Positions 1 to 64,000 of a stretch of 64,000 nucleotides of DNA are shown one piece after another (the stretch's first letter is position 1; each line of letters opens with the position of its first letter). Below the pieces are notes generated by a model, which saw only the letters and a list, made by a program, of their open reading frames with translations, was not told where the DNA came from and did no database searches. The DNA comes from Sphingomonas insulae (GTDB lineage Bacteria; Pseudomonadota; Alphaproteobacteria; Sphingomonadales; Sphingomonadaceae), in NCBI RefSeq assembly GCF_010450875.1, contig NZ_CP048419.1:21290-85289 (forward strand), written 5' to 3'. A program made the position numbers and the translations under genes.

Positions 1-2633
1 TCAACGTCTGCCTTAGTGCCGCAACCGATCAGATAAGCGTGCCCGATCTGATGATCTCGGTCCAGGAGATACTCGATGCGATCGTTGAGCACGTCGAGCA
101 GGCGGACGAGATCGATCCCGGTGTCCTCGCTGGCGTCGGCGAGCCGATCCGGTCGTGGCATTAGCTCACGGAAGTCGAAGCGACGACGGAGCGCTGTATC
201 GAGCAGGGCGATCGAGCGATCGGCCGTGTTCATGGTGCCGACGATATGGAGGTTTGCGGGCAGCCCGAACTCCGTTTTGGAATAAGGCAAAATTACTTTA
301 CGCTCCTCCCGCCCACCGAGACGCTTGTCGGCTTCAATCAGGGTGATGAGCTCACCAAACACACGAGAAATGTTGGCGCGATTAATTTCGTCGATTACCA
401 ACACGAATGGCTGTTCGCCCTCGTCGGCAGCCACGCTGGCTTGCCCGGCTCCTGCATATTGCTCGAGCGCCGCTAGGTTCAGGTCCGCACGAGCGAGCTC
501 GTAGAGAGACCCCATCGAGAAGCCGCGTGGATAGATCTCCTCCACGGGTACCCCTTCGCGGTCCTGCCATAGCCAGCGTACTTTCCGACGGTTGGCATAC
601 TCGTCGGTGTCTCGAGGTTGGTATTCGTAAGGGCCCATGACTTCCGCAATGGCGCGGAAGCGGGAGTTGCCGCGCGAGATGACGAGGATGTCGCCTTCGC
701 GCACACGGTTACGAAAGGCGTAGGAGTATTTGACATAGCCGCTCTGGTTCGAGATTTCTCTGTCTGGCACATGCTGGGCATATTTCTCGCGAGCTGCCTT
801 CAGGATCGCGTCGCGTTCAGCGAACTCCGGTCTCGACAGGTCGATCTGGTTTCCCCACCCTAAGAGTACGTAGCCACCAGCGAGGGACTCCTCGAGGAGA
901 TAATCCTCCTCAGGGTTGGCTGCTTCACCGATCGACATCTTGAAAATGCGTCGGTCCGTGAGGGACAGTGGTGCTGCGTCGCTCCGAACCACCGACATCG
1001 CACGCTTCGCGATGCGCAGGAGCAGACCAGGCTCGGATTGCAAACTGAAGCCGGCTTGTGCCGCGTCTCCATCTCCAAGCCCTTGATGCGGTCGCAATCC
1101 CTCCACGAACTCCTCGTAGGAGTAACTTTCGTGGAAGGTCACAAAGGCAATCCGACCGAGCGCCGATAGCTCCCGATAACGCTGCATCAACGCCGGCCGG
1201 AGATCGTCGTCAGTTAGAATGGGCGCATTGGCGGCAAGCCGATCGCACAGCCGTACAGCTTCTCCAGCGCTCGCGTAGGTCTTTCCAGTCCCGGGTGGGC
1301 CGAACAGGATCAGGTTAGTCGGAGTTTCGCCACCCGGAGCCTCACCGGCTTCGGCGTCCCGGTCCTGAGTCGCGGTGCTGCCACCCACAATCTCATAGCC
1401 AAGGGCCGCAAGGACCTGACGAGCTTGGGTGCCTCCATATTGCCCCCGCTCGCCATGCATGTGTTCGTAGGCCGCGTTGGCAATGGCTTTCGACGGGTAG
1501 CGCACACCAGCTCGCACCGCGCGGTAACGTATGCCACTCAGGCCCCGGTTATATTTTTTCGCGAATGCCTCATCACCGAGCGTGTCGCATTCGTCCATGA
1601 CCGCTTCAACGGCAGATCGATCGATAGCCGGGCCCACACCCTCTCCTTCAAGTTTGTTTTTGCATGTGACCCAGATGAAGCCCTGGACATCCCAGAGATC
1701 GCGTGGGTGCCAGTCCCACTCGCCATCCATGACTGTGAAGATGGTTCTCACCAGGTCAAGGACGCCTTCATATTCCGCAGCCGTCAGGACGTTGTTCTCG
1801 AATGGTGAGCGTCCCAGCAGGGCTATGCCGAGGTTGTGGAACCTTTGGTATATGACCGAGATCGCAGCTTCAGGCCGGGCCAACGCCTGTACGACCGTTG
1901 CAAAGATACGGGACTCGCCGAAGGGTTGGCTATCTTCCGAGCCCTCCAAGAGTAGCGGCCACGCCACCTTCAGAAAGGTCTCAGCGGCCGCTGAGGGGGG
2001 ATCATTCGAACGGGCTAGGACTCCGATTGCGGCCTCGAACACACCAGGGTGAGCTGCGCGTATCCCTTTCAAGCGAGTGGTGGTCTTGTAGTAGCCCAGC
2101 AGGTTTGTGTCGGTACTCAGCCCATCAAGGATAGCGGCGCCTAGCGCTATATCGTCGATCGCTGGATCCCGATGAAGCAGTTCGCTGACGCGAGCGACCA
2201 ATGCCCGCTTATAATCATCTTCCTCCTGATGATACCGGCTCACTCCGGTGAAGCCCCCACCCGCCTCGAAATCCGGGAAAAGACGAAGGAAGTTCTGCTT
2301 TAGTTTCTCAAGAGCATCTCTGTTGACTGCGGTATGCTCGGTCGGTGCCGTAGCGAAGCGGGCATAGTAGGTGAGCGATGCCCGGTAGCTCGCGAGGTTC
2401 GCATAAAGGTCGCCACTGATAGGGAATTTGGCCGGGTTTGGCTTCCCGTCGCGCTTATCAACGCTTGTATAGCCAAGTTCCTGGCGCAGCCCCGCAAAAC
2501 CATCTGCCTCATAGAGCGCGTCTAGATCACCATAGGCCTGATCCAGCCGCCTGGCCTGCGCCAGCTGCGTGTTGACGGTATTGCGCGAATAGCTCTGTCT
2601 CTCGAGCCATGCCCGAAAATCTCCTTCCCTCAC
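1..2633 (-). CDS. mcrB: McrB-like AAA+ GTPase, truncated by left edge
   Basis: Motor subunit of an McrBC-type modification-dependent restriction system. The frame is open from a GTG at 2633 to the window edge (877 codons seen, no stop). Visible motifs are Walker A GPPGTGKT (about residues 445-452), the McrB-type Walker B VLVIDEINRANISRVFGEL (about 745) and TMNTADRSIALLDTALRRRF (about 800), which is characteristic of McrB GTPase domains. The ~430 residues before Walker A are a long N-terminal region I cannot assign; in McrB proteins this part reads the modified DNA. The start lies 10 bp after the stop of the type III restriction gene, with GAGGGG/GTAGG as ribosome site, so it is the fourth gene of the operon. 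An McrC nuclease would be expected beyond the left edge but is not visible. Confidence 0.88.
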   Translation of the reverse strand, partial: MREGDFRAWLERQSYSRNTVNTQLAQARRLDQAYGDLDALYEADGFAGLRQELGYTSVDKRDGKPNPAKFPISGDLYANLASYRASLTYYARFATAPTEHTAVNRDALEKLKQNFLRLFPDFEAGGGFTGVSRYHQEEDDYKRALVARVSELLHRDPAIDDIALGAAILDGLSTDTNLLGYYKTTTRLKGIRAAHPGVFEAAIGVLARSNDPPSAAAETFLKVAWPLLLEGSEDSQPFGESRIFATVVQALARPEAAISVIYQRFHNLGIALLGRSPFENNVLTAAEYEGVLDLVRTIFTVMDGEWDWHPRDLWDVQGFIWVTCKNKLEGEGVGPAIDRSAVEAVMDECDTLGDEAFAKKYNRGLSGIRYRAVRAGVRYPSKAIANAAYEHMHGERGQYGGTQARQVLAALGYEIVGGSTATQDRDAEAGEAPGGETPTNLILFGPPGTGKTYASAGEAVRLCDRLAANAPILTDDDLRPALMQRYRELSALGRIAFVTFHESYSYEEFVEGLRPHQGLGDGDAAQAGFSLQSEPGLLLRIAKRAMSVVRSDAAPLSLTDRRIFKMSIGEAANPEEDYLLEESLAGGYVLLGWGNQIDLSRPEFAERDAILKAAREKYAQHVPDREISNQSGYVKYSYAFRNRVREGDILVISRGNSRFRAIAEVMGPYEYQPRDTDEYANRRKVRWLWQDREGVPVEEIYPRGFSMGSLYELARADLNLAALEQYAGAGQASVAADEGEQPFVLVIDEINRANISRVFGELITLIEADKRLGGREERKVILPYSKTEFGLPANLHIVGTMNTADRSIALLDTALRRRFDFRELMPRPDRLADASEDTGIDLVRLLDVLNDRIEYLLDRDHQIGHAYLIGCGTKADV

Positions 2634-2643
2634 GTCCTACCCC

Positions 2644-5577
2644 TCAAAAAGCGAACTTGGACTGACCCTTGTTCTCCATGGGGCGCAGCTTCGCGAAAGC
2701 GAGCAGGTCGGACATCGATCCGCCCTTGTCGCGCCAACCATAAAAAGTGTCCTCGCCAAGCAACACGTAGTGCCATTCCGCGTCGCTGCGCTCCTCGGGG
2801 GCCAGGGCGTTGATACGGTCACACCACGCGACCGCGGCCTTACGCTTCCGGAGCACGTTGGGGCTGGTGAGCTGCCCCTGTGCCTTGGTTTCCACCAGGT
2901 AGATCGTGCCTCCCGCCCTTACGAAGAAGTCGGGCGAATAGAAGGCCGGCAGGCCGTCTTCCTTGACGTAGCGCAGGCGCGCGAACGTGTGCTTCTGCTC
3001 GTTGATTTTGCAGAAGGCGTCAACGCTGCCGTCCCGTTCGCACGTTTCCATGAAGGTTTGCTCGAGCCCGCCATTCCGGGAAGGATATGGAAGGCGCAGG
3101 TAGATAGCCTTCTCCACCGCAAGGGACGATCCTTCTCGCATGGCAAGTTTGGGCACCTCGGACAGCCGGCGGTGCGCGACTTCGGCACCCGCAACGACGA
3201 TGCTCTCTTCGGCTTCGAGGATCGCGCGCGCCCAGACCTTGATGATGTGCTCGGTCACGGGATCGAGCAGCAGCACACGCCAGTTCTCGTCGACCAGCGG
3301 CTCGAAATCGCGCCGGAAGAGATGCTGACGGATGAAGCCGTCGATCCCTTCCGCGAGCTCTGCCCGATTGATCTGGATGTAGGGGAATTTGCTCGCGTTG
3401 GCGAAGGCCTTGGAGCTGCCGGTCGCCTCGGTCAGCGTGACCGCTTCCGTGATCCGCCGTGTTATCCTGGCGAGATAATCGTTGTAGCCGGTGGCGGTCA
3501 TCACGCCGCCATGCACGCGATAGTCGCCAAAGCGGGTCTTCGCCTGCACGTCCTCGGAATGGAATTTCTCGCCATGCCCGAGCTGGTTTTTGAGCTGATC
3601 TAGGGAGAACGATCCGAAGGGCTCCAGCTCGGTGGGATCGATCTGGGTGTCCTCCAACTCTTCAACCTGCTCGCGCAGGATGAAGGGGATGGCGAAATCA
3701 TATTCCTCGAAACCGGGACGCAGGCCGACCGAGATCAAATCGCCAGTGGAGCTGGTGTTTTCGTCGTCTTCGTCGTCCACCTCGGCCGCGAGGCCTTCTT
3801 GGATCAGCTCGTCGTAGAAGCTCTGGAACGCCGGATGTTCGACGATCGACAGGATGTCGATCATGCTGTTCGGCGTTTTCCCCGTCCGGATAAGGTGGCG
3901 GTTCTCCCGCTTCACATCGTCATATTCGTTTCCGCGCCACATGAGGCGAAGACCGCGGCCGATGGTCTGTTCGAGGAGGATGCCGGCGCCCGACGCGCGG
4001 AGTGGTACAATGACGCAGATGTTGTTTACGTCGAAGCCCTCGCGGAGCATCAGTACGCTCACGATCACGCGGGGCGACCTATGCCGATCGACGTCGAAAA
4101 GACGTTCGCGCAGGACCTTCCATTCGTCGGGCTTCAGCTCGCCCTTCCGATTGGAATCCACCCGTAGCACTTCATCGTCTGCAAGACCCTCGAGCTGCAT
4201 GAACTCGGCCACAAGAGGCGTGACGGTGGTGTCCTCGCAGACCACCAGCATCTTGGGATGCTTGGCCGGGTCAAGACCAGCGAAATCGGCTTCCAGCTTG
4301 CGCAGCTTGGTCAGGCCGGCGCGCAGCATGATGCGCTGCCCCTCGGAGAGCATCGGATTGCCGTGCTCGTCGCGATCCGCCTTGAAGTCCAGCTCCTCAT
4401 CGCTGAGCGCGCCGATCTCCGACCGCTTGTCCAGCACCAGCGACTTGACCAGACCGGCCTTCATGGCCGTCTTGAGATCGAAATCGACGACGATGTGCGG
4501 AAAATAGGACTTCCGCGAGTTCCTGCCGGTGCCCACCTCATTGTAGGGGGTGGCCGAGAAATCGACCTGAACAAACCGGCTTCTTTTCGGCTCGGCGATG
4601 AGGTTGAGGCTCTTCTGCCACTCGACCTCCGTCACCTCGCCTTCGCGTTTGAAATCATGGATGTGGTGCGCCTCGTCATTGAAGACCATCAGCGCGGGCA
4701 GGTCCTTCAGATACGAAAGGATGCCGCCGCGTTCATAGCGACGGTTGATGACGCTAAGATCGTTGCTGGTCGTTGTTCCGGGTGACAACGGCAACACGCC
4801 TTGGGCGACCTGTTTCGGATCTAGCGTCTGCCCGGGCGCATCCACGTCCTCATCTTCCAGCGGTTCACCTTCTTCCGACAAAACATGCCAGTTGGAGATG
4901 GCGATAATGCCACCGGCGGTGATCTTCCTCCCGATGTCCTCTTTTGGACAGACAGCGCCTTGAGCAAACCGGAACACCTCTTCCCGGTAAGCATCGGGAA
5001 TGAAAAGCTCTTGGAAAGTGGCAAGGTCCGAGTTGGTAAAGTCACGCTTGCCCTGACGTTCCTTTCCCATAAAGGCGTCGAGCAGACGATCGTAGACGAT
5101 AAGACCAGGGGCAACGACTAGGAAGTTCTTGGTGAAGCGTCCACTATCTGGAGACCGGTTGGCGTTGAGAATCTGCCACACCATCAGGGCTTGAAGCACC
5201 CACGTCTTGCCTGTGCCTGTCGCCATTTTCAGGCAGTACTTGGGATACGCATTCTTAGGAGCGCGGATGATGTCGGCGTCCCGCGCGCTTGCCAGCATCA
5301 CCTCCGGGGCCGCAACCTGATAGAGGTCCTGCAGCGTGTTAATGCCGAGAACCTCATGCGCGTAGATGACATTCAGAAGCGCTTGCCGCTGACCGGGGTG
5401 GAAGTTGAACGAACGTGCGTCCTGGAAATCGGCTTGGAACCACCACTTAAGCAGTTCGGCGGTTGTCTCAGACACCTGATCCAGGATCGGCGCCTCACCT
5501 CTCTCCAGCCCAATGCAAGCCGCGTCCGCCTCTGCCGTAAGCCCTTTTGCAAGGGCGAGATCGTTAATGCTCGTCAT
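2644..5577 (-). CDS. res: Type III restriction enzyme, Res (helicase-nuclease) subunit
   Basis: ATP-dependent translocase and endonuclease partner of the adjacent methyltransferase; cleaves DNA when the type III complex meets unmodified sites. 977 aa from ATG at 5577. Walker A ATGTGKT is at residues 119-125, followed by a DEAH-type motif NDEAHH near 300 and helicase motifs including the RASGAGILLEQTIGRGLR segment (motif VI). Near the C-terminus SPDFFV...YLVETKA fits a PD-(D/E)XK nuclease. Length is normal for Res. The start codon shares one base with the mod stop (TAATG), so I place the start here, not at the in-frame codon 60 bp upstream. All core motifs look intact. Confidence 0.9.
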   Translation of the reverse strand: MTSINDLALAKGLTAEADAACIGLERGEAPILDQVSETTAELLKWWFQADFQDARSFNFHPGQRQALLNVIYAHEVLGINTLQDLYQVAAPEVMLASARDADIIRAPKNAYPKYCLKMATGTGKTWVLQALMVWQILNANRSPDSGRFTKNFLVVAPGLIVYDRLLDAFMGKERQGKRDFTNSDLATFQELFIPDAYREEVFRFAQGAVCPKEDIGRKITAGGIIAISNWHVLSEEGEPLEDEDVDAPGQTLDPKQVAQGVLPLSPGTTTSNDLSVINRRYERGGILSYLKDLPALMVFNDEAHHIHDFKREGEVTEVEWQKSLNLIAEPKRSRFVQVDFSATPYNEVGTGRNSRKSYFPHIVVDFDLKTAMKAGLVKSLVLDKRSEIGALSDEELDFKADRDEHGNPMLSEGQRIMLRAGLTKLRKLEADFAGLDPAKHPKMLVVCEDTTVTPLVAEFMQLEGLADDEVLRVDSNRKGELKPDEWKVLRERLFDVDRHRSPRVIVSVLMLREGFDVNNICVIVPLRASGAGILLEQTIGRGLRLMWRGNEYDDVKRENRHLIRTGKTPNSMIDILSIVEHPAFQSFYDELIQEGLAAEVDDEDDENTSSTGDLISVGLRPGFEEYDFAIPFILREQVEELEDTQIDPTELEPFGSFSLDQLKNQLGHGEKFHSEDVQAKTRFGDYRVHGGVMTATGYNDYLARITRRITEAVTLTEATGSSKAFANASKFPYIQINRAELAEGIDGFIRQHLFRRDFEPLVDENWRVLLLDPVTEHIIKVWARAILEAEESIVVAGAEVAHRRLSEVPKLAMREGSSLAVEKAIYLRLPYPSRNGGLEQTFMETCERDGSVDAFCKINEQKHTFARLRYVKEDGLPAFYSPDFFVRAGGTIYLVETKAQGQLTSPNVLRKRKAAVAWCDRINALAPEERSDAEWHYVLLGEDTFYGWRDKGGSMSDLLAFAKLRPMENKGQSKFAF

Positions 5578-7616
5578 TACGCGACCTCGACCACGGCTTC
5601 GGCCTCGAAGCCAAATACGTCCACGACGCGCACGCACACCCGGCGAGGCCCCTCCTTCTTGGGGAGCCCTGATAGCCGTGCCGTTGTCATGACACGGTAC
5701 GGGTCATCATCGTTCTCTGTGTTTCCGCGATAGTCCTGCCATACCGACCGGAACACCTCACCATCATAATCAGGATCGACACTCCAATATTCGATCAAAG
5801 CCATCGGATCAGTGCCTATCACTGTTTGTAGCTTCTCACGATTTGCATCATCTAGGCTAAGAGCCTCTGGGGACAGCAAGACGTAATTAGCTATTTCAAG
5901 GCTAAGCGACTCCTCGGTGCCGTCCGCAGACCTGCTGACCTGGCCCATCTTAAGATACTGCAACGACGAAAACCGGACCTCATCCGCTTTCAACTTCTGA
6001 CCTTTTTTCTTCAGGCGATCGAGGAGGTCCGGTGGTATGACCAGGACCTCGAGACGATCACTCTGGCCAAGGGCTTGGATATCGTGGCCGATCGTAGGCG
6101 AAAAGTTCCAGCCGAGGACAATGACCTTGTCCCAACCGCCCATCAGGTTGTCCCTGATCTCTATGGCGCGGCGTAGGGTAGTAAGCCCGGTCATCTTATT
6201 CGGGCTGTCAGCCAAGACCAATGTCTTGCCGCCGTGCAGACGGCCCATGTTCTTGTTCGGGTTCTCTTCGACCGGCAGGGGCAACGCGCCAAAAAGGCCC
6301 AGTACGATTTCCGCGAGATCGCCAATGCGGAAACGGGTACCTAGCGTCGAGCGCATCTGCTCAACCTGATAGTCGCCGATATGCTGGTACAGAAACGGCT
6401 TAGCGTCCTGATCAATCATGCGCTTGCGTGCGATCATGCAGGCAGGCTTCCCCAAGTCTGAAACGATCCACCTGCGCCCCAGCTTCTCCGCCACAGATGC
6501 GGTCGTTCCCGATCCGGCGAAGAGGTCAAGCACCAGAGAGTCCGGATTGGTCGACGCGCTGATTATGCGCTCAAGAAGCTTCTCAGGCTTCTGGGTTCCA
6601 TAACCCACCTTTTCAGACGACCAGCCCCGGATCATGCTGATGTCGTCCCACCATGTACCGACCTGAACGCCCTTTGACTGGTCGAGATACTTCTTCTGCA
6701 TGGGCACCGTGCCGGGCCTGGTCTGGATAACCAGCCCGTCCTCGATGAGCTTGCTCATGCGCTCCTTCGAATACCGCCACGGACGCGTTACACCCATCAC
6801 CTCATAGACGGGGTTCCCTTTAGCTGCTCCACCTGGACCGAGCATGTTCTCCAGCTTGTACTGACGGCCGTCGGGATCGCGATATTTGTAGAATCCCTCC
6901 ACGTAGCTATCAGACAGTGGAACGTACAAAGGGTTCCAAATACGATCGGATGTCTTGGAGTAGAAGAGAATGACGTCGTGAACGCGCCCGAAATGCTTAC
7001 TGCCTTGGGCCGAGTCACCCTTGGCATCAGATCTCTTCCAGCAGATCTCATTCACAAAATTATCGGACCCAAAGATAGCGTCAGCCACGACCCTGACGTA
7101 ATCTGCCACGTGCCAATCAAGGTGAATGTAGATCGATCCCCGGTCTGAAAGAAGCTCTCGCATCAGAGCAAGCCGTGGGACGATGTTCGATAGATACGAA
7201 GCAGTGCCGTCCGACCACGTGTCGGCATAGGCGTACTGCTCGATTGTCGTCGGCTTCTGCTCGATCTCGCCGAATGGCAACTGAAGCTTGGTGCGATAAT
7301 CTGCCTTGCTGTCGAAAGGTGGATCTATGTAGATCAGGTCCGCCATCCCACGAAGCGAGCCCCCTTGCTCGCCGCCGGCAAGAAGCGCAGCCATTGCGAG
7401 AAGATTATCGCCATAGATCAGACGGTTCGTAGGGACGGCATCAGCCCGGTCGCCGCCACGGAATAAGTCGCGCCAGTTGCTGTCCTTTGAAGGGATTACT
7501 AACTCGCGTGTTTGGAGGCCGATACGGTAATTGCCTTCTGCGCGTTCCATCACGCGCTCGGCTTCACGTCGACCGTCGGCAAGGATTGCGGGAAGTTGTT
7601 CAAGCAAGCTCTTCAT
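5577..7616 (-). CDS. mod: Type III DNA methyltransferase, Mod subunit
   Basis: Site-specific adenine methyltransferase that marks host DNA and supplies sequence recognition to Res. 679 aa. Motif IV DPPF (residues 98-101, in LIYIDPPFDS) precedes the SAM-binding motif DLFAGSG (364-370), the order of beta-class enzymes typical of type III Mod; TQKPEKLLERII (about 341) is the usual segment before motif I. The region between them is the likely target-recognition domain. ATG at 7616 follows directly on the TAG stop of the recombinase gene (TAG then ATG, no gap), and the stop overlaps the res start, so recombinase, mod and res are probably translated in a coupled way. The recognition sequence cannot be read from the gene. 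Confidence 0.9.
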   Translation of the reverse strand: MKSLLEQLPAILADGRREAERVMERAEGNYRIGLQTRELVIPSKDSNWRDLFRGGDRADAVPTNRLIYGDNLLAMAALLAGGEQGGSLRGMADLIYIDPPFDSKADYRTKLQLPFGEIEQKPTTIEQYAYADTWSDGTASYLSNIVPRLALMRELLSDRGSIYIHLDWHVADYVRVVADAIFGSDNFVNEICWKRSDAKGDSAQGSKHFGRVHDVILFYSKTSDRIWNPLYVPLSDSYVEGFYKYRDPDGRQYKLENMLGPGGAAKGNPVYEVMGVTRPWRYSKERMSKLIEDGLVIQTRPGTVPMQKKYLDQSKGVQVGTWWDDISMIRGWSSEKVGYGTQKPEKLLERIISASTNPDSLVLDLFAGSGTTASVAEKLGRRWIVSDLGKPACMIARKRMIDQDAKPFLYQHIGDYQVEQMRSTLGTRFRIGDLAEIVLGLFGALPLPVEENPNKNMGRLHGGKTLVLADSPNKMTGLTTLRRAIEIRDNLMGGWDKVIVLGWNFSPTIGHDIQALGQSDRLEVLVIPPDLLDRLKKKGQKLKADEVRFSSLQYLKMGQVSRSADGTEESLSLEIANYVLLSPEALSLDDANREKLQTVIGTDPMALIEYWSVDPDYDGEVFRSVWQDYRGNTENDDDPYRVMTTARLSGLPKKEGPRRVCVRVVDVFGFEAEAVVEVA

Positions 7617-8204
7617 CTATTCTGTGATCCCGCTTTCTGCGCTGATGGTCTCCTGAACCGGAGCCGGTAGATGTCTATAAAGGGTGGCAACGGAGACGCC
7701 GATGGTGAGGGCAACCTCGCGAGCTGGTGTGCCAGACGCAAGCAGCTTGCGAGCTGCATCGATCCGGCGTGGGGTCATCACTGTCTTACGACCCCCTATC
7801 CTGCCCCCTCGCTTCGCGACGATCAGGGCAGCGGTGGTCCTCTCGCGGATCAGGTCGCGTTCCATCTCCGCCATAGCGGCCATGATGTGGAACACGAGCT
7901 TGCCTGCCGTTCCAGCAGTATCGATACCGTCGGTGAGGGAACGCAGGCCGATCTTTCGCTCGGACAGCTCGGCAGCAAGGTCGACCAGGCCCTTCATGGT
8001 CCGGCCGAGCCGGTCGAGTTTCCACACGACCAAGACGTCTCCCGCCCGCGCGTGCGAAAGCGCATCGGCTAAGCCAGCGCGATCCGCCTTGGCGCCGCTG
8101 GCCTTGTCGGAGAACACCTTCTCGCAGCCGGCATCATCGAGTGCCGCGAACTGAGGTGCGAGATCCTGCTCCGGGGTGGACACCCGGGCATAGCCGATCA
8201 GCAT
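7617..8204 (-). CDS. Small serine recombinase (resolvase/invertase family)
   Basis: Site-specific recombinase of the Pin/Hin/TnpR type. 195 aa. The N-terminus MLIGYARVST carries the catalytic Ser at residue 9; WKLDRLGR (about 62-69) and MERDLIRERT (about 113) are family motifs, and a C-terminal helix-turn-helix (about 145-180, ending SVATLYRHL) should bind a crossover site. It is the first gene of the restriction operon and has no gap before mod. It may resolve plasmid multimers, or invert or excise a segment; no inverted pair of crossover sites around a gene was found, so the role is open. It is the only recombinase seen in the window. Confidence 0.9.
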   Translation of the reverse strand: MLIGYARVSTPEQDLAPQFAALDDAGCEKVFSDKASGAKADRAGLADALSHARAGDVLVVWKLDRLGRTMKGLVDLAAELSERKIGLRSLTDGIDTAGTAGKLVFHIMAAMAEMERDLIRERTTAALIVAKRGGRIGGRKTVMTPRRIDAARKLLASGTPAREVALTIGVSVATLYRHLPAPVQETISAESGITE

Positions 8205-8366
8205 GGATCATTCTCAAAACTCATCTGCAATGCCTAGCACGGAGGTTCTGTTTCGCGAAAGTGTTTTGAGAGAGGCTGATCGGCTGCTACACGTTCTCAC
8301 ATGAAGGCGCTTCAAAAAGGATCGTTTGCGAGACGGGGTCGTGCGATCGCTGCCACTCCTAACGCG
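8205..8366 (-). promoter_or_regulatory. Promoter and candidate recombinase-binding region
   Basis: Non-coding stretch upstream of the recombinase operon. It contains an inverted repeat TCTCAAAAC (8212-8220) / GTTTTGAGA (8263-8271), perfect 9-bp arms 42 bp apart, directly before the recombinase start. Resolvases usually bind inverted-repeat sites beside their own gene and repress it there, so this is the best candidate for a res-like site plus promoter. I do not see a strong sigma-70 promoter by eye. Confidence 0.4.
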
Positions 8367-8489
8367 GGTCCGCGAAAGCACGAAAACGGGCGCCAGCTTG
8401 GCGTCCTGCCTGCCTTTCCCGAGAGAGCGAGCGCCACGTTTCGTGCTTTCACGGACCACCGCCGCCCCTCCTTCGTGCTTTCGCGGACC
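8367..8489. repeat. Upstream iterons (three copies) before repA
   Basis: Three copies of an 18-bp iteron, consensus GGTCCGCGAAAGCACGAA: direct at 8367-8384 and inverted at 8440-8457 and 8472-8489. The two inverted copies lie between 33 and 82 bp before the repA start and so probably overlap its promoter. In iteron plasmids inverted iterons at the rep promoter let the initiator repress its own gene; that role is inferred. The rest of the 8205-8521 gap holds no gene. Confidence 0.8.
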
Positions 8490-8521
8490 TCAGCGATCGG
8501 GCTGCCTCCGGAGGTCGCTGC

Positions 8522-9382
8522 ATGACCGGGCGTGATGCAGGGCAAGGCGACCTGTTCGTCCTCGACAGCCCGTTGCTGACGGAAGTTCGCGGCGAGCAGT
8601 CGTTGATGGCCTACCCGTTCTTCGCGCTGACTAAGACAGCGTGGAAGCGATCGCTGATCTACAAGACGGAGTCAGTGTCGATCGAGATCGGGCCCGGTCC
8701 CCGCGGCGTGGCGACCATCTACGACAAGGAAGTGCTGCTCTATATCGCCAGCCTTCTGGTGGCGAAGCTCGATGCCGGGGAGACCGTCGCGCAGGACTTT
8801 TACTTCACCGCCCACGATCTGTTCCGCGTTACCGGCGTCAACGGCTCGGCGCGGTCCTATTCGCGGCTGTCGGATGCCTTGGAAAGACTGCAGGGTACGC
8901 AGATCAAGACCAACATCGAGGCCGGTGGCGAGGGACAGGCAGGCTTTTTCTCCTGGCTGTCGGAAGCCCAGCTTCATTACCAGAAGAATGCTCGGGGCGA
9001 AAAGCGCCTCAAGGGCGTCAAGGTCCGACTGTGCGATTGGCTCTATCGCGCGATCCTGCGCGACCGGCGCGTTCTGGAATATTCTCCGTCCTACTTCCAG
9101 CTCGGACCGGTTGAGCGCAGACTTTACGAAGTTGCGCGATCAACGTGTACGGCCGGGGCAGTTCAAGTGGGGCTGGACGACCTGCGTCTTCAGCTCGGCT
9201 ATCAGAATTCGCTGAAGCACTTCCGACACGTGATGAAGGGCATTTCGGAAGAGAACGCCATTCCGGACTATCACATCGTCATGGGTGATGGTCTTGCTGC
9301 TGAAATGTCGACGACCAAACGGCGAACGACCACAGCCACAACTGTGACGATTACCCCCAAGCCATCCCTGTCGGCTGCTTAA
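8522..9382 (+). CDS. repA: Plasmid replication initiator protein A (RPA family)
   Basis: Initiator that binds the flanking iterons and opens the plasmid origin. 286 aa from ATG 8522, with a strong ribosome site (GGAGG, 8 bases upstream). The sequence SLMAYPFFALTKTAWKRSLIY followed by IYDKEVLLYIASLL and DLFRVTGVNGSARSYSRLSDALERLQGTQIKTNI is characteristic of the RPA family found on alphaproteobacterial, especially sphingomonad, plasmids. The last ~25 residues are a Thr-rich tail of low complexity. Flanked on both sides by iterons, which supports the assignment. Confidence 0.9.
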   Translation: MTGRDAGQGDLFVLDSPLLTEVRGEQSLMAYPFFALTKTAWKRSLIYKTESVSIEIGPGPRGVATIYDKEVLLYIASLLVAKLDAGETVAQDFYFTAHDLFRVTGVNGSARSYSRLSDALERLQGTQIKTNIEAGGEGQAGFFSWLSEAQLHYQKNARGEKRLKGVKVRLCDWLYRAILRDRRVLEYSPSYFQLGPVERRLYEVARSTCTAGAVQVGLDDLRLQLGYQNSLKHFRHVMKGISEENAIPDYHIVMGDGLAAEMSTTKRRTTTATTVTITPKPSLSAA

Positions 9383-9421
9383 CAGGGCGTTCCGAATCGA
9401 TCTGTTCGGTCAGGGCCGTGT

Positions 9422-9546
9422 GGTCCGGGAAAACACGAACACGGGTCCTCGAAAGCACGAATGCCGGTCCGCCAAAGCACGAACGCGGGGCGCTCAGGTC
9501 CGCCAAAGCACGAACTTTTTCAGGCTTCGGTCCGCCAAAGCACGAA
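9422..9546 (+). repeat. Downstream iteron array, likely oriV
   Basis: Five direct iterons of the GGTCCGCGAAAGCACGAA family start at 9422, 9444, 9466, 9497 and 9529. Start-to-start spacings are 22, 22, 31 and 32 bp, close to two or three helical turns, so bound initiator molecules would lie on one face of the DNA. A T-rich run (ATTGTTGTTGTTC) follows the last copy. This is the likely replication origin. The remainder of 9383-9819 shows a short repeated CGGGCAC/GTGCCCGGC-like hairpin near 9650-9672 and no gene. Confidence 0.8.
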
Positions 9547-9819
9547 TTGTTGTTGTTCGCCGGCGCCGTGATTTCTGCAAAAATCGCCGTCGTCGAACGC
9601 GAACCGCGCGCGGCAGAAAACGGGGATCGGCCGTGACCACATAAACGAATGCCCGGCACGAAGGCCGGGCACCCTGGAACGTGATGAGCGATGCTTGGCG
9701 GCATCGATCGGGACGTAAGAGACCCTTCTCATACCCGTTTCCGAGCCTTGGTTCAAGGGAGCGCGCTTCGCGCCACGCTCTAGTTTTGCCTGGTCCCGGC
9801 CCCAAGAAGGGGACGGAAG

Positions 9820-10656
9820 ATGGGAGCTGTTACACTCGCGCGGGCGAGCTTCATGTCGCTCGACCGCATCGAACGGACGCGGCCGAGGTCACGATCGGGC
9901 GCACCAAACCCCACGCGTGCGCACGTGCATCCGAACAGTCGCAGAGCCGGCACCTTCGAGGATGACTTCTTCTACACCTACGCAAAGGGTGAGACCGACC
10001 GGCTCTACAAGAAGGCGGTGGAGCTGCTGAAGCGCAAGAACGCTATCCGGCGTCTTGCCCGCTCCGAAGGGCGACAGCTCAGCGAGGACGAACGGCTTGC
10101 CACGCTGATTACGCCCGCAGCGGTCCGCGTGTTCGAGCAGCTTACGCATCTCGCGCGCACCTGTGCCGGTAAGGTATTCCCGACCTGGGAATGGATCGAG
10201 ACGCACACCGGCCTCTCACGTGCGAGCGTCGGGCGGGGGCTGTCGATCCTTGCCAAGATGGGATTGCTCGACAAGCAGCGCCGGTGCGTGCCGATCGACC
10301 CTCCCGCCGATCGCCCGAAGGCCCGCAACGCACAGACGTCCAATGTCTATCGGATGAGTTTCCCCAACCGGCTCGCCCGTTTCCTTCCGCGGCGGCTTCG
10401 GCCCGTTCCGCTTCCCGACGACGTGGTGCAGCGCGAAACCGACCGCATTGAGGAGATCGAGGCGATGCGCCTATGGCGCACGCCCCGCCAGGTTGTGGCC
10501 GAGGAGATCGAGGACGCCGGCCTTCGTCGTGTGTTGGACAGCCTCGCCATCGCAATCGAGAAGCAAGAGTCTCAAAAAAATGGTCAACCGCTCCTAGATT
10601 CATATGTTCTAAGCACAGATGGAGTTGGCCTAGACGGCCAACGCTTTAATGCCTGA
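9820..10656 (+). CDS. Helix-turn-helix plasmid replication-associated protein
   Basis: 278 aa. The middle of the protein (about residues 90-155) reads as a winged helix-turn-helix: VFEQLTHLARTC...KVFPTWEWIETHTGLSRASVGRGLSILAKMGLLDKQRR. Proteins of this kind often sit beside RPA-type repA on sphingomonad plasmids and are annotated only as HTH proteins; a role in replication control or as an accessory initiator is inferred from position. The first ~45 residues are Arg-rich and poorly structured. Start ATG 9820 has GGACGGAAG before it; ATG 9853 is an alternative. Confidence 0.7.
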   Translation: MGAVTLARASFMSLDRIERTRPRSRSGAPNPTRAHVHPNSRRAGTFEDDFFYTYAKGETDRLYKKAVELLKRKNAIRRLARSEGRQLSEDERLATLITPAAVRVFEQLTHLARTCAGKVFPTWEWIETHTGLSRASVGRGLSILAKMGLLDKQRRCVPIDPPADRPKARNAQTSNVYRMSFPNRLARFLPRRLRPVPLPDDVVQRETDRIEEIEAMRLWRTPRQVVAEEIEDAGLRRVLDSLAIAIEKQESQKNGQPLLDSYVLSTDGVGLDGQRFNA

Positions 10657-11016
10657 CGGCGATGTAGTCCCAAGACCAACCGGCACACTCCATTCGAACA
10701 AAACCACCAAGCCGAACCGTCGGACGCGACGCTTCACGTCGCGGTGCTCCCGGAAGGAGCATGCGTTTTCTGTGGCGCTCAAGTGGCTGGGTTGGTGCCC
10801 GGTTCAGCCGTTTGTTGGCGTCGAATGCGACCGTAGCGCCAGCCTCCAGGACGAGGTTGAGCGACTGGGAACCGGCATCCTCCCTCTTCAAGGATCGTCG
10901 CGATCCGCCTTTCCCGGCCCCGGGCGAGCCGGCCGATCATCACCAAGGATGTCGCTTTCTGCTCGACCCGCCGAAATCCCGCACGGGTATCCTGTTCGCG
11001 CCCTTCTGATCGGCTA
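10657..11016. other. Gene-free stretch between the HTH gene and the ssb control region
   Basis: No convincing coding region. Two small adjacent hairpins occur near 10727-10762 (GCGACG/CGTCGC, then TGCTCC/GGAGCA), which could terminate or attenuate transcription from the repA/HTH side, though no U-run follows them. Short open frames on both strands here have biased, Arg/Pro/Ser-rich translations and look like shadows of GC-rich DNA. Confidence 0.4.
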
Positions 11017-11160
11017 TTCCTTGATCGATGGGAAAATGGACGCTGACCGCCTTCTACGATCAAGCGAATAACCGGCTGCGCCTACGGCTTCCGCTACGCG
11101 GACCCTCCGTTTTTTCGCTTGATCGCGGCGTCCGCACGCCCCTTCAATTCCCATCAGGAA
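11017..11160. promoter_or_regulatory. Long imperfect palindrome upstream of ssb
   Basis: A ~144-bp imperfect inverted repeat ends 28 bp before ssb. The inner arms are perfect: CGATCAAGCGA (11057-11067) and TCGCTTGATCG (11115-11125). Outer parts also pair: TGGACGC with GCGTCCG, GGGAA with TTCCC, and TTCCTTGAT with ATCAGGAA. The DNA could fold into one long branched hairpin when single-stranded. Position (leading region, upstream of ssb) and orientation match the single-strand promoters (Frpo/ssi) described for F-like plasmids; the function here is inferred. Confidence 0.5.
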
Positions 11161-11188
11161 TGAGCCTGATCGATCAAAGGACAGGACC

Positions 11189-11509
11189 ATGCAGAACATC
11201 GCGGAGTTTCGGATCATCGGCCGGGTCGGCAAGACCACCGAGCATGACAAGGTGACGAAGGTGAACGTCGCTGCCAACTATAACCGCCAGGAGAATGGCG
11301 AGTGGGTCACGGACACCCACTGGAACGAGGTGACGCTGTTCGGCAAGTTGATCGAGCGCGCCGCCAAGGCTCAAAAGGGCGACCTGGTGCATATTACGGG
11401 CCGCGTCCGCCAGAACTCCTACGACACGGCCGAAGGCCGGCGCTACACGGTGGAGCTGATCGCTGACGGTTTCGCAGTCCTGGCCAAGGGTCCCGAGGAT
11501 CGCGACTAG
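11189..11509 (+). CDS. ssb: Single-stranded DNA-binding protein
   Basis: 106 aa, a compact SSB with the OB-fold pattern EFRIIGRVGK..., VNVAANYNRQENGEWVTDTHWNEVTLFGKLIERA and KGDLVHITGRVRQNSYDT...YTVELIADGF. The acidic C-terminal tail is short (GPEDRD), so it may lack the long disordered tail of chromosomal SSB. Plasmid SSBs often lie in the conjugative leading region and coat the incoming strand. Its stop (11507-11509) overlaps the stop of the convergent RHH gene in the palindromic CTAG. Confidence 0.93.
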   Translation: MQNIAEFRIIGRVGKTTEHDKVTKVNVAANYNRQENGEWVTDTHWNEVTLFGKLIERAAKAQKGDLVHITGRVRQNSYDTAEGRRYTVELIADGFAVLAKGPEDRD

Positions 11510-11706
11510 GCGCGGTCGGGGCCGCCTACCGGCGGCCCTTCTCGCCGGCGAAGCTCCAGCTCGACCGCTTCCCGGATGAAGTCGGCCTGGCTTTCGCTTT
11601 CCCGCAGAACAGACTTGATGCGCCCCAGCGTGCCTTTGGGAAAGCGCGCGAGCGTTTGATCCTCCATCGGAGGGCGACCAACGGAACGGACCTTGCTAGA
11701 CGTCAT
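11506..11706 (-). CDS. Ribbon-helix-helix family small protein
   Basis: 66 aa. After a basic N-terminus, TLARFPKGTLGRIKSVLRESESQADFIREAVELELRRRE has the beta-strand/helix/helix layout of RHH (MetJ/Arc/CopG-like) DNA-binding proteins, with a conserved 'S-Q-x-D-F-I-R-E-A-V' second helix. Probably an autoregulator: an inverted repeat lies 20 bp upstream of its start. It could also control the divergent membrane-protein/parAB transcript. No toxin partner is adjacent. Confidence 0.7.
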   Translation of the reverse strand: MTSSKVRSVGRPPMEDQTLARFPKGTLGRIKSVLRESESQADFIREAVELELRRREGPPVGGPDRA

Positions 11707-11725
11707 CCATTGCCCTAGTAATTAC

Positions 11726-11758
11726 CGATACCGCATATTGACGGTATTTGCGGTATCG
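11726..11758. promoter_or_regulatory. Inverted-repeat operator between RHH gene and parAB operon
   Basis: CGATACCGCA (11726-11735) and TGCGGTATCG (11749-11758) form perfect 10-bp arms, with a further half-site ACGGTAT (11741-11747) between them. Three GGTAT/ATACC half-sites in 33 bp look like tandem RHH-protein binding boxes. The site sits between divergent transcripts and may control both; the adjacent RHH protein is the natural candidate to bind it. Confidence 0.55.
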
Positions 11759-11804
11759 TATATTACAGGCTGCGCCTTTCATCAAGGCGACGGAGGCGAA
11801 GGCC

Positions 11805-11996
11805 ATGTTGGGTAATCTGCTGACGATCGGATTGTTCGTCCTGGTCGCATGGGCCGTCCTCAGAGGCGGTGGCGGATCTGCTCCGCGCATCTGGAGTGGC
11901 GACACTCGGGACGAGGAGGGGCGCCGCAACACACGCACGGATTCCAACTATCGCGGCTATGAGCACTGGAACAACAATTCTGATCGAGGCTGGTAG
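11805..11996 (+). CDS. Small single-pass membrane protein
   Basis: 63 aa from ATG 11805, with a good ribosome site (GGAGGCGAAGG). The N-terminus MLGNLLTIGLFVLVAWAVLRGGGG is one hydrophobic helix; the rest is short, hydrophilic and ends NNNSDRGW. Its stop is 3 bp before the parA start, so it is probably co-transcribed with parAB. Function unknown. Confidence 0.55.
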   Translation: MLGNLLTIGLFVLVAWAVLRGGGGSAPRIWSGDTRDEEGRRNTRTDSNYRGYEHWNNNSDRGW

Positions 11997-11999
11997 GGC

Positions 12000-12740
12000 G
12001 TGAAGACCATCGCCATCAATGTCGAGAAGGGCGGCGCCGGAAAGACGATGATCGCCTGCCATCTGGCATGGCTGCTCGCCGACGCCGGTCATCGTGTGCT
12101 GTTCCTCGACCTCGACCGCCAGTGCAATGCGACGGACGCGCTTGCCGAGTTCGAGAGCCTCGGCACGTGTAAGCCGCTGTTCGAGCCGAAGTATGTTCCG
12201 CCCGCTATATTCCCCCGGCTCGCGATCTACTCCAATCGGATGGGCGGGGAGTATGACGCGGACTACCCCCGCGCGCTTTCGGCGTTGAACGCCAACTTCC
12301 CGGCGCTCGACCCCTTCTTCGACTTCTGCATCATCGACACGCCGCCCTCCTGGTCGTGGATCAATTTCGCGGCCCTGTTGGTGTGCAACCACCTGATCGT
12401 TCCCGTCGAGTTGGGGCCGTTCGGGCCGGCAGCGACCAAGCAGGTGTCGGACTCGATTCAGACCGTGAACCAGCGCCGGAAGACGCCGATTCACGTCGTC
12501 GGGCTCGTGCCCAACCGGGTACGCGCCAATGACACGCATCAGATGAAGATGCTGGCCGCGATCAAAGAGAAGATCGGGCGCAACCTGTTCACCAACTTCC
12601 TCCCAGAGCGGGCGCACTACAGCCAAGCAATCCAAGAGCATGTCCCGGTATGGCGGTTCGACAAGGATGTGCGGACTTCGCTTCCGCCCATGCGCGCCTT
12701 TCTCGAGGAAGCCATGACCCGGATCGGGAGCCACAAATGA
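12000..12740 (+). CDS. parA: ParA partition ATPase
   Basis: Walker-type ATPase that positions the plasmid with ParB. 246 aa. The deviant Walker A is KGGAGKT (residues 10-16); VLFLDLDRQCNATDA and FDFCIIDTPPSWSW (about 115-130) are the A' and B regions. There is no N-terminal HTH, so it resembles type Ib/soj-like ParA and cannot by itself act as a DNA-specific repressor. GTG start at 12000 is chosen because the Walker motif then sits at the usual distance and the upstream gene ends 3 bp before. Overlaps parB by ATGA. Confidence 0.92.
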   Translation: MKTIAINVEKGGAGKTMIACHLAWLLADAGHRVLFLDLDRQCNATDALAEFESLGTCKPLFEPKYVPPAIFPRLAIYSNRMGGEYDADYPRALSALNANFPALDPFFDFCIIDTPPSWSWINFAALLVCNHLIVPVELGPFGPAATKQVSDSIQTVNQRRKTPIHVVGLVPNRVRANDTHQMKMLAAIKEKIGRNLFTNFLPERAHYSQAIQEHVPVWRFDKDVRTSLPPMRAFLEEAMTRIGSHK

Positions 12741-13750
12741 CAGACTTCTCCGGTTTCGACGTTTTCAGCGAGAAGGCTGCCGTTGCAGACGCCGATCGCG
12801 TTCAGCTCCTTGATCCCGAGCTGGTGTACCCCGATCCCGAGAACGTCCGTAGCGAGATTGATCCCGCCAAGATCGACGAGATGGCAGAGACGATCAAGGA
12901 ACGCGGCCAGCTTCAGCCCATCACCGTCGCGCCGAAGGATGCCGAAGGGCGCTACCGGATCATGTATGGCGAGCGGCGCTGGCGCGCGTGCCAAAAGCTC
13001 GGCATCCAGGTCCGCGCGATCGTCAGCAAGACGGACGACGTGGAGCAGGTCCGGATCGATCAGTTCATCGAGAACGACCAGCGCGAGGACTTGTCGACGG
13101 CCGACATGATCCGGTTCGTCACCGGGCAGGTCGCAAACGGACGTTCGCTCGCCGAGCTTGCCCGTGCGACCGGTCGCAACCGCACGCTGCTGACCCGTTA
13201 CCAGGGGCTCGCGAAGGCTCCCGACTACATCGCCGCGCTTTTCGCCGACATCTCCATGCGCAGCGCGGTCGCACTTGCTCAGGCTGCGAAGACCGACGAC
13301 GCGGCGACCCGGGCTTTTGTCGCCAACACGGCGGCCGAGGACATGACGGTGTTGGCGTGCGAGCGGTTCGCGCGCGAAGTTGGCGCAAAAAAGTCGGCGC
13401 CGAAGCCCGCGCCTACCCCTACCCCTCAAGCCGAAACGACATCGGTTACCGGCGAAGATAGTCTGGCAGCGGCCGAGGGAGGCGAAGCGGCACCGACGAC
13501 AGACGTAGTCCGGGACGAAGAGGCCGATCGCGCAATGGACGAAACGCCGGTGCCCGTCGGTCCGGCGCTGGCGGACAGTGCGTGGGCGGAGTCCCCTGCC
13601 CCCGCGCCTCGATCGCCATCGAAGGCTAGGGCGGGAAGGCAGCGGGTGGAGCGCCCGATGATCGAGATCGAGGGGAAGCGCGCGATGGTCGTCGAGGCGT
13701 TGCTGCACTTCGAGGACGAGGCAGAGCCCCGCATCGTAAGCTGGCGCTGA
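12737..13750 (+). CDS. parB: ParB/KorB-family partition and regulatory protein
   Basis: 337 aa, starting at the ATGA overlap with parA. The N-terminal domain has the ParB pattern LVYPDPENVR..IDEMAETIKERGQLQPITV and the CTP-binding motif GERRWRA (78-84). Next comes an HTH, SLAELARATGRNRTLLTRYQGL (about 135-160), which should read the target site. Residues ~215-310 are an Ala/Pro-rich linker, and the last ~40 residues (ERPMIEIEGKRAMVVEALLHFED) are the likely dimerisation domain. The closest parS-like palindrome lies 95 bp downstream, and four more are spread through the window. Confidence 0.9.
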   Translation: MTDFSGFDVFSEKAAVADADRVQLLDPELVYPDPENVRSEIDPAKIDEMAETIKERGQLQPITVAPKDAEGRYRIMYGERRWRACQKLGIQVRAIVSKTDDVEQVRIDQFIENDQREDLSTADMIRFVTGQVANGRSLAELARATGRNRTLLTRYQGLAKAPDYIAALFADISMRSAVALAQAAKTDDAATRAFVANTAAEDMTVLACERFAREVGAKKSAPKPAPTPTPQAETTSVTGEDSLAAAEGGEAAPTTDVVRDEEADRAMDETPVPVGPALADSAWAESPAPAPRSPSKARAGRQRVERPMIEIEGKRAMVVEALLHFEDEAEPRIVSWR

Positions 13751-13845
13751 CCGCGCCGGCTCAGCGGGCGGCGCCGGCAACAACCGACGCCCACTCCTAG
13801 GTGCAATCCTTCCTTCCGCGACTTCATCGCTTCCGAGATCGACTG

Positions 13846-13865
13846 AGTGTGCCACGTGGCACACT
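13846..13865. promoter_or_regulatory. parS-like palindrome, copy 1
   Basis: Perfect 20-bp palindrome AGTGTGCCACGTGGCACACT. The core TGTGCCACGTGGCACA differs from the classical ParB site TGTTTCACGTGAAACA only at two symmetric positions per half. It is 95 bp after parB and 33 bp before the nic-like sequence, so ParB bound here could influence both partition and the relaxosome. Confidence 0.75.
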
Positions 13866-13876
13866 TGAAGGCTGAT

Positions 13877-13980
13877 TTTGGTGGGGGATGTTTGATGGCA
13901 GGATAGGTGTTGCTGCGTCCATTGTATTACATTATCCTTCGGTCATGTTGCCCACGCCGCAACCTTCATCCCCCACCAAA
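13877..13980 (-). other. oriT: Candidate origin of transfer (oriT)
   Basis: The intergenic region before mobC is framed by a perfect 14-bp inverted repeat, TTTGGTGGGGGATG (13877-13890) and CATCCCCCACCAAA (13967-13980). Just inside the left arm the minus strand reads CACCTATCCTGCC (13909 down to 13897), which matches the core of the IncP/RP4 nic region (CTATCCTG|C). By analogy the nick falls between 13899 and 13898 on the minus strand. MobC and a MOBP relaxase follow at once, as expected. Transfer would then start through parB, parA, ssb and repA. Confidence 0.7.
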
Positions 13981-13989
13981 GGATCAGCG

Positions 13990-14514
13990 ATGCTGACAGC
14001 GCGCGTTGATCGGCAGTTGCTTGCCGCGTTCGACGCGGTGGCCGAGGGCAGGGGAGGGCGCAGTGCGCTCCTCCGCACTGTCCTCCAGCAGGCGCTGAAG
14101 CATGTCGCGGACGCGCCTCGGATCGCGGCACGTGCCGACAGCGCCGGCAACCGCGTATCGCTCACGTTCACGGATGCGGAGACGGCCGTGCTCGATCATC
14201 GCGCCGCGGAGCGAGGTGTTGATCGCGCGGGGTGGATCAAAGCTCTGGTACGGCGACATATCGGGCTGAAGGGCACGGTCGACGACGGCCTGCGCGATGC
14301 CGTGGCGCCCGTCCGCATGCAGCTCCAGCGTATCGGCCGCAATCTCAATCAGGCGATGAAGGCTGGCAACGCTGCGATGATGGCCGACAGTGGCCTGCAG
14401 ATCGATCGCGAGCTGCGCCGGATCGCAGACATGCGCGAGGAGATCAACGAGCAGATCGCCGCGCTGGCGGACGTGCTGCGCGGCGAGATCGCCTTCTGGG
14501 AGGTCGCCGACTGA
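13990..14514 (+). CDS. mobC: MobC-like relaxosome accessory protein
   Basis: 174 aa from ATG 13990 (AAAGGATCAG before it). The first half has an RHH-like stretch (MLTARVDRQLLAAFDAVAEGRGGRSALLRTVLQQAL); a second one follows (VSLTFTDAETAVLDHRAAERGVDRAGWIKALVRRHIG). The C-terminal half carries the MobC motif LQRIGRNLNQAMKAGN and a long helix. MobC proteins help the relaxase open DNA at oriT. The stop overlaps the relaxase start in TGATG. Confidence 0.82.
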   Translation: MLTARVDRQLLAAFDAVAEGRGGRSALLRTVLQQALKHVADAPRIAARADSAGNRVSLTFTDAETAVLDHRAAERGVDRAGWIKALVRRHIGLKGTVDDGLRDAVAPVRMQLQRIGRNLNQAMKAGNAAMMADSGLQIDRELRRIADMREEINEQIAALADVLRGEIAFWEVAD

Positions 14515-15620
14515 TGCCGTTCGGGGACCGCGAGGACGAATTATGGGAGGCAATGAAGCCGAGCTTCAAGCCGCGCCTCGTCAGCGATCCGAACCTCAAA
14601 TATGCCCGTCATGTCGTCAATGGCACGGGGCCGTTCGCGGCCAAGTCGCCGGCAGCGTCGCATCTCCGAATGGATGCCAAGGCTACGCTCGCACGTGTCG
14701 TTCGAGGCACGCCCGAGGTGCTGGTCAAGGTAACGGGGCGCAAGAAGGGCGCTAAGCACCTCGCTGCGCATCTCGATTATATCGGCCGCCACGGCGACAT
14801 CCGGATCGAGACGCGCGATGGCGAGCATATCACAACCAAGGACGACGCTCAGCGGATCGCGGACGAATGGTCCGATCCTCTGTATTGGCGCCAGGGCACG
14901 ACCGTCTCGGCCGTGGCGATGGTGTTTTCCATGCCAGCAGGAACAGATCCCGAAACTGTGAAGCAGGCGGTCCGTGAGACGGCCGAGCGGATAGTCGGCG
15001 AGAACCACGACTATCTAATGGCGCTCCACACGGACACGCCGCGTCCTCATGTCCATCTTACGGTTCAGGCCGAAGGCCTTAACCGCAAGCGGTTCGATCC
15101 AAGACGCGAGGATCTGTTTCGCTTCCGGGAGGCGTTCGCGGAAGCGCTGCGCAGCCGCGGCGTCGAAGCAGAGGCGACCCCCCGTTACACGCGGGGCCAG
15201 GGTAGGGCCGGCACCAGCATGGCGCTCACCCAGCTACGCGCCCGGATACGTAGCGGGGCGTCCCGTCAGCCGACCGAAGCCGATCTACGGCAGGCCCGCG
15301 CAGCCATGCAGATAGCGCTCGGTAGAGCCGAGCAGCCCACGTTCGTCTCCAAGACTCGGGCGAGATGGCAGGACACCAAGCGGCGTTACGAAGCCGCAGC
15401 CGAACGTCTTGATCGCAGTCCCGAGCACGAGGATCGCAATCTGGCGCGTGACGTGCGGCAGTTCCTCCAGGAGCGGGCAAGCATTGAGACAATTCCTGAC
15501 AAGATGCTGCGTGAAGCAGAAGCGCGTATGAGAGAGGCGCAGGAGCGAACTAGGAGCAACCCGGCGCAGGATCAGGGTGTGCCACGTGGCACACCTCCGC
15601 CTCCAACAAGGCGGCGCTAA
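14514..15620 (+). CDS. MOBP-type relaxase (VirD2/TraI-like nickase)
   Basis: Relaxase that would nick oriT and pilot the strand. 368 aa. The catalytic Tyr is probably Y89 in AAHLDYIGRHGD. The metal-binding histidines are in ALHTDTPRPHVHLTV (H172, H179, H181), the HUH motif III of the MOBP family. The C-terminal ~150 residues are helical, charged and likely interact with the coupling protein. The last 14 residues are GVPRGTPPPPTRRR: the parS-like palindrome is embedded in frame here and encodes GVPRGTP. The protein is short compared with relaxase-primase fusions; a separate primase lies at 60.4 kb. Confidence 0.88.
   Translation: MPFGDREDELWEAMKPSFKPRLVSDPNLKYARHVVNGTGPFAAKSPAASHLRMDAKATLARVVRGTPEVLVKVTGRKKGAKHLAAHLDYIGRHGDIRIETRDGEHITTKDDAQRIADEWSDPLYWRQGTTVSAVAMVFSMPAGTDPETVKQAVRETAERIVGENHDYLMALHTDTPRPHVHLTVQAEGLNRKRFDPRREDLFRFREAFAEALRSRGVEAEATPRYTRGQGRAGTSMALTQLRARIRSGASRQPTEADLRQARAAMQIALGRAEQPTFVSKTRARWQDTKRRYEAAAERLDRSPEHEDRNLARDVRQFLQERASIETIPDKMLREAEARMREAQERTRSNPAQDQGVPRGTPPPPTRRR
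15576..15595. promoter_or_regulatory. parS-like palindrome, copy 2 (inside relaxase gene)
   Basis: Perfect 20-bp palindrome GGTGTGCCACGTGGCACACC within the last codons of the relaxase gene. It marks the boundary between backbone and the accessory region, which starts just after. Confidence 0.75.
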
Positions 15621-15847
15621 TTGCCAAGTGACAAGGGTGCGCGCTCCTGCATGGAGCGGGGCTAACGGCAGGCCAGCAAGCAAACGGGAATGGCGAGGCT
15701 TGGGGACATTTCCGTCAGGCGGCTATTTGGAGCTCCGCAGCGGATAGCTGCCGCTCGCTACGCCGCGAGCTGTCCCGAAAACGATCGGGAAAAGAGAATG
15801 GGCGAACCTCCTCGGAAGGTCTCGCAGCTTGTAAAATCGGTCGCCAC

Positions 15848-17572
15848 TCAGGGGGATGTGCCGCCTGCCATGCCACTCAACGTCTTTCGGCACTGGCGAT
15901 CGTTCAATTGGTTGATCTTTACTTCTTGAACACTGACCCGGCTCAATCCCTGCGGCAGGTAGCGGATGATGCGCTTAACGCCGTTATCCTCCACCCGCAG
16001 GCCGTAGGGGACGCTGGCATTGTCCGTCTCACCTTCGGTGCGCTCAACGATTTTCATGCCGTCGCGCAGACCTGCCACATAGGCCGGTAGGCGTGGATCA
16101 ACGCCGGTCACAACGTTACCGGCAGCGGCAGTCGCTTCCGCATCAAATCCTCGGGAGAACGAGGGGCGCTGATTAGTCACGATGGTGGCGCACGCTCCAA
16201 AGGTATCAGCAGGAAGCAAGATCGGCTCTCCGCCCTCCAGATACCGAGCTTCATCAGCCGCGATGTCCAGCCCTTTACGGTTCGCCATTTGGCGAAAAAG
16301 GTCCGTTGCGTATTCGCCGGACGTGCGGGCTGTGGCCAGTTGCGCGTGCATCACTGTGTCGAGATTGACCCGACCGCCACTCGCCTCAAGGAGCTTCCGG
16401 TTCCAGATCGCAGCCAGAAGCGCCCCCCGCTGATAGGCAAGCTTCTGCGCCGCGTCATTCTCCCAGAATGCCGAAGCTGCCTGCGGGCCGGAAAGGGTGC
16501 GCACAGGCGAACCGGCATAGGCCGCCAGCATCTCGTTCCACTGCGCCGCGAAATCCGCTGGCGAGATCAGGCCAGCGCGCACCATCAATGCCCGAGCGTA
16601 ATAGTCCGTGAAACCCTCGCTGAACCAGTAGTGAGCTGGCCGCGTCTTGCGGTCCTGGGGCATGGTGCCGAGGCGGGCAGAGTTCCACGTGTGGAAATAC
16701 TCGTGCGCGAGCAGCCACTTCATGCGTTCGAGGGGCGTGCGCTGATCGACCCATAGGGCGAAGGCATCACCCCGGCCTGTACCGCCCATGCTCATCACCG
16801 TTGGATCGCCGACGATGGGAGCGGCCGTCACCAGAAAGGGCGCGCGCCGGCCCGTCCGCCAGAAATCACGTTCGACGGCGATCACCTGACGGGCAAGCGC
16901 GTTCAACTGCTCTGGTGTGAAGGCGTAGCGCCCGATCGTCGCGACGCGCACGCCTGATCCGTCATGGGCCGAGAAGGTTTGCAGGTCACGGCCTCCGATA
17001 ACGATGCTTTCCAGCGCATCCGCGATGGTGCCGGAACGCAGCGCGCTACGGCTCCGGCCGGCAAGGTGCTCGAGATCGGACGCAAAGCCGATCCCCGGTG
17101 TACCTATCCAGTCGAACGTCGCAGGCACCGCTTCCCGCCCGCCGGGAAAGCCGAACAGCGCATTGCCGGCGGCATAGAACCAGCGCGGGCGGACGACGGG
17201 GCGGGCCTGTTCAGTGTCCTCGACAGTTGGGTCGTGATCGTAGGCGGACACGACCCGGTAGGAGACGGTCAGGTTTGCGCCAGGGACAGCGCGAATTTGC
17301 CAGTGTCCGCCATCGCGCCGTTCGACGATTGTCGCGCCCGCTACCTTGAGATCGCGCGTCCATTGCCAAAGACGGCGCTCACCGCTCCAACCGTCATCCC
17401 ACCGAAAGTCGGTGACTCCGGATGGGTCGGCGCGGAAGCTCACTTGTATGCGTAAGCCTGTAAGCTCGTCGCCCGACATCTCCGGAGCCAGCGTGTAATG
17501 GACAGGCTCCAGCCTCGTTGGCGAAGCCGCAGTGGAGAGTGAAAGGGCAGCAATGCTTAGCAGGAGGCGCAT
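15848..17572 (-). CDS. M61-family metallopeptidase with PDZ-like C-terminus
   Basis: Exported zinc aminopeptidase of the glycyl-aminopeptidase family. 574 aa from ATG 17572, which begins a signal peptide (MRLLLSIAALSLSTAAS); the in-frame codons further upstream would give a non-signal leader. The zinc site is HEYFHTWN (about residue 295) followed by FSEGFTDYY, whose Glu would be the third ligand. A late segment (NVVTGVDPRLPAYVAGLRDGMKIVERTEG) resembles a PDZ domain. It diverges from the histidine kinase gene across a copy of the accessory-region repeat. Confidence 0.85.
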   Translation of the reverse strand: MRLLLSIAALSLSTAASPTRLEPVHYTLAPEMSGDELTGLRIQVSFRADPSGVTDFRWDDGWSGERRLWQWTRDLKVAGATIVERRDGGHWQIRAVPGANLTVSYRVVSAYDHDPTVEDTEQARPVVRPRWFYAAGNALFGFPGGREAVPATFDWIGTPGIGFASDLEHLAGRSRSALRSGTIADALESIVIGGRDLQTFSAHDGSGVRVATIGRYAFTPEQLNALARQVIAVERDFWRTGRRAPFLVTAAPIVGDPTVMSMGGTGRGDAFALWVDQRTPLERMKWLLAHEYFHTWNSARLGTMPQDRKTRPAHYWFSEGFTDYYARALMVRAGLISPADFAAQWNEMLAAYAGSPVRTLSGPQAASAFWENDAAQKLAYQRGALLAAIWNRKLLEASGGRVNLDTVMHAQLATARTSGEYATDLFRQMANRKGLDIAADEARYLEGGEPILLPADTFGACATIVTNQRPSFSRGFDAEATAAAGNVVTGVDPRLPAYVAGLRDGMKIVERTEGETDNASVPYGLRVEDNGVKRIIRYLPQGLSRVSVQEVKINQLNDRQCRKTLSGMAGGTSP

Positions 17573-17613
17573 GTCTATATCGTAACGATGACGGGCGTTT
17601 CGACAAATATGAA

Positions 17614-17680
17614 CATCCCTGATTGGGCGCCGCCAGCAAGATGGCCGAGGCATTCCCGATGGGATGATTGATTGGGAATG
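17614..17680 (+). repeat. TTCCC/GGGAA extragenic repeat, copy at 17.6 kb
   Basis: Copy of the ~67-bp accessory-region repeat (CATCCCTGATTGGGCG..., GGCATTCCCGATGGGATG..., ending TTGGGAATG). It contains the shared block CCAGCAAGATGGCCGAGGC, identical to the copy at 44.9 kb. Lies between the divergent M61 peptidase and sensor kinase genes. Confidence 0.7.
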
Positions 17681-17761
17681 AGATGTTGCACGAGTAGGCG
17701 CGCCATCAACACCTTTGCACAAGCTTTGGACGAGAGGCGTCCATGTGCCAGAGGCGCACGC

Positions 17762-18835
17762 ATGTCTGGACGAGGTAAAGCAAGCATCAGGATCCCGCCA
17801 TGGCGCGCGATCGGTGCGGCGTGGGCGTTGGTTGCGCTCGCCTACACGCCGGCGGTGTGGCTGCTGAACGCCAGCGCCGGGTGGCGAACGCTGCTGGCGA
17901 CCATCGGTGCGATGATCCTGTTCTTTCTGCCTTGGGCGCTGGTCACCCCGGCTGTGCTGCGGGCGAGTGCGCGGCAGCCCCTAGGAGCAGGTCGCACCTT
18001 GCGATCTCTGATTGGGATCGGAGGAATGGGCGTCATCCTTGTTCCGGTTGTTACGGCCCTGGGCCTCATGCTGAACGAAGTTGCAGCGTGGCTGATCGAG
18101 GGGCGCCGCTTCCCACCCCTGGCGCAACTCACACAGGGCGGCACCATCACCTCCTTCTTCTCGGTTCCCGTCTATGTAGCGGTAATCGGCGTGGGTCAGG
18201 CGCTGCTGTGGATCCGCCAAGCAAGCGAGCGGGAGCGCCTGCGGGCCGATGCGCGGCTCGATGCGCTTCGGGCGCAGATCAACCCGCATTTCCTGTTCAA
18301 TGCGCTGACCGCCATCGGCGAATTGGCCCATAACGATGCCGGTGTAGCGCAGGCTGCAATCGCGCGGCTCGCTGCCGTGCTGCGCGCCACTTTGGCGGTC
18401 AAGCGACCGGAACTGATGCTGGCCGAGGAGATCGCGATCGCGAAGGATCATGTCGAACTCTATCGGCTGCTGCTGCCGGGGCCGCTCGACTTTCAGGTGA
18501 CGGCATCGCCTGCCGCCTGGAACGCCCGCGTGCCGGCGCTGATCCTCCAGCCACTGGTAGAGAACGCGCTGGTCCATGCGCTCGCTCGGATTGCAAAAGG
18601 GCGGCTGAGCATCGCCGCCGAGGACCGTGACGGGCGCCTGTCAGTGCATATCCGGAACTCGATGCCGGACAACGTCGCCCCCTCGCGAGGAGCGGGCTCG
18701 GGCTTTGCAAACGTGCGGGAGCGGCTGGCAACCCTCTACGGCACGGACGCGACACTGGCGACCGACGTCCAGGGTGGGCAGTTCATGGTGACGGTCGACC
18801 TTCCCCTGTCCACGACGGGCGACGCCACGGCATGA
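17762..18835 (+). CDS. LytS-family sensor histidine kinase
   Basis: 357 aa. Four hydrophobic segments in the first ~170 residues (WRAIGAAWALVALAYTPAV..., LLATIGAMILFFLPWALV, IGIGGMGVILVPVVTALGLML, FFSVPVYVAVIGVGQALLWI) anchor it. The phosphoacceptor region is LRAQINPHFLFNALTAIGELAH, the His_kinase/LytS signature, followed by the ATPase part with N-box LQPLVENALVHAL and a GSGFANVRERL G-box. Start ATG 17762 is the first that keeps the signal-anchor intact; an upstream ATG exists at 17672. It overlaps the response regulator by ATGA, so they form a two-component pair. Confidence 0.88.
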   Translation: MSGRGKASIRIPPWRAIGAAWALVALAYTPAVWLLNASAGWRTLLATIGAMILFFLPWALVTPAVLRASARQPLGAGRTLRSLIGIGGMGVILVPVVTALGLMLNEVAAWLIEGRRFPPLAQLTQGGTITSFFSVPVYVAVIGVGQALLWIRQASERERLRADARLDALRAQINPHFLFNALTAIGELAHNDAGVAQAAIARLAAVLRATLAVKRPELMLAEEIAIAKDHVELYRLLLPGPLDFQVTASPAAWNARVPALILQPLVENALVHALARIAKGRLSIAAEDRDGRLSVHIRNSMPDNVAPSRGAGSGFANVRERLATLYGTDATLATDVQGGQFMVTVDLPLSTTGDATA

Positions 18836-19545
18836 TCCGCACGCTCATCGTCGAGGACGTGGCGCTGGTGCGGGCCGGCCTTCGTCGCCTGCTGGCCGAG
18901 CATCCCGATGTGGAGGTGGTGGGCGAGGCCGCAACGGTCGCGGATGCGCTGGCACAGGCGGCCGCGACACGGCCGACGCTCGCTTTCCTGGACGTCGAGC
19001 TGCCCGACGGCACCGGGCTCGCGCTGGCGGAGGCGCTGGCGCATCCCCGGCCTGCTTTCGTCTTCCTGACCGCCTTTCCCGACTTCGCGCTGCCCGCCTT
19101 CGGGGTCGAGGCGATCGACTACCTGCTCAAGCCGGCGACGGCGGAAGATGTCGCCCGAGCGCTCGATCGGATGCGGCGCGCACAAGGGGCACACTCAGCC
19201 AAGCCTAGCAAACCGCGCCATCTCGAAATCCGAGACGGCGGGCGGACGATGTTCGTGCCGCTGGACGCGATCGAGCGTGTCGATGCCGCCGGCCACTATC
19301 TTTGCGTTCACGCGCTCGGCCAAGTGCACCTGCTGCGTACGCCGATCACCGAACTGGTGGAGCGGCTCGGCCCCGACTTCGTCCGGGTTCATCGCTCGAC
19401 GCTGATCCGGCTCGACCGGATCGCGGCGATCACCGACCGGCGTAACGGCGATGGCGACATTAGCCTCACGGACGGGAGCACGGTGCCGCTCAGCCGAACC
19501 TTTCGCGCCGAACTCGCGCGGCGACTTGCCGCAGCGGCACGCTGA
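18832..19545 (+). CDS. LytTR response regulator
   Basis: 237 aa. Receiver domain with acidic VED (residues 8-9), phosphoacceptor Asp in LAFLDVELPDGTG (about 55) and Lys in YLLKPA (about 101), followed by a LytTR DNA-binding domain (about 130-235) with IERVDAAGHYLCVHA and FVRVHRSTLIRLDRIAAI. It would be phosphorylated by the upstream kinase. LytTR proteins bind direct repeats; no obvious pair was identified beside neighbouring genes. Confidence 0.9.
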   Translation: MIRTLIVEDVALVRAGLRRLLAEHPDVEVVGEAATVADALAQAAATRPTLAFLDVELPDGTGLALAEALAHPRPAFVFLTAFPDFALPAFGVEAIDYLLKPATAEDVARALDRMRRAQGAHSAKPSKPRHLEIRDGGRTMFVPLDAIERVDAAGHYLCVHALGQVHLLRTPITELVERLGPDFVRVHRSTLIRLDRIAAITDRRNGDGDISLTDGSTVPLSRTFRAELARRLAAAAR

Positions 19546-19646
19546 CGCGCACGGCTCGCGCCACCAAGAACACTGCTCACGCCCGAACGGTTGCGGGCGA
19601 CGCATGGCCGCCGTCTTGCCTCCCACCGAGATCAGGGAGGCAGGTG

Positions 19647-20921
19647 ATGGGACTGAAAAGACTGTTTGTCGGATTTACGATGCTGCTGGTGGCTGCGCCC
19701 GCGGTAGCTGGGGAGGGGGCGTTTCTCATTCGAGGTGCGCGGGTGTTCGATGGAACGCGCGTGCTTAGCCGCCGGGAGGTGCTGGTCGAGGGCGGCCGCA
19801 TTGTTGCGGTGGCGCGCAGGGTGAAGGCACCCGCCGGTACCGAGGTTGTCGAGGCGCGCGGGCGGACACTGTTGCCAGGCCTGATGGACGGCCATGTCCA
19901 TGTCTTCGCCGGCGCACAGACCGATGCGCTGCGGTTCGGCGTGACGACCGTATTCGACATGTATTCAACCGCCGACCGCGCGACGATCAACCGCTGGCGG
20001 GCGCAGCGGCGATCCGATGGACTGGTCAGCGAAGCTGATACGTTCACGGCCGGAGTTGGGGCGACCCCGCCTGGTGGCCATCCGACGGAGCTGATGCGAG
20101 GCTCGACCAAGCTACCGACGCTCGCCACCGATGCCGACGCGGGAGCCTTCATGCGGGCGCGGGTCGAGGCGGGATCGGACTATATCAAGGTGCTTCAGGA
20201 TGATGGAGCGAGGCAGGGCGAACCAGCCGACATGCCTGCCTTCACCCCGACGCGCTTCGCCGAGGTCATTGCCGCCGCCAAGGCGACCGGCAAACTCGTC
20301 GTCGTCCACGTCCAGAAACTGGCCGATGCGCGGATCGCGGTCGCAAACGGCGTCAACGCGCTTGAGCATGCCGTCTGCGATGAGCCTGTCGATGACGCGC
20401 TTATCGCGGCGATGAAGGCGCATGGAACCGTTCAGACGGCAACGCTAGCGACCTATGCGGGCCTTGCAGGTACCGATGATGCCCGCCAACTGGCGGCAGA
20501 CCCGGCAATCGCGCCCTTGCTTTCATCCATGCAGAAGGGGATGCTGACACTCGACTGGCAGCACCCGCGACCCGTCGATTATGCGACAGCTCTTGCCAAT
20601 GTGAGCAGGCTCGCCCGCGCCGGCATCACGATGATCGCGGGCACCGACGCGCCGAACCCGACTACCGCGTTTGGACCTTCCCTGCATCTGGAACTCGCTT
20701 TGCTGGTCCACGCGGGTCTAAGCCCGACACAGGCGCTCATCGCCGCGACCTCCGCCCCGGCCCGCTTCTTTGGGACTACTGATCGCGGACGCATCGCACC
20801 TGGACTCAAGGCCGACATGATCCTCGTCGATGGTGACCCGACCAGGGACATCGTCGCTCTGCGCCACATCGTCAACATCTGGAAGAACGGCTACGTTGTT
20901 GATCGTAAGCCGCGGACCTGA
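19647..20921 (+). CDS. Exported metal-dependent amidohydrolase
   Basis: 424 aa. Signal peptide MGLKRLFVGFTMLLVAAPAVA, then an imidazolonepropionase-like amidohydrolase. The HxH metal motif is DGHVHVF (about 77-83), with VTTVFDM after it, further His in VVVHVQKLADARIAVANGVNALEHAV, and the catalytic Asp in IAGTDAPNP. I chose ATG 19647 over the adjacent GTG because GGGAGG is then 6 bases upstream. It follows the LytTR gene on the same strand after 101 bp and ends 9 bp before a repeat copy. Substrate unknown. Confidence 0.82.
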   Translation: MGLKRLFVGFTMLLVAAPAVAGEGAFLIRGARVFDGTRVLSRREVLVEGGRIVAVARRVKAPAGTEVVEARGRTLLPGLMDGHVHVFAGAQTDALRFGVTTVFDMYSTADRATINRWRAQRRSDGLVSEADTFTAGVGATPPGGHPTELMRGSTKLPTLATDADAGAFMRARVEAGSDYIKVLQDDGARQGEPADMPAFTPTRFAEVIAAAKATGKLVVVHVQKLADARIAVANGVNALEHAVCDEPVDDALIAAMKAHGTVQTATLATYAGLAGTDDARQLAADPAIAPLLSSMQKGMLTLDWQHPRPVDYATALANVSRLARAGITMIAGTDAPNPTTAFGPSLHLELALLVHAGLSPTQALIAATSAPARFFGTTDRGRIAPGLKADMILVDGDPTRDIVALRHIVNIWKNGYVVDRKPRT

Positions 20922-20930
20922 ACAGCAGAG

Positions 20931-20998
20931 CGTTCTCGGAAACGAACGGCCAGCGAGACGGGCGACGCTTTCCCAGAAGGATGGTATTTTGGGAAAGC
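20931..20998 (+). repeat. TTCCC/GGGAA extragenic repeat, copy at 20.9 kb
   Basis: Copy in the common orientation: CGTTCTCGGAAACGAACGGCC..., ending ATGGTATTTTGGGAAAGC. It directly follows the amidohydrolase and touches the stop of the next, opposite-strand gene, so it may act as a shared 3' structure. Confidence 0.65.
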
Positions 20999-21189
20999 TA
21001 TTGTGGTGATGCCCTTCCTCGCTTGGTCCTAACGACGGAGCGGGCAGCAATCTCACCCACAAGCAATCCGCCAAGCACGAACCAATCTTCGCGGCTAAAC
21101 GGCCACGCGCTCCACCCGAGGACGCGGGGGATAATTAGAGCTAGCAGCCCCCCGACAAATGCGACGGGGATATGTTGCATAAGGCGCAT
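20998..21189 (-). CDS. Small membrane protein (63 aa)
   Basis: MRLMQHIPVAFVGGLLALIIPRVLGW is a hydrophobic N-terminal segment and WFVLGGLLVGEIAARSVV a second; the C-terminus is basic. AAGGA lies 7 bases before the ATG. It sits 30 bp downstream of another tiny membrane protein on the same strand. Nothing more specific can be said. Confidence 0.5.
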   Translation of the reverse strand: MRLMQHIPVAFVGGLLALIIPRVLGWSAWPFSREDWFVLGGLLVGEIAARSVVRTKRGRASPQ

Positions 21190-21219
21190 CGCATCGTCCT
21201 TGAACTAATGGCGTACCCA

Positions 21220-21474
21220 CTAGGCGCTCGGCGGAAACGCTCGGAAGTGTCTGATAGCTACGGCAGCCATCAGACCAGAAACGCCAACGGAGAAAAGTGC
21301 TGCGTGAAGGCTATGGTCTACAGCAACATATCGGCTGGATGTGAACAAGCCAAAGGCAGCGCCGATAACGGCATAGCGAGCCAACGGCGGGAGGTAAGGG
21401 TTACGCATCAACATCGTCACGATGATCGCGATGCCGCCAATGGCCGCAGCCAAACTCAATGCGTCATAGATCAT
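21220..21474 (-). CDS. Small membrane protein (84 aa)
   Basis: Three hydrophobic segments (MIYDALSLAAAIGGIAIIVTMLM, LARYAVIGAAFGLFTS, HAALFSVGVSGLMAAVAI) suggest a three-helix membrane protein. ATG 21474 has GGAGG nine bases upstream and is preferred over the TTG two codons earlier. Paired with the 63-aa membrane protein downstream; could be a small efflux or stress unit, but this is a guess. Confidence 0.5.
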   Translation of the reverse strand: MIYDALSLAAAIGGIAIIVTMLMRNPYLPPLARYAVIGAAFGLFTSSRYVAVDHSLHAALFSVGVSGLMAAVAIRHFRAFPPSA

Positions 21475-21556
21475 CGTCAACCGCCTCCGCTGAGATGATC
21501 GAAGTTAGACGATTGGCGACCGCGTTTGCAATCAGACGGGGATAGAGGCGGCGGGG

Positions 21557-21623
21557 CTTCCCAAAAACGAACGGCCAGCGGGACGGTCGCAGCCGTCCCG
21601 ATTGGGATGGTGAAACGGGAATG
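21557..21623 (+). repeat. TTCCC/GGGAA extragenic repeat, copy at 21.6 kb
   Basis: One of the best-preserved copies: CTTCCC..., AACGGCCAGCGGGACGGTCG, CAGCCGTCCCGATTGGGATG and a GAAACGGGAATG end. The inner hairpin GTCCCGATTGGGAT and the outer TTCCC/GGGAA pairing can both form. Confidence 0.75.
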
Positions 21624-21714
21624 TCCGCTATTGGTGGTAATCGGAACCTCCGGTTCTGGATTGAAAGCGAACTGGGGGCGTCACATAGAATGGGCACAGA
21701 TATACGGTAACGGC

Positions 21715-22578
21715 TCAAGGCCGTTGCGCTCGGCCCTTCATCGAGAACAGGAAAGTGGCGGTGAGAGCCGCAGCGATGGCGAAGTGGAACGTACCGGCTT
21801 CTGGTGACCAGCGGCTCGCCCACAGGCTGCGATCAAAGGCTATGCCGCCAACGGCATTCACCAGCCCATGCAGCCAGATGCAGGGGATCAGGCTGCCACG
21901 GCCGATCAGCCATATGCGCGACATTACAAAGGACAGGCCGATGACGCCGAGCGTGTAGAGGGGAAGATAGGCGACGAAGGGAACGCCGCTCCGCCAGTCG
22001 GCGAACATCGCCATGATCGGCAGGTGCCACAGTGCCCAGACGATACCGATGATGAGGGAGGCGCGAACCTCGCCACCCTGCTCCAGCAGTCGCGGCAACA
22101 GATAGCCGCGCCACCCGCCTTCCTCTCCCAACGGACCGGCCCCCATGATTGCGGTCGCCACGCCGTTGAAGACCGAAACCGGGAACACCGTCAGGTACAG
22201 GAGGATCGGTGCCTGACCATGCAGCCCTTCAAGCCGTGGGGCATAACCGAGGGCGATCGTCAGAAGGAGAAGCGCTATCGGAAATGGCAGCAGCGCAGCG
22301 GCATAGGCCCGCCATCCACAGCGGAAGCGGATGAATCCGCGCAGCCATTCCTTGAGGGAGCCGGGGCGCGAAATCGCAGAGAGAATGGCCGCAGCCACGC
22401 CCGGTCCGAACGACCCGGCATAGATCGCCGCCATCATGGCTCCGGGACCGTGAAACGTATTCGGTCGTCCGGTTGCCAGCCATATCCCGATCCAGATCGA
22501 CCAACTGATCGACACCGTCAGCAGGACGAACGCCATCGCACCCGGTCGCGTGCGACCGGCTGTCTTGTCAGCCATCAT
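21715..22578 (-). CDS. CPBP-family intramembrane metalloprotease
   Basis: 287 aa, about eight hydrophobic helices. The ABI/CAAX motifs are visible: GEEGGWRGYLLPRLL (EExxxR), WALWHLPIM (FxxxH equivalent) and LHGLVNAVGG (HxxxN). Starts at ATGATG 22578/22575 with AAGGA upstream; translation from further upstream is less likely. Third gene downstream of PadR and HAAS genes, 35 bp after the HAAS stop. A PadR-like operator copy overlaps its leader, so it may be repressed together with them. Substrate unknown. Confidence 0.85.
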   Translation of the reverse strand: MMADKTAGRTRPGAMAFVLLTVSISWSIWIGIWLATGRPNTFHGPGAMMAAIYAGSFGPGVAAAILSAISRPGSLKEWLRGFIRFRCGWRAYAAALLPFPIALLLLTIALGYAPRLEGLHGQAPILLYLTVFPVSVFNGVATAIMGAGPLGEEGGWRGYLLPRLLEQGGEVRASLIIGIVWALWHLPIMAMFADWRSGVPFVAYLPLYTLGVIGLSFVMSRIWLIGRGSLIPCIWLHGLVNAVGGIAFDRSLWASRWSPEAGTFHFAIAAALTATFLFSMKGRAQRP

Positions 22579-22583
22579 TATTT

Positions 22584-22598
22584 CCTTGTTATGCGAGG
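22584..22598. promoter_or_regulatory. Candidate PadR operator before the CPBP gene
   Basis: CCTTGTTATGCGAGG, the same element found twice at the padR start (23552-23566 and 23583-23597). On the minus strand it includes the AAGG ribosome site of the CPBP gene. Confidence 0.45.
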
Positions 22599-22613
22599 TT
22601 TTCGGGCAAAATT

Positions 22614-23198
22614 TCAGCGTCGCTGTCGGATAGTCCGAAGTCCCTTGGTGAGCGCGACATAGAGCAATGCCGCCAGCAGCAACGCGATGGGGATCGACCA
22701 CCAGCCAAGCAGTTCGCGGGCGCCGTCAGATTGTGCGACGATGCCGGCGCTGACCGTGCCATCCGGATGACGGAACACACCGACATGCTCACCCCAGAGC
22801 GGCTTGAGCAGCGCCATGCCGGTGAAGATGGCGAGCAGCAGATAACCGAGGCCGAATGCGAGACCAATCACCGCCCGTCGCGATCCGGCCATGATGGCAT
22901 AGGAAAGCCCCCGCGCGATCGTGATCGGGCTGTAGGTCCGGGTGCCGCGCTCGATCATCTCGTCGGCGAGCAGCGGGCGCAGATAGTCGATCGGTCGGCC
23001 GAGACGCGACAGGGCCACGTCGAGCCGTTCCCCTTCGTTTCCCCCCGACGCAGCAGCCATACTGTCAACAACATGCGCTTCCAGATCGCCGCGCATTTCG
23101 GCTACGTCCGCATCTGCACGCGCGAGCAGGCGATCGACCTCGGAGAAATAGGCGTCCCAGCGACGGCGCGCGGCAGGATCGGTGAAAGCGGGGGTCAT
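22614..23198 (-). CDS. HAAS-domain (DUF1700-like) membrane protein
   Basis: 194 aa. The N-terminal half (FSEVDRLLARADADVAEMRGDLEAHVVDSM...LGRPIDYLRPLL) is an HAAS-type soluble domain, and the C-terminal half has three membrane helices (VIGLAFGLGYLLLAIFTGMALL, LLGWWSIPIALLLAALLYVAL and a weaker one). Such proteins are usually encoded with a PadR regulator, and here the start overlaps the padR stop by ATGA. Confidence 0.75.
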   Translation of the reverse strand: MTPAFTDPAARRRWDAYFSEVDRLLARADADVAEMRGDLEAHVVDSMAAASGGNEGERLDVALSRLGRPIDYLRPLLADEMIERGTRTYSPITIARGLSYAIMAGSRRAVIGLAFGLGYLLLAIFTGMALLKPLWGEHVGVFRHPDGTVSAGIVAQSDGARELLGWWSIPIALLLAALLYVALTKGLRTIRQRR

Positions 23199-23560
23199 GC
23201 GGACGCTCCTGGCAGCAGGCTATCGACGGAAGCGGCTAGCTTCGACCATGACGGGATCATACCCCGTAGAAGCTCCCGGCCCTGCGATGTCAGGGCGTAG
23301 TATTTGCGGGGTGCGCCACCATCGCCATCGGCGAGGCGGGACGAGATCAGCCCGTCCTTCGCCAAGCGCAGCATCAGCGGATAAAGCGTCCCTTCCGGCA
23401 CGTCGATCGCGGCGCGCCTGGCGATCCCGGAGATTAGCTCGAAGCCATATTGCTCGCGATCGCTGAGCGACAACAGGATGACGAACTCCAGCACGCCCTT
23501 GCGGAGCTGGACCTCCCATCTGCCAATCGCATTTTGCGACTCATCCGATTGCCTTGTCAT
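23195..23560 (-). CDS. PadR-family transcriptional regulator
   Basis: 121 aa, a compact PadR winged helix: RKGVLEFVILLSLSDREQYGFELISGIAR...VPEGTLYPLMLRLAKDGLISSRL...RKYYALTSQGRELL. First gene of an operon with the HAAS protein and CPBP protease. No clear Shine-Dalgarno precedes the ATG, so the message may be leaderless. Two operator-like copies overlap and precede the start, consistent with self-repression. Confidence 0.85.
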   Translation of the reverse strand: MTRQSDESQNAIGRWEVQLRKGVLEFVILLSLSDREQYGFELISGIARRAAIDVPEGTLYPLMLRLAKDGLISSRLADGDGGAPRKYYALTSQGRELLRGMIPSWSKLAASVDSLLPGASA

Positions 23561-23597
23561 GCAAGGGTAATAGGCCGCATATCCATGTTATGCAAGG
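23552..23597. promoter_or_regulatory. Candidate PadR operators at padR start
   Basis: Two copies of one element, CCTTGTCATGCAAGG (23552-23566, covering the padR start codon) and CCATGTTATGCAAGG (23583-23597), spaced 31 bp apart, about three helical turns. A third copy lies before the CPBP gene. Confidence 0.45.
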
Positions 23598-23694
23598 TTC
23601 GTGTTCATGCTGCCGACAAACAGGTGGGGCTGTTGAAAAATGCGCCGCTGGCACCCGGTACGGTTGGGGGCGAAATGACACCCCAAGGCATAGC

Positions 23695-23811
23695 GATCCC
23701 GTCTCGCATGGGATCGTGAAGCGGGAAACCTCGTGACGGGCGTTTGTGCGCGTGCAAACCCAGTGGTCGTTTTGATTGCAGGTCGCCGTTAGCAATCCGC
23801 CGCAAACTCCT
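23695..23811 (+). repeat. Partial extragenic repeat plus duplicated 3' flank
   Basis: 23695-23729 is the right half of the ~67-bp repeat (GATCCCGTCTCGCATGGGAT..., GCGGGAAAC). From there to 23811 the sequence matches 31600-31693 closely (GGCGTTTGTGNGCGTGC, then CTTCATCGGTCAA and beyond). It is the 3' flank of a duplicated lipoprotein gene. Confidence 0.65.
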
Positions 23812-24552
23812 TCATCGGTCAACATTCCTGGTGAAATCAAACGAGGAAAGCGGCGGAATGAAGGGATCGAGCCCAGCTCGGTCGAGGTCAGTGAGAAGCC
23901 TTGTCTCTCCGGCAGCGTCGCTCAGCCATGGCAGCCGGCGATTGATCGTGCGTGTGACCGGCGCGTCAACGATCTCGAACGTCACACGTCGAATGGCCAC
24001 TGCAAATGGAGCGATACGGCCGGGCGGCAGGGGGCCGATCCAGCGGATCGTCTCTGGACGTGAGCGGTCGGCGAAACGGACGAGGTCGGGCCAGTTCTGT
24101 AGCTGACTGCTGCCGGACGCGAAGGTTGGCGGCACCTCGCGAACGCCGCGGATCGCCTTGATCGCCGCGATCTCGGCGCGTCTGACCTCGTAAGTGTCGC
24201 CTTTCACAGACGGGATCAGCGATCGCGCGACGCTGCCGGGCCAATCCATGAAGTTGCCGGCCCGCATCAGGGCGAACACGGAACCTTGCCGCCCCAGATC
24301 GATGACAATTGCCTCGCCATTCTCTCGCGTCCTGATCGCTCCTGGGCTCGGGATGGTCTGTGGCCCCGCTTGCCACGTGTGCACCTCGATCACGCCTGAA
24401 CCGCTCCTGACTCCTTGCGGCGTCGCTACCTCGACGGTCAGGCGGTAGCGGTATGTGGGCAGTTCCTCGTACCCAGGTGTGCAACCGGCAAGCACGAGCA
24501 ATCCCAGCAGCGATAGGTAGGCACCTGCCTCGCGAAACGTACTGCGGGCCAT
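23812..24552 (-). CDS. Putative lipoprotein, paralogue A
   Basis: 246 aa with a lipoprotein signal (LLGLLVLAGC, lipobox LAGC, so Cys is lipidated). The mature part (YRYRLTVEVATPQGVRSGSGVIEV..., FALMRAGNFMDWPGS, WIGPLPPGRIAPFAVAIRRVTFEIV) has no family I can name. About 86% identical by eye to the protein at 31694-32434 and distantly related to its neighbour at 24552-25259. Start ATG 24552 shares one base with that neighbour's stop (TGATG), so the two are coupled. Confidence 0.7.
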   Translation of the reverse strand: MARSTFREAGAYLSLLGLLVLAGCTPGYEELPTYRYRLTVEVATPQGVRSGSGVIEVHTWQAGPQTIPSPGAIRTRENGEAIVIDLGRQGSVFALMRAGNFMDWPGSVARSLIPSVKGDTYEVRRAEIAAIKAIRGVREVPPTFASGSSQLQNWPDLVRFADRSRPETIRWIGPLPPGRIAPFAVAIRRVTFEIVDAPVTRTINRRLPWLSDAAGETRLLTDLDRAGLDPFIPPLSSFDFTRNVDR

Positions 24553-25259
24553 CAATACCCCCTGCGCACGAAGGCCACTTCGGTAAGCGACTCGAGTTGA
24601 CGGTCAGCCAGCGGCGCATCCATTCTGCTGGGCTTCAGACTGCCCCGCTGGCTCGCCAGCCAAGGCAGTCGATCACCGATGGTGTGGGTGATCGCATCGT
24701 CGGTGACCTGCAGCGTGATACGACGAAGCTTCATACCGCCGCCTATATCGTCCGGATCGATGAAGCGGATCGTTTTCGGGCGGCGCTCGTCACCGAAGGC
24801 GACGAAACTTGGCCGGGCATCCATGCCGATCAGCGGATAGCCGGCTCCGACGGGGAGACGACGGGGCAGCACCAGCGGGATACGCGTGGCGGCAACCGCC
24901 CGGACCACGTCGGCGATCGGCGCATTGCCCATTGCCGGGGGGCGCACGAGCCACAGGACGATCCATCCCGCCCAATCCGCTGCCAGACGCGACCATAGCA
25001 GCGCGTAAATTGTACGCCCATCCGGCAGATCGACCGGCACGGCTTCGCCATCGATCGCCATATCGGCGGCGAACTCGCCCGTAAGGCGCGGGCGGACCTC
25101 GATCACGCTCGATCCGGTGCGCAGGCCCGTCGGCGTGTCGACCTCAACCGTCATGCGATACCTATAAGGTGCGACTTGCGTGCGCGGAACGCAGCCATTG
25201 AGGACTGGGGTCGTCGCCGCCAGCATCATTGCCGCGACACCTGTTATGAAACCCTTCAT
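24552..25259 (-). CDS. Putative lipoprotein, paralogue C (divergent)
   Basis: 235 aa. Signal with lipobox-like VLNGC. Shares with A and B the opening YRYRMTVEVDTPTGLRTGSSVIEVRP, an I..R.ITLQV strand near the C-terminus and the ending RLPWL, but is otherwise divergent. First gene of the A/C pair. It looks like an older duplicate of the same family; function unknown. Confidence 0.65.
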   Translation of the reverse strand: MKGFITGVAAMMLAATTPVLNGCVPRTQVAPYRYRMTVEVDTPTGLRTGSSVIEVRPRLTGEFAADMAIDGEAVPVDLPDGRTIYALLWSRLAADWAGWIVLWLVRPPAMGNAPIADVVRAVAATRIPLVLPRRLPVGAGYPLIGMDARPSFVAFGDERRPKTIRFIDPDDIGGGMKLRRITLQVTDDAITHTIGDRLPWLASQRGSLKPSRMDAPLADRQLESLTEVAFVRRGY

Positions 25260-25537
25260 CGCTCGATGCGTCCGACGCGAGCAGACGAGGTGAAAGGGCT
25301 ATTGAGGGGGCCAAGATTACCACGTTCAGGCCGTATCAAGGGCAGGTTCGGATCGGTTTGGCCATCTTCAAACAACAGATTTCTTCCGCCTTTCACGCCG
25401 CAACGACTGCCGTTCTAAGATCCTAATGAAGCCGAGAGCGGCAACAGCTTCACGGTCGCAAGCGGAAGCGAGACGATCCACCCTTTCTCATCAGGATGGT
25501 GAAACGGAAATCGCGATTGCCGCCCTTGACTACACCG
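25260..25537. other. Gene-free stretch with a degenerate repeat copy
   Basis: No coding region seen. 25463-25512 is a worn copy of the accessory repeat (GCAAGCGGAAGCGAGACG, then TCAGGATGGTGAAACGGAAA). The rest has no recognisable structure. Confidence 0.4.
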
Positions 25538-25577
25538 TTGACGATACTTCGCATGCTGTATTATCGTGGTAATACAG
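25538..25577 (+). promoter_or_regulatory. Promoter with palindromic operator before the DUF5694 gene
   Basis: TTGACG (25538-25543) and TATTAT (25559-25564) resemble -35 and -10 boxes, though 15 bp apart is short. The -10 lies inside a perfect inverted repeat CTGTATTA (25556-25563) / TAATACAG (25570-25577) with a 6-bp loop, a typical repressor site. The likely regulator is not in the immediate surroundings. Confidence 0.55.
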
Positions 25578-25597
25578 CGGCTGGTTGGGAAGTGACA

Positions 25598-26674
25598 ATG
25601 CGGTTCACGGTGGCTCTTCTATCAATAGCGGCAGGTTGCACGGGAATGGTTCACGCTCAGAGCTATCAGCCGTCGTTCCGACCCGATGCGTTGAAAGACA
25701 GCCCCGCCGGTCATCCTAATGAAGTGCTTGTGGTCGGGTCTCCGCACCTCTCAACGCTACCCGCCAGCTTCAAGCCAGAGATGGTGGAACCGCTTCTCAA
25801 CCGTCTCGTAAAATGGCGTCCCACTGCTGTCGCCAGCGAAAACATTTCCGGCCTGCAATGCGATGCGATGCGTCGCCAGCGCGAGCGACAAGCAGAGGCC
25901 GTCGAAACCTACTGCTTTGATCCCAGCGCTGCCGGTCGTGCAATCGGCCTTGACGTTCCGGCCGCCAATGCGGAGGTCGAGAAGATGCTTGCAGCTTGGC
26001 CCGGTGCGCCGTCGCCAGCGCAGCGGCGTCGCCTGGCGCTGGTGTTTCTGGCGGCCGGCGAGCCGGCATCAGCTTTGGTTCAATGGCTACGCCTGCCCAC
26101 TGGCGAGCGTCACGCGGATGGCGCGCTGACGACAGAACTGACGGCCGATCTGCAAGCCCAAACGACAAAGAAGAGCGAAACGGATCTGGTCGCTGCGCAG
26201 CTTGCCGCACGATCCGGACTGGAGCGCGTCTGGAGCGTCGATGACCAGTCGTTCGTGGGCGCACCGATAGACGAGAAGGCGTATGGGGCTGCCATAGCGC
26301 GCGCGTGGAACAATCCCGCCACCAAGGCGCGCACCGCGGCGGCCACTACGCTCTACGCCGGGATCGAACGAACAGACGGCCTGCTCGAAATGTACCGCGC
26401 GCTTAACTCTCCGGATATGGCCGCCCAAGCGTATCAGTCCGATTGGGGCGCTGCGCTGACCGAGCCGTCTGCCCAGGCATATGGACGGCGCTATGTCGGG
26501 TATTGGGAGACACGTAATCTGCGAATGGTGGCGAACATCCGTGAAGTCCTCGGCCGCGCACCTGGAACGAAATTGATCGCCATCGTCGGCGCATCGCACA
26601 AGCCATACTACGAGGCATATCTACACCAGATGCGCGATGTAAAATTGGTCGATGTGGAACCCGTGCTTCAATAA
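25598..26674 (+). CDS. DUF5694-family exported protein
   Basis: 358 aa from ATG 25598, which starts a signal peptide (MRFTVALLSIAAGCTGMVHAQ). The segment NEVLVVGSPHLSTLPASFKPEMVEPLLNRLVKWRPTAVASE and the late LIAIVGASHKPYYEAYLHQMRDVKLVDVEPVL resemble DUF5694, a sphingomonad/xanthomonad family related to TraB/PrgY-type proteins with a GxxH start and GxxH end. Activity not established. Its promoter carries a clear operator palindrome. Confidence 0.7.
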   Translation: MRFTVALLSIAAGCTGMVHAQSYQPSFRPDALKDSPAGHPNEVLVVGSPHLSTLPASFKPEMVEPLLNRLVKWRPTAVASENISGLQCDAMRRQRERQAEAVETYCFDPSAAGRAIGLDVPAANAEVEKMLAAWPGAPSPAQRRRLALVFLAAGEPASALVQWLRLPTGERHADGALTTELTADLQAQTTKKSETDLVAAQLAARSGLERVWSVDDQSFVGAPIDEKAYGAAIARAWNNPATKARTAAATTLYAGIERTDGLLEMYRALNSPDMAAQAYQSDWGAALTEPSAQAYGRRYVGYWETRNLRMVANIREVLGRAPGTKLIAIVGASHKPYYEAYLHQMRDVKLVDVEPVLQ

Positions 26675-26710
26675 TCTGGCTACGAGCAACGGCGATCAAA
26701 TAACCACGAC

Positions 26711-26811
26711 GTTCCCGAAAACGAACGGCCTACAAGACCGCCGGGGCATTCCCATTGGGATCCCAACGGGAATGCCCCGGCCGTCTCGCTGGCCGTTCCC
26801 AATCGGGAAAG
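26711..26811. repeat. Paired extragenic repeat forming a ~100-bp palindrome
   Basis: Two repeat units face each other: GTTCCCGAAAACGAACGGCC at the left and GGCCGTTCCCAATCGGGAAAG at the right, with ATTCCC-ATTGGGATCCCAAC-GGGAAT in the centre. The whole is a near-perfect inverted repeat able to form one long hairpin. It lies between the DUF5694 and dipeptidase genes, both plus strand, and could act as a terminator or REPIN. Confidence 0.8.
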
Positions 26812-26885
26812 CAGGACGCAGGTTGTCAGCCAACGAACGACCTGTGCAAATCATCCCCGATGACGCCGCTACGGAGCTACGAAGG

Positions 26886-27986
26886 ATGATAGGTCGCCGG
26901 ACACTCCTCGCCAGCGGTATTGCGGGATTGGCCTGTCCGCTGCTTGCGCGTTCGGAAGAGAGCATCGCCGACCGCTATAAGCGGTCTGTCGTGATCGACG
27001 GCAACTTGGTTCCTACCATAACCGCCTTAGGTCCGCTCCCATCGGATGCCGCCGCAGCTATAAGATCATCAGGACTTACGGCTATAAAGGCCGACCTCGA
27101 TGGTGCCGATACATTCGACAGCGTCATGGAAATGATCCGCGATTATCAAGCGGTCATCGCTAGCAACCAGACGCTACTGGCTCAGGTTCACGACGCAACT
27201 GATATCCAACGCTGCAAGGAAGCCGGCAAACTCGGCATCATTTTCTCTTTCGAAAAGGTCGGCCAGTTTGACGGCAAGGTGGCCAACATCGACATCTTTC
27301 GATCGGCCGGCGTGCGTGTAATGCAGCTTAGCTACAATCAGGCATCGCCGTTCGCGTCGGGTGCGCTGACGCCACCATCAGCTAGCACGGGGCTGACCAA
27401 ACTGGGCCACGAGGCGGTGGACAGGATGAACGCGCTAGGGGTCACGATCGACCTCAGCCATTCCGATGCCAAGACGACTACCGATGTTCTGGCTGCCTCG
27501 CGCGTTGCTCCTATCATCTCGCACGCCGGCTGCGCGGCCGTTAACCCGCACCCGCGCAACAAGTCCGATGATGTATTGCGTATGGTAGCGAATAAGGGTG
27601 GGGTCATCGGTATCTACGACCTACCCTTTCTAGCTCCTGCCTCCCGCCAGCCCACGGTGGCCGATTACATCGCCCACCTTCGTCATGCCTTGAAGGTGTG
27701 CGGGGAGGATCACGTTGGGATCGGGAGCGATGCCATGCTCGCCGGTTTTGATACCTCAGCCGAGAACATGCGGCACTACTTAGAGGTTGTTGCCGATCGC
27801 AAAGCTCGGGGCATCGCTGCCCCCGGCGAGGAGCGACCGCCTTTTGTCGTCGGTATGAACACCCCCAATCGGGCGGAGGTGGTGGCGGAGGCTCTGGCAG
27901 CGAAGCGGGTGCCTTGGCGGGTCATTGAGAAGGTCTTAGGCGGAAACTGGCTTTCGGCCTTCGAGCGCAGTTGGGTTAAAACGTAA
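26886..27986 (+). CDS. Membrane dipeptidase-like protein (peptidase M19)
   Basis: 366 aa from ATG 26886 (GAAGG just before). Tat-like signal MIGRRTLLASGIAGLACPLLARS. M19 features: VIDGNLVP in place of the usual DGHxD metal motif, FSFEKVGQFDG (the Glu of the bridging ligand), TIDLSHSDAKTTTDV, PIISHAGCAAVNPHPRNKSDD, HVGIGSDAMLAGFD. The first motif has N where H-x-D is expected (DGNLV), so a metal ligand may be missing and the enzyme may be altered or inactive. Confidence 0.8.
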   Translation: MIGRRTLLASGIAGLACPLLARSEESIADRYKRSVVIDGNLVPTITALGPLPSDAAAAIRSSGLTAIKADLDGADTFDSVMEMIRDYQAVIASNQTLLAQVHDATDIQRCKEAGKLGIIFSFEKVGQFDGKVANIDIFRSAGVRVMQLSYNQASPFASGALTPPSASTGLTKLGHEAVDRMNALGVTIDLSHSDAKTTTDVLAASRVAPIISHAGCAAVNPHPRNKSDDVLRMVANKGGVIGIYDLPFLAPASRQPTVADYIAHLRHALKVCGEDHVGIGSDAMLAGFDTSAENMRHYLEVVADRKARGIAAPGEERPPFVVGMNTPNRAEVVAEALAAKRVPWRVIEKVLGGNWLSAFERSWVKT

Positions 27987-28007
27987 GCCAGATAGTCAGA
28001 CGGATTA

Positions 28008-28080
28008 TTCCCGAAATCCCGTCAGTGAAGTGTTTTGGGAACGTCCTACCGTTCCCGATCAACGATCCCTTTGGGAAAGC
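28008..28080 (+). repeat. Divergent TTCCC/GGGAA repeat at 28.0 kb
   Basis: ATTCCCGAAATCCC..., GTTTTGGGAACGTC, CGTTCCCGATC, ending CTTTGGGAAAGC. Shorter blocks than the consensus, but the same paired TTCCC/GGGAA units. Lies between the dipeptidase and the convergent GFA gene. Confidence 0.5.
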
Positions 28081-28083
28081 CGC

Positions 28084-28461
28084 CTACCCTGCGTCGATCG
28101 TGCACCAGGCGACGCGCCGCTGGTCGAACACCTGTACCGTGGGCGGAGGAAAGTCGGCGCTTGCGAATGCCCCCGCCGGCACGGAGATCATCCCGGGACG
28201 CATCTCCACGTCGTAGAAGACGGTGGAGCCGCAGGTCGGGCAGAAATGATAGACGTTGGTTCGGCCGGAGTCCGTCGCACGCGCGAAGCTATATCGTTCG
28301 CCCGCCGTCGTGACTGCCTCGGCGGAAAAGCTCGCGTTCCATGCAAAGGCACTACCTGTCCGACGCTTGCAGTTCGTGCAGTGGCAAACGGAGACGCGAT
28401 CCGGCTGGCCGGAGCAGACCACGCGAAGCTGACCACAATTGCATTCCGCCTGCCATTCCAT
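28084..28461 (-). CDS. GFA-domain protein (glutathione-dependent formaldehyde-activating enzyme-like)
   Basis: 125 aa with the zinc-binding pattern of the GFA/CENP-V fold: CNCGQL, CHCTNCKRRTGSAF and FCPTCGSTVFY. Start ATG 28461 is chosen since the first zinc motif then lies at the usual distance. Proteins of this family bind zinc; a role in formaldehyde or other glutathione chemistry is not proven for most members. Single gene framed by repeats. Confidence 0.85.
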   Translation of the reverse strand: MEWQAECNCGQLRVVCSGQPDRVSVCHCTNCKRRTGSAFAWNASFSAEAVTTAGERYSFARATDSGRTNVYHFCPTCGSTVFYDVEMRPGMISVPAGAFASADFPPPTVQVFDQRRVAWCTIDAG

Positions 28462-28515
28462 CGCTCGCTCCTCCGTGCGCCGCATCTATAGGCTGGCAGC
28501 GGGCGATTCCACCGG

Positions 28516-28548
28516 CCTTCCCGTTTCACCATCGGAAAACGGGAAACG
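28516..28548 (-). repeat. Half copy of the extragenic repeat, inverted
   Basis: CTTCCCGTTTCACCAT...GGAAAACGGGAAAC reads on the minus strand as the right half of the consensus (ATGGTGAAACGGGAAG). One of the few units in the opposite orientation. Confidence 0.5.
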
Positions 28549-28551
28549 CCT

Positions 28552-29013
28552 CTACGCCACGGACGCGAGGCTTCGGGCACGCTCCATGTCCTTCGGTCGG
28601 CCAAACGCAGCAAGCATGGCCTGTAGCTCTGCCTTCTCGGGAACGAACACGACCACGTTATCGACCTTGATGGCTTGCCGGGTTGTCGGCTGCACCGGCA
28701 GCCATTCTGTGCCCGACAGTCGGTGAAAGTCGGCCATGAACTCTATCGGCAACGCCGTGCCGGACCACGTTCCGAAGATGCTCGACCGGAACGCTTCGTG
28801 TGCCGATCCACCCCGAAGCTCGATGCCGATCGTTGGCAGGATGCGTCTTGCGTCGGCAACGCTTAGCAGGACGTCCACGTCTGACACCTGACCTGGATCG
28901 GCTCCATGAAGCGCGACGGCTGCGCTGGCGATGATCCACCAAGGGTCATGCGCCTGGTCCATGATGGTGCCGATCGCGTTCAACGCCACCGAGAGGGCTG
29001 GGCTGATTGTCAT
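28552..29013 (-). CDS. Nucleotidyltransferase-like protein
   Basis: 153 aa. WWIIASAAVALHGADPGQVSDVDVLLS resembles the G-S/D-x-D core of minimal nucleotidyltransferases (VSDVDVLL supplies the two Asp), and PIEFMADFH could give the third acidic residue. Likely of the aminoglycoside-adenylyltransferase-like or MNT group. No HEPN antitoxin/toxin partner lies next to it. A TTG three codons upstream is an alternative start. Flanked by repeats on both sides, so it is a one-gene module. Confidence 0.6.
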   Translation of the reverse strand: MTISPALSVALNAIGTIMDQAHDPWWIIASAAVALHGADPGQVSDVDVLLSVADARRILPTIGIELRGGSAHEAFRSSIFGTWSGTALPIEFMADFHRLSGTEWLPVQPTTRQAIKVDNVVVFVPEKAELQAMLAAFGRPKDMERARSLASVA

Positions 29014-29031
29014 CGGTTGCAAATAGCATCC

Positions 29032-29062
29032 GCGTTCCCGCTTGGGATCGAATATCGGGACA
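29032..29062 (+). repeat. Short copy of the extragenic repeat
   Basis: GCGTTCCCGCTTGGGATCGA..ATCGGGACAGG: the two outer blocks with most of the middle missing. Confidence 0.45.
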
Positions 29063-29077
29063 GGGCTAGGCCGTCAG

Positions 29078-29866
29078 TTATCTGCGTCCTATGAGCAGTT
29101 CGGATGCCTTGGTGATGGTAAAAACGCCATCCGTTCTGCGGAAGGCGTCTTCAACGATAGCCGCCAGCTTCTCCATGACGTCCGGCTTGTCAGCGATCGG
29201 CAGACTACCGAGATAGCCCAATAGATCGACGGGATCGGTCACGCGAAGCTCGTCGTCGTACCTGACCACATCGACGCTGGCGAACTCCCTCTGCATGAGC
29301 GTAAGCCCTTGCTCCGACGACAGCGGCTCCGGCCGTGGATCAGTCTCGCCTCCGAACGGTGTGCGTGCCAGCGCCGATAGCTCCGACATTGTGCCTGCCG
29401 GGTTGAGTACCACGGCCACGACACCGCCTTCGCGCGTTACCCTCGCCATTTCCCTCAGCCCGGAAGCCGGGTCGGTCAGGTGATATAGCATGTGGATCGC
29501 GATCGTCGTGTCCACGCTGGCATCGACCAGCGGCAGCGCTACCGCGTCAGCGACGGAAACCTCAACATCGTGCCACCGCTGTAAGGCGGCGATAGAGGCG
29601 CGGGCGGCATCCACCATGCCCTCGGAAATATCAGATAGGCGCAGCTTCAGGTCGGATGGCACACTTTGCGGTGCGTTCGTCCAGAACGATCCCGCACCGC
29701 ACCCCACGTCGGCGATGACACCGCCTGCCGGTAGCGGAATGTTGGAGGCCAGCCATTCGAACCAGTCGCCCCGACCGTAGCGGGTATGCAGGATCGATCG
29801 CGCCTTCAGCCTATCGGGGAAGCGATACTGAACATCGCGGAGATAGCTTTGCTCACTGTCCGACAT
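29078..29866 (-). CDS. SAM-dependent methyltransferase (class I)
   Basis: 262 aa from ATG 29866. Motif I is VIADVGCGAGSF (about residue 50), acidic loop LRLSDISEGMVDAAR, then VSVADAVALPLVDASVDTTIAIHMLYHLTDP (motif IV region), typical of Methyltransf_11/25 small-molecule enzymes. The target is unknown. Alternative in-frame starts upstream give a non-conserved leader. Stands alone between repeat copies. Confidence 0.8.
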   Translation of the reverse strand: MSDSEQSYLRDVQYRFPDRLKARSILHTRYGRGDWFEWLASNIPLPAGGVIADVGCGAGSFWTNAPQSVPSDLKLRLSDISEGMVDAARASIAALQRWHDVEVSVADAVALPLVDASVDTTIAIHMLYHLTDPASGLREMARVTREGGVVAVVLNPAGTMSELSALARTPFGGETDPRPEPLSSEQGLTLMQREFASVDVVRYDDELRVTDPVDLLGYLGSLPIADKPDVMEKLAAIVEDAFRRTDGVFTITKASELLIGRR

Positions 29867-29930
29867 GATGACCTCGGTTAGGAGTTGCGGGCCGGTCATC
29901 GCTCGACTGGGGCGATGCAGCAAGCCTCAC

Positions 29931-29999
29931 CATTCCCGATTGGGAACGGCTACCGAGACGACGACCACCGTCCCAATGGGATGGTTAAATGAGAAAGCG
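29931..29999 (+). repeat. TTCCC/GGGAA extragenic repeat, copy at 29.9 kb
   Basis: CATTCCCGATTGGGAACGGC..., CACCGTCCCAATGGGATGG, ending AAATGAGAAAGC. Both internal hairpins are intact, while the outer 3' block has one change (GAGAA). Confidence 0.75.
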
Positions 30000-30091
30000 C
30001 ATGGCTTGCTTAACCTGACTTCCGGTTGAAGCTGGAAACCGCCGCCAACATCAGATATCCCGTCCGTTTGGTGTGAACACCGACTAAGCGC

Positions 30092-31441
30092 TTAATCGGA
30101 CCACGTTGCTTGCGTAGCCCCCAGCTCCGTTGCTGGACTGTCCCAAGCGATCGTCGTGCCTTGCACGTCGAACGGTGGGCGCAGCCGCCGTCCATCGCCC
30201 CAAGGCGTTCTTTCAGTGATCGGCGACAGATCGGCTTGTTCGGGGCGCAGACCAAGCGTGCCGGTAATGGTCGCGGGATGCCTGGCTAGCAGATCGCCTG
30301 TGCGCGCGAGCGAAAGGCGGGCGGAGCCGATCCCGTTCCCCCGCGCGCCTTTGCACAAAGCGGCAAGCGTGGCGGCCGCCATGAGATAGCCGGTGGCATG
30401 ATCGAGCGCTTGCACCGGGAGCGGGGTAGGCTCGGTCCGACTGGACCAGGTCATCCCGGCTTCAGCTATACCACAACTCATTTGAACGAGGCTGTCGAAG
30501 CCGCGCCGACCGGCCCAAGGTCCTGTCCAGCCATAGGCGTCCAAGGTCGCCTCGATCAGGTGAGGGTTCAACCGCTGCCGCGCTTCCGCGCCCAGTCCGA
30601 GCCCATCGAGAGCGCCCGGGCGATAGCCGTGCACGAGCACATCCGCGTCCGCCAACAGGCGTTCCAGCGATGCTTTTCCTTCGGAAGTGTCGAGCTGCAA
30701 ATGTGCGCAGCGCTTGCCCAACGTCACGTCCGGAACGACATTCGCCTCCTCCCAATCAGGCGGGTCGATCCTGAGCACAGTCGCGCCGAGTCCAGCCAAA
30801 GTGCGTGTGGCGACCGGGCCGGCGATGACACGGGTGAGGTCAAGCACCCGCAGACCGGCGAGCGGGCGGTCGCGCGTTCCGCCCCAGGACCGGAGGGACC
30901 CTGGCCGCCCGGCGTCCCAAGCGATCAGCGGCTCGGTCGCGACTGCGACACCTTGCGGATGCCGTAGCCATTCGTCGCGGGAACGCATCGCGGCGGCAAC
31001 GCCGTTGGCGTCCACTATGGCTGTTTCCAGAGCCTCCGCGTCCCAGTCGGCCACGGCCCTCGCGACCAAGCCGCGGTCGGGTGCAACGCCTAGGACCAAC
31101 AGCGCGGCACGACGATGATGCGCCAGATTGGTGTGCAGCTTGATCCAGCCATCCCGCGTCCGGTAGTCGCCGGCTACTGCATCCCAGATGGGCGGCAATT
31201 CCCAGCCGACTGGATGGATCGAGCGCCCCGACCATAGCGATACCAGCCGCTGGTGAACGCAAACGGGAGGCGGCGACGATGCAAGCCCCACCGCCTCAAC
31301 CAGTGAGCTGGCGGCGCTTGCCACGGCCGCCACCGATGCGCTGAGTAGCTCGCTCACCTCGAAGCATGACGGAAGTCGTTCGTCGCCGGTCACCTCGGCA
31401 AAAAGATCGACACCTAGGGCTGACTCGATTTCACCTCGCAC
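30092..31441 (-). CDS. Family III CoA-transferase (CaiB/BaiF)
   Basis: 449 aa. GLRVLDLTRVIAGPVATRTLAGLGATVLRIDPP is the N-terminal signature of class III CoA-transferases, but here it occurs about residue 195 after a first ~190-residue half that also resembles the fold (SLWSGRSIHPVGWELPPIWDAVAGDYRTRDGWIKLHTN). The protein may therefore be circularly arranged or a fusion of half domains, as in some L-carnitine/mesaconate homologues. GTG 31441 has GGAGGG 8 bases before it and is preferred to the GTG at 31459. Transfers CoA between acids; substrate unknown. Confidence 0.8.
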   Translation of the reverse strand: MRGEIESALGVDLFAEVTGDERLPSCFEVSELLSASVAAVASAASSLVEAVGLASSPPPVCVHQRLVSLWSGRSIHPVGWELPPIWDAVAGDYRTRDGWIKLHTNLAHHRRAALLVLGVAPDRGLVARAVADWDAEALETAIVDANGVAAAMRSRDEWLRHPQGVAVATEPLIAWDAGRPGSLRSWGGTRDRPLAGLRVLDLTRVIAGPVATRTLAGLGATVLRIDPPDWEEANVVPDVTLGKRCAHLQLDTSEGKASLERLLADADVLVHGYRPGALDGLGLGAEARQRLNPHLIEATLDAYGWTGPWAGRRGFDSLVQMSCGIAEAGMTWSSRTEPTPLPVQALDHATGYLMAAATLAALCKGARGNGIGSARLSLARTGDLLARHPATITGTLGLRPEQADLSPITERTPWGDGRRLRPPFDVQGTTIAWDSPATELGATQATWSD

Positions 31442-31541
31442 CGACGTTGCCCTCCGCACTCTCAGCTTCTTGGGATGTGCATAGTAGCTTTATCGACGTC
31501 GGTGAATGCAGATGCGGCGGCGGCGAATGTGACCTAACCAG

Positions 31542-31609
31542 CATTCTCGGTTGGGAACGATCAGCGGGACGACCGCAGCCATCCCGTTTGGGATAGTGGA
31601 ACGGGAAAC
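31542..31609 (+). repeat. TTCCC/GGGAA extragenic repeat, copy at 31.6 kb
   Basis: CATTCTCGGTTGGGAACGAT, CAGCGGGACGACCGCAGCC, ATCCCGTTTGGGATAG, ending GGAACGGGAAAC. It marks the 3' edge of the duplicated lipoprotein unit B. Confidence 0.75.
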
Positions 31610-31693
31610 CTGATGATGAGGCGTTTGTGTGCGTGCGAACCCCAAAGGTCTTTTAAATTGCAGGGTGCCGTGAGCAGAACTCGCCCAACCCCT

Positions 31694-32434
31694 TCATCGG
31701 TCAATATTCCTAGTGAAATCAAACGTGGAAAGCGGCGGGATGAAGGGATCAAGCCCGGCGCGGTCGAGGTCTGTGGGAAGCCTTGTCTCTCCGACAGCGT
31801 CGCGCAGCCACGGCAGCTGGCGATTAATCCTGCGTGTAACTGGCGTGTCTACGATCTCGAACGTCACACGGCGAATGGCCATTTGGGATGGATGGATGCG
31901 ACCGTTCGGCAGCGGGCCGATCCAGCGGATCGTCTCGGGTCGCGAGCGGTCGGCGAAACGGACGAGGTCGGGCCAGTTCTGTAGCTGATTGCTGCCGGAG
32001 GCGAAGGTCGGTGGCACCTCGCGAACGCCGCGGATAGCAGTGATCGCCGCGATTTCGGCGCGTCTCACCTTGTAAGTGTCGCCTTTTACAGGCGGGATCA
32101 GCGATCGCGCGACGCTGCCAGGCCAATCCATGAAGTTACCAGCCCGCATCAGCGCGAACACGGTACCTTGCGGCCCCAGGTCGATGACAATTGCCTCGCC
32201 ATTCTCTCGCGTTCTGATCGCTCCTGGGCTCGGGATGGTCTGCGGCCCTGCTTGCCACGTGTGCACCTCGATCACGCCCGAACCGCTCCTGACTCCTTCG
32301 GGCGTCGCTACCTCGACGGTCAGGCGGTAGCGGTATGTAGGCAGCTGCTCGTATCCAAGTGTGCAACCGGCGAACACGAGCGATGCCAGCAGCGCTAGGC
32401 AGGCACCGACCACGCGTAAGGTACTGCGGTCCAT
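31694..32434 (-). CDS. Putative lipoprotein, paralogue B
   Basis: 246 aa; lipobox LVFAGC. Nearly the same as paralogue A (23812-24552), with differences concentrated in the signal peptide and around residues 180-190 (NGRIHPSQM against PGRIAPFAV). The similarity continues ~90 bp past the stop to a repeat copy, so the whole unit was copied. B lacks the C-type partner that precedes A. Function unknown. Confidence 0.7.
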   Translation of the reverse strand: MDRSTLRVVGACLALLASLVFAGCTLGYEQLPTYRYRLTVEVATPEGVRSGSGVIEVHTWQAGPQTIPSPGAIRTRENGEAIVIDLGPQGTVFALMRAGNFMDWPGSVARSLIPPVKGDTYKVRRAEIAAITAIRGVREVPPTFASGSNQLQNWPDLVRFADRSRPETIRWIGPLPNGRIHPSQMAIRRVTFEIVDTPVTRRINRQLPWLRDAVGETRLPTDLDRAGLDPFIPPLSTFDFTRNIDR

Positions 32435-32488
32435 CGATACACCCGTCTTGACGTCCAGTCGGTGTGGATGCGGCTACAACTAATCCGG

Positions 32489-32555
32489 CATTCCCGCTTA
32501 GGAACACTCAAAGGGACGGCCGCAGCTATCCCGTTTGGGATCGAATATCGGGAAG
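32489..32555 (+). repeat. TTCCC/GGGAA extragenic repeat, copy at 32.5 kb
   Basis: CATTCCCGCTTAGGAACAC, AAAGGGACGGCCGCAGC, TATCCCGTTTGGGATCG, ending TATCGGGAAG. Lies between lipoprotein B and the AAC(3) gene, whose stop is 4 bp away. Confidence 0.75.
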
Positions 32556-32559
32556 TTTG

Positions 32560-33378
32560 TCACGCTGCCTTGGGGTGACCCTCTAGCCAGTCGATTGCAA
32601 ACGCCAGCATCGGTTTCGCGTCCACGAGAAGGGATGGGGCAAGGCCAATCAAACCTTCGCTGCCCGCCCCGCTTGCGACGTAAGCGGTGACAATCTGCTC
32701 GATATAGTCGTCCGGAAGTCCCTCTATGACCGGCTCCGTGGTGTCGAACTCCTCGACAACCCGCCACGTCCTTGCCGCGTCTCCCGCGAACGGCACTTCG
32801 TAGCGGCGGACCAATTTATCCGGCAGGTTGGCAAGGTGATCGGCATGGTGGGCGAGCGTCATGGTGTCCCAAGGCGCTCCGACCATGAGAACCCGTCCGC
32901 CCCGTTCGACCAGCTTGGCGAGGGGTGATCCCTCACCATAACCATAGTCCTGCGGATGATCGGCGGTGATCCATTCCGCCAGCTTGCCTATCGCGGCCAC
33001 TGACGCTCCGGGATTGGCGCTCCGGTGCGCTCCGGGCATCGTCCGAACGAACTCGGCAATGATGCCGTTCATCCTCACCGCTCGCGACGCTTGCCGATCG
33101 AACCCCGGCACATGGTCGCGCCATTCGGGCAGGACACGGCCATCGTCATCCATCAGATCATCGTGACGGCTATCCCAGCTTGTATAGACAACCATCGTGC
33201 CTTCGGGGCCGACAACATCAAGGATGGCGTTCGACAAAGCATCGGGACCGTTGAGCAGCGGCCCAACCTTACTCATTGCAGCATGGACCATCACGGTATC
33301 GCCTGCGCGCAATCCGATACGGTTCAGGTCATCGGCCAGCGAAGCACGGGTGCGAAATTCGGGTAGCTCATCGTTCAT
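32560..33378 (-). CDS. AAC(3)-family aminoglycoside N-acetyltransferase
   Basis: 272 aa, normal length. Family motifs: GDTVMVHAAMSKVGPLLNGPDALSNAIL at the N-terminus, GTMVVYTSWDS, the acetyl-CoA region PGAHRSANPGASVAAIG, and YGEGSPLAKLVERGGRVLMVGAPWDTMTLAHHAD. Such enzymes acetylate the 3-amino group of 2-deoxystreptamine aminoglycosides; many environmental members have untested spectra. Its own module between two repeats suggests acquisition as a cassette-like unit. Confidence 0.88.
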   Translation of the reverse strand: MNDELPEFRTRASLADDLNRIGLRAGDTVMVHAAMSKVGPLLNGPDALSNAILDVVGPEGTMVVYTSWDSRHDDLMDDDGRVLPEWRDHVPGFDRQASRAVRMNGIIAEFVRTMPGAHRSANPGASVAAIGKLAEWITADHPQDYGYGEGSPLAKLVERGGRVLMVGAPWDTMTLAHHADHLANLPDKLVRRYEVPFAGDAARTWRVVEEFDTTEPVIEGLPDDYIEQIVTAYVASGAGSEGLIGLAPSLLVDAKPMLAFAIDWLEGHPKAA

Positions 33379-33437
33379 AGGGAGATTGATGCCTCATTCC
33401 GGTCGGCCGTCCAAGCATCGCCATCGGCCAATGACGC

Positions 33438-33503
33438 CTTCCCGATTGGGAACGACCGGAGGGACGGATGCGGCATTCCCAATTGGATGCTGAAACGAGA
33501 ATG
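33438..33503 (+). repeat. TTCCC/GGGAA extragenic repeat, copy at 33.4 kb
   Basis: CCTTCCCGATTGGGAACGACC, GGAGGGACGGATGCGGC, ATTCCCAATTGGATGC, ending AAACGAGAATG. Confidence 0.75.
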
Positions 33504-33509
33504 TGCGGC

Positions 33510-34037
33510 TTAGCGGCTCAAGGCATTGGTGCGGTAGAAGGCAGCCAGCTCCCCGGTCGTCGCGATCTGTATCTTGGGCAGGCTGATGCCACCGATCATG
33601 TCGCGGTAGCGGATGCGGTTGGCCCTGGTGCCGACGACGATGTGCCGGATCATATCCCACTTCACGCTATCGCGACCGCCCTCCAGAGCGCCGCGCCGAT
33701 CGCGCTCGAACCAGCAGCGTCGAATGTACCTATACAGGCTGGTTGTCGTCGGAACGTCGAGGAGAAGGAAGCCGGTCGATCGTTCCAACCGCTGCGGAAG
33801 CAGCCGGGAGTAATTGCCTTCGATCACCCAGCGGTCGCCAGTAATCGCCTTATCGTGAAGCGCCGCAAACTCATCTGGCGGTCGTGGAACCCAGTCGGTG
33901 TGCGGAAGATGGTGTAGCTGATCGAGGTGGACCACCTCCAAGCTCCGCGCTCGGCCTATTGCCTCCGCGAGAGTCGATTTGCCGCTGTTCGACGGTCCCA
34001 TGATGCAAATGCGTGTGCCCAGCTCGTCCAGCGTCAT
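33510..34037 (-). CDS. P-loop kinase-like protein (adenylate kinase/FlaR-like)
   Basis: 175 aa. Walker A GPSNSGKST (residues 14-22), then a LDQLHHLPHTDWVPRPPDEF segment and a WVIEGNYSR motif typical of the small P-loop proteins annotated as DNA topology modulation protein FlaR or adenylate kinase-like. Arg-rich helix RYIRRCWFERDRRG may be the lid. Biological substrate unknown. Confidence 0.75.
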   Translation of the reverse strand: MTLDELGTRICIMGPSNSGKSTLAEAIGRARSLEVVHLDQLHHLPHTDWVPRPPDEFAALHDKAITGDRWVIEGNYSRLLPQRLERSTGFLLLDVPTTTSLYRYIRRCWFERDRRGALEGGRDSVKWDMIRHIVVGTRANRIRYRDMIGGISLPKIQIATTGELAAFYRTNALSR

Positions 34038-34125
34038 AGCGCAGAATACCTCCTCGCCGCGGGCGATATGGCTGCGGGCGGGTTCTCACAACGGATGGTA
34101 TTTCGGGATTATGGAAGTAGATCGG

Positions 34126-34608
34126 TTAGCCGGTTCCACCTGAGACATCAGGAGCCACTTTGGGGTCCGGGTCCTGCGCCTTGCCGGTCGCGGGTGCCAC
34201 CTTCTGGCTCGGCATAGCGGTGAGATAAGCAACGATCGCATCGACGTCCTTCTCGGCCACTGGCGCCTTATACACCTCACGCATCTTGGTGACGGTCGCC
34301 TTCCACTGATCCGCCGATAGCGCAGGCTGGGTCAGCGCCATGCTGGCTGAGTGGCACGAGGTGCAATTGGCATTGATGACGTCGGCGTGCGGACCGTCGG
34401 GGTAGGTCGCGTCGTCGGCCGGCAGGTCGACGCTGGTCGAGGCAAGCGAGAAGCCGCGCGCTGACACGCTGGCGGCCGGTGCCGGCTCAGACATCTCGGA
34501 GATCGGAACGGGCGCCTTGCGGCTGCTCGGCGCGCCGATCGAGACGAGGATGATGCCGGTCAGGCCGATCAGGCCAGCAGCCATCATGCCGGGAGACGGA
34601 GTCTTCAT
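34126..34608 (-). CDS. c-type cytochrome, partner of sulfite oxidase
   Basis: 160 aa. N-terminal membrane or signal segment (MMAAGLIGLTGIILVSIGA), one haem site CTSCHSA (about residue 82) and an M in AYLTAMPSQKV as axial ligand. It lies 14 bp downstream of the Tat-exported sulfite oxidase, an arrangement like sorAB, where the cytochrome accepts electrons from sulfite oxidation in the periplasm. Confidence 0.85.
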   Translation of the reverse strand: MKTPSPGMMAAGLIGLTGIILVSIGAPSSRKAPVPISEMSEPAPAASVSARGFSLASTSVDLPADDATYPDGPHADVINANCTSCHSASMALTQPALSADQWKATVTKMREVYKAPVAEKDVDAIVAYLTAMPSQKVAPATGKAQDPDPKVAPDVSGGTG

Positions 34609-34622
34609 GATTTGCTCGCTCC

Positions 34623-35858
34623 TCAGGCCGCGATGATGGTGGTGGTTTCAATGTTGCCGCGCATGAACCCGCCGGGATTCCAGATCGGCTTCATCGGCTG
34701 AGCGACACCGTTGGTGTTCCAGCAGCGCACCATGATGGGGTTAGGCCCGCGTCTCAGCGGCACCCGCCCGTCCCAGCGCCGGAAGCTGTACCTGCCCTCG
34801 TCCGCTCCGAGCGTCGTCCTGTACCAGGTGCGGCCACCGTCCGACGACACATCGACCTTGGCGACGCCGCAATCGCCGCCCATTGCGATGCCGCCGACCG
34901 GGATCGACGCTTCATAGGCGATCGCCTGACCATCGGGCAGGCTGGTCATCCAGCTACGCGGGATCATGCGATTGATCGGTACGGTCGGGAAGTCCTTGGC
35001 ACCGGGCGCGACATTCGCGCCGGGTGTCGCGGGGATCTTGTAGGCCTTGGCCATCCAATACTGGTCGTCAGGGCCGGGCAGTACCTCGATCGCGTTCAGC
35101 ATCTTGACCCAATAGGTCGAGTACCAGCCCGGCACGATCAGCCGGCAGGGAAAGCCGTTGAGGAGCGGCAGTTGCTCGCCGTTCATGCCGAAGGCGATCA
35201 TGACCTCGCCGTCGCGGGCATGGTCGATGTCGAGTGCCTTCTCGAAGTCAGGAGCGCCCGCCACGACCGGCTGATCGAGAGCGCCGAAGCGCACCTGCAC
35301 CGCGCCTGCCTTGACCCCGGCGAGGTCGAGCACGTCGCGCAGGCGAACGCCGAGCCACTTGGCGTTGCCCATCGCGCCATTGCCCCATTGCGCGCCGGCG
35401 ACGCGCGGCTGGAACAGCCCGCGGCTGTTGCCCGAGCACTGGTTCACCGCCGCCATCTCGACCCGTGGAAGGCGCAGCAGCTGAGCGAGGCTGATCGACA
35501 GCGGCCGATTGACGTGGCCGAAGACGTTGAGGCGGAAACTTTCGACGTCGATCGAGGTCGGTATGTCGGCCCAGTGCCAGCGGACGAAGAACTGGTCGTT
35601 GGGCGTGAACACCGACTTGTCGAAGACCTCCATCGGCGTCTCCAGCAAGGGTGGATGGACGCGCTGGAGGATCATGCTGCCCTTGCCGGGAAAGGCGCTG
35701 GTCATCGGCCGCTCGGCATTGCCGCCGGGCAGCTTCAGGTCGACGAGCTGCTGCGCCAGTGCCGGCGCGGCGGCAAGGCCGGCGGTGCCGAGCGCGGCAT
35801 GGCTGAGGAAGCGGCGACGGCTGGTCTCACTCGCCAGCCCGGCGTCGAAATTGTCCAT
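34623..35858 (-). CDS. Periplasmic molybdenum sulfite oxidase/dehydrogenase (SorA-like)
   Basis: 411 aa from ATG 35858, which gives a Tat signal (SRRRFLSHAALGTAGLAAAPALA). The molybdopterin ligand Cys is in NQCSGNSRG; VRFGALDQPV...DIDHARDGEVMIAFGMNGEQLPLLNGFPCRLIVPGWYSTYWVKML is the Mo-cofactor/dimer core of the sulfite oxidase family. The C-terminus (VDVSSDGGRTWYRTTL...RCWNTNGVAQP) is the Ig-like dimerisation domain. Oxidises sulfite to sulfate and passes electrons to the cytochrome just downstream. Confidence 0.88.
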   Translation of the reverse strand: MDNFDAGLASETSRRRFLSHAALGTAGLAAAPALAQQLVDLKLPGGNAERPMTSAFPGKGSMILQRVHPPLLETPMEVFDKSVFTPNDQFFVRWHWADIPTSIDVESFRLNVFGHVNRPLSISLAQLLRLPRVEMAAVNQCSGNSRGLFQPRVAGAQWGNGAMGNAKWLGVRLRDVLDLAGVKAGAVQVRFGALDQPVVAGAPDFEKALDIDHARDGEVMIAFGMNGEQLPLLNGFPCRLIVPGWYSTYWVKMLNAIEVLPGPDDQYWMAKAYKIPATPGANVAPGAKDFPTVPINRMIPRSWMTSLPDGQAIAYEASIPVGGIAMGGDCGVAKVDVSSDGGRTWYRTTLGADEGRYSFRRWDGRVPLRRGPNPIMVRCWNTNGVAQPMKPIWNPGGFMRGNIETTTIIAA

Positions 35859-35947
35859 GACAAGGCTCTCCTGTGGCCAGTCACGCTGGCGGATCGAAGG
35901 GGCATTCTGCAAGTGATCGGACCGACTGATCCGATCATCATGGCGGA

Positions 35948-37099
35948 TCAGTTCGGGGTGGCGATGCAGGGCGAGACGAACAGGTTGCCCCGCCATGCAC
36001 CGGCTAGCGTCTTGGCACCGACCAGCAGCCACATCGCCGCGAGCGCAACCGTCAGCACCGTGCCGACGATACCGAAAAACATAAGGTTCAGCGTCGTGCC
36101 GAGGCGGAAGGTGGCGACGGTGTAGACGCCGAGCGGGAAGGTGTAGCCCCACCAGCCGAGGTTGAACGGCACGCCCGCGCGCCAGTAGCGGATGGTGATA
36201 AGCGTCGCGAGCGCCAGCCACCACAGGCCGAAACCCCAAAGGCAGAGCCCGGCGACAACGCCGATCCCCTGCGCGACGGTGCCGACGCCGGCTAGCCCGT
36301 GCGCGGTGAGGATCGCCGGCGCATCCGCGCCGAGCACCAGCATGCCCAGAGCACCCGTGCCGATCGGCCCCAGCGCCAGCCAGGAAGATGCCGCCATGCT
36401 TTCATGCGGCAACTTGTGGAGTGCCATGCGCAGGATGAGGATGGCGAGGATGCCAAACGCGACCGGCACCGAATAGGCCCACAGCACATAGGAGGTCGCG
36501 AGCGTCACTATCTGCGCGTGGGGATCGGTTAGATGCGGCGCGAGCAGCCCGCCGCTGGCGCCCGCCACTTCGGCAGCGACGACCGGCAGCAGCCATACGG
36601 CGGTCATGCCGTCCAGGCTGTGCTCGTGGCGGGTAAACATCAGGTAGGGGATCAGCACGCCGCAGGCGAGCGACATGGCGACGTCGATCCACCACAGGAT
36701 ATGCGCGACCGGCACGATGCCATTTCCGAACCGCGCGATGCCGAAGGCGAGACAGCCGTTGATGATCGTCGCCAGCCCCATCGGAATGGTCCCGATGAAC
36801 ATCGACACGGTGTTGTGCCCGAAGATGCGCCGCGCCTCGTGCCCGAACATCACCCAGCGCGCGCCATAGAGGCCGGCGAACAGCGCGAAGAGCGCGATAT
36901 TGAAGAACCACAACACCTCGCCGACAGGTTTAAGCGAAGGCCCGATGCCGGGCACCTGCGGCAGCGCGAGGGCAAGGATGCCCGTGCCCATCGTCGCGGC
37001 GAACCAGTTGGGCGTGAACTGGCGGATCATCTCGCGGGGGTGATCGAGCCGGCTGAGCGGCTTGAGGCCGCTGAGAACGGAGTGCGTGTCGGCAGTCAT
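35948..37099 (-). CDS. TDT/SLAC1-family transporter, probable sulfite exporter
   Basis: 383 aa with about ten hydrophobic helices. FTPNWFAATMGTGILALALPQVPG at the start is the hallmark of the TehA/SSU1 (tellurite-resistance/dicarboxylate transporter) family; HILWWIDVAMSLACGVLIPYLMFTRHEHSLDGMTAVWLLPVVAAEVAGASGG continues the pattern. Location between the sulfite oxidase genes and a LysR regulator points to sulfite export. Starts in ATGA overlap with the lysR stop. Confidence 0.85.
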   Translation of the reverse strand: MTADTHSVLSGLKPLSRLDHPREMIRQFTPNWFAATMGTGILALALPQVPGIGPSLKPVGEVLWFFNIALFALFAGLYGARWVMFGHEARRIFGHNTVSMFIGTIPMGLATIINGCLAFGIARFGNGIVPVAHILWWIDVAMSLACGVLIPYLMFTRHEHSLDGMTAVWLLPVVAAEVAGASGGLLAPHLTDPHAQIVTLATSYVLWAYSVPVAFGILAILILRMALHKLPHESMAASSWLALGPIGTGALGMLVLGADAPAILTAHGLAGVGTVAQGIGVVAGLCLWGFGLWWLALATLITIRYWRAGVPFNLGWWGYTFPLGVYTVATFRLGTTLNLMFFGIVGTVLTVALAAMWLLVGAKTLAGAWRGNLFVSPCIATPN

Positions 37100-37968
37100 G
37101 CGACCTGCTCCTTGATGAGATCCGTCAGCGCGTCGGCCGCGCGGGTGCGATAGCGTTCCTTGTGGCGCAGCGCGTGAAAGGCGCGGTCGGGCAGCCCGAG
37201 CGGCAGCTCGACGAGATCGCCAGCCTTGAGCGCGCGCGCGACGACCAATCGCGACAAGACGGCAACGCCGGCACCGGCCTCAACGGCGGTGCGCACCGCC
37301 TCGTTGGACGGCAGCGTCATCGCTATCGTCAGCTGGGCCGGATCAAACCCGCGCGTTCGCAGCACGTCCTCGAAAGTCGAGCGCGTACCCGATCCCTGCT
37401 CACGGACGATCCAGCGTGTAGTGCGCAGCCAGGCCTCGTCGATGCGTTCGGCTTCCTCGCGGCCGACCAGCACCATTGGGTCATGCCCGACATTCCAGTG
37501 GGCAAGCGCCGGTTCGTCCACCTCGCCCTCGACAAAGCCGAGTTCCGCCGCGCCGCTCAACACCTGCGCTGCCGCGCCTTCGGTGTTGTCGATCGCCAGC
37601 TCGACCGCGATCTGTGGGTGGCGTTCGTGGAAGGCGGCGAGCTTTGCCGGCAACCAATAGCTCGCGATCGTCTGGCTGGCGACGATCCGCAACGAACCAC
37701 GCGCGAGCCCGGCATAGTCCGCGAGCATCGTCTCGGCATGCGCTGCCCGCCCCAGCACCGCGCGCGCTTCCTCCAGAAAGCCGCGGCCTGCCTCGGTAAG
37801 CTGGATGCCACGCCCGACGCGGTGGAACAGCGGAACGCCGTAGCGCGCTTCGAGGGCCGCAACCGCCCCGGAGGCAGCAGACTGCGTGACGTTCAGCGCC
37901 TCCGCTGCCTTGGTGACGTGTTCGCGCTCCGCGACACCGACGAATATTCTGAGCTGCTCCAAAGTCAT
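37096..37968 (-). CDS. LysR-type regulator of the sulfite cluster
   Basis: 290 aa. N-terminal HTH MTLEQLRIFVGVAEREHVTKAAEALNVTQSAASGAVAALEARYGVPLFHRVGRGIQLTEAG, then a type 2 periplasmic-binding-like effector domain. Close in style to CysB/CbbR-like regulators. Transcribed divergently from the cytoplasmic-type sulfite oxidase, with the transporter directly downstream, so sulfite or a related sulfur compound is the likely inducer (inference). Confidence 0.87.
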   Translation of the reverse strand: MTLEQLRIFVGVAEREHVTKAAEALNVTQSAASGAVAALEARYGVPLFHRVGRGIQLTEAGRGFLEEARAVLGRAAHAETMLADYAGLARGSLRIVASQTIASYWLPAKLAAFHERHPQIAVELAIDNTEGAAAQVLSGAAELGFVEGEVDEPALAHWNVGHDPMVLVGREEAERIDEAWLRTTRWIVREQGSGTRSTFEDVLRTRGFDPAQLTIAMTLPSNEAVRTAVEAGAGVAVLSRLVVARALKAGDLVELPLGLPDRAFHALRHKERYRTRAADALTDLIKEQVA

Positions 37969-38114
37969 GCAGCATATATCGCGTACTTAGATCGATACGA
38001 CCAACCGTTTGATATGGTCATTCCAATCTGGATATCGGAATGGTCGGCAGCCTTTCGTCTGCGATGGTCTCGAAGACTTGAAGCGTTACGCGTGCCCGCG
38101 ACGTTTGATCGTCC
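37969..38114. promoter_or_regulatory. Divergent LysR control region
   Basis: 146 bp between divergent genes. Contains the inverted repeat CATTCC (38019-38024) / GGAATG (38037-38042), 12 bp apart, and repeated GATATGG/GATATCGG blocks, fitting an extended LysR site. Confidence 0.5.
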
Positions 38115-39182
38115 ATGACCGATATGATCGAGCGCAGTTCTGATCCCTACAATGCCGAGCCGACGCCCGGTGCGTTGATCGAGCGGTTTCTGACGCCGCA
38201 GGCGCTGTTCTACGTGCGCAGCCACGGGCCGGTGCCGGATCTGCCCGCCAATCATCGGATCGAGGTGAGCGGGAGGGGCATGGCGAGCCGCTTCTTCTCG
38301 GTGCAGGAACTGAAGAGCACGTTTGCCACGCGCACGGTAACGGCGGTTCTCCAGTGCGCCGGCAACCGGCGTACCGATCTCCAGCAGGTCGCCAACACCT
38401 CCGGCGATCCGTGGGACGTAGGCGCGATCGGCAATGCGGAGTGGACCGGCGTACGCTTGGCCGATGTGCTCGATGCGGTCGGCGCGCCGGATGCGTCCGA
38501 GCTGTTCGTGGCGTTCACCGGCGCGGACGAGGTGGACGTGGAGGGTGAAGAAGCCTTGTTCGGGGTATCGATCGCCATGAGCAAGGCGCGGGAGCCCGAC
38601 GTACTCCTCGCCTGGGCGATGAATGGCGAGCCGCTGACGCCCGAACATGGCGCCCCGCTCCGCATGGTGGTGCCTGGCTATGCCGGGGTCCGCAGCGCCA
38701 AATGGCTGACACGGATCGAGGTGCGTGAAACGCCCTCCGAGGCACCGATCCAGGCGCACGACTACAAGCTCTTCCCCGCCGCTGTGACGAGCGACACCGT
38801 CGACTGGAGCCAGGGTCTGACGATCAATGCCATGCCGCTCAACGCCGCGATCTGCTCGCCCGGTGCGGGCGAGAGTTTGGCCGCCGGAGAGGTGCGGATT
38901 GAGGGATATGCCATTGCCTATGACCGCCGTATTTCTCGGATCGAAGTGTCGGTGAACGGCGGTCGCGACTGGCAACAGGCGACCTTCGCCGATGATCCGG
39001 AGACGCGCTGGGGCTGGCGGCGCTGGATCCTTGACGCCACACTTGCCAAGGGACGCCAGCACCTTGTCGCCCGTGCCTTCGACGAGACCGGGCAGGGACA
39101 GCCCGAGCGGCCGGATACGATGTGGAATTTCGCCGGCTATCTGTGCACCGCCTGGCATCACGTTCACGTGCTGGTCGAATGA
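38115..39182 (+). CDS. Second sulfite oxidase-family molybdoenzyme (no signal peptide)
   Basis: 355 aa. No signal sequence, so cytoplasmic unless exported with a partner. The Mo-ligand Cys is in TAVLQCAGNRRTDL, followed by DVGAIGNAEWTGVRLADVLDAVG, VLLAWAMNGEPLTPEHGAPLRMVVPGYAGVRSAKWLTRIEV and the C-terminal Ig domain (RISRIEVSVNGGRDWQQATF...WNFAGYLCTAWHHVHV). This resembles the plant/animal sulfite oxidase core more than SorA does. Two such enzymes in one cluster is unusual. Confidence 0.87.
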   Translation: MTDMIERSSDPYNAEPTPGALIERFLTPQALFYVRSHGPVPDLPANHRIEVSGRGMASRFFSVQELKSTFATRTVTAVLQCAGNRRTDLQQVANTSGDPWDVGAIGNAEWTGVRLADVLDAVGAPDASELFVAFTGADEVDVEGEEALFGVSIAMSKAREPDVLLAWAMNGEPLTPEHGAPLRMVVPGYAGVRSAKWLTRIEVRETPSEAPIQAHDYKLFPAAVTSDTVDWSQGLTINAMPLNAAICSPGAGESLAAGEVRIEGYAIAYDRRISRIEVSVNGGRDWQQATFADDPETRWGWRRWILDATLAKGRQHLVARAFDETGQGQPERPDTMWNFAGYLCTAWHHVHVLVE

Positions 39183-39691
39183 TCGAAGCATCAGCGGCAC
39201 CGGACGTCGCTTTCTGGATCGATGCGATTGGCCGGCTGGTGGTGGCGACCGCGGCCGGGATGGTGCTCGGCTGGGAACGCTCGCGTGAGAACCGGCAGAT
39301 CATGGGCCTGCGGACGCTGGGTCTGGTCGGTCTGGCGAGTTGCATCGCCGTTCAGGCGATCGTGCATAGTGGCTTGCCGAACGTGAACGCCGATGCCGCA
39401 GGACGGGCGATGCAGGGCATTCTGTCCGGCGTCGGCTTCATCGGTGCCGGTGCGGTGCTGCGGGTCGGCCAGGGTCAGGAAGTGCATGGATTGGCGACCG
39501 CCGCGTGCATCTGGGTGACAGCCACGATCGGCGCGGCAGCAGGGTTGGCGGTGTGGCCGCTCATCATCGGCGGGGTGAGCCTTGCAATGCTCGTCCTGTT
39601 CGTCGGCGCGCCGCTGGAACGCCGCATCCGCGAGCGAGCCCGTCTGACGCCGGCCGAGACCGACAGGAAGGATGTCGAGCGCAAGCCGTGA
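39179..39691 (+). CDS. MgtC/SapB-family membrane protein
   Basis: 170 aa with four to five helices. Family motifs: VLGWERSRENRQIMGLRTLGLVGLASC and the central GILSGVGFIGAGAVLR...VHGLATAACIWVTATIGAAAG. MgtC-like proteins influence membrane energetics and Mg2+ adaptation. It is coupled to the sulfite oxidase by an ATGA overlap, which suggests a shared stress role (inference). Confidence 0.85.
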   Translation: MIEASAAPDVAFWIDAIGRLVVATAAGMVLGWERSRENRQIMGLRTLGLVGLASCIAVQAIVHSGLPNVNADAAGRAMQGILSGVGFIGAGAVLRVGQGQEVHGLATAACIWVTATIGAAAGLAVWPLIIGGVSLAMLVLFVGAPLERRIRERARLTPAETDRKDVERKP

Positions 39692-39742
39692 TCGCGCTGG
39701 ACCGCCCGGTGCCCGTCGGCGCCGGGAGGCGGCAAGGCGCTA

Positions 39743-40513
39743 TCAGGACACAAGCGCGGCATCTGCCTGACGCCGGACTTCATCGGCGATCGGATGCAGT
39801 TCGGCCGCGGGTCGCTCGCCCACCACACTATAGCCGATCCCGTCGACCGCCCATGTGACCCGGCCCATGGTCCCGCTGGACGTGCTGGTCATGCTCGCGG
39901 TCTTGTCGATCTGCATGGGCCTCGTCAGCACCGCAAGTTTCGACGCTTGCGGTCCGTCGTAGAGGAGCAGTGCCGCAGGGCCGTGGGGCGTCGCGACCAG
40001 TCGCCCCCCGCCATAGCGATAGCCGGCCGTGCTGAGGTCCGGGATCGTGACGCGCTCACCCAATCGAGCGGAGGTCCATCGGATCAGCATGGCGCGCTGG
40101 TCGGGGCCGATCTCCGCCGGTCGTATCCGGTCGGCGGCATAGACACGGAAATTATCACTCGCCTCGTTGGCCAGCGCCGCGATGCCCGCGCGGGGTTCGC
40201 CGCTCCACCGCGCGCTCGACCAGCCACCGCCAAACCCCAACGCCAGCAGAAGTGACGCGGCGATGGCGAGCTGCCAACGCGGTTGCCGTTGCCGTCCCCT
40301 GATCGCTGCCACGCGCATCGTCGCCGGGATCGGTTCATCCGCGACGGGGGCGAACAGGGATGCAAGGGCTCGCGCCTGCTCCGCCTGCTCTCGCACACGG
40401 GCATGCACGTCCGGCTGGCCTTCAAGATAGGCGTCGACCAGGCGCTGCCGCTCGGGCGACAGCCTGCCATCGATCCATGCGGCCAGATCGTCCTCGCCGA
40501 TCGGGCTGGTCAT
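39743..40513 (-). CDS. Anti-sigma factor
   Basis: 256 aa. N-terminal cytoplasmic part (EDDLAAWIDGRLSPERQRLVDAYLEGQPDVHARVREQ) resembles an anti-sigma domain, followed by one membrane helix (WQLAIAASLLLALGFGGGW, about residue 85) and a periplasmic domain. It overlaps the ECF sigma gene by ATGA, which is the usual arrangement. It lacks the clear HxxxCxxC zinc motif of ZAS proteins. Confidence 0.82.
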   Translation of the reverse strand: MTSPIGEDDLAAWIDGRLSPERQRLVDAYLEGQPDVHARVREQAEQARALASLFAPVADEPIPATMRVAAIRGRQRQPRWQLAIAASLLLALGFGGGWSSARWSGEPRAGIAALANEASDNFRVYAADRIRPAEIGPDQRAMLIRWTSARLGERVTIPDLSTAGYRYGGGRLVATPHGPAALLLYDGPQASKLAVLTRPMQIDKTASMTSTSSGTMGRVTWAVDGIGYSVVGERPAAELHPIADEVRRQADAALVS

Positions 40514-41019
40514 TGCACGCTCCTCAATCGCGGCCGTTCACCCTCCCGGAGGAGGGTCGCCAGACGGTCGCGCCCCCGCGATATGCGCGACATTACCGTG
40601 CCCAGCGGCACGCCGACTACGGCAGCGACCTCCGCATAGGGCAGGCCCTCGACCGAGACCAGGAGCAGCACCGTTCGCTGTTCTTCAGGCAACGCATCAA
40701 GCGCGCGCAGCAGGTCGCGGTGGTGCAGGCCTGTGTCCTGATCGGCCGGGCGGCCGAGCGCGGCGTCGTCCACGAGGTGGAGCGGAACCGCCGTACCTCG
40801 CCGGCTATGCTGCCGCTGATGATCGACCAACAAATTGTGCAGGATCGCATAGACCCACGGGCGGACCTCCGCACCCCGTCGCTGTCGCCAGCGCCCGACC
40901 GCGCGCTCCAGGCAATCCTGCACCACGTCATCCGCCATCACCCGGTCGCGCAACCACGACCGGGCATAGCGGCGCAGCCCGGGGATCAGCGGTTCGATCG
41001 CGGCGGCAAGCGGGTCCAT
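40510..41019 (-). CDS. ECF-type RNA polymerase sigma factor
   Basis: 169 aa. Sigma region 2 (YARSWLRDRVMADDVVQDCLERAVGRWRQRRGAEVRPWVYAILHNLLVDHQR) and region 4 (LDALPEEQRTVLLLVSVEGLPYAEVAAVVGVPLGTVMSRISRGRDRLATLL) are complete. Third gene of a four-gene operon headed by the DUF305 gene, whose leader carries an ECF-type promoter that this sigma may read. Confidence 0.9.
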   Translation of the reverse strand: MDPLAAAIEPLIPGLRRYARSWLRDRVMADDVVQDCLERAVGRWRQRRGAEVRPWVYAILHNLLVDHQRQHSRRGTAVPLHLVDDAALGRPADQDTGLHHRDLLRALDALPEEQRTVLLLVSVEGLPYAEVAAVVGVPLGTVMSRISRGRDRLATLLREGERPRLRSVQ

Positions 41020-41020
41020 C

Positions 41021-42460
41021 TCAGTCGCGCTGCACCTGCACGATGCGCCCCGGCGCGCCGTTCACCACCTCCGCAACCGCCAGAAAGCGCCGGGGTGTCG
41101 CGGTGCTGCCCTGAACGATCTGGCGGATCGGACCCGATGCGTTGACGATCGCCGCACCTGCCGGGTTGCTCATGAAGTTCGCAAGCGGCTCTACAGCGCC
41201 GCTGCCGTCCGCATTGGCGGTCAGTACGAGCATGTAAGGCTTCTTGGGCTGCAAACCGGTAACGGCACTCTGCACGACCTGAATGATGCCCTGGTCGAAG
41301 AGGGTGATGCTGCTTGCCGTACCTTTGCCGCCAATCGGCCCCATGGTCAGATGCAGCGCCTTGCCCGCTGTGCCGAGCGGCTGGAGATTGTCGGTGCCGG
41401 GGCCTGTCGGAACTGCGTTCGACACATAGGCGATCGCCTGCGGTGCCTGTCCGACCGGCACGGTAGCGACGACCGTGTTGCCGGCAGTGTCGATCGCGGC
41501 CAGCTCATCGGAATTCTCTAGCCCGACATAAACGCGCCGGCCGTCGCCCGATGGCCAAACACCGTGCGGCATCTTGCCGACCGGAATTGTTGCCACCGGC
41601 GTGAAGTCGGACGTGCGGAACACCTTGACCACATTCTCTCCGCCGACCGTCACATACGCGAACTGCCCCTTGGCCGTGCGGGCGAAATTGACATGGTTCG
41701 TGATAGGCCCGGTATCCAGCACCTTCAGGATCGCGAAGGGTGGCCGAGCATCGAATGCGACCGTCTTGCCGATGTCCTTCAGCGTAAACCACACTTGCTT
41801 GCCGTCCGGCGTCGCGGCGATGTTGGGGCAGAAGGGGCTTGGCTGCGCCACCTGTCCGACCTGCGCGTGGGTCGCGACATCGAACACAGCCAATACCGGA
41901 TTGAACGAAGAGCAGACATAGCCGTACCGGCCATCGGGAGAGAAGATCGTCATGCCCGGACCACCGGGCGTCTTGATGCGCCCCGTCTCCTTGTACGTCG
42001 TGGGGTCGAGCACGGCGATATAATCCTCGCCGCGGACCGTGACCCACACCTCCTTGCCGTCCGGCGTGAAGAACGCCTCGTGCGGACTGCGCCCGACATA
42101 GGTCGTGTGCTTGACGGTGTTGGTGGCGGTGTCGATCCACGACACGGCGTTCGATCCGATCGACACGACCGCCAAGGTCTTCCCGTCCGGCGAGAAGCCC
42201 AGGCCGTGAACCAGCACCTGTCCCTTGTAGAGCGGGGAGAAGTTCATCGGCTGGGGATCGCCGAGTTTGATGACGCCGAGCAGCCGGTTGTCGGCCGGGT
42301 CGGTCACCGACACCGTGTTGGAGAATTGTTCAGACGCATAGACGCGGTCGCGGTGGCTGACGGGCATGTCCTTAGCGTTCCACGGCGCCTGCTGGGCCAT
42401 GGCGAGGCCCGGTGCGGCGCTCATCAGCAAGGCGGCCGAGCGCAGGATGGTCCGGATCAT
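41021..42460 (-). CDS. Exported YVTN/YncE-type beta-propeller protein
   Basis: 479 aa. Signal peptide MIRTILRSAALLMSAAPGLAMAQ, then repeated propeller blades such as SPDGKTLAVVSIGSNAVSWIDTATNTV, TPDGKEVWVTVRGEDYIAVLDPTTYKE, SPDGRYGYVCSSFNPVLAVFD, TPDGKQVWFTLKD. A ~120-residue C-terminal domain (LQPLGTAGKALHLTMGPIGGKG...) follows. Periplasmic propellers of this kind bind partners or metals. One base separates it from the DUF305 stop upstream and one from the sigma start downstream, so the operon is translationally coupled. Confidence 0.83.
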   Translation of the reverse strand: MIRTILRSAALLMSAAPGLAMAQQAPWNAKDMPVSHRDRVYASEQFSNTVSVTDPADNRLLGVIKLGDPQPMNFSPLYKGQVLVHGLGFSPDGKTLAVVSIGSNAVSWIDTATNTVKHTTYVGRSPHEAFFTPDGKEVWVTVRGEDYIAVLDPTTYKETGRIKTPGGPGMTIFSPDGRYGYVCSSFNPVLAVFDVATHAQVGQVAQPSPFCPNIAATPDGKQVWFTLKDIGKTVAFDARPPFAILKVLDTGPITNHVNFARTAKGQFAYVTVGGENVVKVFRTSDFTPVATIPVGKMPHGVWPSGDGRRVYVGLENSDELAAIDTAGNTVVATVPVGQAPQAIAYVSNAVPTGPGTDNLQPLGTAGKALHLTMGPIGGKGTASSITLFDQGIIQVVQSAVTGLQPKKPYMLVLTANADGSGAVEPLANFMSNPAGAAIVNASGPIRQIVQGSTATPRRFLAVAEVVNGAPGRIVQVQRD

Positions 42461-42461
42461 G

Positions 42462-42845
42462 TCAGTGCTCCATAGGGCTATGGTGGCCGCCGCCCTGCGT
42501 CGGGGCTGGCGTCGAAGGCGGTAGCGGCTGGCCGATCGCCAGCTTCATGGCGGCGATCTCCTGCTGCTGATCGATGATGATTTCCTGCGCGATGCGCTTG
42601 AGCTGCTCGTTATGGCCGTAGCGCAGCTCCGCCACCGCCATATCGATGGCACCCTGATGATGCGGAAGCATCATCGCCACGAAGTCGCGGTCGACGTCAC
42701 CGGACGGCTTGACCATCATGCCCGCCATCATCCGGTCCATCGCGACAGACATCATGGTAGCGTAGCCATCGGCGGGGGCGGCCGCGACTGCGCCGGTAAG
42801 TAGGGCCGAAGCCGTCAGACCCAGCATCCAATCTCGTCTACGCAT
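42462..42845 (-). CDS. DUF305-family periplasmic protein
   Basis: 127 aa from ATG 42845 (GGAGG four bases before). Signal MRRRDWMLGLTASALLTGAVAAA. DUF305 core: FVAMMLPHHQGAIDMAVAEL and IIIDQQQEIAAMK. Many Met and His residues (MMSVAMDRMMAGMMVKP, GGGHHSPMEH); related CopM-like proteins bind copper, so metal or oxidant handling is plausible. First gene of the sigma operon and directly behind the ECF-type promoter. Confidence 0.85.
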   Translation of the reverse strand: MRRRDWMLGLTASALLTGAVAAAPADGYATMMSVAMDRMMAGMMVKPSGDVDRDFVAMMLPHHQGAIDMAVAELRYGHNEQLKRIAQEIIIDQQQEIAAMKLAIGQPLPPSTPAPTQGGGHHSPMEH

Positions 42846-42874
42846 AAGCCTCCAGCGCATCGGTCTCGAAAGCG

Positions 42875-42901
42875 TAGACGATGCTCGTCGGGGTTTATTC
42901 C
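42875..42901 (-). promoter_or_regulatory. ECF-type promoter of the DUF305/sigma operon
   Basis: On the minus strand GGAAT (42901-42897) and CGTCTA (42880-42875) are 16 bp apart, the classical ECF -35 GGAAY / -10 CGTC spacing. It lies 30 bp before the DUF305 start, suggesting autoregulation by the sigma factor encoded in the same operon. Confidence 0.6.
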
Positions 42902-42994
42902 GTGGCCAAAGCCATTTTATCGGTCCTCACCAAAACGATGGTCTCATGCTTCTGCGGTTGGTTGACCGGGTCGCGGTCGGACAGCATATGCGCA

Positions 42995-43066
42995 GGCACG
43001 GCGATGGATTTCCGCCGGGCCATTCGGTCGAACCGCCCTCGCAAGGGCCGATGATTCCTACCAGGC
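42995..43066 (+). ncRNA. Fluoride (crcB) riboswitch
   Basis: The leader of the CLC gene contains GGCGATGG (43000), TTTCCGCC, AACCGCC (43031) and GATGATTCCTACC (43050-43062) in the order and spacing of the crcB/fluoride riboswitch consensus, with a GGGC...GCAAGGGCC pairing. The downstream gene looks like a fluoride-specific CLC and the next encodes a DUF190 remnant, which supports the assignment. It would turn the operon on when fluoride binds. Confidence 0.85.
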
Positions 43067-43090
43067 GCCGCAAGGCAGCAAGGAGGAATC

Positions 43091-44449
43091 GTGCGCGCGA
43101 CATTTCGCAATCTCTATGACCAGTTCAACATGGCAGCGTTCATTCGCGATCGCCGCACCCATGCCACGTCGGTACTGCGGTGGGCTTTGATCCTGGTCCC
43201 GATGGCCGCAGCGGTGGGAACGCTCTGCGCGGCCTTCCTGTGGAGCCTCGACGCCGTAACCCGGCTTCGCTTCGCCTTTCCCTGGCTGCTCTACCTGCTG
43301 CCGATCGGCGGGTTCGTGGTCGGACTGCTCTACCATCTGACAGGGCGCTCGGTCGAAGGCGGCAACAACCTCATCGTCGAGCAAATCCACGAACCGGGGG
43401 GCGGCGTGCCGCTGCGCATGGCTCCGCTCATCTTCTTCGGCACGGTCGTGACACATCTGTTCGGTGGATCGGCGGGGCGTGAAGGCACCGCCGTGCAGTT
43501 GGGCGGCAGTCTTGCCAGCGGGCTTGGACGCGCGCTCAAGCTGGATGCGGAAGCGACGCGCATCCTGCTGATGACCGGCATCGCGGCGGGATTCGGCGCG
43601 GTCTTCGGTACGCCGATTGCGGGCGCGGTCTTTGCACTGGAGGTGCTGGCGATCGGTCGGGTCGAGTATCGCGCGCTGGTGCCATGCCTGGTCGCGGCGC
43701 TGGTCGGTGACTGGACCTGTCTTGCCTGGGGCATTCATCACGGCGTCTACCATGTCGATGCGCTGGTGCCGGTCGACGCGCTGCTCGTCGCCAAGGCCGG
43801 TGTCGCCGGCATTGCCTTCGGTCTGACCGGGCTGACCTTTGCCGAGGCCAATCACGCGCTGGGCGGATGGTTGAAGCGCGTGATCCCCTATGGCCCACTA
43901 CGACCCGTTATCGGCGGGCTGGCCGTGATTGCGCTGGTCTGGCTGTTTGACACTCGAGACTATCTCGGCCTGGGCACGCTCGCCGCGACACCGGACAGCC
44001 TGACCATCGCCAGCTTCTTTGGTCCCGATACGCACTCGTGGAGCTGGGCGCTGAAGCTGCTCTTTACCGTCGTGACCCTGAGCGCGGGCTTCAAGGGGGG
44101 CGAGGTCACGCCGCTGTTCTTTATCGGCGCGGCGCTCGGCAATGCGCTCGCGCCGATGTTCGGAGTACCGTCGGGGCTATTCGCAGCGATCGGCTTCGTC
44201 GCGCTGTTCGCGGGCGCGGCCAACACACCGCTGGCTTGCACGTTCATGGGGATCGAGTTGTTCGGCGCGGCCTATGCGGTGCCGATCGCAGTCGCGTGCT
44301 TCGTCTCCTACCTCTGCTCAGGCCACAACGGCATCTACCTGTCGCAGCGCGTCGCCGTGCCTAAGGTGCCTGCCGCACACCTCACACCCGATGCCACCCT
44401 GCGCGATGCCCGCACGCACCGCGCTTCTCGCCGGCGCACGCGCGCCTGA
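43091..44449 (+). CDS. CLC-family fluoride/proton antiporter (CLC-F)
   Basis: 452 aa, about ten to twelve helices. [14 protein letters not shown] (about residues 133-146) is the anion-gate motif, in the form seen in CLC-F proteins, and [12 protein letters not shown] replaces the GSGIP motif of chloride-type CLCs. [29 protein letters not shown] is the second gate region. Exports fluoride from the cell. GTG start with GGAGGA six bases upstream, 28 bp after the riboswitch core. Confidence 0.88.
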
Positions 44450-44475
44450 TTCCGCTTCCCACCGAAAGCCATGCC

Positions 44476-44843
44476 ATGCCCGATCGTTTCACCGTTCAGC
44501 ACCGCGAAGTCGGGATGCTACGCATCTATCTGAAGCCCTCCGACAAGATCGGCTCACGTCGCTTCTGGGGGCAAAGCCGCTCTATCGCGAGCTGATCCGG
44601 ACCGCGAAGGCGGACGGCATCATCAACGCCGTCGCGCAACACACCCATTACGGCTTCAGCAATCGCGGCCCGATTCGGGAAAATGGGTCGGAGATTGCCG
44701 ATCCACATCTGACGATCTGCGTAGAGCTGGTCGGTGACCGTGACCAGCTCGACTTATTTTGTCGGCGGCATGGCGATCTGCTTGGCGACAAAGTGATCGT
44801 CTACAAGCAACTGGAGCATTGGACGATCAGGCGCAAAACTTAG
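44476..44843 (+). pseudogene. DUF190-family gene, frameshifted
   Basis: The first frame starts MPDRFTVQHREVGMLRIYLKPSDKIG and stops early at 44596. The next frame continues LTSLLGAKPLYRELIRTAKADGIINAV...HYGFSNRG...SEIADPHLTICVELVGDRDQL...VIVYKQLEHWTI to 44843, which is the rest of a DUF190 protein. The frames meet at about 44550 (ATCGGCTCACG); a base is missing, and a few family residues may be too. DUF190 genes commonly accompany CrcB or CLC-F. Either a real lesion or a sequencing error. Confidence 0.75.
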
Positions 44844-44862
44844 CGAACCAGAGCCTGATCGG

Positions 44863-44928
44863 CGTTCCCGGTTGGAAACGACCAGCAAGATGGCCGAGGC
44901 TTTCCCATTAGGATCGAGTTTCGGGAAG
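44863..44928 (+). repeat. TTCCC/GGGAA extragenic repeat, copy at 44.9 kb
   Basis: CGTTCCCGGTTGGAAACGA, CCAGCAAGATGGCCGAGGC, TTTCCCATTAGGATCG, ending TTTCGGGAAGG. Shares its middle block exactly with the copy at 17.6 kb, 27 kb away at the other end of the accessory region. Confidence 0.75.
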
Positions 44929-44973
44929 GTTTGGATCACAATATAGCCGCGATGTTGTCGTCAATCTTAAGCC

Positions 44974-45927
44974 ATGCAGGCGGGAGAACATAGCTTGGAA
45001 CTACGTATCGTGGCGATAATGGCTCTGGCTCCAACGCTTACGTCGGCTGATCGCGCACCCAGTGAACGCGTCATCACTGGCGAGGGGCTGGTCGAGGTCC
45101 GCGTTAATGAACAGCCTGCCACCCTCCGAATCGACCCCGCTGCTCCCGCTATGCCATTGATCAACCGCAGCGTCGCAGAGAGTGCCCATCTCAAGATGAA
45201 AAGTAGTTGGGGGGTAGGTATAGGCTACGCGATCGGCAACACATCCGTCATGTCTCGCACCCAAGTGGTTCGTCTTGATCTCGGCAATGGCCGCATAAAG
45301 CGACGCGTAGGTTGGACAAGCCGTCCCTTCGCTGCGGTAGCCGATGGCAGCATAGGCCCTGAAGCATTCCCCGAAACGATTATCCGGTTCCAGCTACGTG
45401 ATCCGCGAGTGGGTGCCAAAACAGTTTCGTTCCCAATGGATCGCGATTCAACCGCACTAGGGATATTCGGTAATTTCAGCGCGACATTTGGTCAAATCAA
45501 CGTGGGTGGAGAGCCTATGCGAGTGCGCTTCGATCCATATCATGCACGTTCCCTTGTTACGGCAGGAGCCGGTGCCCGCCTTGCTCGCTCGTATGATGGG
45601 GCGATAACCGGCCAGACGGAGCCAACTGAGATCTTCTTCGGCGTACAACGTCCAGTTCGCACCCTCATCCTAAATCGCCCCCTAGAATTAGGGAGATTAA
45701 TGATCTCATCTCTCGGAATAAGAACGACCGATGACGGGAGCATAAACAGTATCAAAGAGGTTGGTGTGCCAGAGCAGCACGTTGATCCGGACGAGATTGT
45801 AGTCACCGCGAAGGGCAAGAAACGCGATACGAGGCGGGATACGCTATCGTTGGGCAATGACTATCTCGCGCGCTGCTCATCGATCACGTTTGATCGAGGC
45901 GAGAAAGTCATACGACTGACCTGCTAA
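44974..45927 (+). CDS. Hypothetical protein, possibly degenerate aspartyl-protease-like
   Basis: 317 aa. VRVNEQPATLRIDPAAPAMPLINRSVAES looks like the retropepsin-type 'strand + D-x-G' start, but the usual DTGA is DPAA here, so catalysis is doubtful. An internal ILRs segment and a C-terminal DEIVVTAKGKK, a string common in sphingomonad envelope proteins, are the only other landmarks. Signal peptide uncertain. Moderate GC, no partners. Confidence 0.55.
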   Translation: MQAGEHSLELRIVAIMALAPTLTSADRAPSERVITGEGLVEVRVNEQPATLRIDPAAPAMPLINRSVAESAHLKMKSSWGVGIGYAIGNTSVMSRTQVVRLDLGNGRIKRRVGWTSRPFAAVADGSIGPEAFPETIIRFQLRDPRVGAKTVSFPMDRDSTALGIFGNFSATFGQINVGGEPMRVRFDPYHARSLVTAGAGARLARSYDGAITGQTEPTEIFFGVQRPVRTLILNRPLELGRLMISSLGIRTTDDGSINSIKEVGVPEQHVDPDEIVVTAKGKKRDTRRDTLSLGNDYLARCSSITFDRGEKVIRLTC

Positions 45928-46254
45928 TGCAGCTCACGGGTACAAGCTGGGCAGAATCCCTCTTTCCTGAATGGGAAGGATGAACGGGACGGCCCACGCA
46001 ACTTCCGTCTTCCTGAAGCGTCCGGCGGGCCGGCTTTCCCGAAATCTGTTCCCGATTGCGTTTTCCCGAAATGATCCATTGGACATGGGGAAACGGGACT
46101 GCTGCAGGTTGATGGATCGGCCGGTTTCGGGATGCCGCGCCGATCTACAGAACGGCCGGGAATGGGTCGTAAGCTGGCGTCGCCGCCAGTCCGCACAACG
46201 GATTCTTCACACGCGGGCGGTAGCTTCAGCGCATTTTTTTGGGCTGAGGCGAGC
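45928..46254 (+). repeat. Cluster of repeat fragments at the accessory/backbone junction
   Basis: 45961-46098 holds several TTCC/GGGAA units in tandem (CTTTCCTGAATGGGAAGG, CTTTCCCGAAATC, GTTCCCGATTGCG, TTTTCCCGAAATG, GGGGAAACGGGAC). No gene seen. It marks the right end of the region that carries this repeat. Confidence 0.55.
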
Positions 46255-46785
46255 ATGTGGAACGATGACAACGCGATCTATGATGATGGTGAGTGGATCA
46301 CTTGGACCGAGATCAACTCGCATCTCGAACGTCTGGAGTTCGAAGCGAGATATCCTCACCTCAATGTGGAGCTGATCCCGGTCTTCCAAAACCTGCTCGC
46401 AGTCGCCCAAGACTACCATGAACTGACGGGCAGCCACCTGCAGGTTTATGGCGACCTAGGCGAGCTCTACGGTGCCATCGTATACAAGATAAAACTGCAC
46501 AAAAATTACGCCCAGGGCTCTGACGGCAGGCTTGGCAACGATTTTGTCGAGGTCAAGACGATTTCCCCCTTTAAGGGCAGCAACGCTGTTACTCTCAATC
46601 TCAAGCGCAATTTCAGCAAGGTATTGATCGTCAAGGTCGATGAGGACTTCGAGGTCTACGGCAAGCTTATCGATCGAAAGGCGCTTCCCAAAACGAAGGA
46701 TGACAGACTTGTCCTCGACTGGAATGACTTCGAGGGCGATGGCCGACGCGAAGCACGTCTCGCTGGGAGTTGCCTGCTCACATAA
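46255..46785 (+). CDS. PD-(D/E)XK nuclease-like protein (DUF6998-like)
   Basis: 176 aa from ATG 46255. GDLGELYGAIVYKIKLHKNYAQGSDGRLGNDFVEVKTISPFK has the E...GSDG...D-x-V-E-V-K-T pattern of type II restriction-like nucleases (Asp and E-x-K catalytic residues), then NLKRNFSKVLIVKVDEDFEVYGKLIDRKAL. I recall this layout from proteins labelled DUF6998; family name is uncertain. No methyltransferase is adjacent, so it is an orphan; could be part of a defence module or DNA processing. Confidence 0.6.
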   Translation: MWNDDNAIYDDGEWITWTEINSHLERLEFEARYPHLNVELIPVFQNLLAVAQDYHELTGSHLQVYGDLGELYGAIVYKIKLHKNYAQGSDGRLGNDFVEVKTISPFKGSNAVTLNLKRNFSKVLIVKVDEDFEVYGKLIDRKALPKTKDDRLVLDWNDFEGDGRREARLAGSCLLT

Positions 46786-46858
46786 GCTTGGCGAGTGACC
46801 GCTTCGGGCATCGCCGCAGGATCGCCACAGCGACCGTTGTTGGGTCGTTAGCTGCGCT

Positions 46859-46888
46859 GCCGAGGTGTGCCACGTGGCACACCTCGGC
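46859..46888. promoter_or_regulatory. parS-like palindrome, copy 3 (longest)
   Basis: A perfect 30-bp palindrome centred at 46873/46874 with core TGTGCCACGTGGCACA, extended on both sides by GCCGAGG/CCTCGGC. It lies between the convergent nuclease-like gene and the end of the T4SS operon, so it could also work as a bidirectional terminator. Confidence 0.75.
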
Positions 46889-46913
46889 CTGCTTGTTAGG
46901 AAGGGCCGCCAAT

Positions 46914-47651
46914 TTATCGCGATCGGGACTTCTGCAAGACCTGATCCTGCGCCATCTCCCGCACCCGCTGTTCCTGCTTCGCCTTAACCTCAATGCCGGC
47001 GACGGCTTCGCCGCGGCTGATCCGGGCCGCGACCTCCTCCTTGCGCTCCGCCACGAACTCGCGCTGCTTGATATGATCGCTCGGGAAGCGGTCGGCCGCG
47101 ACCACCATTGCGAGCGCCACATGGCTTTGCGCCTTGCGTAGATTGGGGTCCTTTGCGTTCTGAACGTCCGACTGTCGACGAAACCGCTCGGCCAGGTCGG
47201 TCCGCGGCTCCGCTTGTTCCTTGTTGTCGCGAGCCTGATTGGCAGTCCGCGTCGATCGTACTTGGTTGTCGGTATGACCGGCCTGACGAGCCTGCTCGCG
47301 CTCAGCCGCGGCCTTCGTCTTGTCGTCGGGCTTGTAGCTGTCGACCTTGATGCCCTGTGCGGATGCCGCGAGGTAGGCAGCGCGTTGGAACTCGGCGTCG
47401 CCGCTGACCTTGATCGACGTCCACCCGTTTTCTTTGGCGAGGCGGATCAGATCGGGGAGAGAGTCACGATCCTTCGCCTTGATCCGATCGGGGGTGATGG
47501 TCGCGACCGGCTGTTTGTCATGGGCGCTGCGATAGAGCTTGTTCCCGACCCTTAGAAACCGGGAGTCCAGCTCGGGCGGCACTTCCATCGGCCGCCTACG
47601 GCGGGTCTCGCTTTCCTTGCCGGTACCGGCAGCTTCGACATTCTCAACCAT
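46914..47651 (-). CDS. LPD7-domain conjugation-associated protein
   Basis: 245 aa. VPPELDSRFLRVGNKLYRSAHDKQPVATITPDRIKAKDRDSLPDLIRLAKENGWTSIKVSGDAEFQRAAYLAASAQGIKVDSYKP is an LPD7 (large polyvalent protein-associated) domain, found in relaxases and plasmid primases. The C-terminal half is a charged helical region. Last gene of the T4SS operon, 1 bp after the virD4 stop. May assist relaxase or DNA processing; no catalytic motif of its own. Confidence 0.75.
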   Translation of the reverse strand: MVENVEAAGTGKESETRRRRPMEVPPELDSRFLRVGNKLYRSAHDKQPVATITPDRIKAKDRDSLPDLIRLAKENGWTSIKVSGDAEFQRAAYLAASAQGIKVDSYKPDDKTKAAAEREQARQAGHTDNQVRSTRTANQARDNKEQAEPRTDLAERFRRQSDVQNAKDPNLRKAQSHVALAMVVAADRFPSDHIKQREFVAERKEEVAARISRGEAVAGIEVKAKQEQRVREMAQDQVLQKSRSR

Positions 47652-47652
47652 G

Positions 47653-49454
47653 TCACCGCTCCTGTTCGATCACACCAACGACCTCGTTGCCACGTTGCTC
47701 GGCCGACACATCGATCAGCATGTCGGGGTGATCCTGGGTGACGACGCAATCCATCGCGAACGTGAACGGGTCTGGGTCCGTAAGCTGGTCGAACGTCGGC
47801 ATCGTGCAGTCGGGCAGGTCCCCGTCATCGTGCAGCGGGCGCGGGATCGGGGGCACGTCGGGCGCCGGTACGACGCGCGATCGAAAGAGCCTGTCCGCAT
47901 AGTAGCGAATCTTGTCCCCGTGGATCGGCGGGATGCCGCCTCGGAGGAGCAGCAATTCGCTGTCGGGGAACTGCATCAACTCTTGCGGGAGCAGGAGAGC
48001 GCGGCGCTGGTCCGACATGGACTTGGAGCGGTTCGCCAGGATGCCGTGGATCGTGAGCGACTTGGTGACGGACTCCTGCCCGACATAGCCGATGCGCTCG
48101 GATAGCTCGTTCGCGACCCGCAGCTCCTTAGGGGTGAACGCCACCTCAACGCCGCAGTTGGCGACAATCTCATTGGCGACATGCTCGCCATAGACGGCGC
48201 GGAGCTGCGATCGGGACTGGATGACGGGCAAGAGCCGGATGCCGTAGCCGGCAACGTAGGAAAAGGCGCTGGCGATTACCTGCGCGCGGCCGATCCGCGC
48301 AAACTCGTCGAGGATGACGAGGACCTTGAGCGGCGTCGTGGCGCCGGGCAGATCGCGCACGTTCAGGTCGACGAGCTGCTGGAACAGAAGGTTGTAGAGC
48401 GGCGCGACCCGGTCCAACTCATCGGGGGACACGCCGAGATAGATCGACATGCGCTTGGTGCGCAGCTCGCGCAGATCAAAGTCGCACTCCTCCGTTGCGG
48501 CGTCGACGCGCGGGTTGAGCCACAGGCTCAGCTTGGACGTGACGGTCTGGACGATGCCGGCGAACGTGTTGTCCGCCCCCGACGTGAAATCGGCGAGCGC
48601 GTTGCGGCATCCTTGCGACAGATCGAGCGAGCGATCGTCGAGAACACGGCGGAAAAACCCGCGCGTGTCGCCCGTCGTCATCAGCCGATAGATCGAGCCG
48701 ATGGTGAAGGGCTGATCGGCGACCGCGAGATAGGCGCCGACACCGACAAAGGCAGTCCGCGCCGAGTCCGTCCAGAACGGCTCCCCACGCTCCGGGGGCA
48801 CGAACAGCATCGTGGCAATCTTCTGCAGCTCGATCACCACCTGGTCGGGATCGGTGCGGTCGATGTAGCCGAGCGGGTTGTAGCGAGCGGTCCGCCCCCC
48901 GGATCGGTCGGGTTGAACAGGTAGACCGCCTGCCCATATTTTTTGCGGAAGCCGGCCGTGGCGTCCCAGTTCTCACGTTTCACATCGAGGACGACGGCCG
49001 ACTCCTGCCATGACAGGAGGTTCGGAATGACGATGCCGACGCCCTTGCCCGAGCGGGTAGGGGCCTCGACGATGCAATGTTCGCTGCCGCCGAAGGTCAG
49101 GAACTTACCGCCCTTCTTACCCAGGACAATGCCGTCGTCGGCGCGGAAGCCAGCGCGGCGGATTTCGCCTTCCTTCGCGAAGCGGGCGGCGCCGTGCAGG
49201 GGTGGCTTCTGCTTCGCAACCCACCACAGCATCAGGCCAGCGATGATAACGCCGACCAGCGCGCCCCCGGCGAGGGCCTTCAGCACCACTGGATCATGCC
49301 GGTAATACCAGAAGAACGCCGGCATCTTGAGTATGTCGAACTTCGCGCTGGGGAGACCCAGGTAGATCCACGCAACGACCGACGTGATGAGAAAGGCGAC
49401 GAAAATCCCGATCGGGACGCCGAGCGCAAGGATCGCGCTCCTTTTAGGCGGCAT
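47653..49454 (-). pseudogene. virD4: Type IV coupling protein VirD4/TraG, split by frameshift
   Basis: Coupling ATPase that hands the relaxosome to the channel. The first frame (49454 to about 48895) has two membrane helices and Walker A EAPTRSGKGVGIVIPNLL, then runs into YLFNPTDPGGG. The correct continuation RYNPLGYIDRTDPDQVVIELQKIATMLFVPP and Walker B LKVLVILDEFARIGR lie in the next frame to 47653. The shift is at a run of six C (48895-48900; six G on the coding strand); seven would restore one ~600-aa protein. ATG 49454 overlaps virB11 by 11 bp. May be a sequencing error, a slippage site or real inactivation. Confidence 0.85.
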
Positions 49455-50454
49455 GACGCCCTGCCGGATCATAGTAGATCTCGGTCATCCGGAACTTGCC
49501 GTCGACCTTCTTCATCTGGACCACGATGTCGACGAGGATCTTGAGCAGCGAGCGTATGTCTTCGCGCGCCAGGTCCGCGCCGCCCTCGCTTTCCTTCACC
49601 AGCAGCGTCAGTTGCTCGAATGCCAGCTCGGCCGAGTCCGCGTGTATCGTCGTGATCGAGCCGGGGTGGCCGCTGTTGACGTTTCGGAGGTAGAAGAACG
49701 CGGTCCCGTCACGCAGCTCTTGGAGCAGGATGCGATCGGGCCTCATGCGCAACGCGCTTTCCAGCAGTTCCTTGGCCCTCACCTTGGCGGTGCCGGTGCC
49801 GTCCTTGCTGTAGATCATGTGGACGACATTCTTGTGAGGCACGACTAGTTCGCGCGTGTCCTCGATCGTCAGCAGCCGCTCATTCTCTGGAATGAGCTTG
49901 ATGAGGCCCTTGGAGAAGGTCGTCTTGCCGGAGCCCGTGGCGCCGGAGATCAGAATGTTGAGCCGGCTGCGCACCGCGAGCTCGAAGAATTCCACATGCC
50001 GACCCGCATGGAGCAGGCCGAGTAGTCGTTCCTCAACGGGGCTGACCCGCTTGGTGGCGACCTTCGTCTCCGTGAACAGGCCGCTCGCCTCGAAGTCCGC
50101 TATCGTCATCGTCTTCGTCGACGGCTTGCGAACTGTGATCGACACGGTGCCATCAGGCACGACGGGCGGAAGCACGAGCTGGACGCGCTCGCCGGTCGGA
50201 AAGATGGTCGAGCAGATCGGGTTCTCGCGCGTCACGTCCTGAGAGGTGAAGGCGGCTGCGGCCCGGGCCAGTTGGTTGAGCGCATCGAGCGTCAGATCGT
50301 CCTCGCGCTCCCACGTCCAGCCACCGTGCCGCTCGACGCCGACCATTGCCGGTTCGTTGATGACGACTTCGGTCACGCCATCGTCATCGAGATACTGGCG
50401 CAGCGGGCGAACAGCGTGATCGAGGATGGCCGTGTTGCGGAACGTCGCGTTCAT
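49444..50454 (-). CDS. virB11: VirB11-like T4SS ATPase
   Basis: 336 aa from ATG 50454 (ATGA overlap with virB10). Walker A ISGATGSGKTTFSKGL (about residue 175), Asp box TIEDTRELVVPHKNVV, Walker B-type LRMRPDRILLQELRDGTAFFYLRNVNSGHPGSITTIHADSAELAFEQLTLL. Hexameric traffic ATPase at the base of the channel. Complete. Confidence 0.93.
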   Translation of the reverse strand: MNATFRNTAILDHAVRPLRQYLDDDGVTEVVINEPAMVGVERHGGWTWEREDDLTLDALNQLARAAAAFTSQDVTRENPICSTIFPTGERVQLVLPPVVPDGTVSITVRKPSTKTMTIADFEASGLFTETKVATKRVSPVEERLLGLLHAGRHVEFFELAVRSRLNILISGATGSGKTTFSKGLIKLIPENERLLTIEDTRELVVPHKNVVHMIYSKDGTGTAKVRAKELLESALRMRPDRILLQELRDGTAFFYLRNVNSGHPGSITTIHADSAELAFEQLTLLVKESEGGADLAREDIRSLLKILVDIVVQMKKVDGKFRMTEIYYDPAGRHAA

Positions 50455-51647
50455 TTGAGGCCCAGCCCATAGACCTGCGAGAAGTCGAAATCCTTGGCTA
50501 CGGTGATCGCCATCTCGGTTCCTTGGTTGACGCGGACGATCGGGCGGATTTGCTGCGTGTCGTTGAGGATCTGCGATGTCGTGTCGCCGGGAGTGCGGAA
50601 CACTGTCGAGCCCTGCGGGCTGACGGCCTGGCCGGCGATCTGCCCGCCCGCATCGAGGACGCTGAACAGCATCGCGGCGCCGAACCGCTGCCAAAAGAAC
50701 CGGTCGATCTTGCCGGTGACGCCGGCACGACCGAGCGGGTCAGACGCAGGCGAGCCGATGTCGATCGCGACCCCGCGCGGCGTGACCGCCCGCGTCCACA
50801 TCGCGAAGAGACGATTTTGGCCGCGCTGCAACCCACCCTGGTACTCGCCGAAGACGCGGGTGCCTTTCTCGAGCAGCACGACGCGGCCGTTGTCGGAATA
50901 GACATCCCGAGGAATGATGCAGGTCGTGTAGCCCGGTACGCTGCTGTCCATCGCGGTCTGGAGGGTGCACGGGATGATGGCGCCCGCGGTGACGAGATAG
51001 TTGCGGTCGCCGATCATGCGCGCCGTGGCGGTCCCGATCGCGGAGGTTTGCTTGAGGTTGTCGAGATTGGTCCTCGATGGGGTGCTGTCGCCGTCACCTT
51101 GCGAGTTGCCCGCGCCGCCAACATCGCCAAGCACGCGCCTGGCGGTCTGGTCGCCATTGTAGGCGATTAGCGTTGACCGCCGGGCATTGTCGCGCAGTTC
51201 GTGGGCTTCGTTGGCGCGCCGCTCCGCCTCACTGACGCCACGGCTCTGCTGCTGTCCTCCCGCCGATCCGTAGGGAGTGATCGGCTGACCGTCGGGGCCG
51301 ATCGCCGGCACCTGTTCGCCGGTGAGCTGGACCGGGGCGTTCGGATCGCGGGGCGCGGTCGCGAGCGTCGGCGCGATCACGGAGTTGGGATCGTAGGGCG
51401 CCTCCGCAGCCGGGGGTGGAGCCTTCCTCGCTTCCAGTGCCTTGTTGTCGCCGCCAGACCCGGAAACGAGCGACAACACGCCGAACACAACCGCGCCGGC
51501 CAGCGCCGCACCAACGACCATCTTCTTGTTGTCCCACTGGACGGCGTTCAACGATGGAATGCGGTTCGGGCGATCGGCCGCAGGGGGAGCGCGATCAATC
51601 TCGTTCACGTCGGGCGTCGCGTCGACGTCGAATCGCTTATCGGACAC
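50451..51647 (-). CDS. virB10: VirB10-like channel protein
   Basis: 398 aa from GTG 51647, one base after the virB9 stop. Short cytoplasmic tail, one helix (KKMVVGAALAGAVVFGVLSLVSG, about residue 45), Pro-rich periplasmic stretch, and the conserved C-terminal core YLVTAGAIIPCTLQTAMDSSVPGYTTCIIPRDVYSDNGRVVLLEKGTRVFGEYQGG...AVTPRGVAIDIGSPASDPLGRAGVTG, including the antenna. Spans both membranes. Confidence 0.93.
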   Translation of the reverse strand: MSDKRFDVDATPDVNEIDRAPPAADRPNRIPSLNAVQWDNKKMVVGAALAGAVVFGVLSLVSGSGGDNKALEARKAPPPAAEAPYDPNSVIAPTLATAPRDPNAPVQLTGEQVPAIGPDGQPITPYGSAGGQQQSRGVSEAERRANEAHELRDNARRSTLIAYNGDQTARRVLGDVGGAGNSQGDGDSTPSRTNLDNLKQTSAIGTATARMIGDRNYLVTAGAIIPCTLQTAMDSSVPGYTTCIIPRDVYSDNGRVVLLEKGTRVFGEYQGGLQRGQNRLFAMWTRAVTPRGVAIDIGSPASDPLGRAGVTGKIDRFFWQRFGAAMLFSVLDAGGQIAGQAVSPQGSTVFRTPGDTTSQILNDTQQIRPIVRVNQGTEMAITVAKDFDFSQVYGLGLK

Positions 51648-51648
51648 G

Positions 51649-52488
51649 TCAGTTCTCCGTCGTGCGCTCGACCGCTTCCGACGCCGTGTCCGTCTTGGGA
51701 TCGCGGCCGTAGAAGCTCGGGCTTTCGTTGTAGATGCACAGCACCACCTTCCCCCGGCGCAGGCGCATCTCCTTGTAGACGCCGTGGACAACGACGAACT
51801 CGTCGCGGACGTCGAACGAGGCCGTGGCCTCGCTGCCGTCCGGGTTGACGGTGAAGATCGCGGGTATCTCGCGCTGGTTCGGGAAGCGCATCACGGTAAA
51901 CTGCCCATTGTCGCTGACCTCGGACGGTTGCAGCTCGGACGAGCCCTGGACCTTGTAGTTGAGGTTCCGCGCCCCTTCGAGAACGCCGATATCCAGCGCG
52001 GCTTTGATCGCGCCGTTCTGCGCGGCGAGCGCCGCGGCGAGCTGCGCGCGCTGTTGCGCCAAATGGGCCTGTGCCGCCTCATATTCCGGATAGCGGAGCC
52101 GGACCTTGAAGAAGGTGCCCCGCGAGCGCGCGGTAGCGACGGTCGACAGCTCAAAGGTATAGTTGCGTTTGGTCCCCTGGAAATCCGTCACGACGATCAG
52201 GTTGGTGGCGCCAGCGCGCTCGCGCGGCTTCACGAACAGCGAGTTGTCAGCGGGAGCGACCTCCCAGGATACTGTGTCGCCCATCGCCACGAACTTGATG
52301 ACCTCGCCCGAAGCGAACTCGATCTGCGTCGCGGTCCGGAACGCGCTCCGGATCTGGATCACGTTTCCGTCGGTATAGGCGACCTCGCGGATGCGGGCAT
52401 CTGGACCGTGTTGCGCTGGGGTTTGCGCCAGCGCCGGCGCTGCCGACACAACGCCGACCGCTGCGGCCAGGAGCAGGATCGTCTTCAT
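51649..52488 (-). CDS. virB9: VirB9/TrbG-like channel protein
   Basis: 279 aa. Signal peptide MKTILLLAAAVGVVSAAPALAQ; mature part ALAQTPAQHGPDARIREVAYTDGNVIQIRSAFRTATQIEFASGEVI is the VirB9 N-terminal domain and RFPNQREIPAIFTVNPDGSEATASFDVRDEFVVVHGVYKEMRLRRGKVVLCIYNES the C-terminal one that binds VirB7/VirB10. Starts by ATGA overlap with virB8. Confidence 0.92.
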   Translation of the reverse strand: MKTILLLAAAVGVVSAAPALAQTPAQHGPDARIREVAYTDGNVIQIRSAFRTATQIEFASGEVIKFVAMGDTVSWEVAPADNSLFVKPRERAGATNLIVVTDFQGTKRNYTFELSTVATARSRGTFFKVRLRYPEYEAAQAHLAQQRAQLAAALAAQNGAIKAALDIGVLEGARNLNYKVQGSSELQPSEVSDNGQFTVMRFPNQREIPAIFTVNPDGSEATASFDVRDEFVVVHGVYKEMRLRRGKVVLCIYNESPSFYGRDPKTDTASEAVERTTEN

Positions 52489-53177
52489 CGTGTCGGAACC
52501 TCCACGTCGGCCCGGTATGTCTTCACCTGAAACCCGAGCGGATTGGCGTATCGACCGGCTTCCGTTTCCGGCTTCGACAGCACATCGAATGTGATAGTCG
52601 CGATAGCGGGCGTCTCGATCACCTGTTGATCGCGCTGGAGCCGCTTGATGAAGCGGACCTGCGCGACGTTGGGCGAGATGAACGCGACCGAGCGGATCGC
52701 CACGAACACGGCGTCATTGGCGGTGAACTGGTTTTGCGGGGAGTCCGGATTGTCCTTCTTGTAGAAGGCCGTCCAACGGGTCTGTTCCTCCCGCGCCGAG
52801 AGCGACAGCACCTTACGGAAGAACTCCTCCCGCGCCTGGGGAATCCACCCCTCGCGAGCGCGCACATAGTCGGCGAGGAAATACTTACGGATCGCTTCGT
52901 CATAGGTGATCGTCTTGTCGCCGCGCAGCTCTTGGGTGACTTCCGTTGCACCCGTCGATCGATCGACCGTGACGACATAGGGCACCACCGTCTTGAGTGG
53001 CGACAGCGCCAGCACCGCAGCCGCGCAGATCGCGGCGAACACGATCGCGGCGACGGCGACGATCCATGCGATCCGGCGTGAGCGGACCGCAGCCACGAAC
53101 CGGTCCCGATCCCAGCTTTCCGCTTCCGCGAAATAGGCCTTCAGATCCTCGTCTTTGTCCTTCACGCCGATCGCCAT
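52485..53177 (-). CDS. virB8: VirB8-like inner-membrane assembly factor
   Basis: 230 aa from ATG 53177, one base after the upstream stop. Cytoplasmic N-terminus (DLKAYFAEAESWDRDRFVAAVRSRR), one helix (IAWIVAVAAIVFAAICAAAVLAL), then the NTF2-like periplasmic domain with VPYVVTVDRSTGATEV and FLADYVRAREGWIPQAREEFFRKVLSLS. In-frame codons upstream would read through the palindrome region and are unlikely starts. Confidence 0.92.
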   Translation of the reverse strand: MAIGVKDKDEDLKAYFAEAESWDRDRFVAAVRSRRIAWIVAVAAIVFAAICAAAVLALSPLKTVVPYVVTVDRSTGATEVTQELRGDKTITYDEAIRKYFLADYVRAREGWIPQAREEFFRKVLSLSAREEQTRWTAFYKKDNPDSPQNQFTANDAVFVAIRSVAFISPNVAQVRFIKRLQRDQQVIETPAIATITFDVLSKPETEAGRYANPLGFQVKTYRADVEVPTR

Positions 53178-53178
53178 C

Positions 53179-53559
53179 TCAGCAGCTCGCATATGAGGTT
53201 GAGAGCGCGGCCGTCGGGCCGGCGCTCGGAGCAAGCGCGCCGATCGCCGGCACCTTACCGGCCTGCGATGTGTCCGATTGTCGTGGGGTTGTTGCCGCAT
53301 CTGGGGGCGGGAAAAGGTTTGTTGCCGGCGCTGGGGCTGATTGAGGTGTGCCACGTGGCACACCTGCAGCGGACGGTGCTGCAGCGGCCGACGTGGCGTT
53401 GCGCGCCGGGATTGATGGAAGAACCGTCCCGTAGAGGTTTGCAGGACGCTTCTGCCGTCCGTTGCAGCGGGGCAGCTTATCGTCCTTCGCGGCGACCGCT
53501 GGTGCCGGAGGAGTAAGAGCCGCGAGAGCGAGAAAGGCTGAGGCCAAACCGAGCTTCAT
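53179..53559 (-). CDS. Small exported T4SS protein in the VirB7 position
   Basis: 126 aa from ATG 53559. Signal peptide MKLGLASAFLALAALTPPAPAVAA; then KLPRCNGRQKRPANLYGTVLPSIP, the likely conserved part, and a Pro/Ala/Ser-rich tail ending TSYASC. No lipobox at the signal site. The parS-like palindrome (53344-53365) lies inside the gene and encodes GVPRGTP, the same peptide as in the relaxase. Lies between virB6 and virB8; role unknown. Confidence 0.65.
   Translation of the reverse strand: MKLGLASAFLALAALTPPAPAVAAKDDKLPRCNGRQKRPANLYGTVLPSIPARNATSAAAAPSAAGVPRGTPQSAPAPATNLFPPPDAATTPRQSDTSQAGKVPAIGALAPSAGPTAALSTSYASC
53344..53365. promoter_or_regulatory. parS-like palindrome, copy 4 (inside T4SS operon)
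   Basis: Perfect 22-bp palindrome with core TGTGCCACGTGGCACA extended by AGG/CCT, in the middle of the T4SS operon and within a coding region. A protein bound here could act as a roadblock to transcription of virB8-virD4. Confidence 0.75.
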
Positions 53560-53572
53560 GCCGGGTCTCCAA

Positions 53573-54577
53573 TTAGCTGTTGTTGTAAAGGGTGCCGCCA
53601 GCGGCCCGCGATGCGCGCGAGGACCGGCCAAGCCTCAACGGCAAGCTGGCGATACTCCCCGGAGCCGAGGAAAGGGCGCGGCCCGCTGACGGGACGACAT
53701 TGCCAGTCGAAGCGTTCGCGAACTGCGTCGCGAGCGACGCGCCGCCTCCGCCAAGCCCAGCAGCAAGACCCGGGATCTGGAGGAAGAAGAAGAAACCTAG
53801 GACGTAGAATGCGATGGCACGGATCGCGATCACGGCGATGTTTGTATCACCGGCGAAGGCTTGGCTCATGAAATCCTCGCCTGTGTTTCGAATGAAGATC
53901 GTCAGCAAAAGCGCGAACGCGACGAGCATGAGATAACTGATCGCGGAGCCCAGCCAGGCAAAGAAGAAGGCCCGCGTGGAGTCGAACAGCAGAGCGGCGA
54001 CAAAGATCGGGCCCACGGCTGCAAGCAGAGCAAGGGCGAAGAGGGCAAAGGCGCAGATGGTAAAGCCGAGGGCGGCCGACAGGATGGCCATCACCATCAG
54101 CACGAGGCAGTAAATCCCCGTGAAGAATATCTCGACGATGTTATTGGGCAGACCGACTAGGTTCTTGCCAGCAGCGGCCGTTCTCGCATCCTGGATCTCG
54201 GTAATTTTGGCAACGGTAGTGGATGCGCCTCTCACGATCTGATCGAAGAAGTCACCGAGCCCATTGACGTCTGACCCGCCAACGGCCTGAGCGACATCGC
54301 GCGGGAGACCGTTCATGGCGAACAAGCTGACCGACGCACCGTAAAGCGTCGTGACAGCAAAGACGAGCGCGGCAAGCTTCATCCCGCGATAGACGAACTC
54401 CCGGAACGGGTACTCTACTGCACCCCGCAGGATCGCAAAGCCGAGAAGGATGATGTAGATCGTCACACCGACGCGGAGTGGCCCGGAGATCCAGCCAACG
54501 ACCTCCGCATAAACCGCGATGATCGCCGCCAGAGCATCGTTGAGGTAGGTGAACATCGACTGGAAGAGGTTACCCAT
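53573..54577 (-). CDS. virB6: VirB6/TrbL-like membrane protein
   Basis: 334 aa, with about six to eight helices (e.g. YIILLGFAILRGAV, CLVLMVMAILSAALGFTICAFALFALALLAAVGPIFVAALLF, YVLGFFFFLQIPGLAAGLGGGG). The WLGSAISYLMLVAFALLLTIFIR segment is typical of TrbL/VirB6. Inner-membrane channel component; ends 14 bp before the next gene. Confidence 0.9.
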   Translation of the reverse strand: MGNLFQSMFTYLNDALAAIIAVYAEVVGWISGPLRVGVTIYIILLGFAILRGAVEYPFREFVYRGMKLAALVFAVTTLYGASVSLFAMNGLPRDVAQAVGGSDVNGLGDFFDQIVRGASTTVAKITEIQDARTAAAGKNLVGLPNNIVEIFFTGIYCLVLMVMAILSAALGFTICAFALFALALLAAVGPIFVAALLFDSTRAFFFAWLGSAISYLMLVAFALLLTIFIRNTGEDFMSQAFAGDTNIAVIAIRAIAFYVLGFFFFLQIPGLAAGLGGGGASLATQFANASTGNVVPSAGRALSSAPGSIASLPLRLGRSSRASRAAGGTLYNNS

Positions 54578-54619
54578 TCACCGACCTTTCACTCCTACGC
54601 GGCCGCGAGACCTGACAAG

Positions 54620-54934
54620 TTAAATGCCCATGCCCTTCTTGAACTCGTCTTGATCCCTCTTTGACTGGAGGAGTTGTCGAACTGTTTCCACGTTATTGCA
54701 ATTGTTTACGACAACTGATGGCCAGCTTGCGGGAGGTCGCTGAGACGCTTTCCACGTCTCACAGATACTAGACATCTCCACGCGCTCTTGTTCGTGATGC
54801 GTGTAGTAAGTGGCATCGCGCAGCGGCATATTAGACCGGAGATGGTCTCCGGTTTGCTGCCGCTCCGATGGTGAGCAGGCGGCCAGCGCGACGCTCGCGA
54901 AGACGACGGTGGTAGTTCGCGCGATGAGAAACAT
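54620..54934 (-). CDS. Small lipoprotein, entry-exclusion (EexN)-like
   Basis: 104 aa. Lipoprotein signal ASVALAAC (lipobox LAAC). Mature part has Cys at SICETW and NNCNNVETVRQLLQS, resembling the C...NC.NA pattern of EexN exclusion lipoproteins in VirB operons; VirB7-like role is an alternative. Start overlaps the virB5 stop in TGATG. Confidence 0.6.
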   Translation of the reverse strand: MFLIARTTTVVFASVALAACSPSERQQTGDHLRSNMPLRDATYYTHHEQERVEMSSICETWKASQRPPASWPSVVVNNCNNVETVRQLLQSKRDQDEFKKGMGI

Positions 54935-55644
54935 CAGTCGATCCCCATCCCAGCTTTGAAGCTGGCACGGTCCGCCTGCTGCGTGGCCACATATCGCTGG
55001 TAATCGGCTTCAGCCTTTGCCCTTCGCTGAAGCTCGATCGCCTGAAGCGCCATCTGATCGTTCATCATCTGCGCTTGTTCGAGCTGGAGCCGCGCCGACA
55101 TATCGGCACGTTCCGCGGCCGAGCTCGCGCTGTTGAGGCGGCTACGCAGCGCTTCGAGGCCCTGGCGCCGGCTCGTCACCGCATCACCGACATTGCCGGC
55201 CAAGCCCGTCGTAACGGCCGCCTCGCGCGAACCTTGCTCGTAGGCGGCACGCTGCTCGGTCGTCATCGTTGGCGAGCCGCGCCCGATCAGATCCTGATAG
55301 ACGTCGTTGGCCTTGCCCCGCAGGCCGCCAACGACGTTGAGATCGCCGTTGGTGTAGCCGTCGAGGGAGCTGGACGACACATTGCTGGTGCGCAGCACAT
55401 CGTTCTTGAGCTGCTGGGCGACGTTACCGATGTCTGTCATCTTGTTGAGGTCTTGGTAGAGCTTCTGCGCCTCGCGGATCTGGTCGGCGCCCTGCTGGAT
55501 GACCTGAACGCCCTGCTTCACCTGCTCGATCTGCTGGAGGATCGATCCGACGTCGTGGACCGGGATGCCTTGCGCGTGCGCCGAGCCGGCCAGCATGAGC
55601 GCTGATCCTGACAGCGCGAGTACGATTGCCTTCATTCTACGCAT
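54934..55644 (-). CDS. virB5: VirB5/TrbJ-like pilus-tip protein
   Basis: 236 aa from ATG 55644 (AGAGGGAC before). Signal MKAIVLALSGSALMLAGSAHAQ, then IPVHDVGSILQQIEQVKQGVQVIQQGADQIREAQKLYQDLNKMTDIGNVAQQL, the long helical start of TrbJ/VirB5, and a C-terminal coiled region (RADMSARLQLEQAQMMNDQMALQAIELQRRAKAEADYQRY). Minor pilin that helps contact recipients. Confidence 0.9.
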   Translation of the reverse strand: MRRMKAIVLALSGSALMLAGSAHAQGIPVHDVGSILQQIEQVKQGVQVIQQGADQIREAQKLYQDLNKMTDIGNVAQQLKNDVLRTSNVSSSSLDGYTNGDLNVVGGLRGKANDVYQDLIGRGSPTMTTEQRAAYEQGSREAAVTTGLAGNVGDAVTSRRQGLEALRSRLNSASSAAERADMSARLQLEQAQMMNDQMALQAIELQRRAKAEADYQRYVATQQADRASFKAGMGID

Positions 55645-55657
55645 GTCCCTCTCTCCT

Positions 55658-58048
55658 TCAGCTTGGCCGGCGACGTTGGTGGAAGACGGGGAGCCAGTTG
55701 GCCGGATCGGGGCCGAACTCGGCCGCTGCCTGGACCGCGATCGGCGTCGTCTCGGCACGGCCTGACAGCACGGCCAGCTCGTCGTCGAAACCGGTCAGAT
55801 CCAGCTCGACCACCACGCTGTCATGGCCCTGCTTCACAAGGAACTTGCGCGATTCCGGCGACAGTTCCTCGCGGATGAGCTGGTATTCCGCGTCAGTGAG
55901 GGAGAAGCCCTCGACATAGTCGCGGCGCGCTCCCTTGGGATTGGGAAGCATCACCTGCGTCGCGACCTGTTCGAGGATTGAGTGCGCAATGTCGCTCTTG
56001 AGCGCGTCCGCCGGCGACTGTGTGGCGAACACCATCATCGCGTTGCGCTTCCGGTACGTCTTCAAGCCGTCCTGCGCGAAGCTCCGGAACGCATCGTCGC
56101 CGAGCGCCTTCCAGAACTCGTCGACGGCGATGATCGTGCGCTCCCCGGTCAACAGCTTGTCGATCCGGTGGAACAGGTAGAGCATCAGCGGCGTGCGGAT
56201 GTCGGCGTTGTCGAGGAAGTCCGTCATGTCGAAGCCGATGAACCGCGCATCCAGCGTCATTTCGTCGGCCGCGTTGTCGAACACCCAGCCCATCGACCCG
56301 CGTGAGGTCCACTTTTCGAGCCGGGCGCCGATGCCCCCCGCGTCGGACATGCCCAACATCGTGCGCAGCGCGTCCAGCGAGCGATCCTCGTGCGGGAGCC
56401 GCATCACCGCGGCGACGCCTTCATCGATCAGGCGCTCTTCCTGGACCGTGATCGGCCGGCTTTCGGCACGGACGAGCTGGCGCACCCATAGCGACAGCCA
56501 GGCCCGATCCTCCGGCTTGTTCTCCAGCGCCTTCAAGGGCGCGAAGCCGGTCGGTTTGCCGTTCTCGAGCGTCAGATAGGTGCCGCCCGAGGCCAGCACG
56601 AAAATCTGCGCGCCCCGGTCCTTGTCGATGAAAATCTGGCGGGCGCCCGTCTTCTCGGCCTGCGCCATCAGGAAGTTGACAATGACCGTCTTGCCGCCCC
56701 CGGTGGGGCCGACGATCAGCGTGTGGCCGATGTCGCGCTTGTGGAAGCTGAAGAAATAGGGGCTGCGCGCGCTGGTCTTCATCAGCGCGACCGCGTCGCC
56801 CCAGTGGTTCCCGGTAGCCAAGCCGGCGGGGTAGGTGTGGAAGGGCGAGAACGCCGCGAAGTTGAGCGACGTGATCGGCGCCGGCCTCGCGCGCCAGGCG
56901 AAATTGCCGACGAGCTGGCTCCAATAGGCAGCTTCCAGCGCCGCCCCCTCGCGCGCCGCGACCATGCCGGTATCGGCAAGCGCCGCGCGCGCGATCGACA
57001 TGTTGTCTCGCAGCCCCTTGAGGCTGTCGGAATAGACCGCGAGCGTGAAGTGATGATCGCCCAGGACGAAGCGGTTGGACATGAGGTCGTCCGCCGCGTC
57101 GACGAGATCGAGCATCTGGCTTACGGCCCGATCGTCGGCGTTCTCCATCTGCTTCTGCCGCAGCCGGAAGCGCTCCGACGCCGCAGCGCGACCGAGGAAG
57201 GTGAAGGACTGCGTCAGCACGAACGCGAAATCGACGGCCAGCAGCGATTGGAACTGCGTCGGCGTCGTGGTCGCCGGATACTCCCGAATGCCGAAGATAC
57301 CTCCAAAGGCGCTGCGATCGGCGTCGCGGACCTCCACCGTCTCGCCGCCGAAGACGACGCGCTGGCGATAGAGCGCACTGCCGAGGTGCCCTCGGATGAT
57401 CGGGACACGGCGATGCCGGCCCGTCATCACCATTTCCGCGACCTCCATGGTCTCGGAGAATTTGAGCCCGTTGTACCCGTAGATCGACAGCCGGCGCGGC
57501 GAGCAGCGGTCCATCAGCTTCTCGAAATCGCGCGCCTTGTCCTCCAGCGCCTCCAGCAGGTCGGCGTCGACCGCATCGGCCTCCGCTTCTGCCCGCGCCT
57601 TGTTCCTGAAGAGCTGGACGAGCTTGTCCGCGCCATGGACCGAGGGGCGCAGCACCAGCGTCACGAAGAAGCGGTTGATGAACAACCGCTCCCTGTTCAT
57701 CCGCGCGAAGTAGGCTGCGTCGAGATCCCGCGCGAAGCGGGACCGGAAGTTGCCACCAGGATATTGCTCGACCCGCGCGCGGACGAGGTGCGTCCAGATT
57801 GACAGGCGATCGTCGTGCAGGTTGCGCAGCATCCCGTTGAGCTTCGCGTGCCAGTCGTTCAGATCGCGCACGTCGGCCGTCTCGAACGCCCGCCCCTGCA
57901 GCTCGAACGTCAGCATGATCGCGCCGGAATCGAGCATCACGACTTCGTCGGTGACATGCCGCGCATAGGGCAGGAACTTGGTCGGCATCACTTCCTTGAG
58001 CGCGACCTTCATCGGCACTTGTTCGGAGAGGCGATTGGCCCTAGCCAT
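55658..58048 (-). CDS. virB4: VirB4-like T4SS ATPase
   Basis: 796 aa. N-terminal VirB4 domain, then Walker A IVGPTGGGKTVIVNFLMAQAEKTGA (about residue 440) and Walker B TIIAVDEFWKALGDDAFRSF (about 650), followed by FATQSPADALKSDIAHSILEQVATQVMLPNPKG. Energises pilus assembly and transfer. Overlaps virB3 by 8 bp. Confidence 0.95.
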   Translation of the reverse strand: MARANRLSEQVPMKVALKEVMPTKFLPYARHVTDEVVMLDSGAIMLTFELQGRAFETADVRDLNDWHAKLNGMLRNLHDDRLSIWTHLVRARVEQYPGGNFRSRFARDLDAAYFARMNRERLFINRFFVTLVLRPSVHGADKLVQLFRNKARAEAEADAVDADLLEALEDKARDFEKLMDRCSPRRLSIYGYNGLKFSETMEVAEMVMTGRHRRVPIIRGHLGSALYRQRVVFGGETVEVRDADRSAFGGIFGIREYPATTTPTQFQSLLAVDFAFVLTQSFTFLGRAAASERFRLRQKQMENADDRAVSQMLDLVDAADDLMSNRFVLGDHHFTLAVYSDSLKGLRDNMSIARAALADTGMVAAREGAALEAAYWSQLVGNFAWRARPAPITSLNFAAFSPFHTYPAGLATGNHWGDAVALMKTSARSPYFFSFHKRDIGHTLIVGPTGGGKTVIVNFLMAQAEKTGARQIFIDKDRGAQIFVLASGGTYLTLENGKPTGFAPLKALENKPEDRAWLSLWVRQLVRAESRPITVQEERLIDEGVAAVMRLPHEDRSLDALRTMLGMSDAGGIGARLEKWTSRGSMGWVFDNAADEMTLDARFIGFDMTDFLDNADIRTPLMLYLFHRIDKLLTGERTIIAVDEFWKALGDDAFRSFAQDGLKTYRKRNAMMVFATQSPADALKSDIAHSILEQVATQVMLPNPKGARRDYVEGFSLTDAEYQLIREELSPESRKFLVKQGHDSVVVELDLTGFDDELAVLSGRAETTPIAVQAAAEFGPDPANWLPVFHQRRRPS

Positions 58049-58385
58049 TGCGGCCGAACCCCTTCCGCTTGATGCCCTTCAGGGGAAGCGGCGTGTAGCT
58101 CGACCCACCCCAGAAAACGCGGTTGCGGTTGGCGGCCTTGGTGCGGCCCCACAGGAAGATCAGCCGGAAGGCGTTGACGTCGTGGCGCACCACGAGGCGC
58201 GAAATGCCGAACATCACCGCGGCGACGACTAGGCCATAGATCGGGTTCGTCGTGCCGATCAGGGTAATGGCCGAGGCCAGCAGGATGACCACGGCCGCTT
58301 CGATCGGGATGCCCGCGAACAGCGCGGGTCGCGTCACCGCCAGGAACAGCGTGTTGCGCGCCATCACTTCCCGTTCTTCGTTCAC
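58041..58385 (-). CDS. virB3: VirB3-like membrane protein
   Basis: 114 aa from GTG 58385, with GGAG eight bases upstream; a GTG at 58406 and ATG at 58364 are alternatives. LFLAVTRPALFAGIPIEAAVVILLASAITLIG is the VirB3/TrbD signature (TRP..G), with a second helix NPIYGLVVAAVMFGISRLVV and a basic tail. Works with VirB4. Confidence 0.9.
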   Translation of the reverse strand: MNEEREVMARNTLFLAVTRPALFAGIPIEAAVVILLASAITLIGTTNPIYGLVVAAVMFGISRLVVRHDVNAFRLIFLWGRTKAANRNRVFWGGSSYTPLPLKGIKRKGFGRNG

Positions 58386-58448
58386 GCTACGCACTCCATG
58401 AGACACGGGCGGAAACGGGGCGTGGCGAACGCCCCGCTCCCGTAGAGA

Positions 58449-58814
58449 TCAGCCCGCGAGCTGATCGACGATCCAGGGCGCCGAGAAGATGATCGCGATG
58501 CCGATGATGACGGTGACGAGCGCCCCGGTGTTCACCCGGCCCGTCAGCCACCCGAACCCCGCCGCGATGAGCGCCAGGATCGCGATCGTGCGCAGCAGGC
58601 CGTTGGTCAGGAGGCCGAGGACGGCAGTGCCGAAGCTCTCCAGATTGGTCTGGGCGAACGCCGGCTCGGCCGAGAGCAGTGACGTCAGTGCCACCAGGCC
58701 GAACATCGATAGCAGCCGCGAGGCCTTGCGCTGACGCGGCGTCAGTGCGTCGACATAGCCCGTGACACGGATTCGGAGGGCGAGCGCGGGCCCGCCGAAA
58801 GATGCGAGGTTCAT
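58449..58814 (-). CDS. virB2: VirB2-like major pilin
   Basis: 121 aa. Long signal region ending SLLSAEPAFAQ, then two helices (AVLGLLTNGLLRTIAILALIAAGFGWLTG and GALVTVIIGIAIIFSAPWIVDQL), as in conjugative pilins. Start ATG overlaps the virB1 stop by ATGA; its N-terminal leader is longer than usual, so a later start is possible. Confidence 0.88.
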   Translation of the reverse strand: MNLASFGGPALALRIRVTGYVDALTPRQRKASRLLSMFGLVALTSLLSAEPAFAQTNLESFGTAVLGLLTNGLLRTIAILALIAAGFGWLTGRVNTGALVTVIIGIAIIFSAPWIVDQLAG

Positions 58815-59497
58815 CGGTTTTCTCCTTCTCCGGCGAGCCGCGCTCGCTCATATTCCGCCCTCGCGAACACGTCCCACGATGGCGGCGGTGTGGGAGGCGC
58901 AGCTTGTCGCTGTCCCGCATCGGACGTGTTTTCCTCGATCAGCGCGGCGAGCTGCGCAGCCGCGCTCGACCCCTCGCCGGTGTTCGTCGCGTCCGTGAAC
59001 GCGCCGACGCGAACCGCGACGGGCCGGACGCCGTCGGCAAAGCCGGCATTGCCGACTACCTTGCCGACATAGCCGTTGGAGAAGCCACGCGACTGCGATC
59101 CGGTATTATACATGGACAGGGCGATGCGGAGTGCGCGCTGGGGATGCAGCCCCGCGCGCACGCTGTGGTAGTTCCCGGACAGCACCGCCCCCGCCGCGGC
59201 GATGTTGGTGCACGGATCGAACACGTTGTCCCAGGTCAGGCCGAGGGCTTTCATGTTCCGGGAGTTGATCTGCCCGAGACCGAGATCGACCGAATAGCCC
59301 TTGCCGACATAGTAGCGGGCGGTTTGGACCGCTTGCGCGACGCTCGCGGCACGCGCGGGCTGGCGAGCAAGGCCGTTGACCCCGATCGCCAGCTCGAAAC
59401 CCCGGCTTTCCGTTTGCACGATTGCCGCGATCGTCTCCGGGGCGACACCTGGCGCACACTGCGCTGCCAACCCCAAGACGATTGCGGATGGGAGCAT
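58811..59497 (-). CDS. virB1: VirB1-like lytic transglycosylase
   Basis: 228 aa. AAIVQTESRGFELAIGVN contains the catalytic Glu (ESRG, about residue 30), followed by VDLGLGQINSRNMKALGL and SMYNTGSQSRGFSNGYVGKV, the SLT-type fold. Opens peptidoglycan for the channel. There is a Pro-rich tail. It overlaps virB2 by ATGA. Confidence 0.9.
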   Translation of the reverse strand: MLPSAIVLGLAAQCAPGVAPETIAAIVQTESRGFELAIGVNGLARQPARAASVAQAVQTARYYVGKGYSVDLGLGQINSRNMKALGLTWDNVFDPCTNIAAAGAVLSGNYHSVRAGLHPQRALRIALSMYNTGSQSRGFSNGYVGKVVGNAGFADGVRPVAVRVGAFTDATNTGEGSSAAAQLAALIEENTSDAGQRQAAPPTPPPSWDVFARAEYERARLAGEGENR

Positions 59498-59499
59498 CG

Positions 59500-59898
59500 T
59501 TACCGCTCCAATGTCCCGGAGCCTGGTATTGGCCCCGCCTGTGCTGTTGCCTCCGCTTGAGCGATCTGTGCGCTACTCGGCACCGTGTATCGGGTGCGGG
59601 AGCCATCCTGCATCGTCATCACGACGTAGCCGGGGCGTCCGTTCTTCGGCTTCGTGTAGTCCGCCTTGCGGACCCCGCCCGCGCTGCAGGTCGGAAAACC
59701 TCCGCCCAGGCCGAGATGGGTGATGAGCCTGCGGATCGGCGGAACGCACTCGGCGAACTGCATCCATCCACCCGGATTGCTGGCGCAGAGCAGGACTTCG
59801 CACGCCCAGGTCGAATCGGCTGCACGAGCGGGAAGCGCCGCCATCGAGGCAGTCAGGAGGCCAGCAACTGCCACATACGAAAACAAGCGATTTGCCAT
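59500..59898 (-). CDS. TrbM-like exported protein, first gene of the T4SS operon
   Basis: 132 aa. Signal MANRLFSYVAVAGLLTASMAALPARA; mature part STWACEVLLCASNPGGWMQFAECVPPIRRLITHLGLGGGFPTCSAGGVRKADYTKPKNGRPGYVVM has the paired Cys and 'CEVLLC...EC' of TrbM proteins. Two bases before virB1. An inverted repeat overlaps its ribosome site, so it is likely the control point of the operon. Confidence 0.65.
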   Translation of the reverse strand: MANRLFSYVAVAGLLTASMAALPARAADSTWACEVLLCASNPGGWMQFAECVPPIRRLITHLGLGGGFPTCSAGGVRKADYTKPKNGRPGYVVMTMQDGSRTRYTVPSSAQIAQAEATAQAGPIPGSGTLER

Positions 59899-59902
59899 GT
59901 TT

Positions 59903-59917
59903 TCACTCCTAGAGTGA
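59903..59917. promoter_or_regulatory. Palindrome at the start of the T4SS operon
   Basis: TCACTC-CTA-GAGTGA, perfect 6-bp arms, covering the AGGAGTG ribosome site of the TrbM-like gene. May be an operator or a translational hairpin for the whole transfer operon. Confidence 0.45.
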
Positions 59918-59996
59918 GAACAAGCTAAATCGCTCGGTCGCGATTGCCTAGCCCGAAAATGACAAAAGTTTCAGAACGGATGAACGGGTCGTCGCG

Positions 59997-60308
59997 TCAG
60001 AACGCCTTCTCGTCGCGCAGGCCGGGACATGGGTGGACGTGGACCACCTCCTCGTAGCCGTAGCCGAGGATAACGTGCCGGATGGCGGAAGATGCCTTTT
60101 TATACAGGCGAATACGCTTCTTGTCGTAGAGGCCGACATGGAACAAGGCGGTGCCGCGCCAGCTCACGCGAACATTGATGTACCACCGTCCACAATCACG
60201 CTGGCAGACATGGACGTCGGTGATCGTGCCGCCCGGGGGCCGCAGCGTCGTCAGTTCACGTTCTAGCAGCAGTTCCAAATCCACCCTTTTCCCCCTGTAG
60301 CGATTCAT
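59997..60308 (-). CDS. Hypothetical protein (103 aa)
   Basis: MNRYRGKRVDLELLLERELTTLRPPGGTITDVHVCQRDCGRWYINVRVSWRGTALFHVGLYDKKRIRLYKKASSAIRHVILGYGYEEVVHV... Start ATG 60308. No family recognised; a mixed alpha/beta basic protein, perhaps DNA-associated. Divergent from the primase gene and not overlapping the T4SS operon (98 bp gap). Confidence 0.55.
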   Translation of the reverse strand: MNRYRGKRVDLELLLERELTTLRPPGGTITDVHVCQRDCGRWYINVRVSWRGTALFHVGLYDKKRIRLYKKASSAIRHVILGYGYEEVVHVHPCPGLRDEKAF

Positions 60309-60335
60309 GCAGTTTTCACTGGTGCTTCGGGCTGC

Positions 60336-60369
60336 CCCCCGGTAGCCTCTACGCGTCCTGCACCGGGGG
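60336..60369. promoter_or_regulatory. Inverted repeat in the divergent promoter region before the primase
   Basis: CCCCCGGT (60336-60343) and ACCGGGGG (60362-60369), perfect 8-bp arms 18 bp apart, ending 9 bp before the primase start. Candidate operator or leader hairpin. Confidence 0.45.
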
Positions 60370-60377
60370 TGTCTTAG

Positions 60378-61262
60378 ATGGCCCAACGTCAGACCGCTAC
60401 GATCGAGGAACAGGCCGACCGCATCGTCCGCCAACTCGGGGGCAAATGGCATGGCGCGTCCGCCATGTGTCGGTGCCCTGTCCACGCCGATGGCAGGGCC
60501 AGCCTGTCGATCCGGGTCGGCGAACGCGCCGTGCTCTTCCATTGCTTCGCTGGCTGTACGACCGACGCGATCATGGCGGCGCTGCGCTCAGGCAGGATCC
60601 TCGCGCCCACCGACCATGACCCCGGTCAACGGCAGGAGGGCAAGGCCGACTTCAACAAGCTCGCGCTTGCCGTGTGGCGCCACGCCGAGCCCTTCGCCGG
60701 GACGCTCGCCGATCGCTACCTGCGCGAGGGACGCTCAATCGTCCCCGACGGGATCAACGCCCGTTTCGATCCGCGCTGCCAGTGCGGCGCCGGTGCCGCC
60801 AAGGCATTCGCGCCGGCGCTGATCGTGCCGATCGAGGAGGACGCCGGCGTCGTTGCGATCCACCGGACCTTCCTGACGCCTGATGGCCGCTGGAAAGCCG
60901 ACATGGACGAGCCCAAGCGGATGCTCGGCAATCCCGGTGTTGGTGCTGTCCGCTGGGGCGGCATCCCACTCGACGGTATCCTGCGCCTTGCCGAAGGTGT
61001 CGAGGACGCGGCCAGCGTGATGAACCTGCTCGGTGCCGGCCACTCCGTGTGGCCGGTCCTCGGGATCGAGCGGTATCAGGCCGTCGCCATTCCGGAGAGC
61101 ATCCATACCGTCGTCATTTACAGCCAGCATGGGGCCGAGGCGGCGCGCGCGATCGAGCGCGCCACCCCGCGCCTGACTGCCAACGGCCGCCAGCTCGTCG
61201 TCAAGCCGCCGCCCCACGCAGGCGACTGGAACGACCTTTTGCGCGAGATCCGCTCGCTATGA
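60378..61262 (+). CDS. Plasmid Toprim-domain DNA primase-like protein
   Basis: 294 aa. N-terminal zinc-finger part CRCPVHADGRASLSIRVGERAVLFHCFAGC, a linker helix region, then a Toprim-type domain (VWPVLGIERYQAVAIPESIHTVVIYSQHGAEAARAIERATPRL..GDWNDLLRE). The Toprim E is expected in RLAEGVEDAASVM (EGVEDA), while the usual DxD is partly altered (YSQHG), so catalysis may be changed. Primes lagging-strand synthesis or the incoming strand. Overlaps the next gene by ATGA. Confidence 0.8.
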   Translation: MAQRQTATIEEQADRIVRQLGGKWHGASAMCRCPVHADGRASLSIRVGERAVLFHCFAGCTTDAIMAALRSGRILAPTDHDPGQRQEGKADFNKLALAVWRHAEPFAGTLADRYLREGRSIVPDGINARFDPRCQCGAGAAKAFAPALIVPIEEDAGVVAIHRTFLTPDGRWKADMDEPKRMLGNPGVGAVRWGGIPLDGILRLAEGVEDAASVMNLLGAGHSVWPVLGIERYQAVAIPESIHTVVIYSQHGAEAARAIERATPRLTANGRQLVVKPPPHAGDWNDLLREIRSL

Positions 61263-61858
61263 AGCTGTTTCCGGGAGCGACGCGGTTCCAGCGGTGGACG
61301 ATGGGCGCGACGTTCCTGATCGTCGCGGGCTATGCCATTTCGCAGAACCGGCAGTCCCTCGTCGACGTGTCCAAGACGCGGCTGTCGTCGCCGAGTCCGA
61401 GGATCATCGACGGGGATACGATCGACTTCCCCAACGGACGTGTGCGGGTCGTGGGGATCGATGCGCCCGATGATGACCTACCGAGGCTCAAGGCATTGTC
61501 GAGCGATGCCTTGCGGCAGTTGTCGGCACGCGACGGCGGATTGGACTGCTCGGTGTCGATGTTCGATTATGCGCTGCGGCGCGAGAACCAGTGCCGGACC
61601 GACCCCAAGAGCTACGGCCGGTTGAACCTGGCGTGTCGCTTTCCCGCGAACAAGGCGAGTGTGGGCGCAACAATAGTCGCCCAGGGCTATGCGGTGGATT
61701 ACCGCGTGTTTTCGGGCGGGGCTTATGTCGCGTTGATGCAGAAGGCGGCAGCGCAGCGGGCGGGGCTATGGGGCGTGGACTACGAAGGGATGCGGCAGCT
61801 CGCGATCCGCAGGGCACAGGTGCCGCAGGGATGCGCCGTCGAGACGATCCGAAAGTAG
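61259..61858 (+). CDS. Exported SNase-family (thermonuclease-like) protein
   Basis: 199 aa. One N-terminal hydrophobic anchor (WTMGATFLIVAGYAISQ), then SPRIIDGDTIDFPNGRVRVVGIDAPD, the SNase core, with Asp residues of the active site (DGDT, D at IDAPD). YGRLNLACRF replaces the usual R-E region. Unusual in a plasmid primase operon; may trim DNA at the envelope or act as defence. Confidence 0.75.
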   Translation: MKLFPGATRFQRWTMGATFLIVAGYAISQNRQSLVDVSKTRLSSPSPRIIDGDTIDFPNGRVRVVGIDAPDDDLPRLKALSSDALRQLSARDGGLDCSVSMFDYALRRENQCRTDPKSYGRLNLACRFPANKASVGATIVAQGYAVDYRVFSGGAYVALMQKAAAQRAGLWGVDYEGMRQLAIRRAQVPQGCAVETIRK

Positions 61859-62202
61859 GCGGGGCCTGCCTTCGGCCCGCGCTCTACTCCGCGGCGCCGA
61901 CGCGCCGCTCCGCGGAACCCCGTCCGCGGGTTTCCGCCCATGCGGGTGACGATCGGCTAGGCTGGTGCGGACGGCGCCTGGGCGTGCGCCGGTCTATTGC
62001 AGAGGCGCTGACGATCCAGTCGTCAGTCTCGTTGGCCGATCGTCTCGCCCCTCGCTTATCGGGCTCGTTCAGCCCGCATGTTGAGTGTGCCACGTGGCAC
62101 ATGTTGGCGCGCGGCGTTGTCGGTGTGCGAGGGATTGCTCCGAGATTGCGCAAACAGGCACAGCCTGGTGTCACAACCGCTCGGTTTTGACCCTTCACGC
62201 GC
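61859..62202. other. Gene-free stretch holding parS-like copy 5
   Basis: No coding region seen between the SNase gene and the convergent Shedu gene. It includes TGTGCCACGTGGCACA at 62086-62101, a perfect 16-bp core without the outer extension of the other copies, so it may be a weaker site. The surrounding DNA is GC-rich without other clear structure. Confidence 0.7.
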
Positions 62203-63456
62203 TCAGATGTCAGTCTCTTCGTCGATCCGGCTGCGAAGCGAGGCGATGACGTTGTCGAGGCGGCGCAGAAGGTCGTCATAGGACATGATGTCCATCACGT
62301 TCGCGTACTTCCGCCTGACCACCTCGAGATCCACCGCCTGCTCGCCACCGACCCCACCCGTCGGATCCCGCCCGAGGATCACGATGGCCTTCGGGTTCGT
62401 GACCCGTATCGACATCCCGGGAGGCAGCTTCGCGGCGTACCGCTCCGTCAGCGCACGCTCGCCGTCCAGCCCCCACTTAGACAGGTGGAACAAGTACTTC
62501 TCCGCCTGCATGATCGTCCCGGAGAGCTCCCGGCTCGGAAAGCCGTTCTCGCGGTAGTCGCCACCCGCCAGCAGGCCCCCACGAGGCCGCTTGATCTCGA
62601 TGACGTCTAGGTTCCCGGCGGCGTCCACCAGCGCAATGTCGATGAAGCGCCTGCGCGCTCGACCCGGTGTGGAGTACACGTCGGCGATCTGCACGTTCTC
62701 GAGTATCGCGACGTACTTCGGGAAGATCAGCAGCAGGAACTTCATAAGGAGCTGCTGCCAGTCGCGTTCTACCCTGACCTCGGCGGCCGCGAGCCAGCCA
62801 CGAAGCGTGTCACGGATCAGCTGATACTTCGCGAGTTCCGCCTCCAGCAGCTCCTCGGTGTCGAGCGAGCCGGTCGCGCCAATCGCTTTGTGGCGGTTCA
62901 TATACTCCTCATAGTGCCGCCGGGCATCAGCCATGCCGTCGACATACTGGCCAACCACGTCCGCAACGCGTGCTCGGGCGTAGCGATTCAGCTCGGTGGT
63001 CGTCGGAAACTTGGTGAGCAGCCGCTCGAACTCCTGGATAGGTATGGAGCCGTCCTCGTCACCGCCGATCACGATCTCGCCACCGGTGGGCATGACTGCG
63101 GAGAGACCGCGGAAGATAGACATGTCGCGGTGAGCGACGAACAGCCGTCGCTCTAGAGGCAAGGCGTCGGCGATGCGTACGTTGTGGGTGATGCCGAGCC
63201 GCTTCCCCTCGATTACGCGGAACCCGGCACGCCGCGAGCCGAAGCGGAACCGGTACACGAAGCCGTCGATGTTCTCGAAGTCGTCGTCGCTGGGCAATTC
63301 GCCAAGGAGATCGGTGCGGTCGAAGTGAAAGACTTTGGCGATCCTGACTCGTCCCTCAGTTCGCAGCTTCGCCCAAACCCATCGGGCGTCCCAGTTCTCG
63401 GGCTCGTATTCGAGGACCACGCCCCGGCCCAAACGGTCCTCGAATCTTAGTGCCAT
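62203..63456 (-). CDS. sduA: Shedu (SduA-like, DUF4263) anti-phage nuclease
   Basis: 417 aa, usual length for SduA. The N-terminal ~240 residues are variable; then RRRFIDIALVDAAGNLDVIEIKRPRGG (about residues 270-296) is the PD-(D/E)XK site of DUF4263: D in FIDIAL and E-x-K in VIEIKRP. GTIMQAEKYLFHLSKWGL is another family feature. Shedu acts as a single-gene defence nuclease. Separated by 80 bp from the helicase gene upstream on the same strand, so a joint defence island is likely. Confidence 0.85.
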   Translation of the reverse strand: MALRFEDRLGRGVVLEYEPENWDARWVWAKLRTEGRVRIAKVFHFDRTDLLGELPSDDDFENIDGFVYRFRFGSRRAGFRVIEGKRLGITHNVRIADALPLERRLFVAHRDMSIFRGLSAVMPTGGEIVIGGDEDGSIPIQEFERLLTKFPTTTELNRYARARVADVVGQYVDGMADARRHYEEYMNRHKAIGATGSLDTEELLEAELAKYQLIRDTLRGWLAAAEVRVERDWQQLLMKFLLLIFPKYVAILENVQIADVYSTPGRARRRFIDIALVDAAGNLDVIEIKRPRGGLLAGGDYRENGFPSRELSGTIMQAEKYLFHLSKWGLDGERALTERYAAKLPPGMSIRVTNPKAIVILGRDPTGGVGGEQAVDLEVVRRKYANVMDIMSYDDLLRRLDNVIASLRSRIDEETDI

Positions 63457-63536
63457 TTTGTCAAAGTTCCGTCAGCGTTGCATCGCTCATTCATGTTGCG
63501 GATCAACTATCCGCCCTTTCTAATTCTCTCACCGAC

Positions 63537-64000
63537 TCACGCTTGGGGCACCGGTAGCGATAGGACATTCTCAGCGCCGAAAAGGTGTGCGGCGGCCGCA
63601 AGCGCCTGTGGTCCGAGCGTTTGAGTTGCCAGAACGGCAAGCCGCTTCTTCGGTCGCGAAATGGCGACATAGAAGAGGTTCCGCCATCGCGCGAAGCTCG
63701 CCTGCTCCTTCGCGGGGATGTTCCCCGTCTGAAGGCTTTCGAGGAATTTCGGCCAATTATAGTGGTTCCACCCGGCGCTGAGGATGACGAGTACATTTTC
63801 GAACTCCGCGCCCTTCACGCTGTGCTGCGTCGCGAACGGTGTGAAGCCGTTGATGAATTCCACGAGCGCGACCAGCTCGCGGTACACCACGTTTTTAAGC
63901 TTGCGATGACGTTTGAGGGATTTGGATTCGTCTGGCGTTTCATCGGGGCCAAGCCCGGCGATCTCAGCTTCGCGTTTGGCTACCCGATCCGTGAGGCCGA
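63537..64000 (-). CDS. UvrD-like helicase C-terminus, truncated by right edge
   Basis: The frame is open to the window edge; about 154 residues are visible. FATQHSVKGAEFENVLVIL is helicase motif V and FYVAISRPKKRLAVLATQ motif VI of superfamily 1 UvrD/Rep helicases. SVKGAEF rather than the common HxSKGLEF resembles helicases paired with OLD-family nucleases (Gabija-type), but the partner would be beyond the edge, so this is a guess. Between it and the Shedu gene are 80 bp without features. Confidence 0.8.
   Translation of the reverse strand, partial: GLTDRVAKREAEIAGLGPDETPDESKSLKRHRKLKNVVYRELVALVEFINGFTPFATQHSVKGAEFENVLVILSAGWNHYNWPKFLESLQTGNIPAKEQASFARWRNLFYVAISRPKKRLAVLATQTLGPQALAAAAHLFGAENVLSLPVPQA

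Follow-up and report, generated by a model that had tools for sequence, protein, structure and literature searches.

Predicted ParB sites dispersed over a Sphingomonas insulae plasmid, one of them at a nearly fixed distance from the nic-like motif of a putative oriT

A 16-bp palindrome, TGTGCCACGTGGCACA, that recurs along a plasmid of Sphingomonas insulae is most probably a ParB site of the parS/OB type. This prediction from sequence comparisons is based on the conservation of the sites, on constraint acting at the DNA level, on their co-occurrence with the plasmid ParB, and on the change of the site together with ParB. The window, that is, the whole 64,000-nt stretch analysed, corresponds to C1:21290-85289 of the plasmid contig C1 (85,289 bp); the host is a soil bacterium.

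Copies of the palindrome

The window contains five exact matches (copies a to e, Table 1), as claimed by a sequence-only reading of this DNA, and no additional match with up to three mismatches. The start coordinates given in that reading belong to the same sites, but some of them took in symmetric flanks (for example, 46859-46888, a perfect 30-bp palindrome with copy c at its centre). That reading noticed no sixth copy by eye, which is right for the window but not for the whole plasmid: an exact and one-mismatch search of the full replicon identified seven places on C1, six of them exact and one with a single mismatch. Outside the window lie two of these, an exact match at C1:6928 and the one-mismatch TGCGCCACGTGGCACA at C1:3638. 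The repeated leaders of ardC and of a large parB-like gene are among the places that hold copies.

Only 0.26 matches are expected in the window, and five were attained in none of 100 shuffles. Besides TGTGCCACGTGGCACA, no perfect palindrome of at least 12 bp is present more than twice on the whole plasmid. The host's other contigs have no match at up to one mismatch; their sole two-mismatch match, TGTTCCACGTGGAACA, lies some 3 kb away from parB of the chromosome and differs from TGTGCCACGTGGCACA by one change per half (14 of 16 letters identical). Nor is the palindrome just as frequent in unrelated sphingomonad chromosomes: any copy was found in 54 of the 295 genus genomes and in seven of the 396 from the order, and the reversed palindrome in none of either set. 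Chance or base composition as the origin of the copies was rejected on the basis of the shuffles and this census. A mobile repeat was rejected as well, only about 20 bp being common between the four main position groups; unlike these, the leader copies share longer flanks.

Table 1. Palindrome copies and neighbouring features in the window
Feature	Position	Strand	Evidence and placement
Palindrome copy a	13848..13863	.	exact match; parB-mobC gap, putative oriT, 97 bp past the parB ORF
Palindrome copy b	15578..15593	.	exact match; within the relaxase gene close to its 3' end, 14 codons remaining; encodes GVPRGTP
Palindrome copy c	46866..46881	.	exact match; 32 bp past the end of the LPD7 gene closing the T4SS operon
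Palindrome copy d	53347..53362	.	exact match; inside the virB7-position ORF between virB6 and virB8
Palindrome copy e	62086..62101	.	exact match; between a nuclease gene and Shedu, 101 bp past the latter's 3' end
parA, Walker-type ATPase, 246 aa	12000..12740	+	Pfam AAA_31/CbiA
parB, ParB_N + KorB-domain protein, presumed binder of all copies	12737..13750	+	Pfam PF02195 61.1 bits; PF08535 23.0 bits (barely above its cut-off of 22.3); TIGR00180 118 bits; PDB matches ParB, Noc, KorB
nic-like motif GGCAGGATA	13897..13905	+	conserved between parB and mobC
mobC-like relaxosome protein (RHH)	13990..14514	+	RHH_1 23.7 bits; NikA-like 21.5 bits, under its cut-off of 27
MOBP-type relaxase	14514..15620	+	PF03432 57.2 bits
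LPD7-domain gene, end of T4SS operon	46914..47651	-	PF18821
Small secreted-protein gene holding copy d, virB6-virB8 gap	53179..53559	-	ORF and sequence; kept in 8 plasmids
Shedu SduA gene, 3' end facing copy e	62203..63456	-	PF14082 125 bits

The ORFs bear out the earlier placement of the copies beside parAB, in the relaxase gene, below and inside the T4SS operon and near Shedu. Since two of the five window copies are inside genes and one follows the end of an operon, a promoter-operator logic suits only some of them. The gene holding copy d is called virB7 by position alone, and an NCBIfam search with this small secreted protein gave no matches. The proposal that ParB also joins a defence segment to the others was rejected: copy e lies past the 3' end of Shedu, so the link lacks support, and in W02, W04, G270 and G275 copies follow the same nuclease gene.

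Conservation and constraint at the DNA level

Copies b and d were each found at the same location in eight plasmids and copy c in six; the flanks of copy e matched those of no other copy. Among orthologous copies, the pairwise identity of the core is 0.97-1.0 vs 0.29-0.72 for the 30-bp flanks. Synonymous differences at the site codons were seen in 0 of 140 pairs for copy d and 0 of 126 pairs for copy b, compared with 47-48% elsewhere. We thus rejected retention of GVPRGTP for the sake of the protein, given the lack of synonymous change and the copies existing outside genes. The copy at oriT is present in every related clade and is therefore probably the oldest, judging from this distribution; in the relative W01 it is without one central base.

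Co-occurrence of the sites with the plasmid ParB

All 15 genomes of the genus whose ParB is 69% or more identical to that of the plasmid have at least four copies, compared with six of the 280 other genomes, while three of three genomes with a ParB 56-59% identical have none. W07, W08 and W09, with a diverged ParB, carry one TGTGGC-N4-GCCACA each, located at the oriT position, and W10, whose ParB is 34% identical, has nine exact and two one-mismatch copies of GGTGGCAGCTGCCACC, likewise dispersed. At least 23 records have a ParB identity of 36.7-37.6%; one of them was read. The TGTGCCACGTGGCACA 16-mer and a parB-type gene occur on the same contig in eight unrelated lineages. These patterns (copies tracking ParB across the genus, the site changing with ParB, and the 16-mer near parB in unrelated bacteria) uphold the suggestion of dispersed, KorB-like sites of the ParB type.

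There is also counter-evidence: 39 of the 54 copy-bearing genus genomes are without a close ParB, and six of these 39 have at least four copies. In G270, G362, G309, G334, G520, G524, G545 and G556, the stretches that were read showed no such parAB. Of the 120 stretches yielded by the genome scan, the 80 listed were analysed. W07 and W08 retain a colinear backbone with a single site, which indicates that the backbone needs no dispersed sites; nor did these two show a recognisable repeated palindrome of different sequence in dispersed places. W07 contains GGATTTAAATCC three times.

The ParB protein and its recognition residues

The plasmid ParB has a ParB_N domain with the motifs GERRWRA and ENDQRE (GERR/ENxQR type) followed by an HTH, which fits ParB/KorB-type centromere-binding CTPases. 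KorB has a C-terminal dimerization domain; a profile search with the C-terminus of the plasmid ParB retrieved no KorB entry, and the structure model of the protein is poor (pLDDT 48.5). In RK2, KorA is the clamp-locking partner of KorB; upstream of parA here, a 66-aa ORF had no matches in a Pfam search.

The residue equivalent to Caulobacter ParB 173 is Gln in both loci with CATGGCCCGGGCCATG, where letter 2 is A, and Arg for all sites reading TG or GG in clades A and B. The rule described in PMC7383237 pairs R173 with guanine and Q173 with adenine. Residue 178, facing parS, is Arg in the plasmid ParB and Asn in the chromosomal one, and letter 4 is G in all four oriT site classes with a spacing of 49-52 bp. 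Tentatively, letter 4 might be read by the counterpart of Caulobacter ParB residue 178 (Asn-T; His or Arg-G). From the correlations at residues 173 and 178, a simple rule for predicting orthogonal ParB-parS pairs suggests itself.

Geometry of the putative oriT

Copy a starts 49 bp before the start of GGCAGGATA, which we take to be a MOBP nick region. The distance from the parB-side copy to this nic-like motif is 49-50 bp (52 once) in 27 distinct loci, whose site sequences are of several kinds. Elsewhere it is 39-40 bp in three distant ParB loci and, once, 79 bp with a longer spacer; in W12 the spacer is longer and partly duplicated. The KorB site of RA3, TTTCGTACGTACGAAA, is 39 bp (start) from a nic-like motif, i.e. 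one helical turn nearer, and RA3 belongs to another host group. This geometry and the two copies outside the window are new relative to the sequence-only reading.

One could speculate that oriT incorporates parS as an integral, helically phased element and that the spacing changes in steps of about one turn because the ParB complex and the relaxosome share a DNA face; one ParB acting at oriT and at the dispersed sites would then switch the plasmid between inheritance and transfer. We regard this phasing idea as possible rather than probable.

Comparison with known systems

The comparison with KorB is apt, and the nearest relative in layout is the IncC-KorB parS-oriT-mobC region of RA3 (IncU); there, too, the ParB is of the KorB type and a 16-bp palindrome lies ahead of the nick motif, flanked by the partition genes and mobC (PMC4175270, PMC8124265). 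This module position is present here with a spacing of 49 rather than 39 bp. RA3 has two more KorB sites elsewhere, fewer sites than here (PMC8124265).

In RK2, KorB is likewise a ParB relative on a conjugative plasmid, with 16-bp OB sites near or far from promoters, and combines partition with long-range silencing (PMC11790492). That silencing is a feature of RK2, and our dispersed palindrome differs in sequence from OB. The OB sequence is TTTAGCSGCTAAA.

R388 StbA is not known to be a ParB-fold CTPase. It is likewise a stability protein, with stbDRs beside oriT as well as in other promoters, and affects both stability and transfer, but the stbDRs are 9-bp direct repeats (PMC3098194). The ParB of NAH7 (IncP-9) also has six dispersed inverted repeats, parS1-6, which lie along the backbone close to transfer genes and par genes; they differ in being 18-bp TTTCTCGCATGCGAGAAA and intergenic, NAH7 ParB activates T4SS genes, and ParR is the protein demonstrated at its oriT (PMC12421886).

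Chromosomal parS, TGTTTCACGTGAAACA, is also a 16-bp palindrome with a central CACGTG. The two changes per half noted earlier relative to this classical ParB target are correct: letter 4 is G for T and letter 5 is C for T, and the copies are plasmid-borne and dispersed rather than near a chromosome origin.

Proposed mechanism and alternatives

On the sequence evidence, it is likely that the plasmid's own ParB, a KorB-like protein, binds the palindromes as its clamp-loading sites. The oriT copy would be the centromere parS, its fixed distance to the nick region letting partition complex and relaxosome assemble side by side. Additional loading points would be the copies within the relaxase and T4SS genes and those in the leaders of ardC and of the parB-like gene. 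From these, ParB-CTP clamps would slide over the backbone and aid partition. Spreading ParB would probably also adjust the expression of transfer and establishment genes; regulation of conjugation by ParB, as repressor or activator, is plausible.

The copies could instead serve partition alone, as redundant parS whose placement reflects old backbone modules and which have no regulatory role. We consider this a less likely, though serious, alternative. Copies inside genes and after operon ends, and not in promoters alone, fit it, as does the credit that the RA3 authors give to extra KorB sites for stability without parS (PMC8124265). Against it, the distant W10, with its other site sequence, hits four of seven anchor regions (simulation P 0.0006, with anchors picked post hoc), copies occupy the repeated leaders, and regulation is described for KorB (PMC11790492) and NAH7 ParB (PMC12421886).

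Binding by the relaxosome protein MobC (RHH) instead of ParB is improbable. The copy shared by all clades does sit in oriT ahead of mobC, and RA3 MobC binds an imperfect palindrome, but it acts at the mobC promoter and the palindrome upstream is the KorB site (PMC4175270). In addition, the 16-mer nearly equals the parS-like site of the host chromosome, it occurs near parB genes in unrelated bacteria, and its letter 2 follows the ParB residue known for reading that letter.

The near-identity to TGTTCCACGTGGAACA could also mean that the chromosomal ParB of the host binds the plasmid copies as parS mimics. This is very improbable, as the oriT copy varies with the plasmid ParB while the hosts remain sphingomonads, and residue 178 differs between the two proteins. 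The large parB-like protein (C1:7479-9317), which has a ParB-type domain and copies upstream of its gene, is the least probable binder and was rejected: W04 has six copies and the gene was not found there, while W07 and W08 carry the gene (69-75% identical) and no copies of TGTGCCACGTGGCACA.

Data differ on whether partition and conjugation are physically coupled. Transfer of RA3 changed insignificantly when 1 kb was inserted between parS and oriT, and deletion of parS left stability in E. coli unaffected, whereas the results in P. putida differed (PMC8124265); NAH7 ParB is activating and R388 StbA inhibiting. The plasmids described here form a natural series, in which the same backbone has one site (W07, W08) or four to seven (own clade) and the related W10 has nine to 11 of another sequence. 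The series shares a nearly fixed parS-nic geometry, with site number and spacing variable for measurements of transfer and loss. Placed at a fixed distance from the transfer cut, one of the sites may link the plasmid's inheritance to its spread.

Copies on the plasmid and in the genome

The sequence-only reading had counted five copies of the palindrome in the window and noticed no sixth, and both statements hold: TGTGCCACGTGGCACA occurs there exactly five times (none of 100 shuffles reached five), and nothing further in the window matches it with up to three mismatches. An exact and one-mismatch search of the whole replicon added two copies beyond the window (see the table), and the other contigs of the genome had no match with at most one mismatch. 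The replicon, contig C1 (85,289 bp), is regarded as a plasmid because rep, par, mob and T4SS genes are present. On the 3.36-Mb contig C4, TGTTCCACGTGGAACA, TGTTTCACGTGGAACA and TGTTCCACGTGAAACA all lie within about 3.5 kb of the C4 parB; therefore, the smallest difference between plasmid and chromosomal sites is one base per half. The proposed link between the copies and defence was not supported.

A 66-aa ORF upstream of parA, with zero Pfam matches, and the inverted repeat preceding it are retained in W01, W03 and W06 among nine relatives examined (W numbers denote plasmids or records with a related ParB); the ORF is a possible autoregulator of parAB. Elsewhere on the plasmid a large ResIII-domain gene adjoins a gene that, judged from its sequence, is DNA-methylase-like, and the two are probably a type III restriction-modification pair.

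Coordinates of palindrome copies and other features
Feature	Record	Coordinates (strand)	Remark
Palindrome copy, exact	C1	6928	beyond the window
Palindrome copy, one mismatch	C1	3638	beyond the window
ResIII-domain and DNA-methylase-like genes	window	2644-7616	
66-aa ORF	window	11506-11706 (-)	between ssb and parA
Inverted repeat GATACCGCA...TGCGGTATC	window	about 11716-11765	precedes the 66-aa ORF
Long repeated leaders	L001	3633-3924, 6923-7218, 10678-10909	precede ardC, the large parB-like gene and one further place
GGATTTAAATCC, three times	W07 (L016-L019)	972, 66519, 71892	single-site plasmid
KorB site TTTCGTACGTACGAAA	RA3	9707-9722	before GGCAGGATT

Association with a close ParB

In a sample of the order, an exact copy was found in seven of 396 genomes, all belonging to the window's genus, and the reversed palindrome, used as a control, was found in none of these 396 genomes and in none of 295 genomes of the genus; the palindrome is thus not equally frequent in unrelated sphingomonad chromosomes, a possibility that the sequence-only reading had named as fatal to its ParB interpretation. 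At least one copy is present in 54 of the 295 genus genomes. The plasmid ParB, searched in the same genomes (E 1e-20), had a match in 25: all 15 genomes whose ParB shares 69% identity or more contain four to seven exact copies; three genomes whose best ParB is only 56–59% identical contain zero copies each (the plasmid of one of them, G610, is probably the same as W07); and seven genomes with matches solely below 40% identity have 0, 0, 2, 0, 0, 0 and 1 copies. At least four copies were observed in 15/15 genomes with a close ParB versus 6/280 without it (Fisher P 9e-21, uncorrected for the relatedness of the genomes).

Counting against this association, 39 genus genomes have copies and lack a close ParB. 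No close parAB was found in the stretches read of eight copy-bearing genomes (the whole contigs of G270 and G520, nearly the whole contig of G362, and parts of G309, G334, G524, G545 and G556). Apart from G334, each of these has at least one gene (nuclease, ardC, parB-like or Fic) that is also present on the window's plasmid. We take copies without a close ParB as mosaic remnants, although they have stayed intact. In a second type of Sphingomonas element (L164, L347, L351, L352, L353-L354), for which a search for a close ParB found none, copies adjoin an ardC gene and are constantly spaced, by 883 and 3350 bp; in L352, two of three copies were seen.

Conserved positions of the copies

The plasmid itself, the whole records W01-W05 and W12, part of W06 and parts of five genome contigs together gave 58 copies with at most two mismatches, whose consensus is GGTGTGCCACGTGGCACACC; W07, W08 and W10 were excluded since the core is absent there. 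Common surroundings group 54 of the 58 copies: eight each at oriT, at the relaxase gene 3' end and in the virB7-position gene, six after the LPD7 gene, 13 in leaders (those of ardC and the parB-like gene among them), and five, four and two in smaller groups. The remaining four, including the window copy at 62086, are single. In the oriT, relaxase, virB7-position and LPD7 groups the pairwise identity is 0.97–1.0 for the core and 0.29–0.72 for the 30-bp flanks. Codons of the copies show no synonymous differences among same-residue pairs (0/140 in the virB7-position gene, 0/126 in the relaxase gene), against 47–48% in the remaining aligned stretches of both genes; the pairs are non-independent, and the contrast is nonetheless large. 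Judging by these alignments, the constraint on the copies inside both genes is one acting on DNA. The repeated leaders of locus L001 are 65–83% alike, and two of the three contain the palindrome.

Spacing at oriT

GGCAGGATA, which we take to be the nick motif of MOBP plasmids, sits between parB and mobC. Among all distinct GGCAGGATA contexts in the loci fetched by then (n=53), 30 have a 16-bp palindrome (at least 7/8 pairs) 25–66 bp upstream, and in 27 of the 30 the start-to-start distance is 49 (19 contexts), 50 (seven) or 52 bp (one). The site classes of these 27 are TGTGCCACGTGGCACA with near variants, TGTGGC-N4-GCCACA, CATGGCCCGGGCCATG and GGTGGCAGTTGCCACC. The other 23 contexts include the oriT of W01, with a copy minus one base 48 bp from the nic-like motif, and that of W12, where the spacer is partly repeated and the distance is 79 bp. 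The 33-bp spacer is weakly conserved across classes (9–14/33 identical between W10 and five others), and therefore its length is kept rather than its sequence.

In RA3 (IncU), the coordinates of the KorB site come from a parS deletion (PMC8124265) and KorB binding from earlier work cited by PMC4175270. By analogy, this site at an equivalent place argues for ParB, not MobC, as the binder of the oriT palindrome; it also means that the parS-oriT-mobC layout per se was already known. The RA3 site begins 39 bp before GGCAGGATT, whereas the distance in the 27 contexts is 49–52 bp, a difference of one turn. Other palindromes at the RA3 spacing (39–40 bp) were found in three distant ParB plasmids or loci (L339, L345, L346). 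Neither a description of the fixed parS-nic spacing and the one-turn difference, nor a match to exact TGTGCCACGTGGCACA, GGTGGCAGCTGCCACC or their 14-bp cores, was found in the open-access papers searched.

Sites and ParB sequences

The ParB proteins of W07, W08 and W09 are 57–61% identical to the plasmid ParB across the N-terminal two thirds, and TGTGGC-N4-GCCACA is placed between parB and mobC in all three; W07 and W08 have a colinear backbone but one such site each. The GGATTTAAATCC repeats of W07 may belong to another regulator. W10 (ParB 34% identical) contains GGTGGCAGCTGCCACC nine times exactly and twice with one mismatch. These copies precede ardC and the parB-like gene, and others lie in the parB-mobC gap, about 600 bp past LPD7, in the region of virB10 and at further places; they match our plasmid at four of seven anchor regions (simulation P 0.0006, for anchors picked post hoc). 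In W11 and G725 (locus L337) the site is CATGGCCCGGGCCATG.

PMC7383237 describes guanine as read by R173 and adenine by Q173 in Caulobacter ParB and Noc, and Caulobacter N178, conserved in ParB and Noc, as touching parS. By our reading of parS and NBS sequences, the base read by residue 173 would be letter 2 of the 16-mer. The equivalent residue is Gln in the ParBs of W11 and G725, whose identical recognition helix makes them one event rather than two, and Arg in those of TGTGCC and TGTGGC plasmids; W10 combines His with G at letter 2. At the N178 equivalent, the plasmid-family ParBs read (49–52 bp spacing) have Arg, with G at letter 4 in all their site classes, and Pseudomonadota ParBs have Asn in 27/27 readable of 30 (22 by script, five by eye).

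The 16-mer in unrelated lineages

A one-genome-per-species scan yielded at least 120 stretches, of which the 80 listed were analyzed: 51 have sphingomonad titles, four more contain genes from the window's plasmid family and are probably contaminants, and the other 25 loci, from 23 genomes, were searched for ParB_N and additional copies. Among the listed stretches, eight lineages have a copy and a parB-type gene on one contig: Thioalkalivibrio and MAGs of two gammaproteobacteria (in the second of these MAGs the copy has one mismatch), Euphemobacter (three near-identical paralogues), a planctomycete (6.5 kb between 16-mer and gene), Gemmatimonadaceae, Granulosicoccaceae (a divergent ParB-like gene, putatively of parB type) and Clostridia. 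The element on the Clostridia contig (G401 C11, L290-L291) is unrelated to the plasmid; it has genes parA, parB and ssb, along with seven copies in 18 kb, several of which directly precede ORFs. Its ParB has the recognition helix RYVGLLKLP, and the window's ParB has RYQGLAKAP. Each small ParB-like gene of Euphemobacter (L255, L257, L258) has a 16-mer shortly upstream, as if self-regulated.

Among the listed stretches, same-contig ParBs have His or Arg at the N178 equivalent in six of the seven lineages read (three by eye), and that of Gemmatimonadaceae has Asn. Counter to a residue-178 rule, listed genomes with copy and ParB on different contigs are split between His (two Kiritimatiellae MAGs, an uncultured bacterium, an Omnitrophica MAG) and Asn (a Muribaculaceae MAG, a Bacteroidetes MAG and several more). 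Part of the copies on contigs without ParB may be due to chance. In two Kiritimatiellae MAGs and one uncultured bacterium, two to three copies lie within an ORF that looks mnmG-like from its sequence.

Possible mode of action

The plasmid ParB has ParB-type CTPase motifs and a weak match to the KorB domain; its structure model (pLDDT 48.5) was left out of the mechanism. KorB is described as a CTP clamp that can silence genes from OB sites lying at a distance (PMC11790492), and NAH7 ParB as activating from parS (PMC12421886). By analogy with both, ParB would likely load at the palindromes and then spread or slide along DNA; the oriT copy would likely serve partition, and nearby genes would likely be modulated. 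For RA3, in the hosts examined, the results speak against transfer depending strongly on how close parS lies to oriT. The copies are real and their sequence is strongly conserved; they are most probably sites of ParB type and would form a variant of the dispersed KorB/parS arrangement, with the oriT-phased copy as its most interesting feature.
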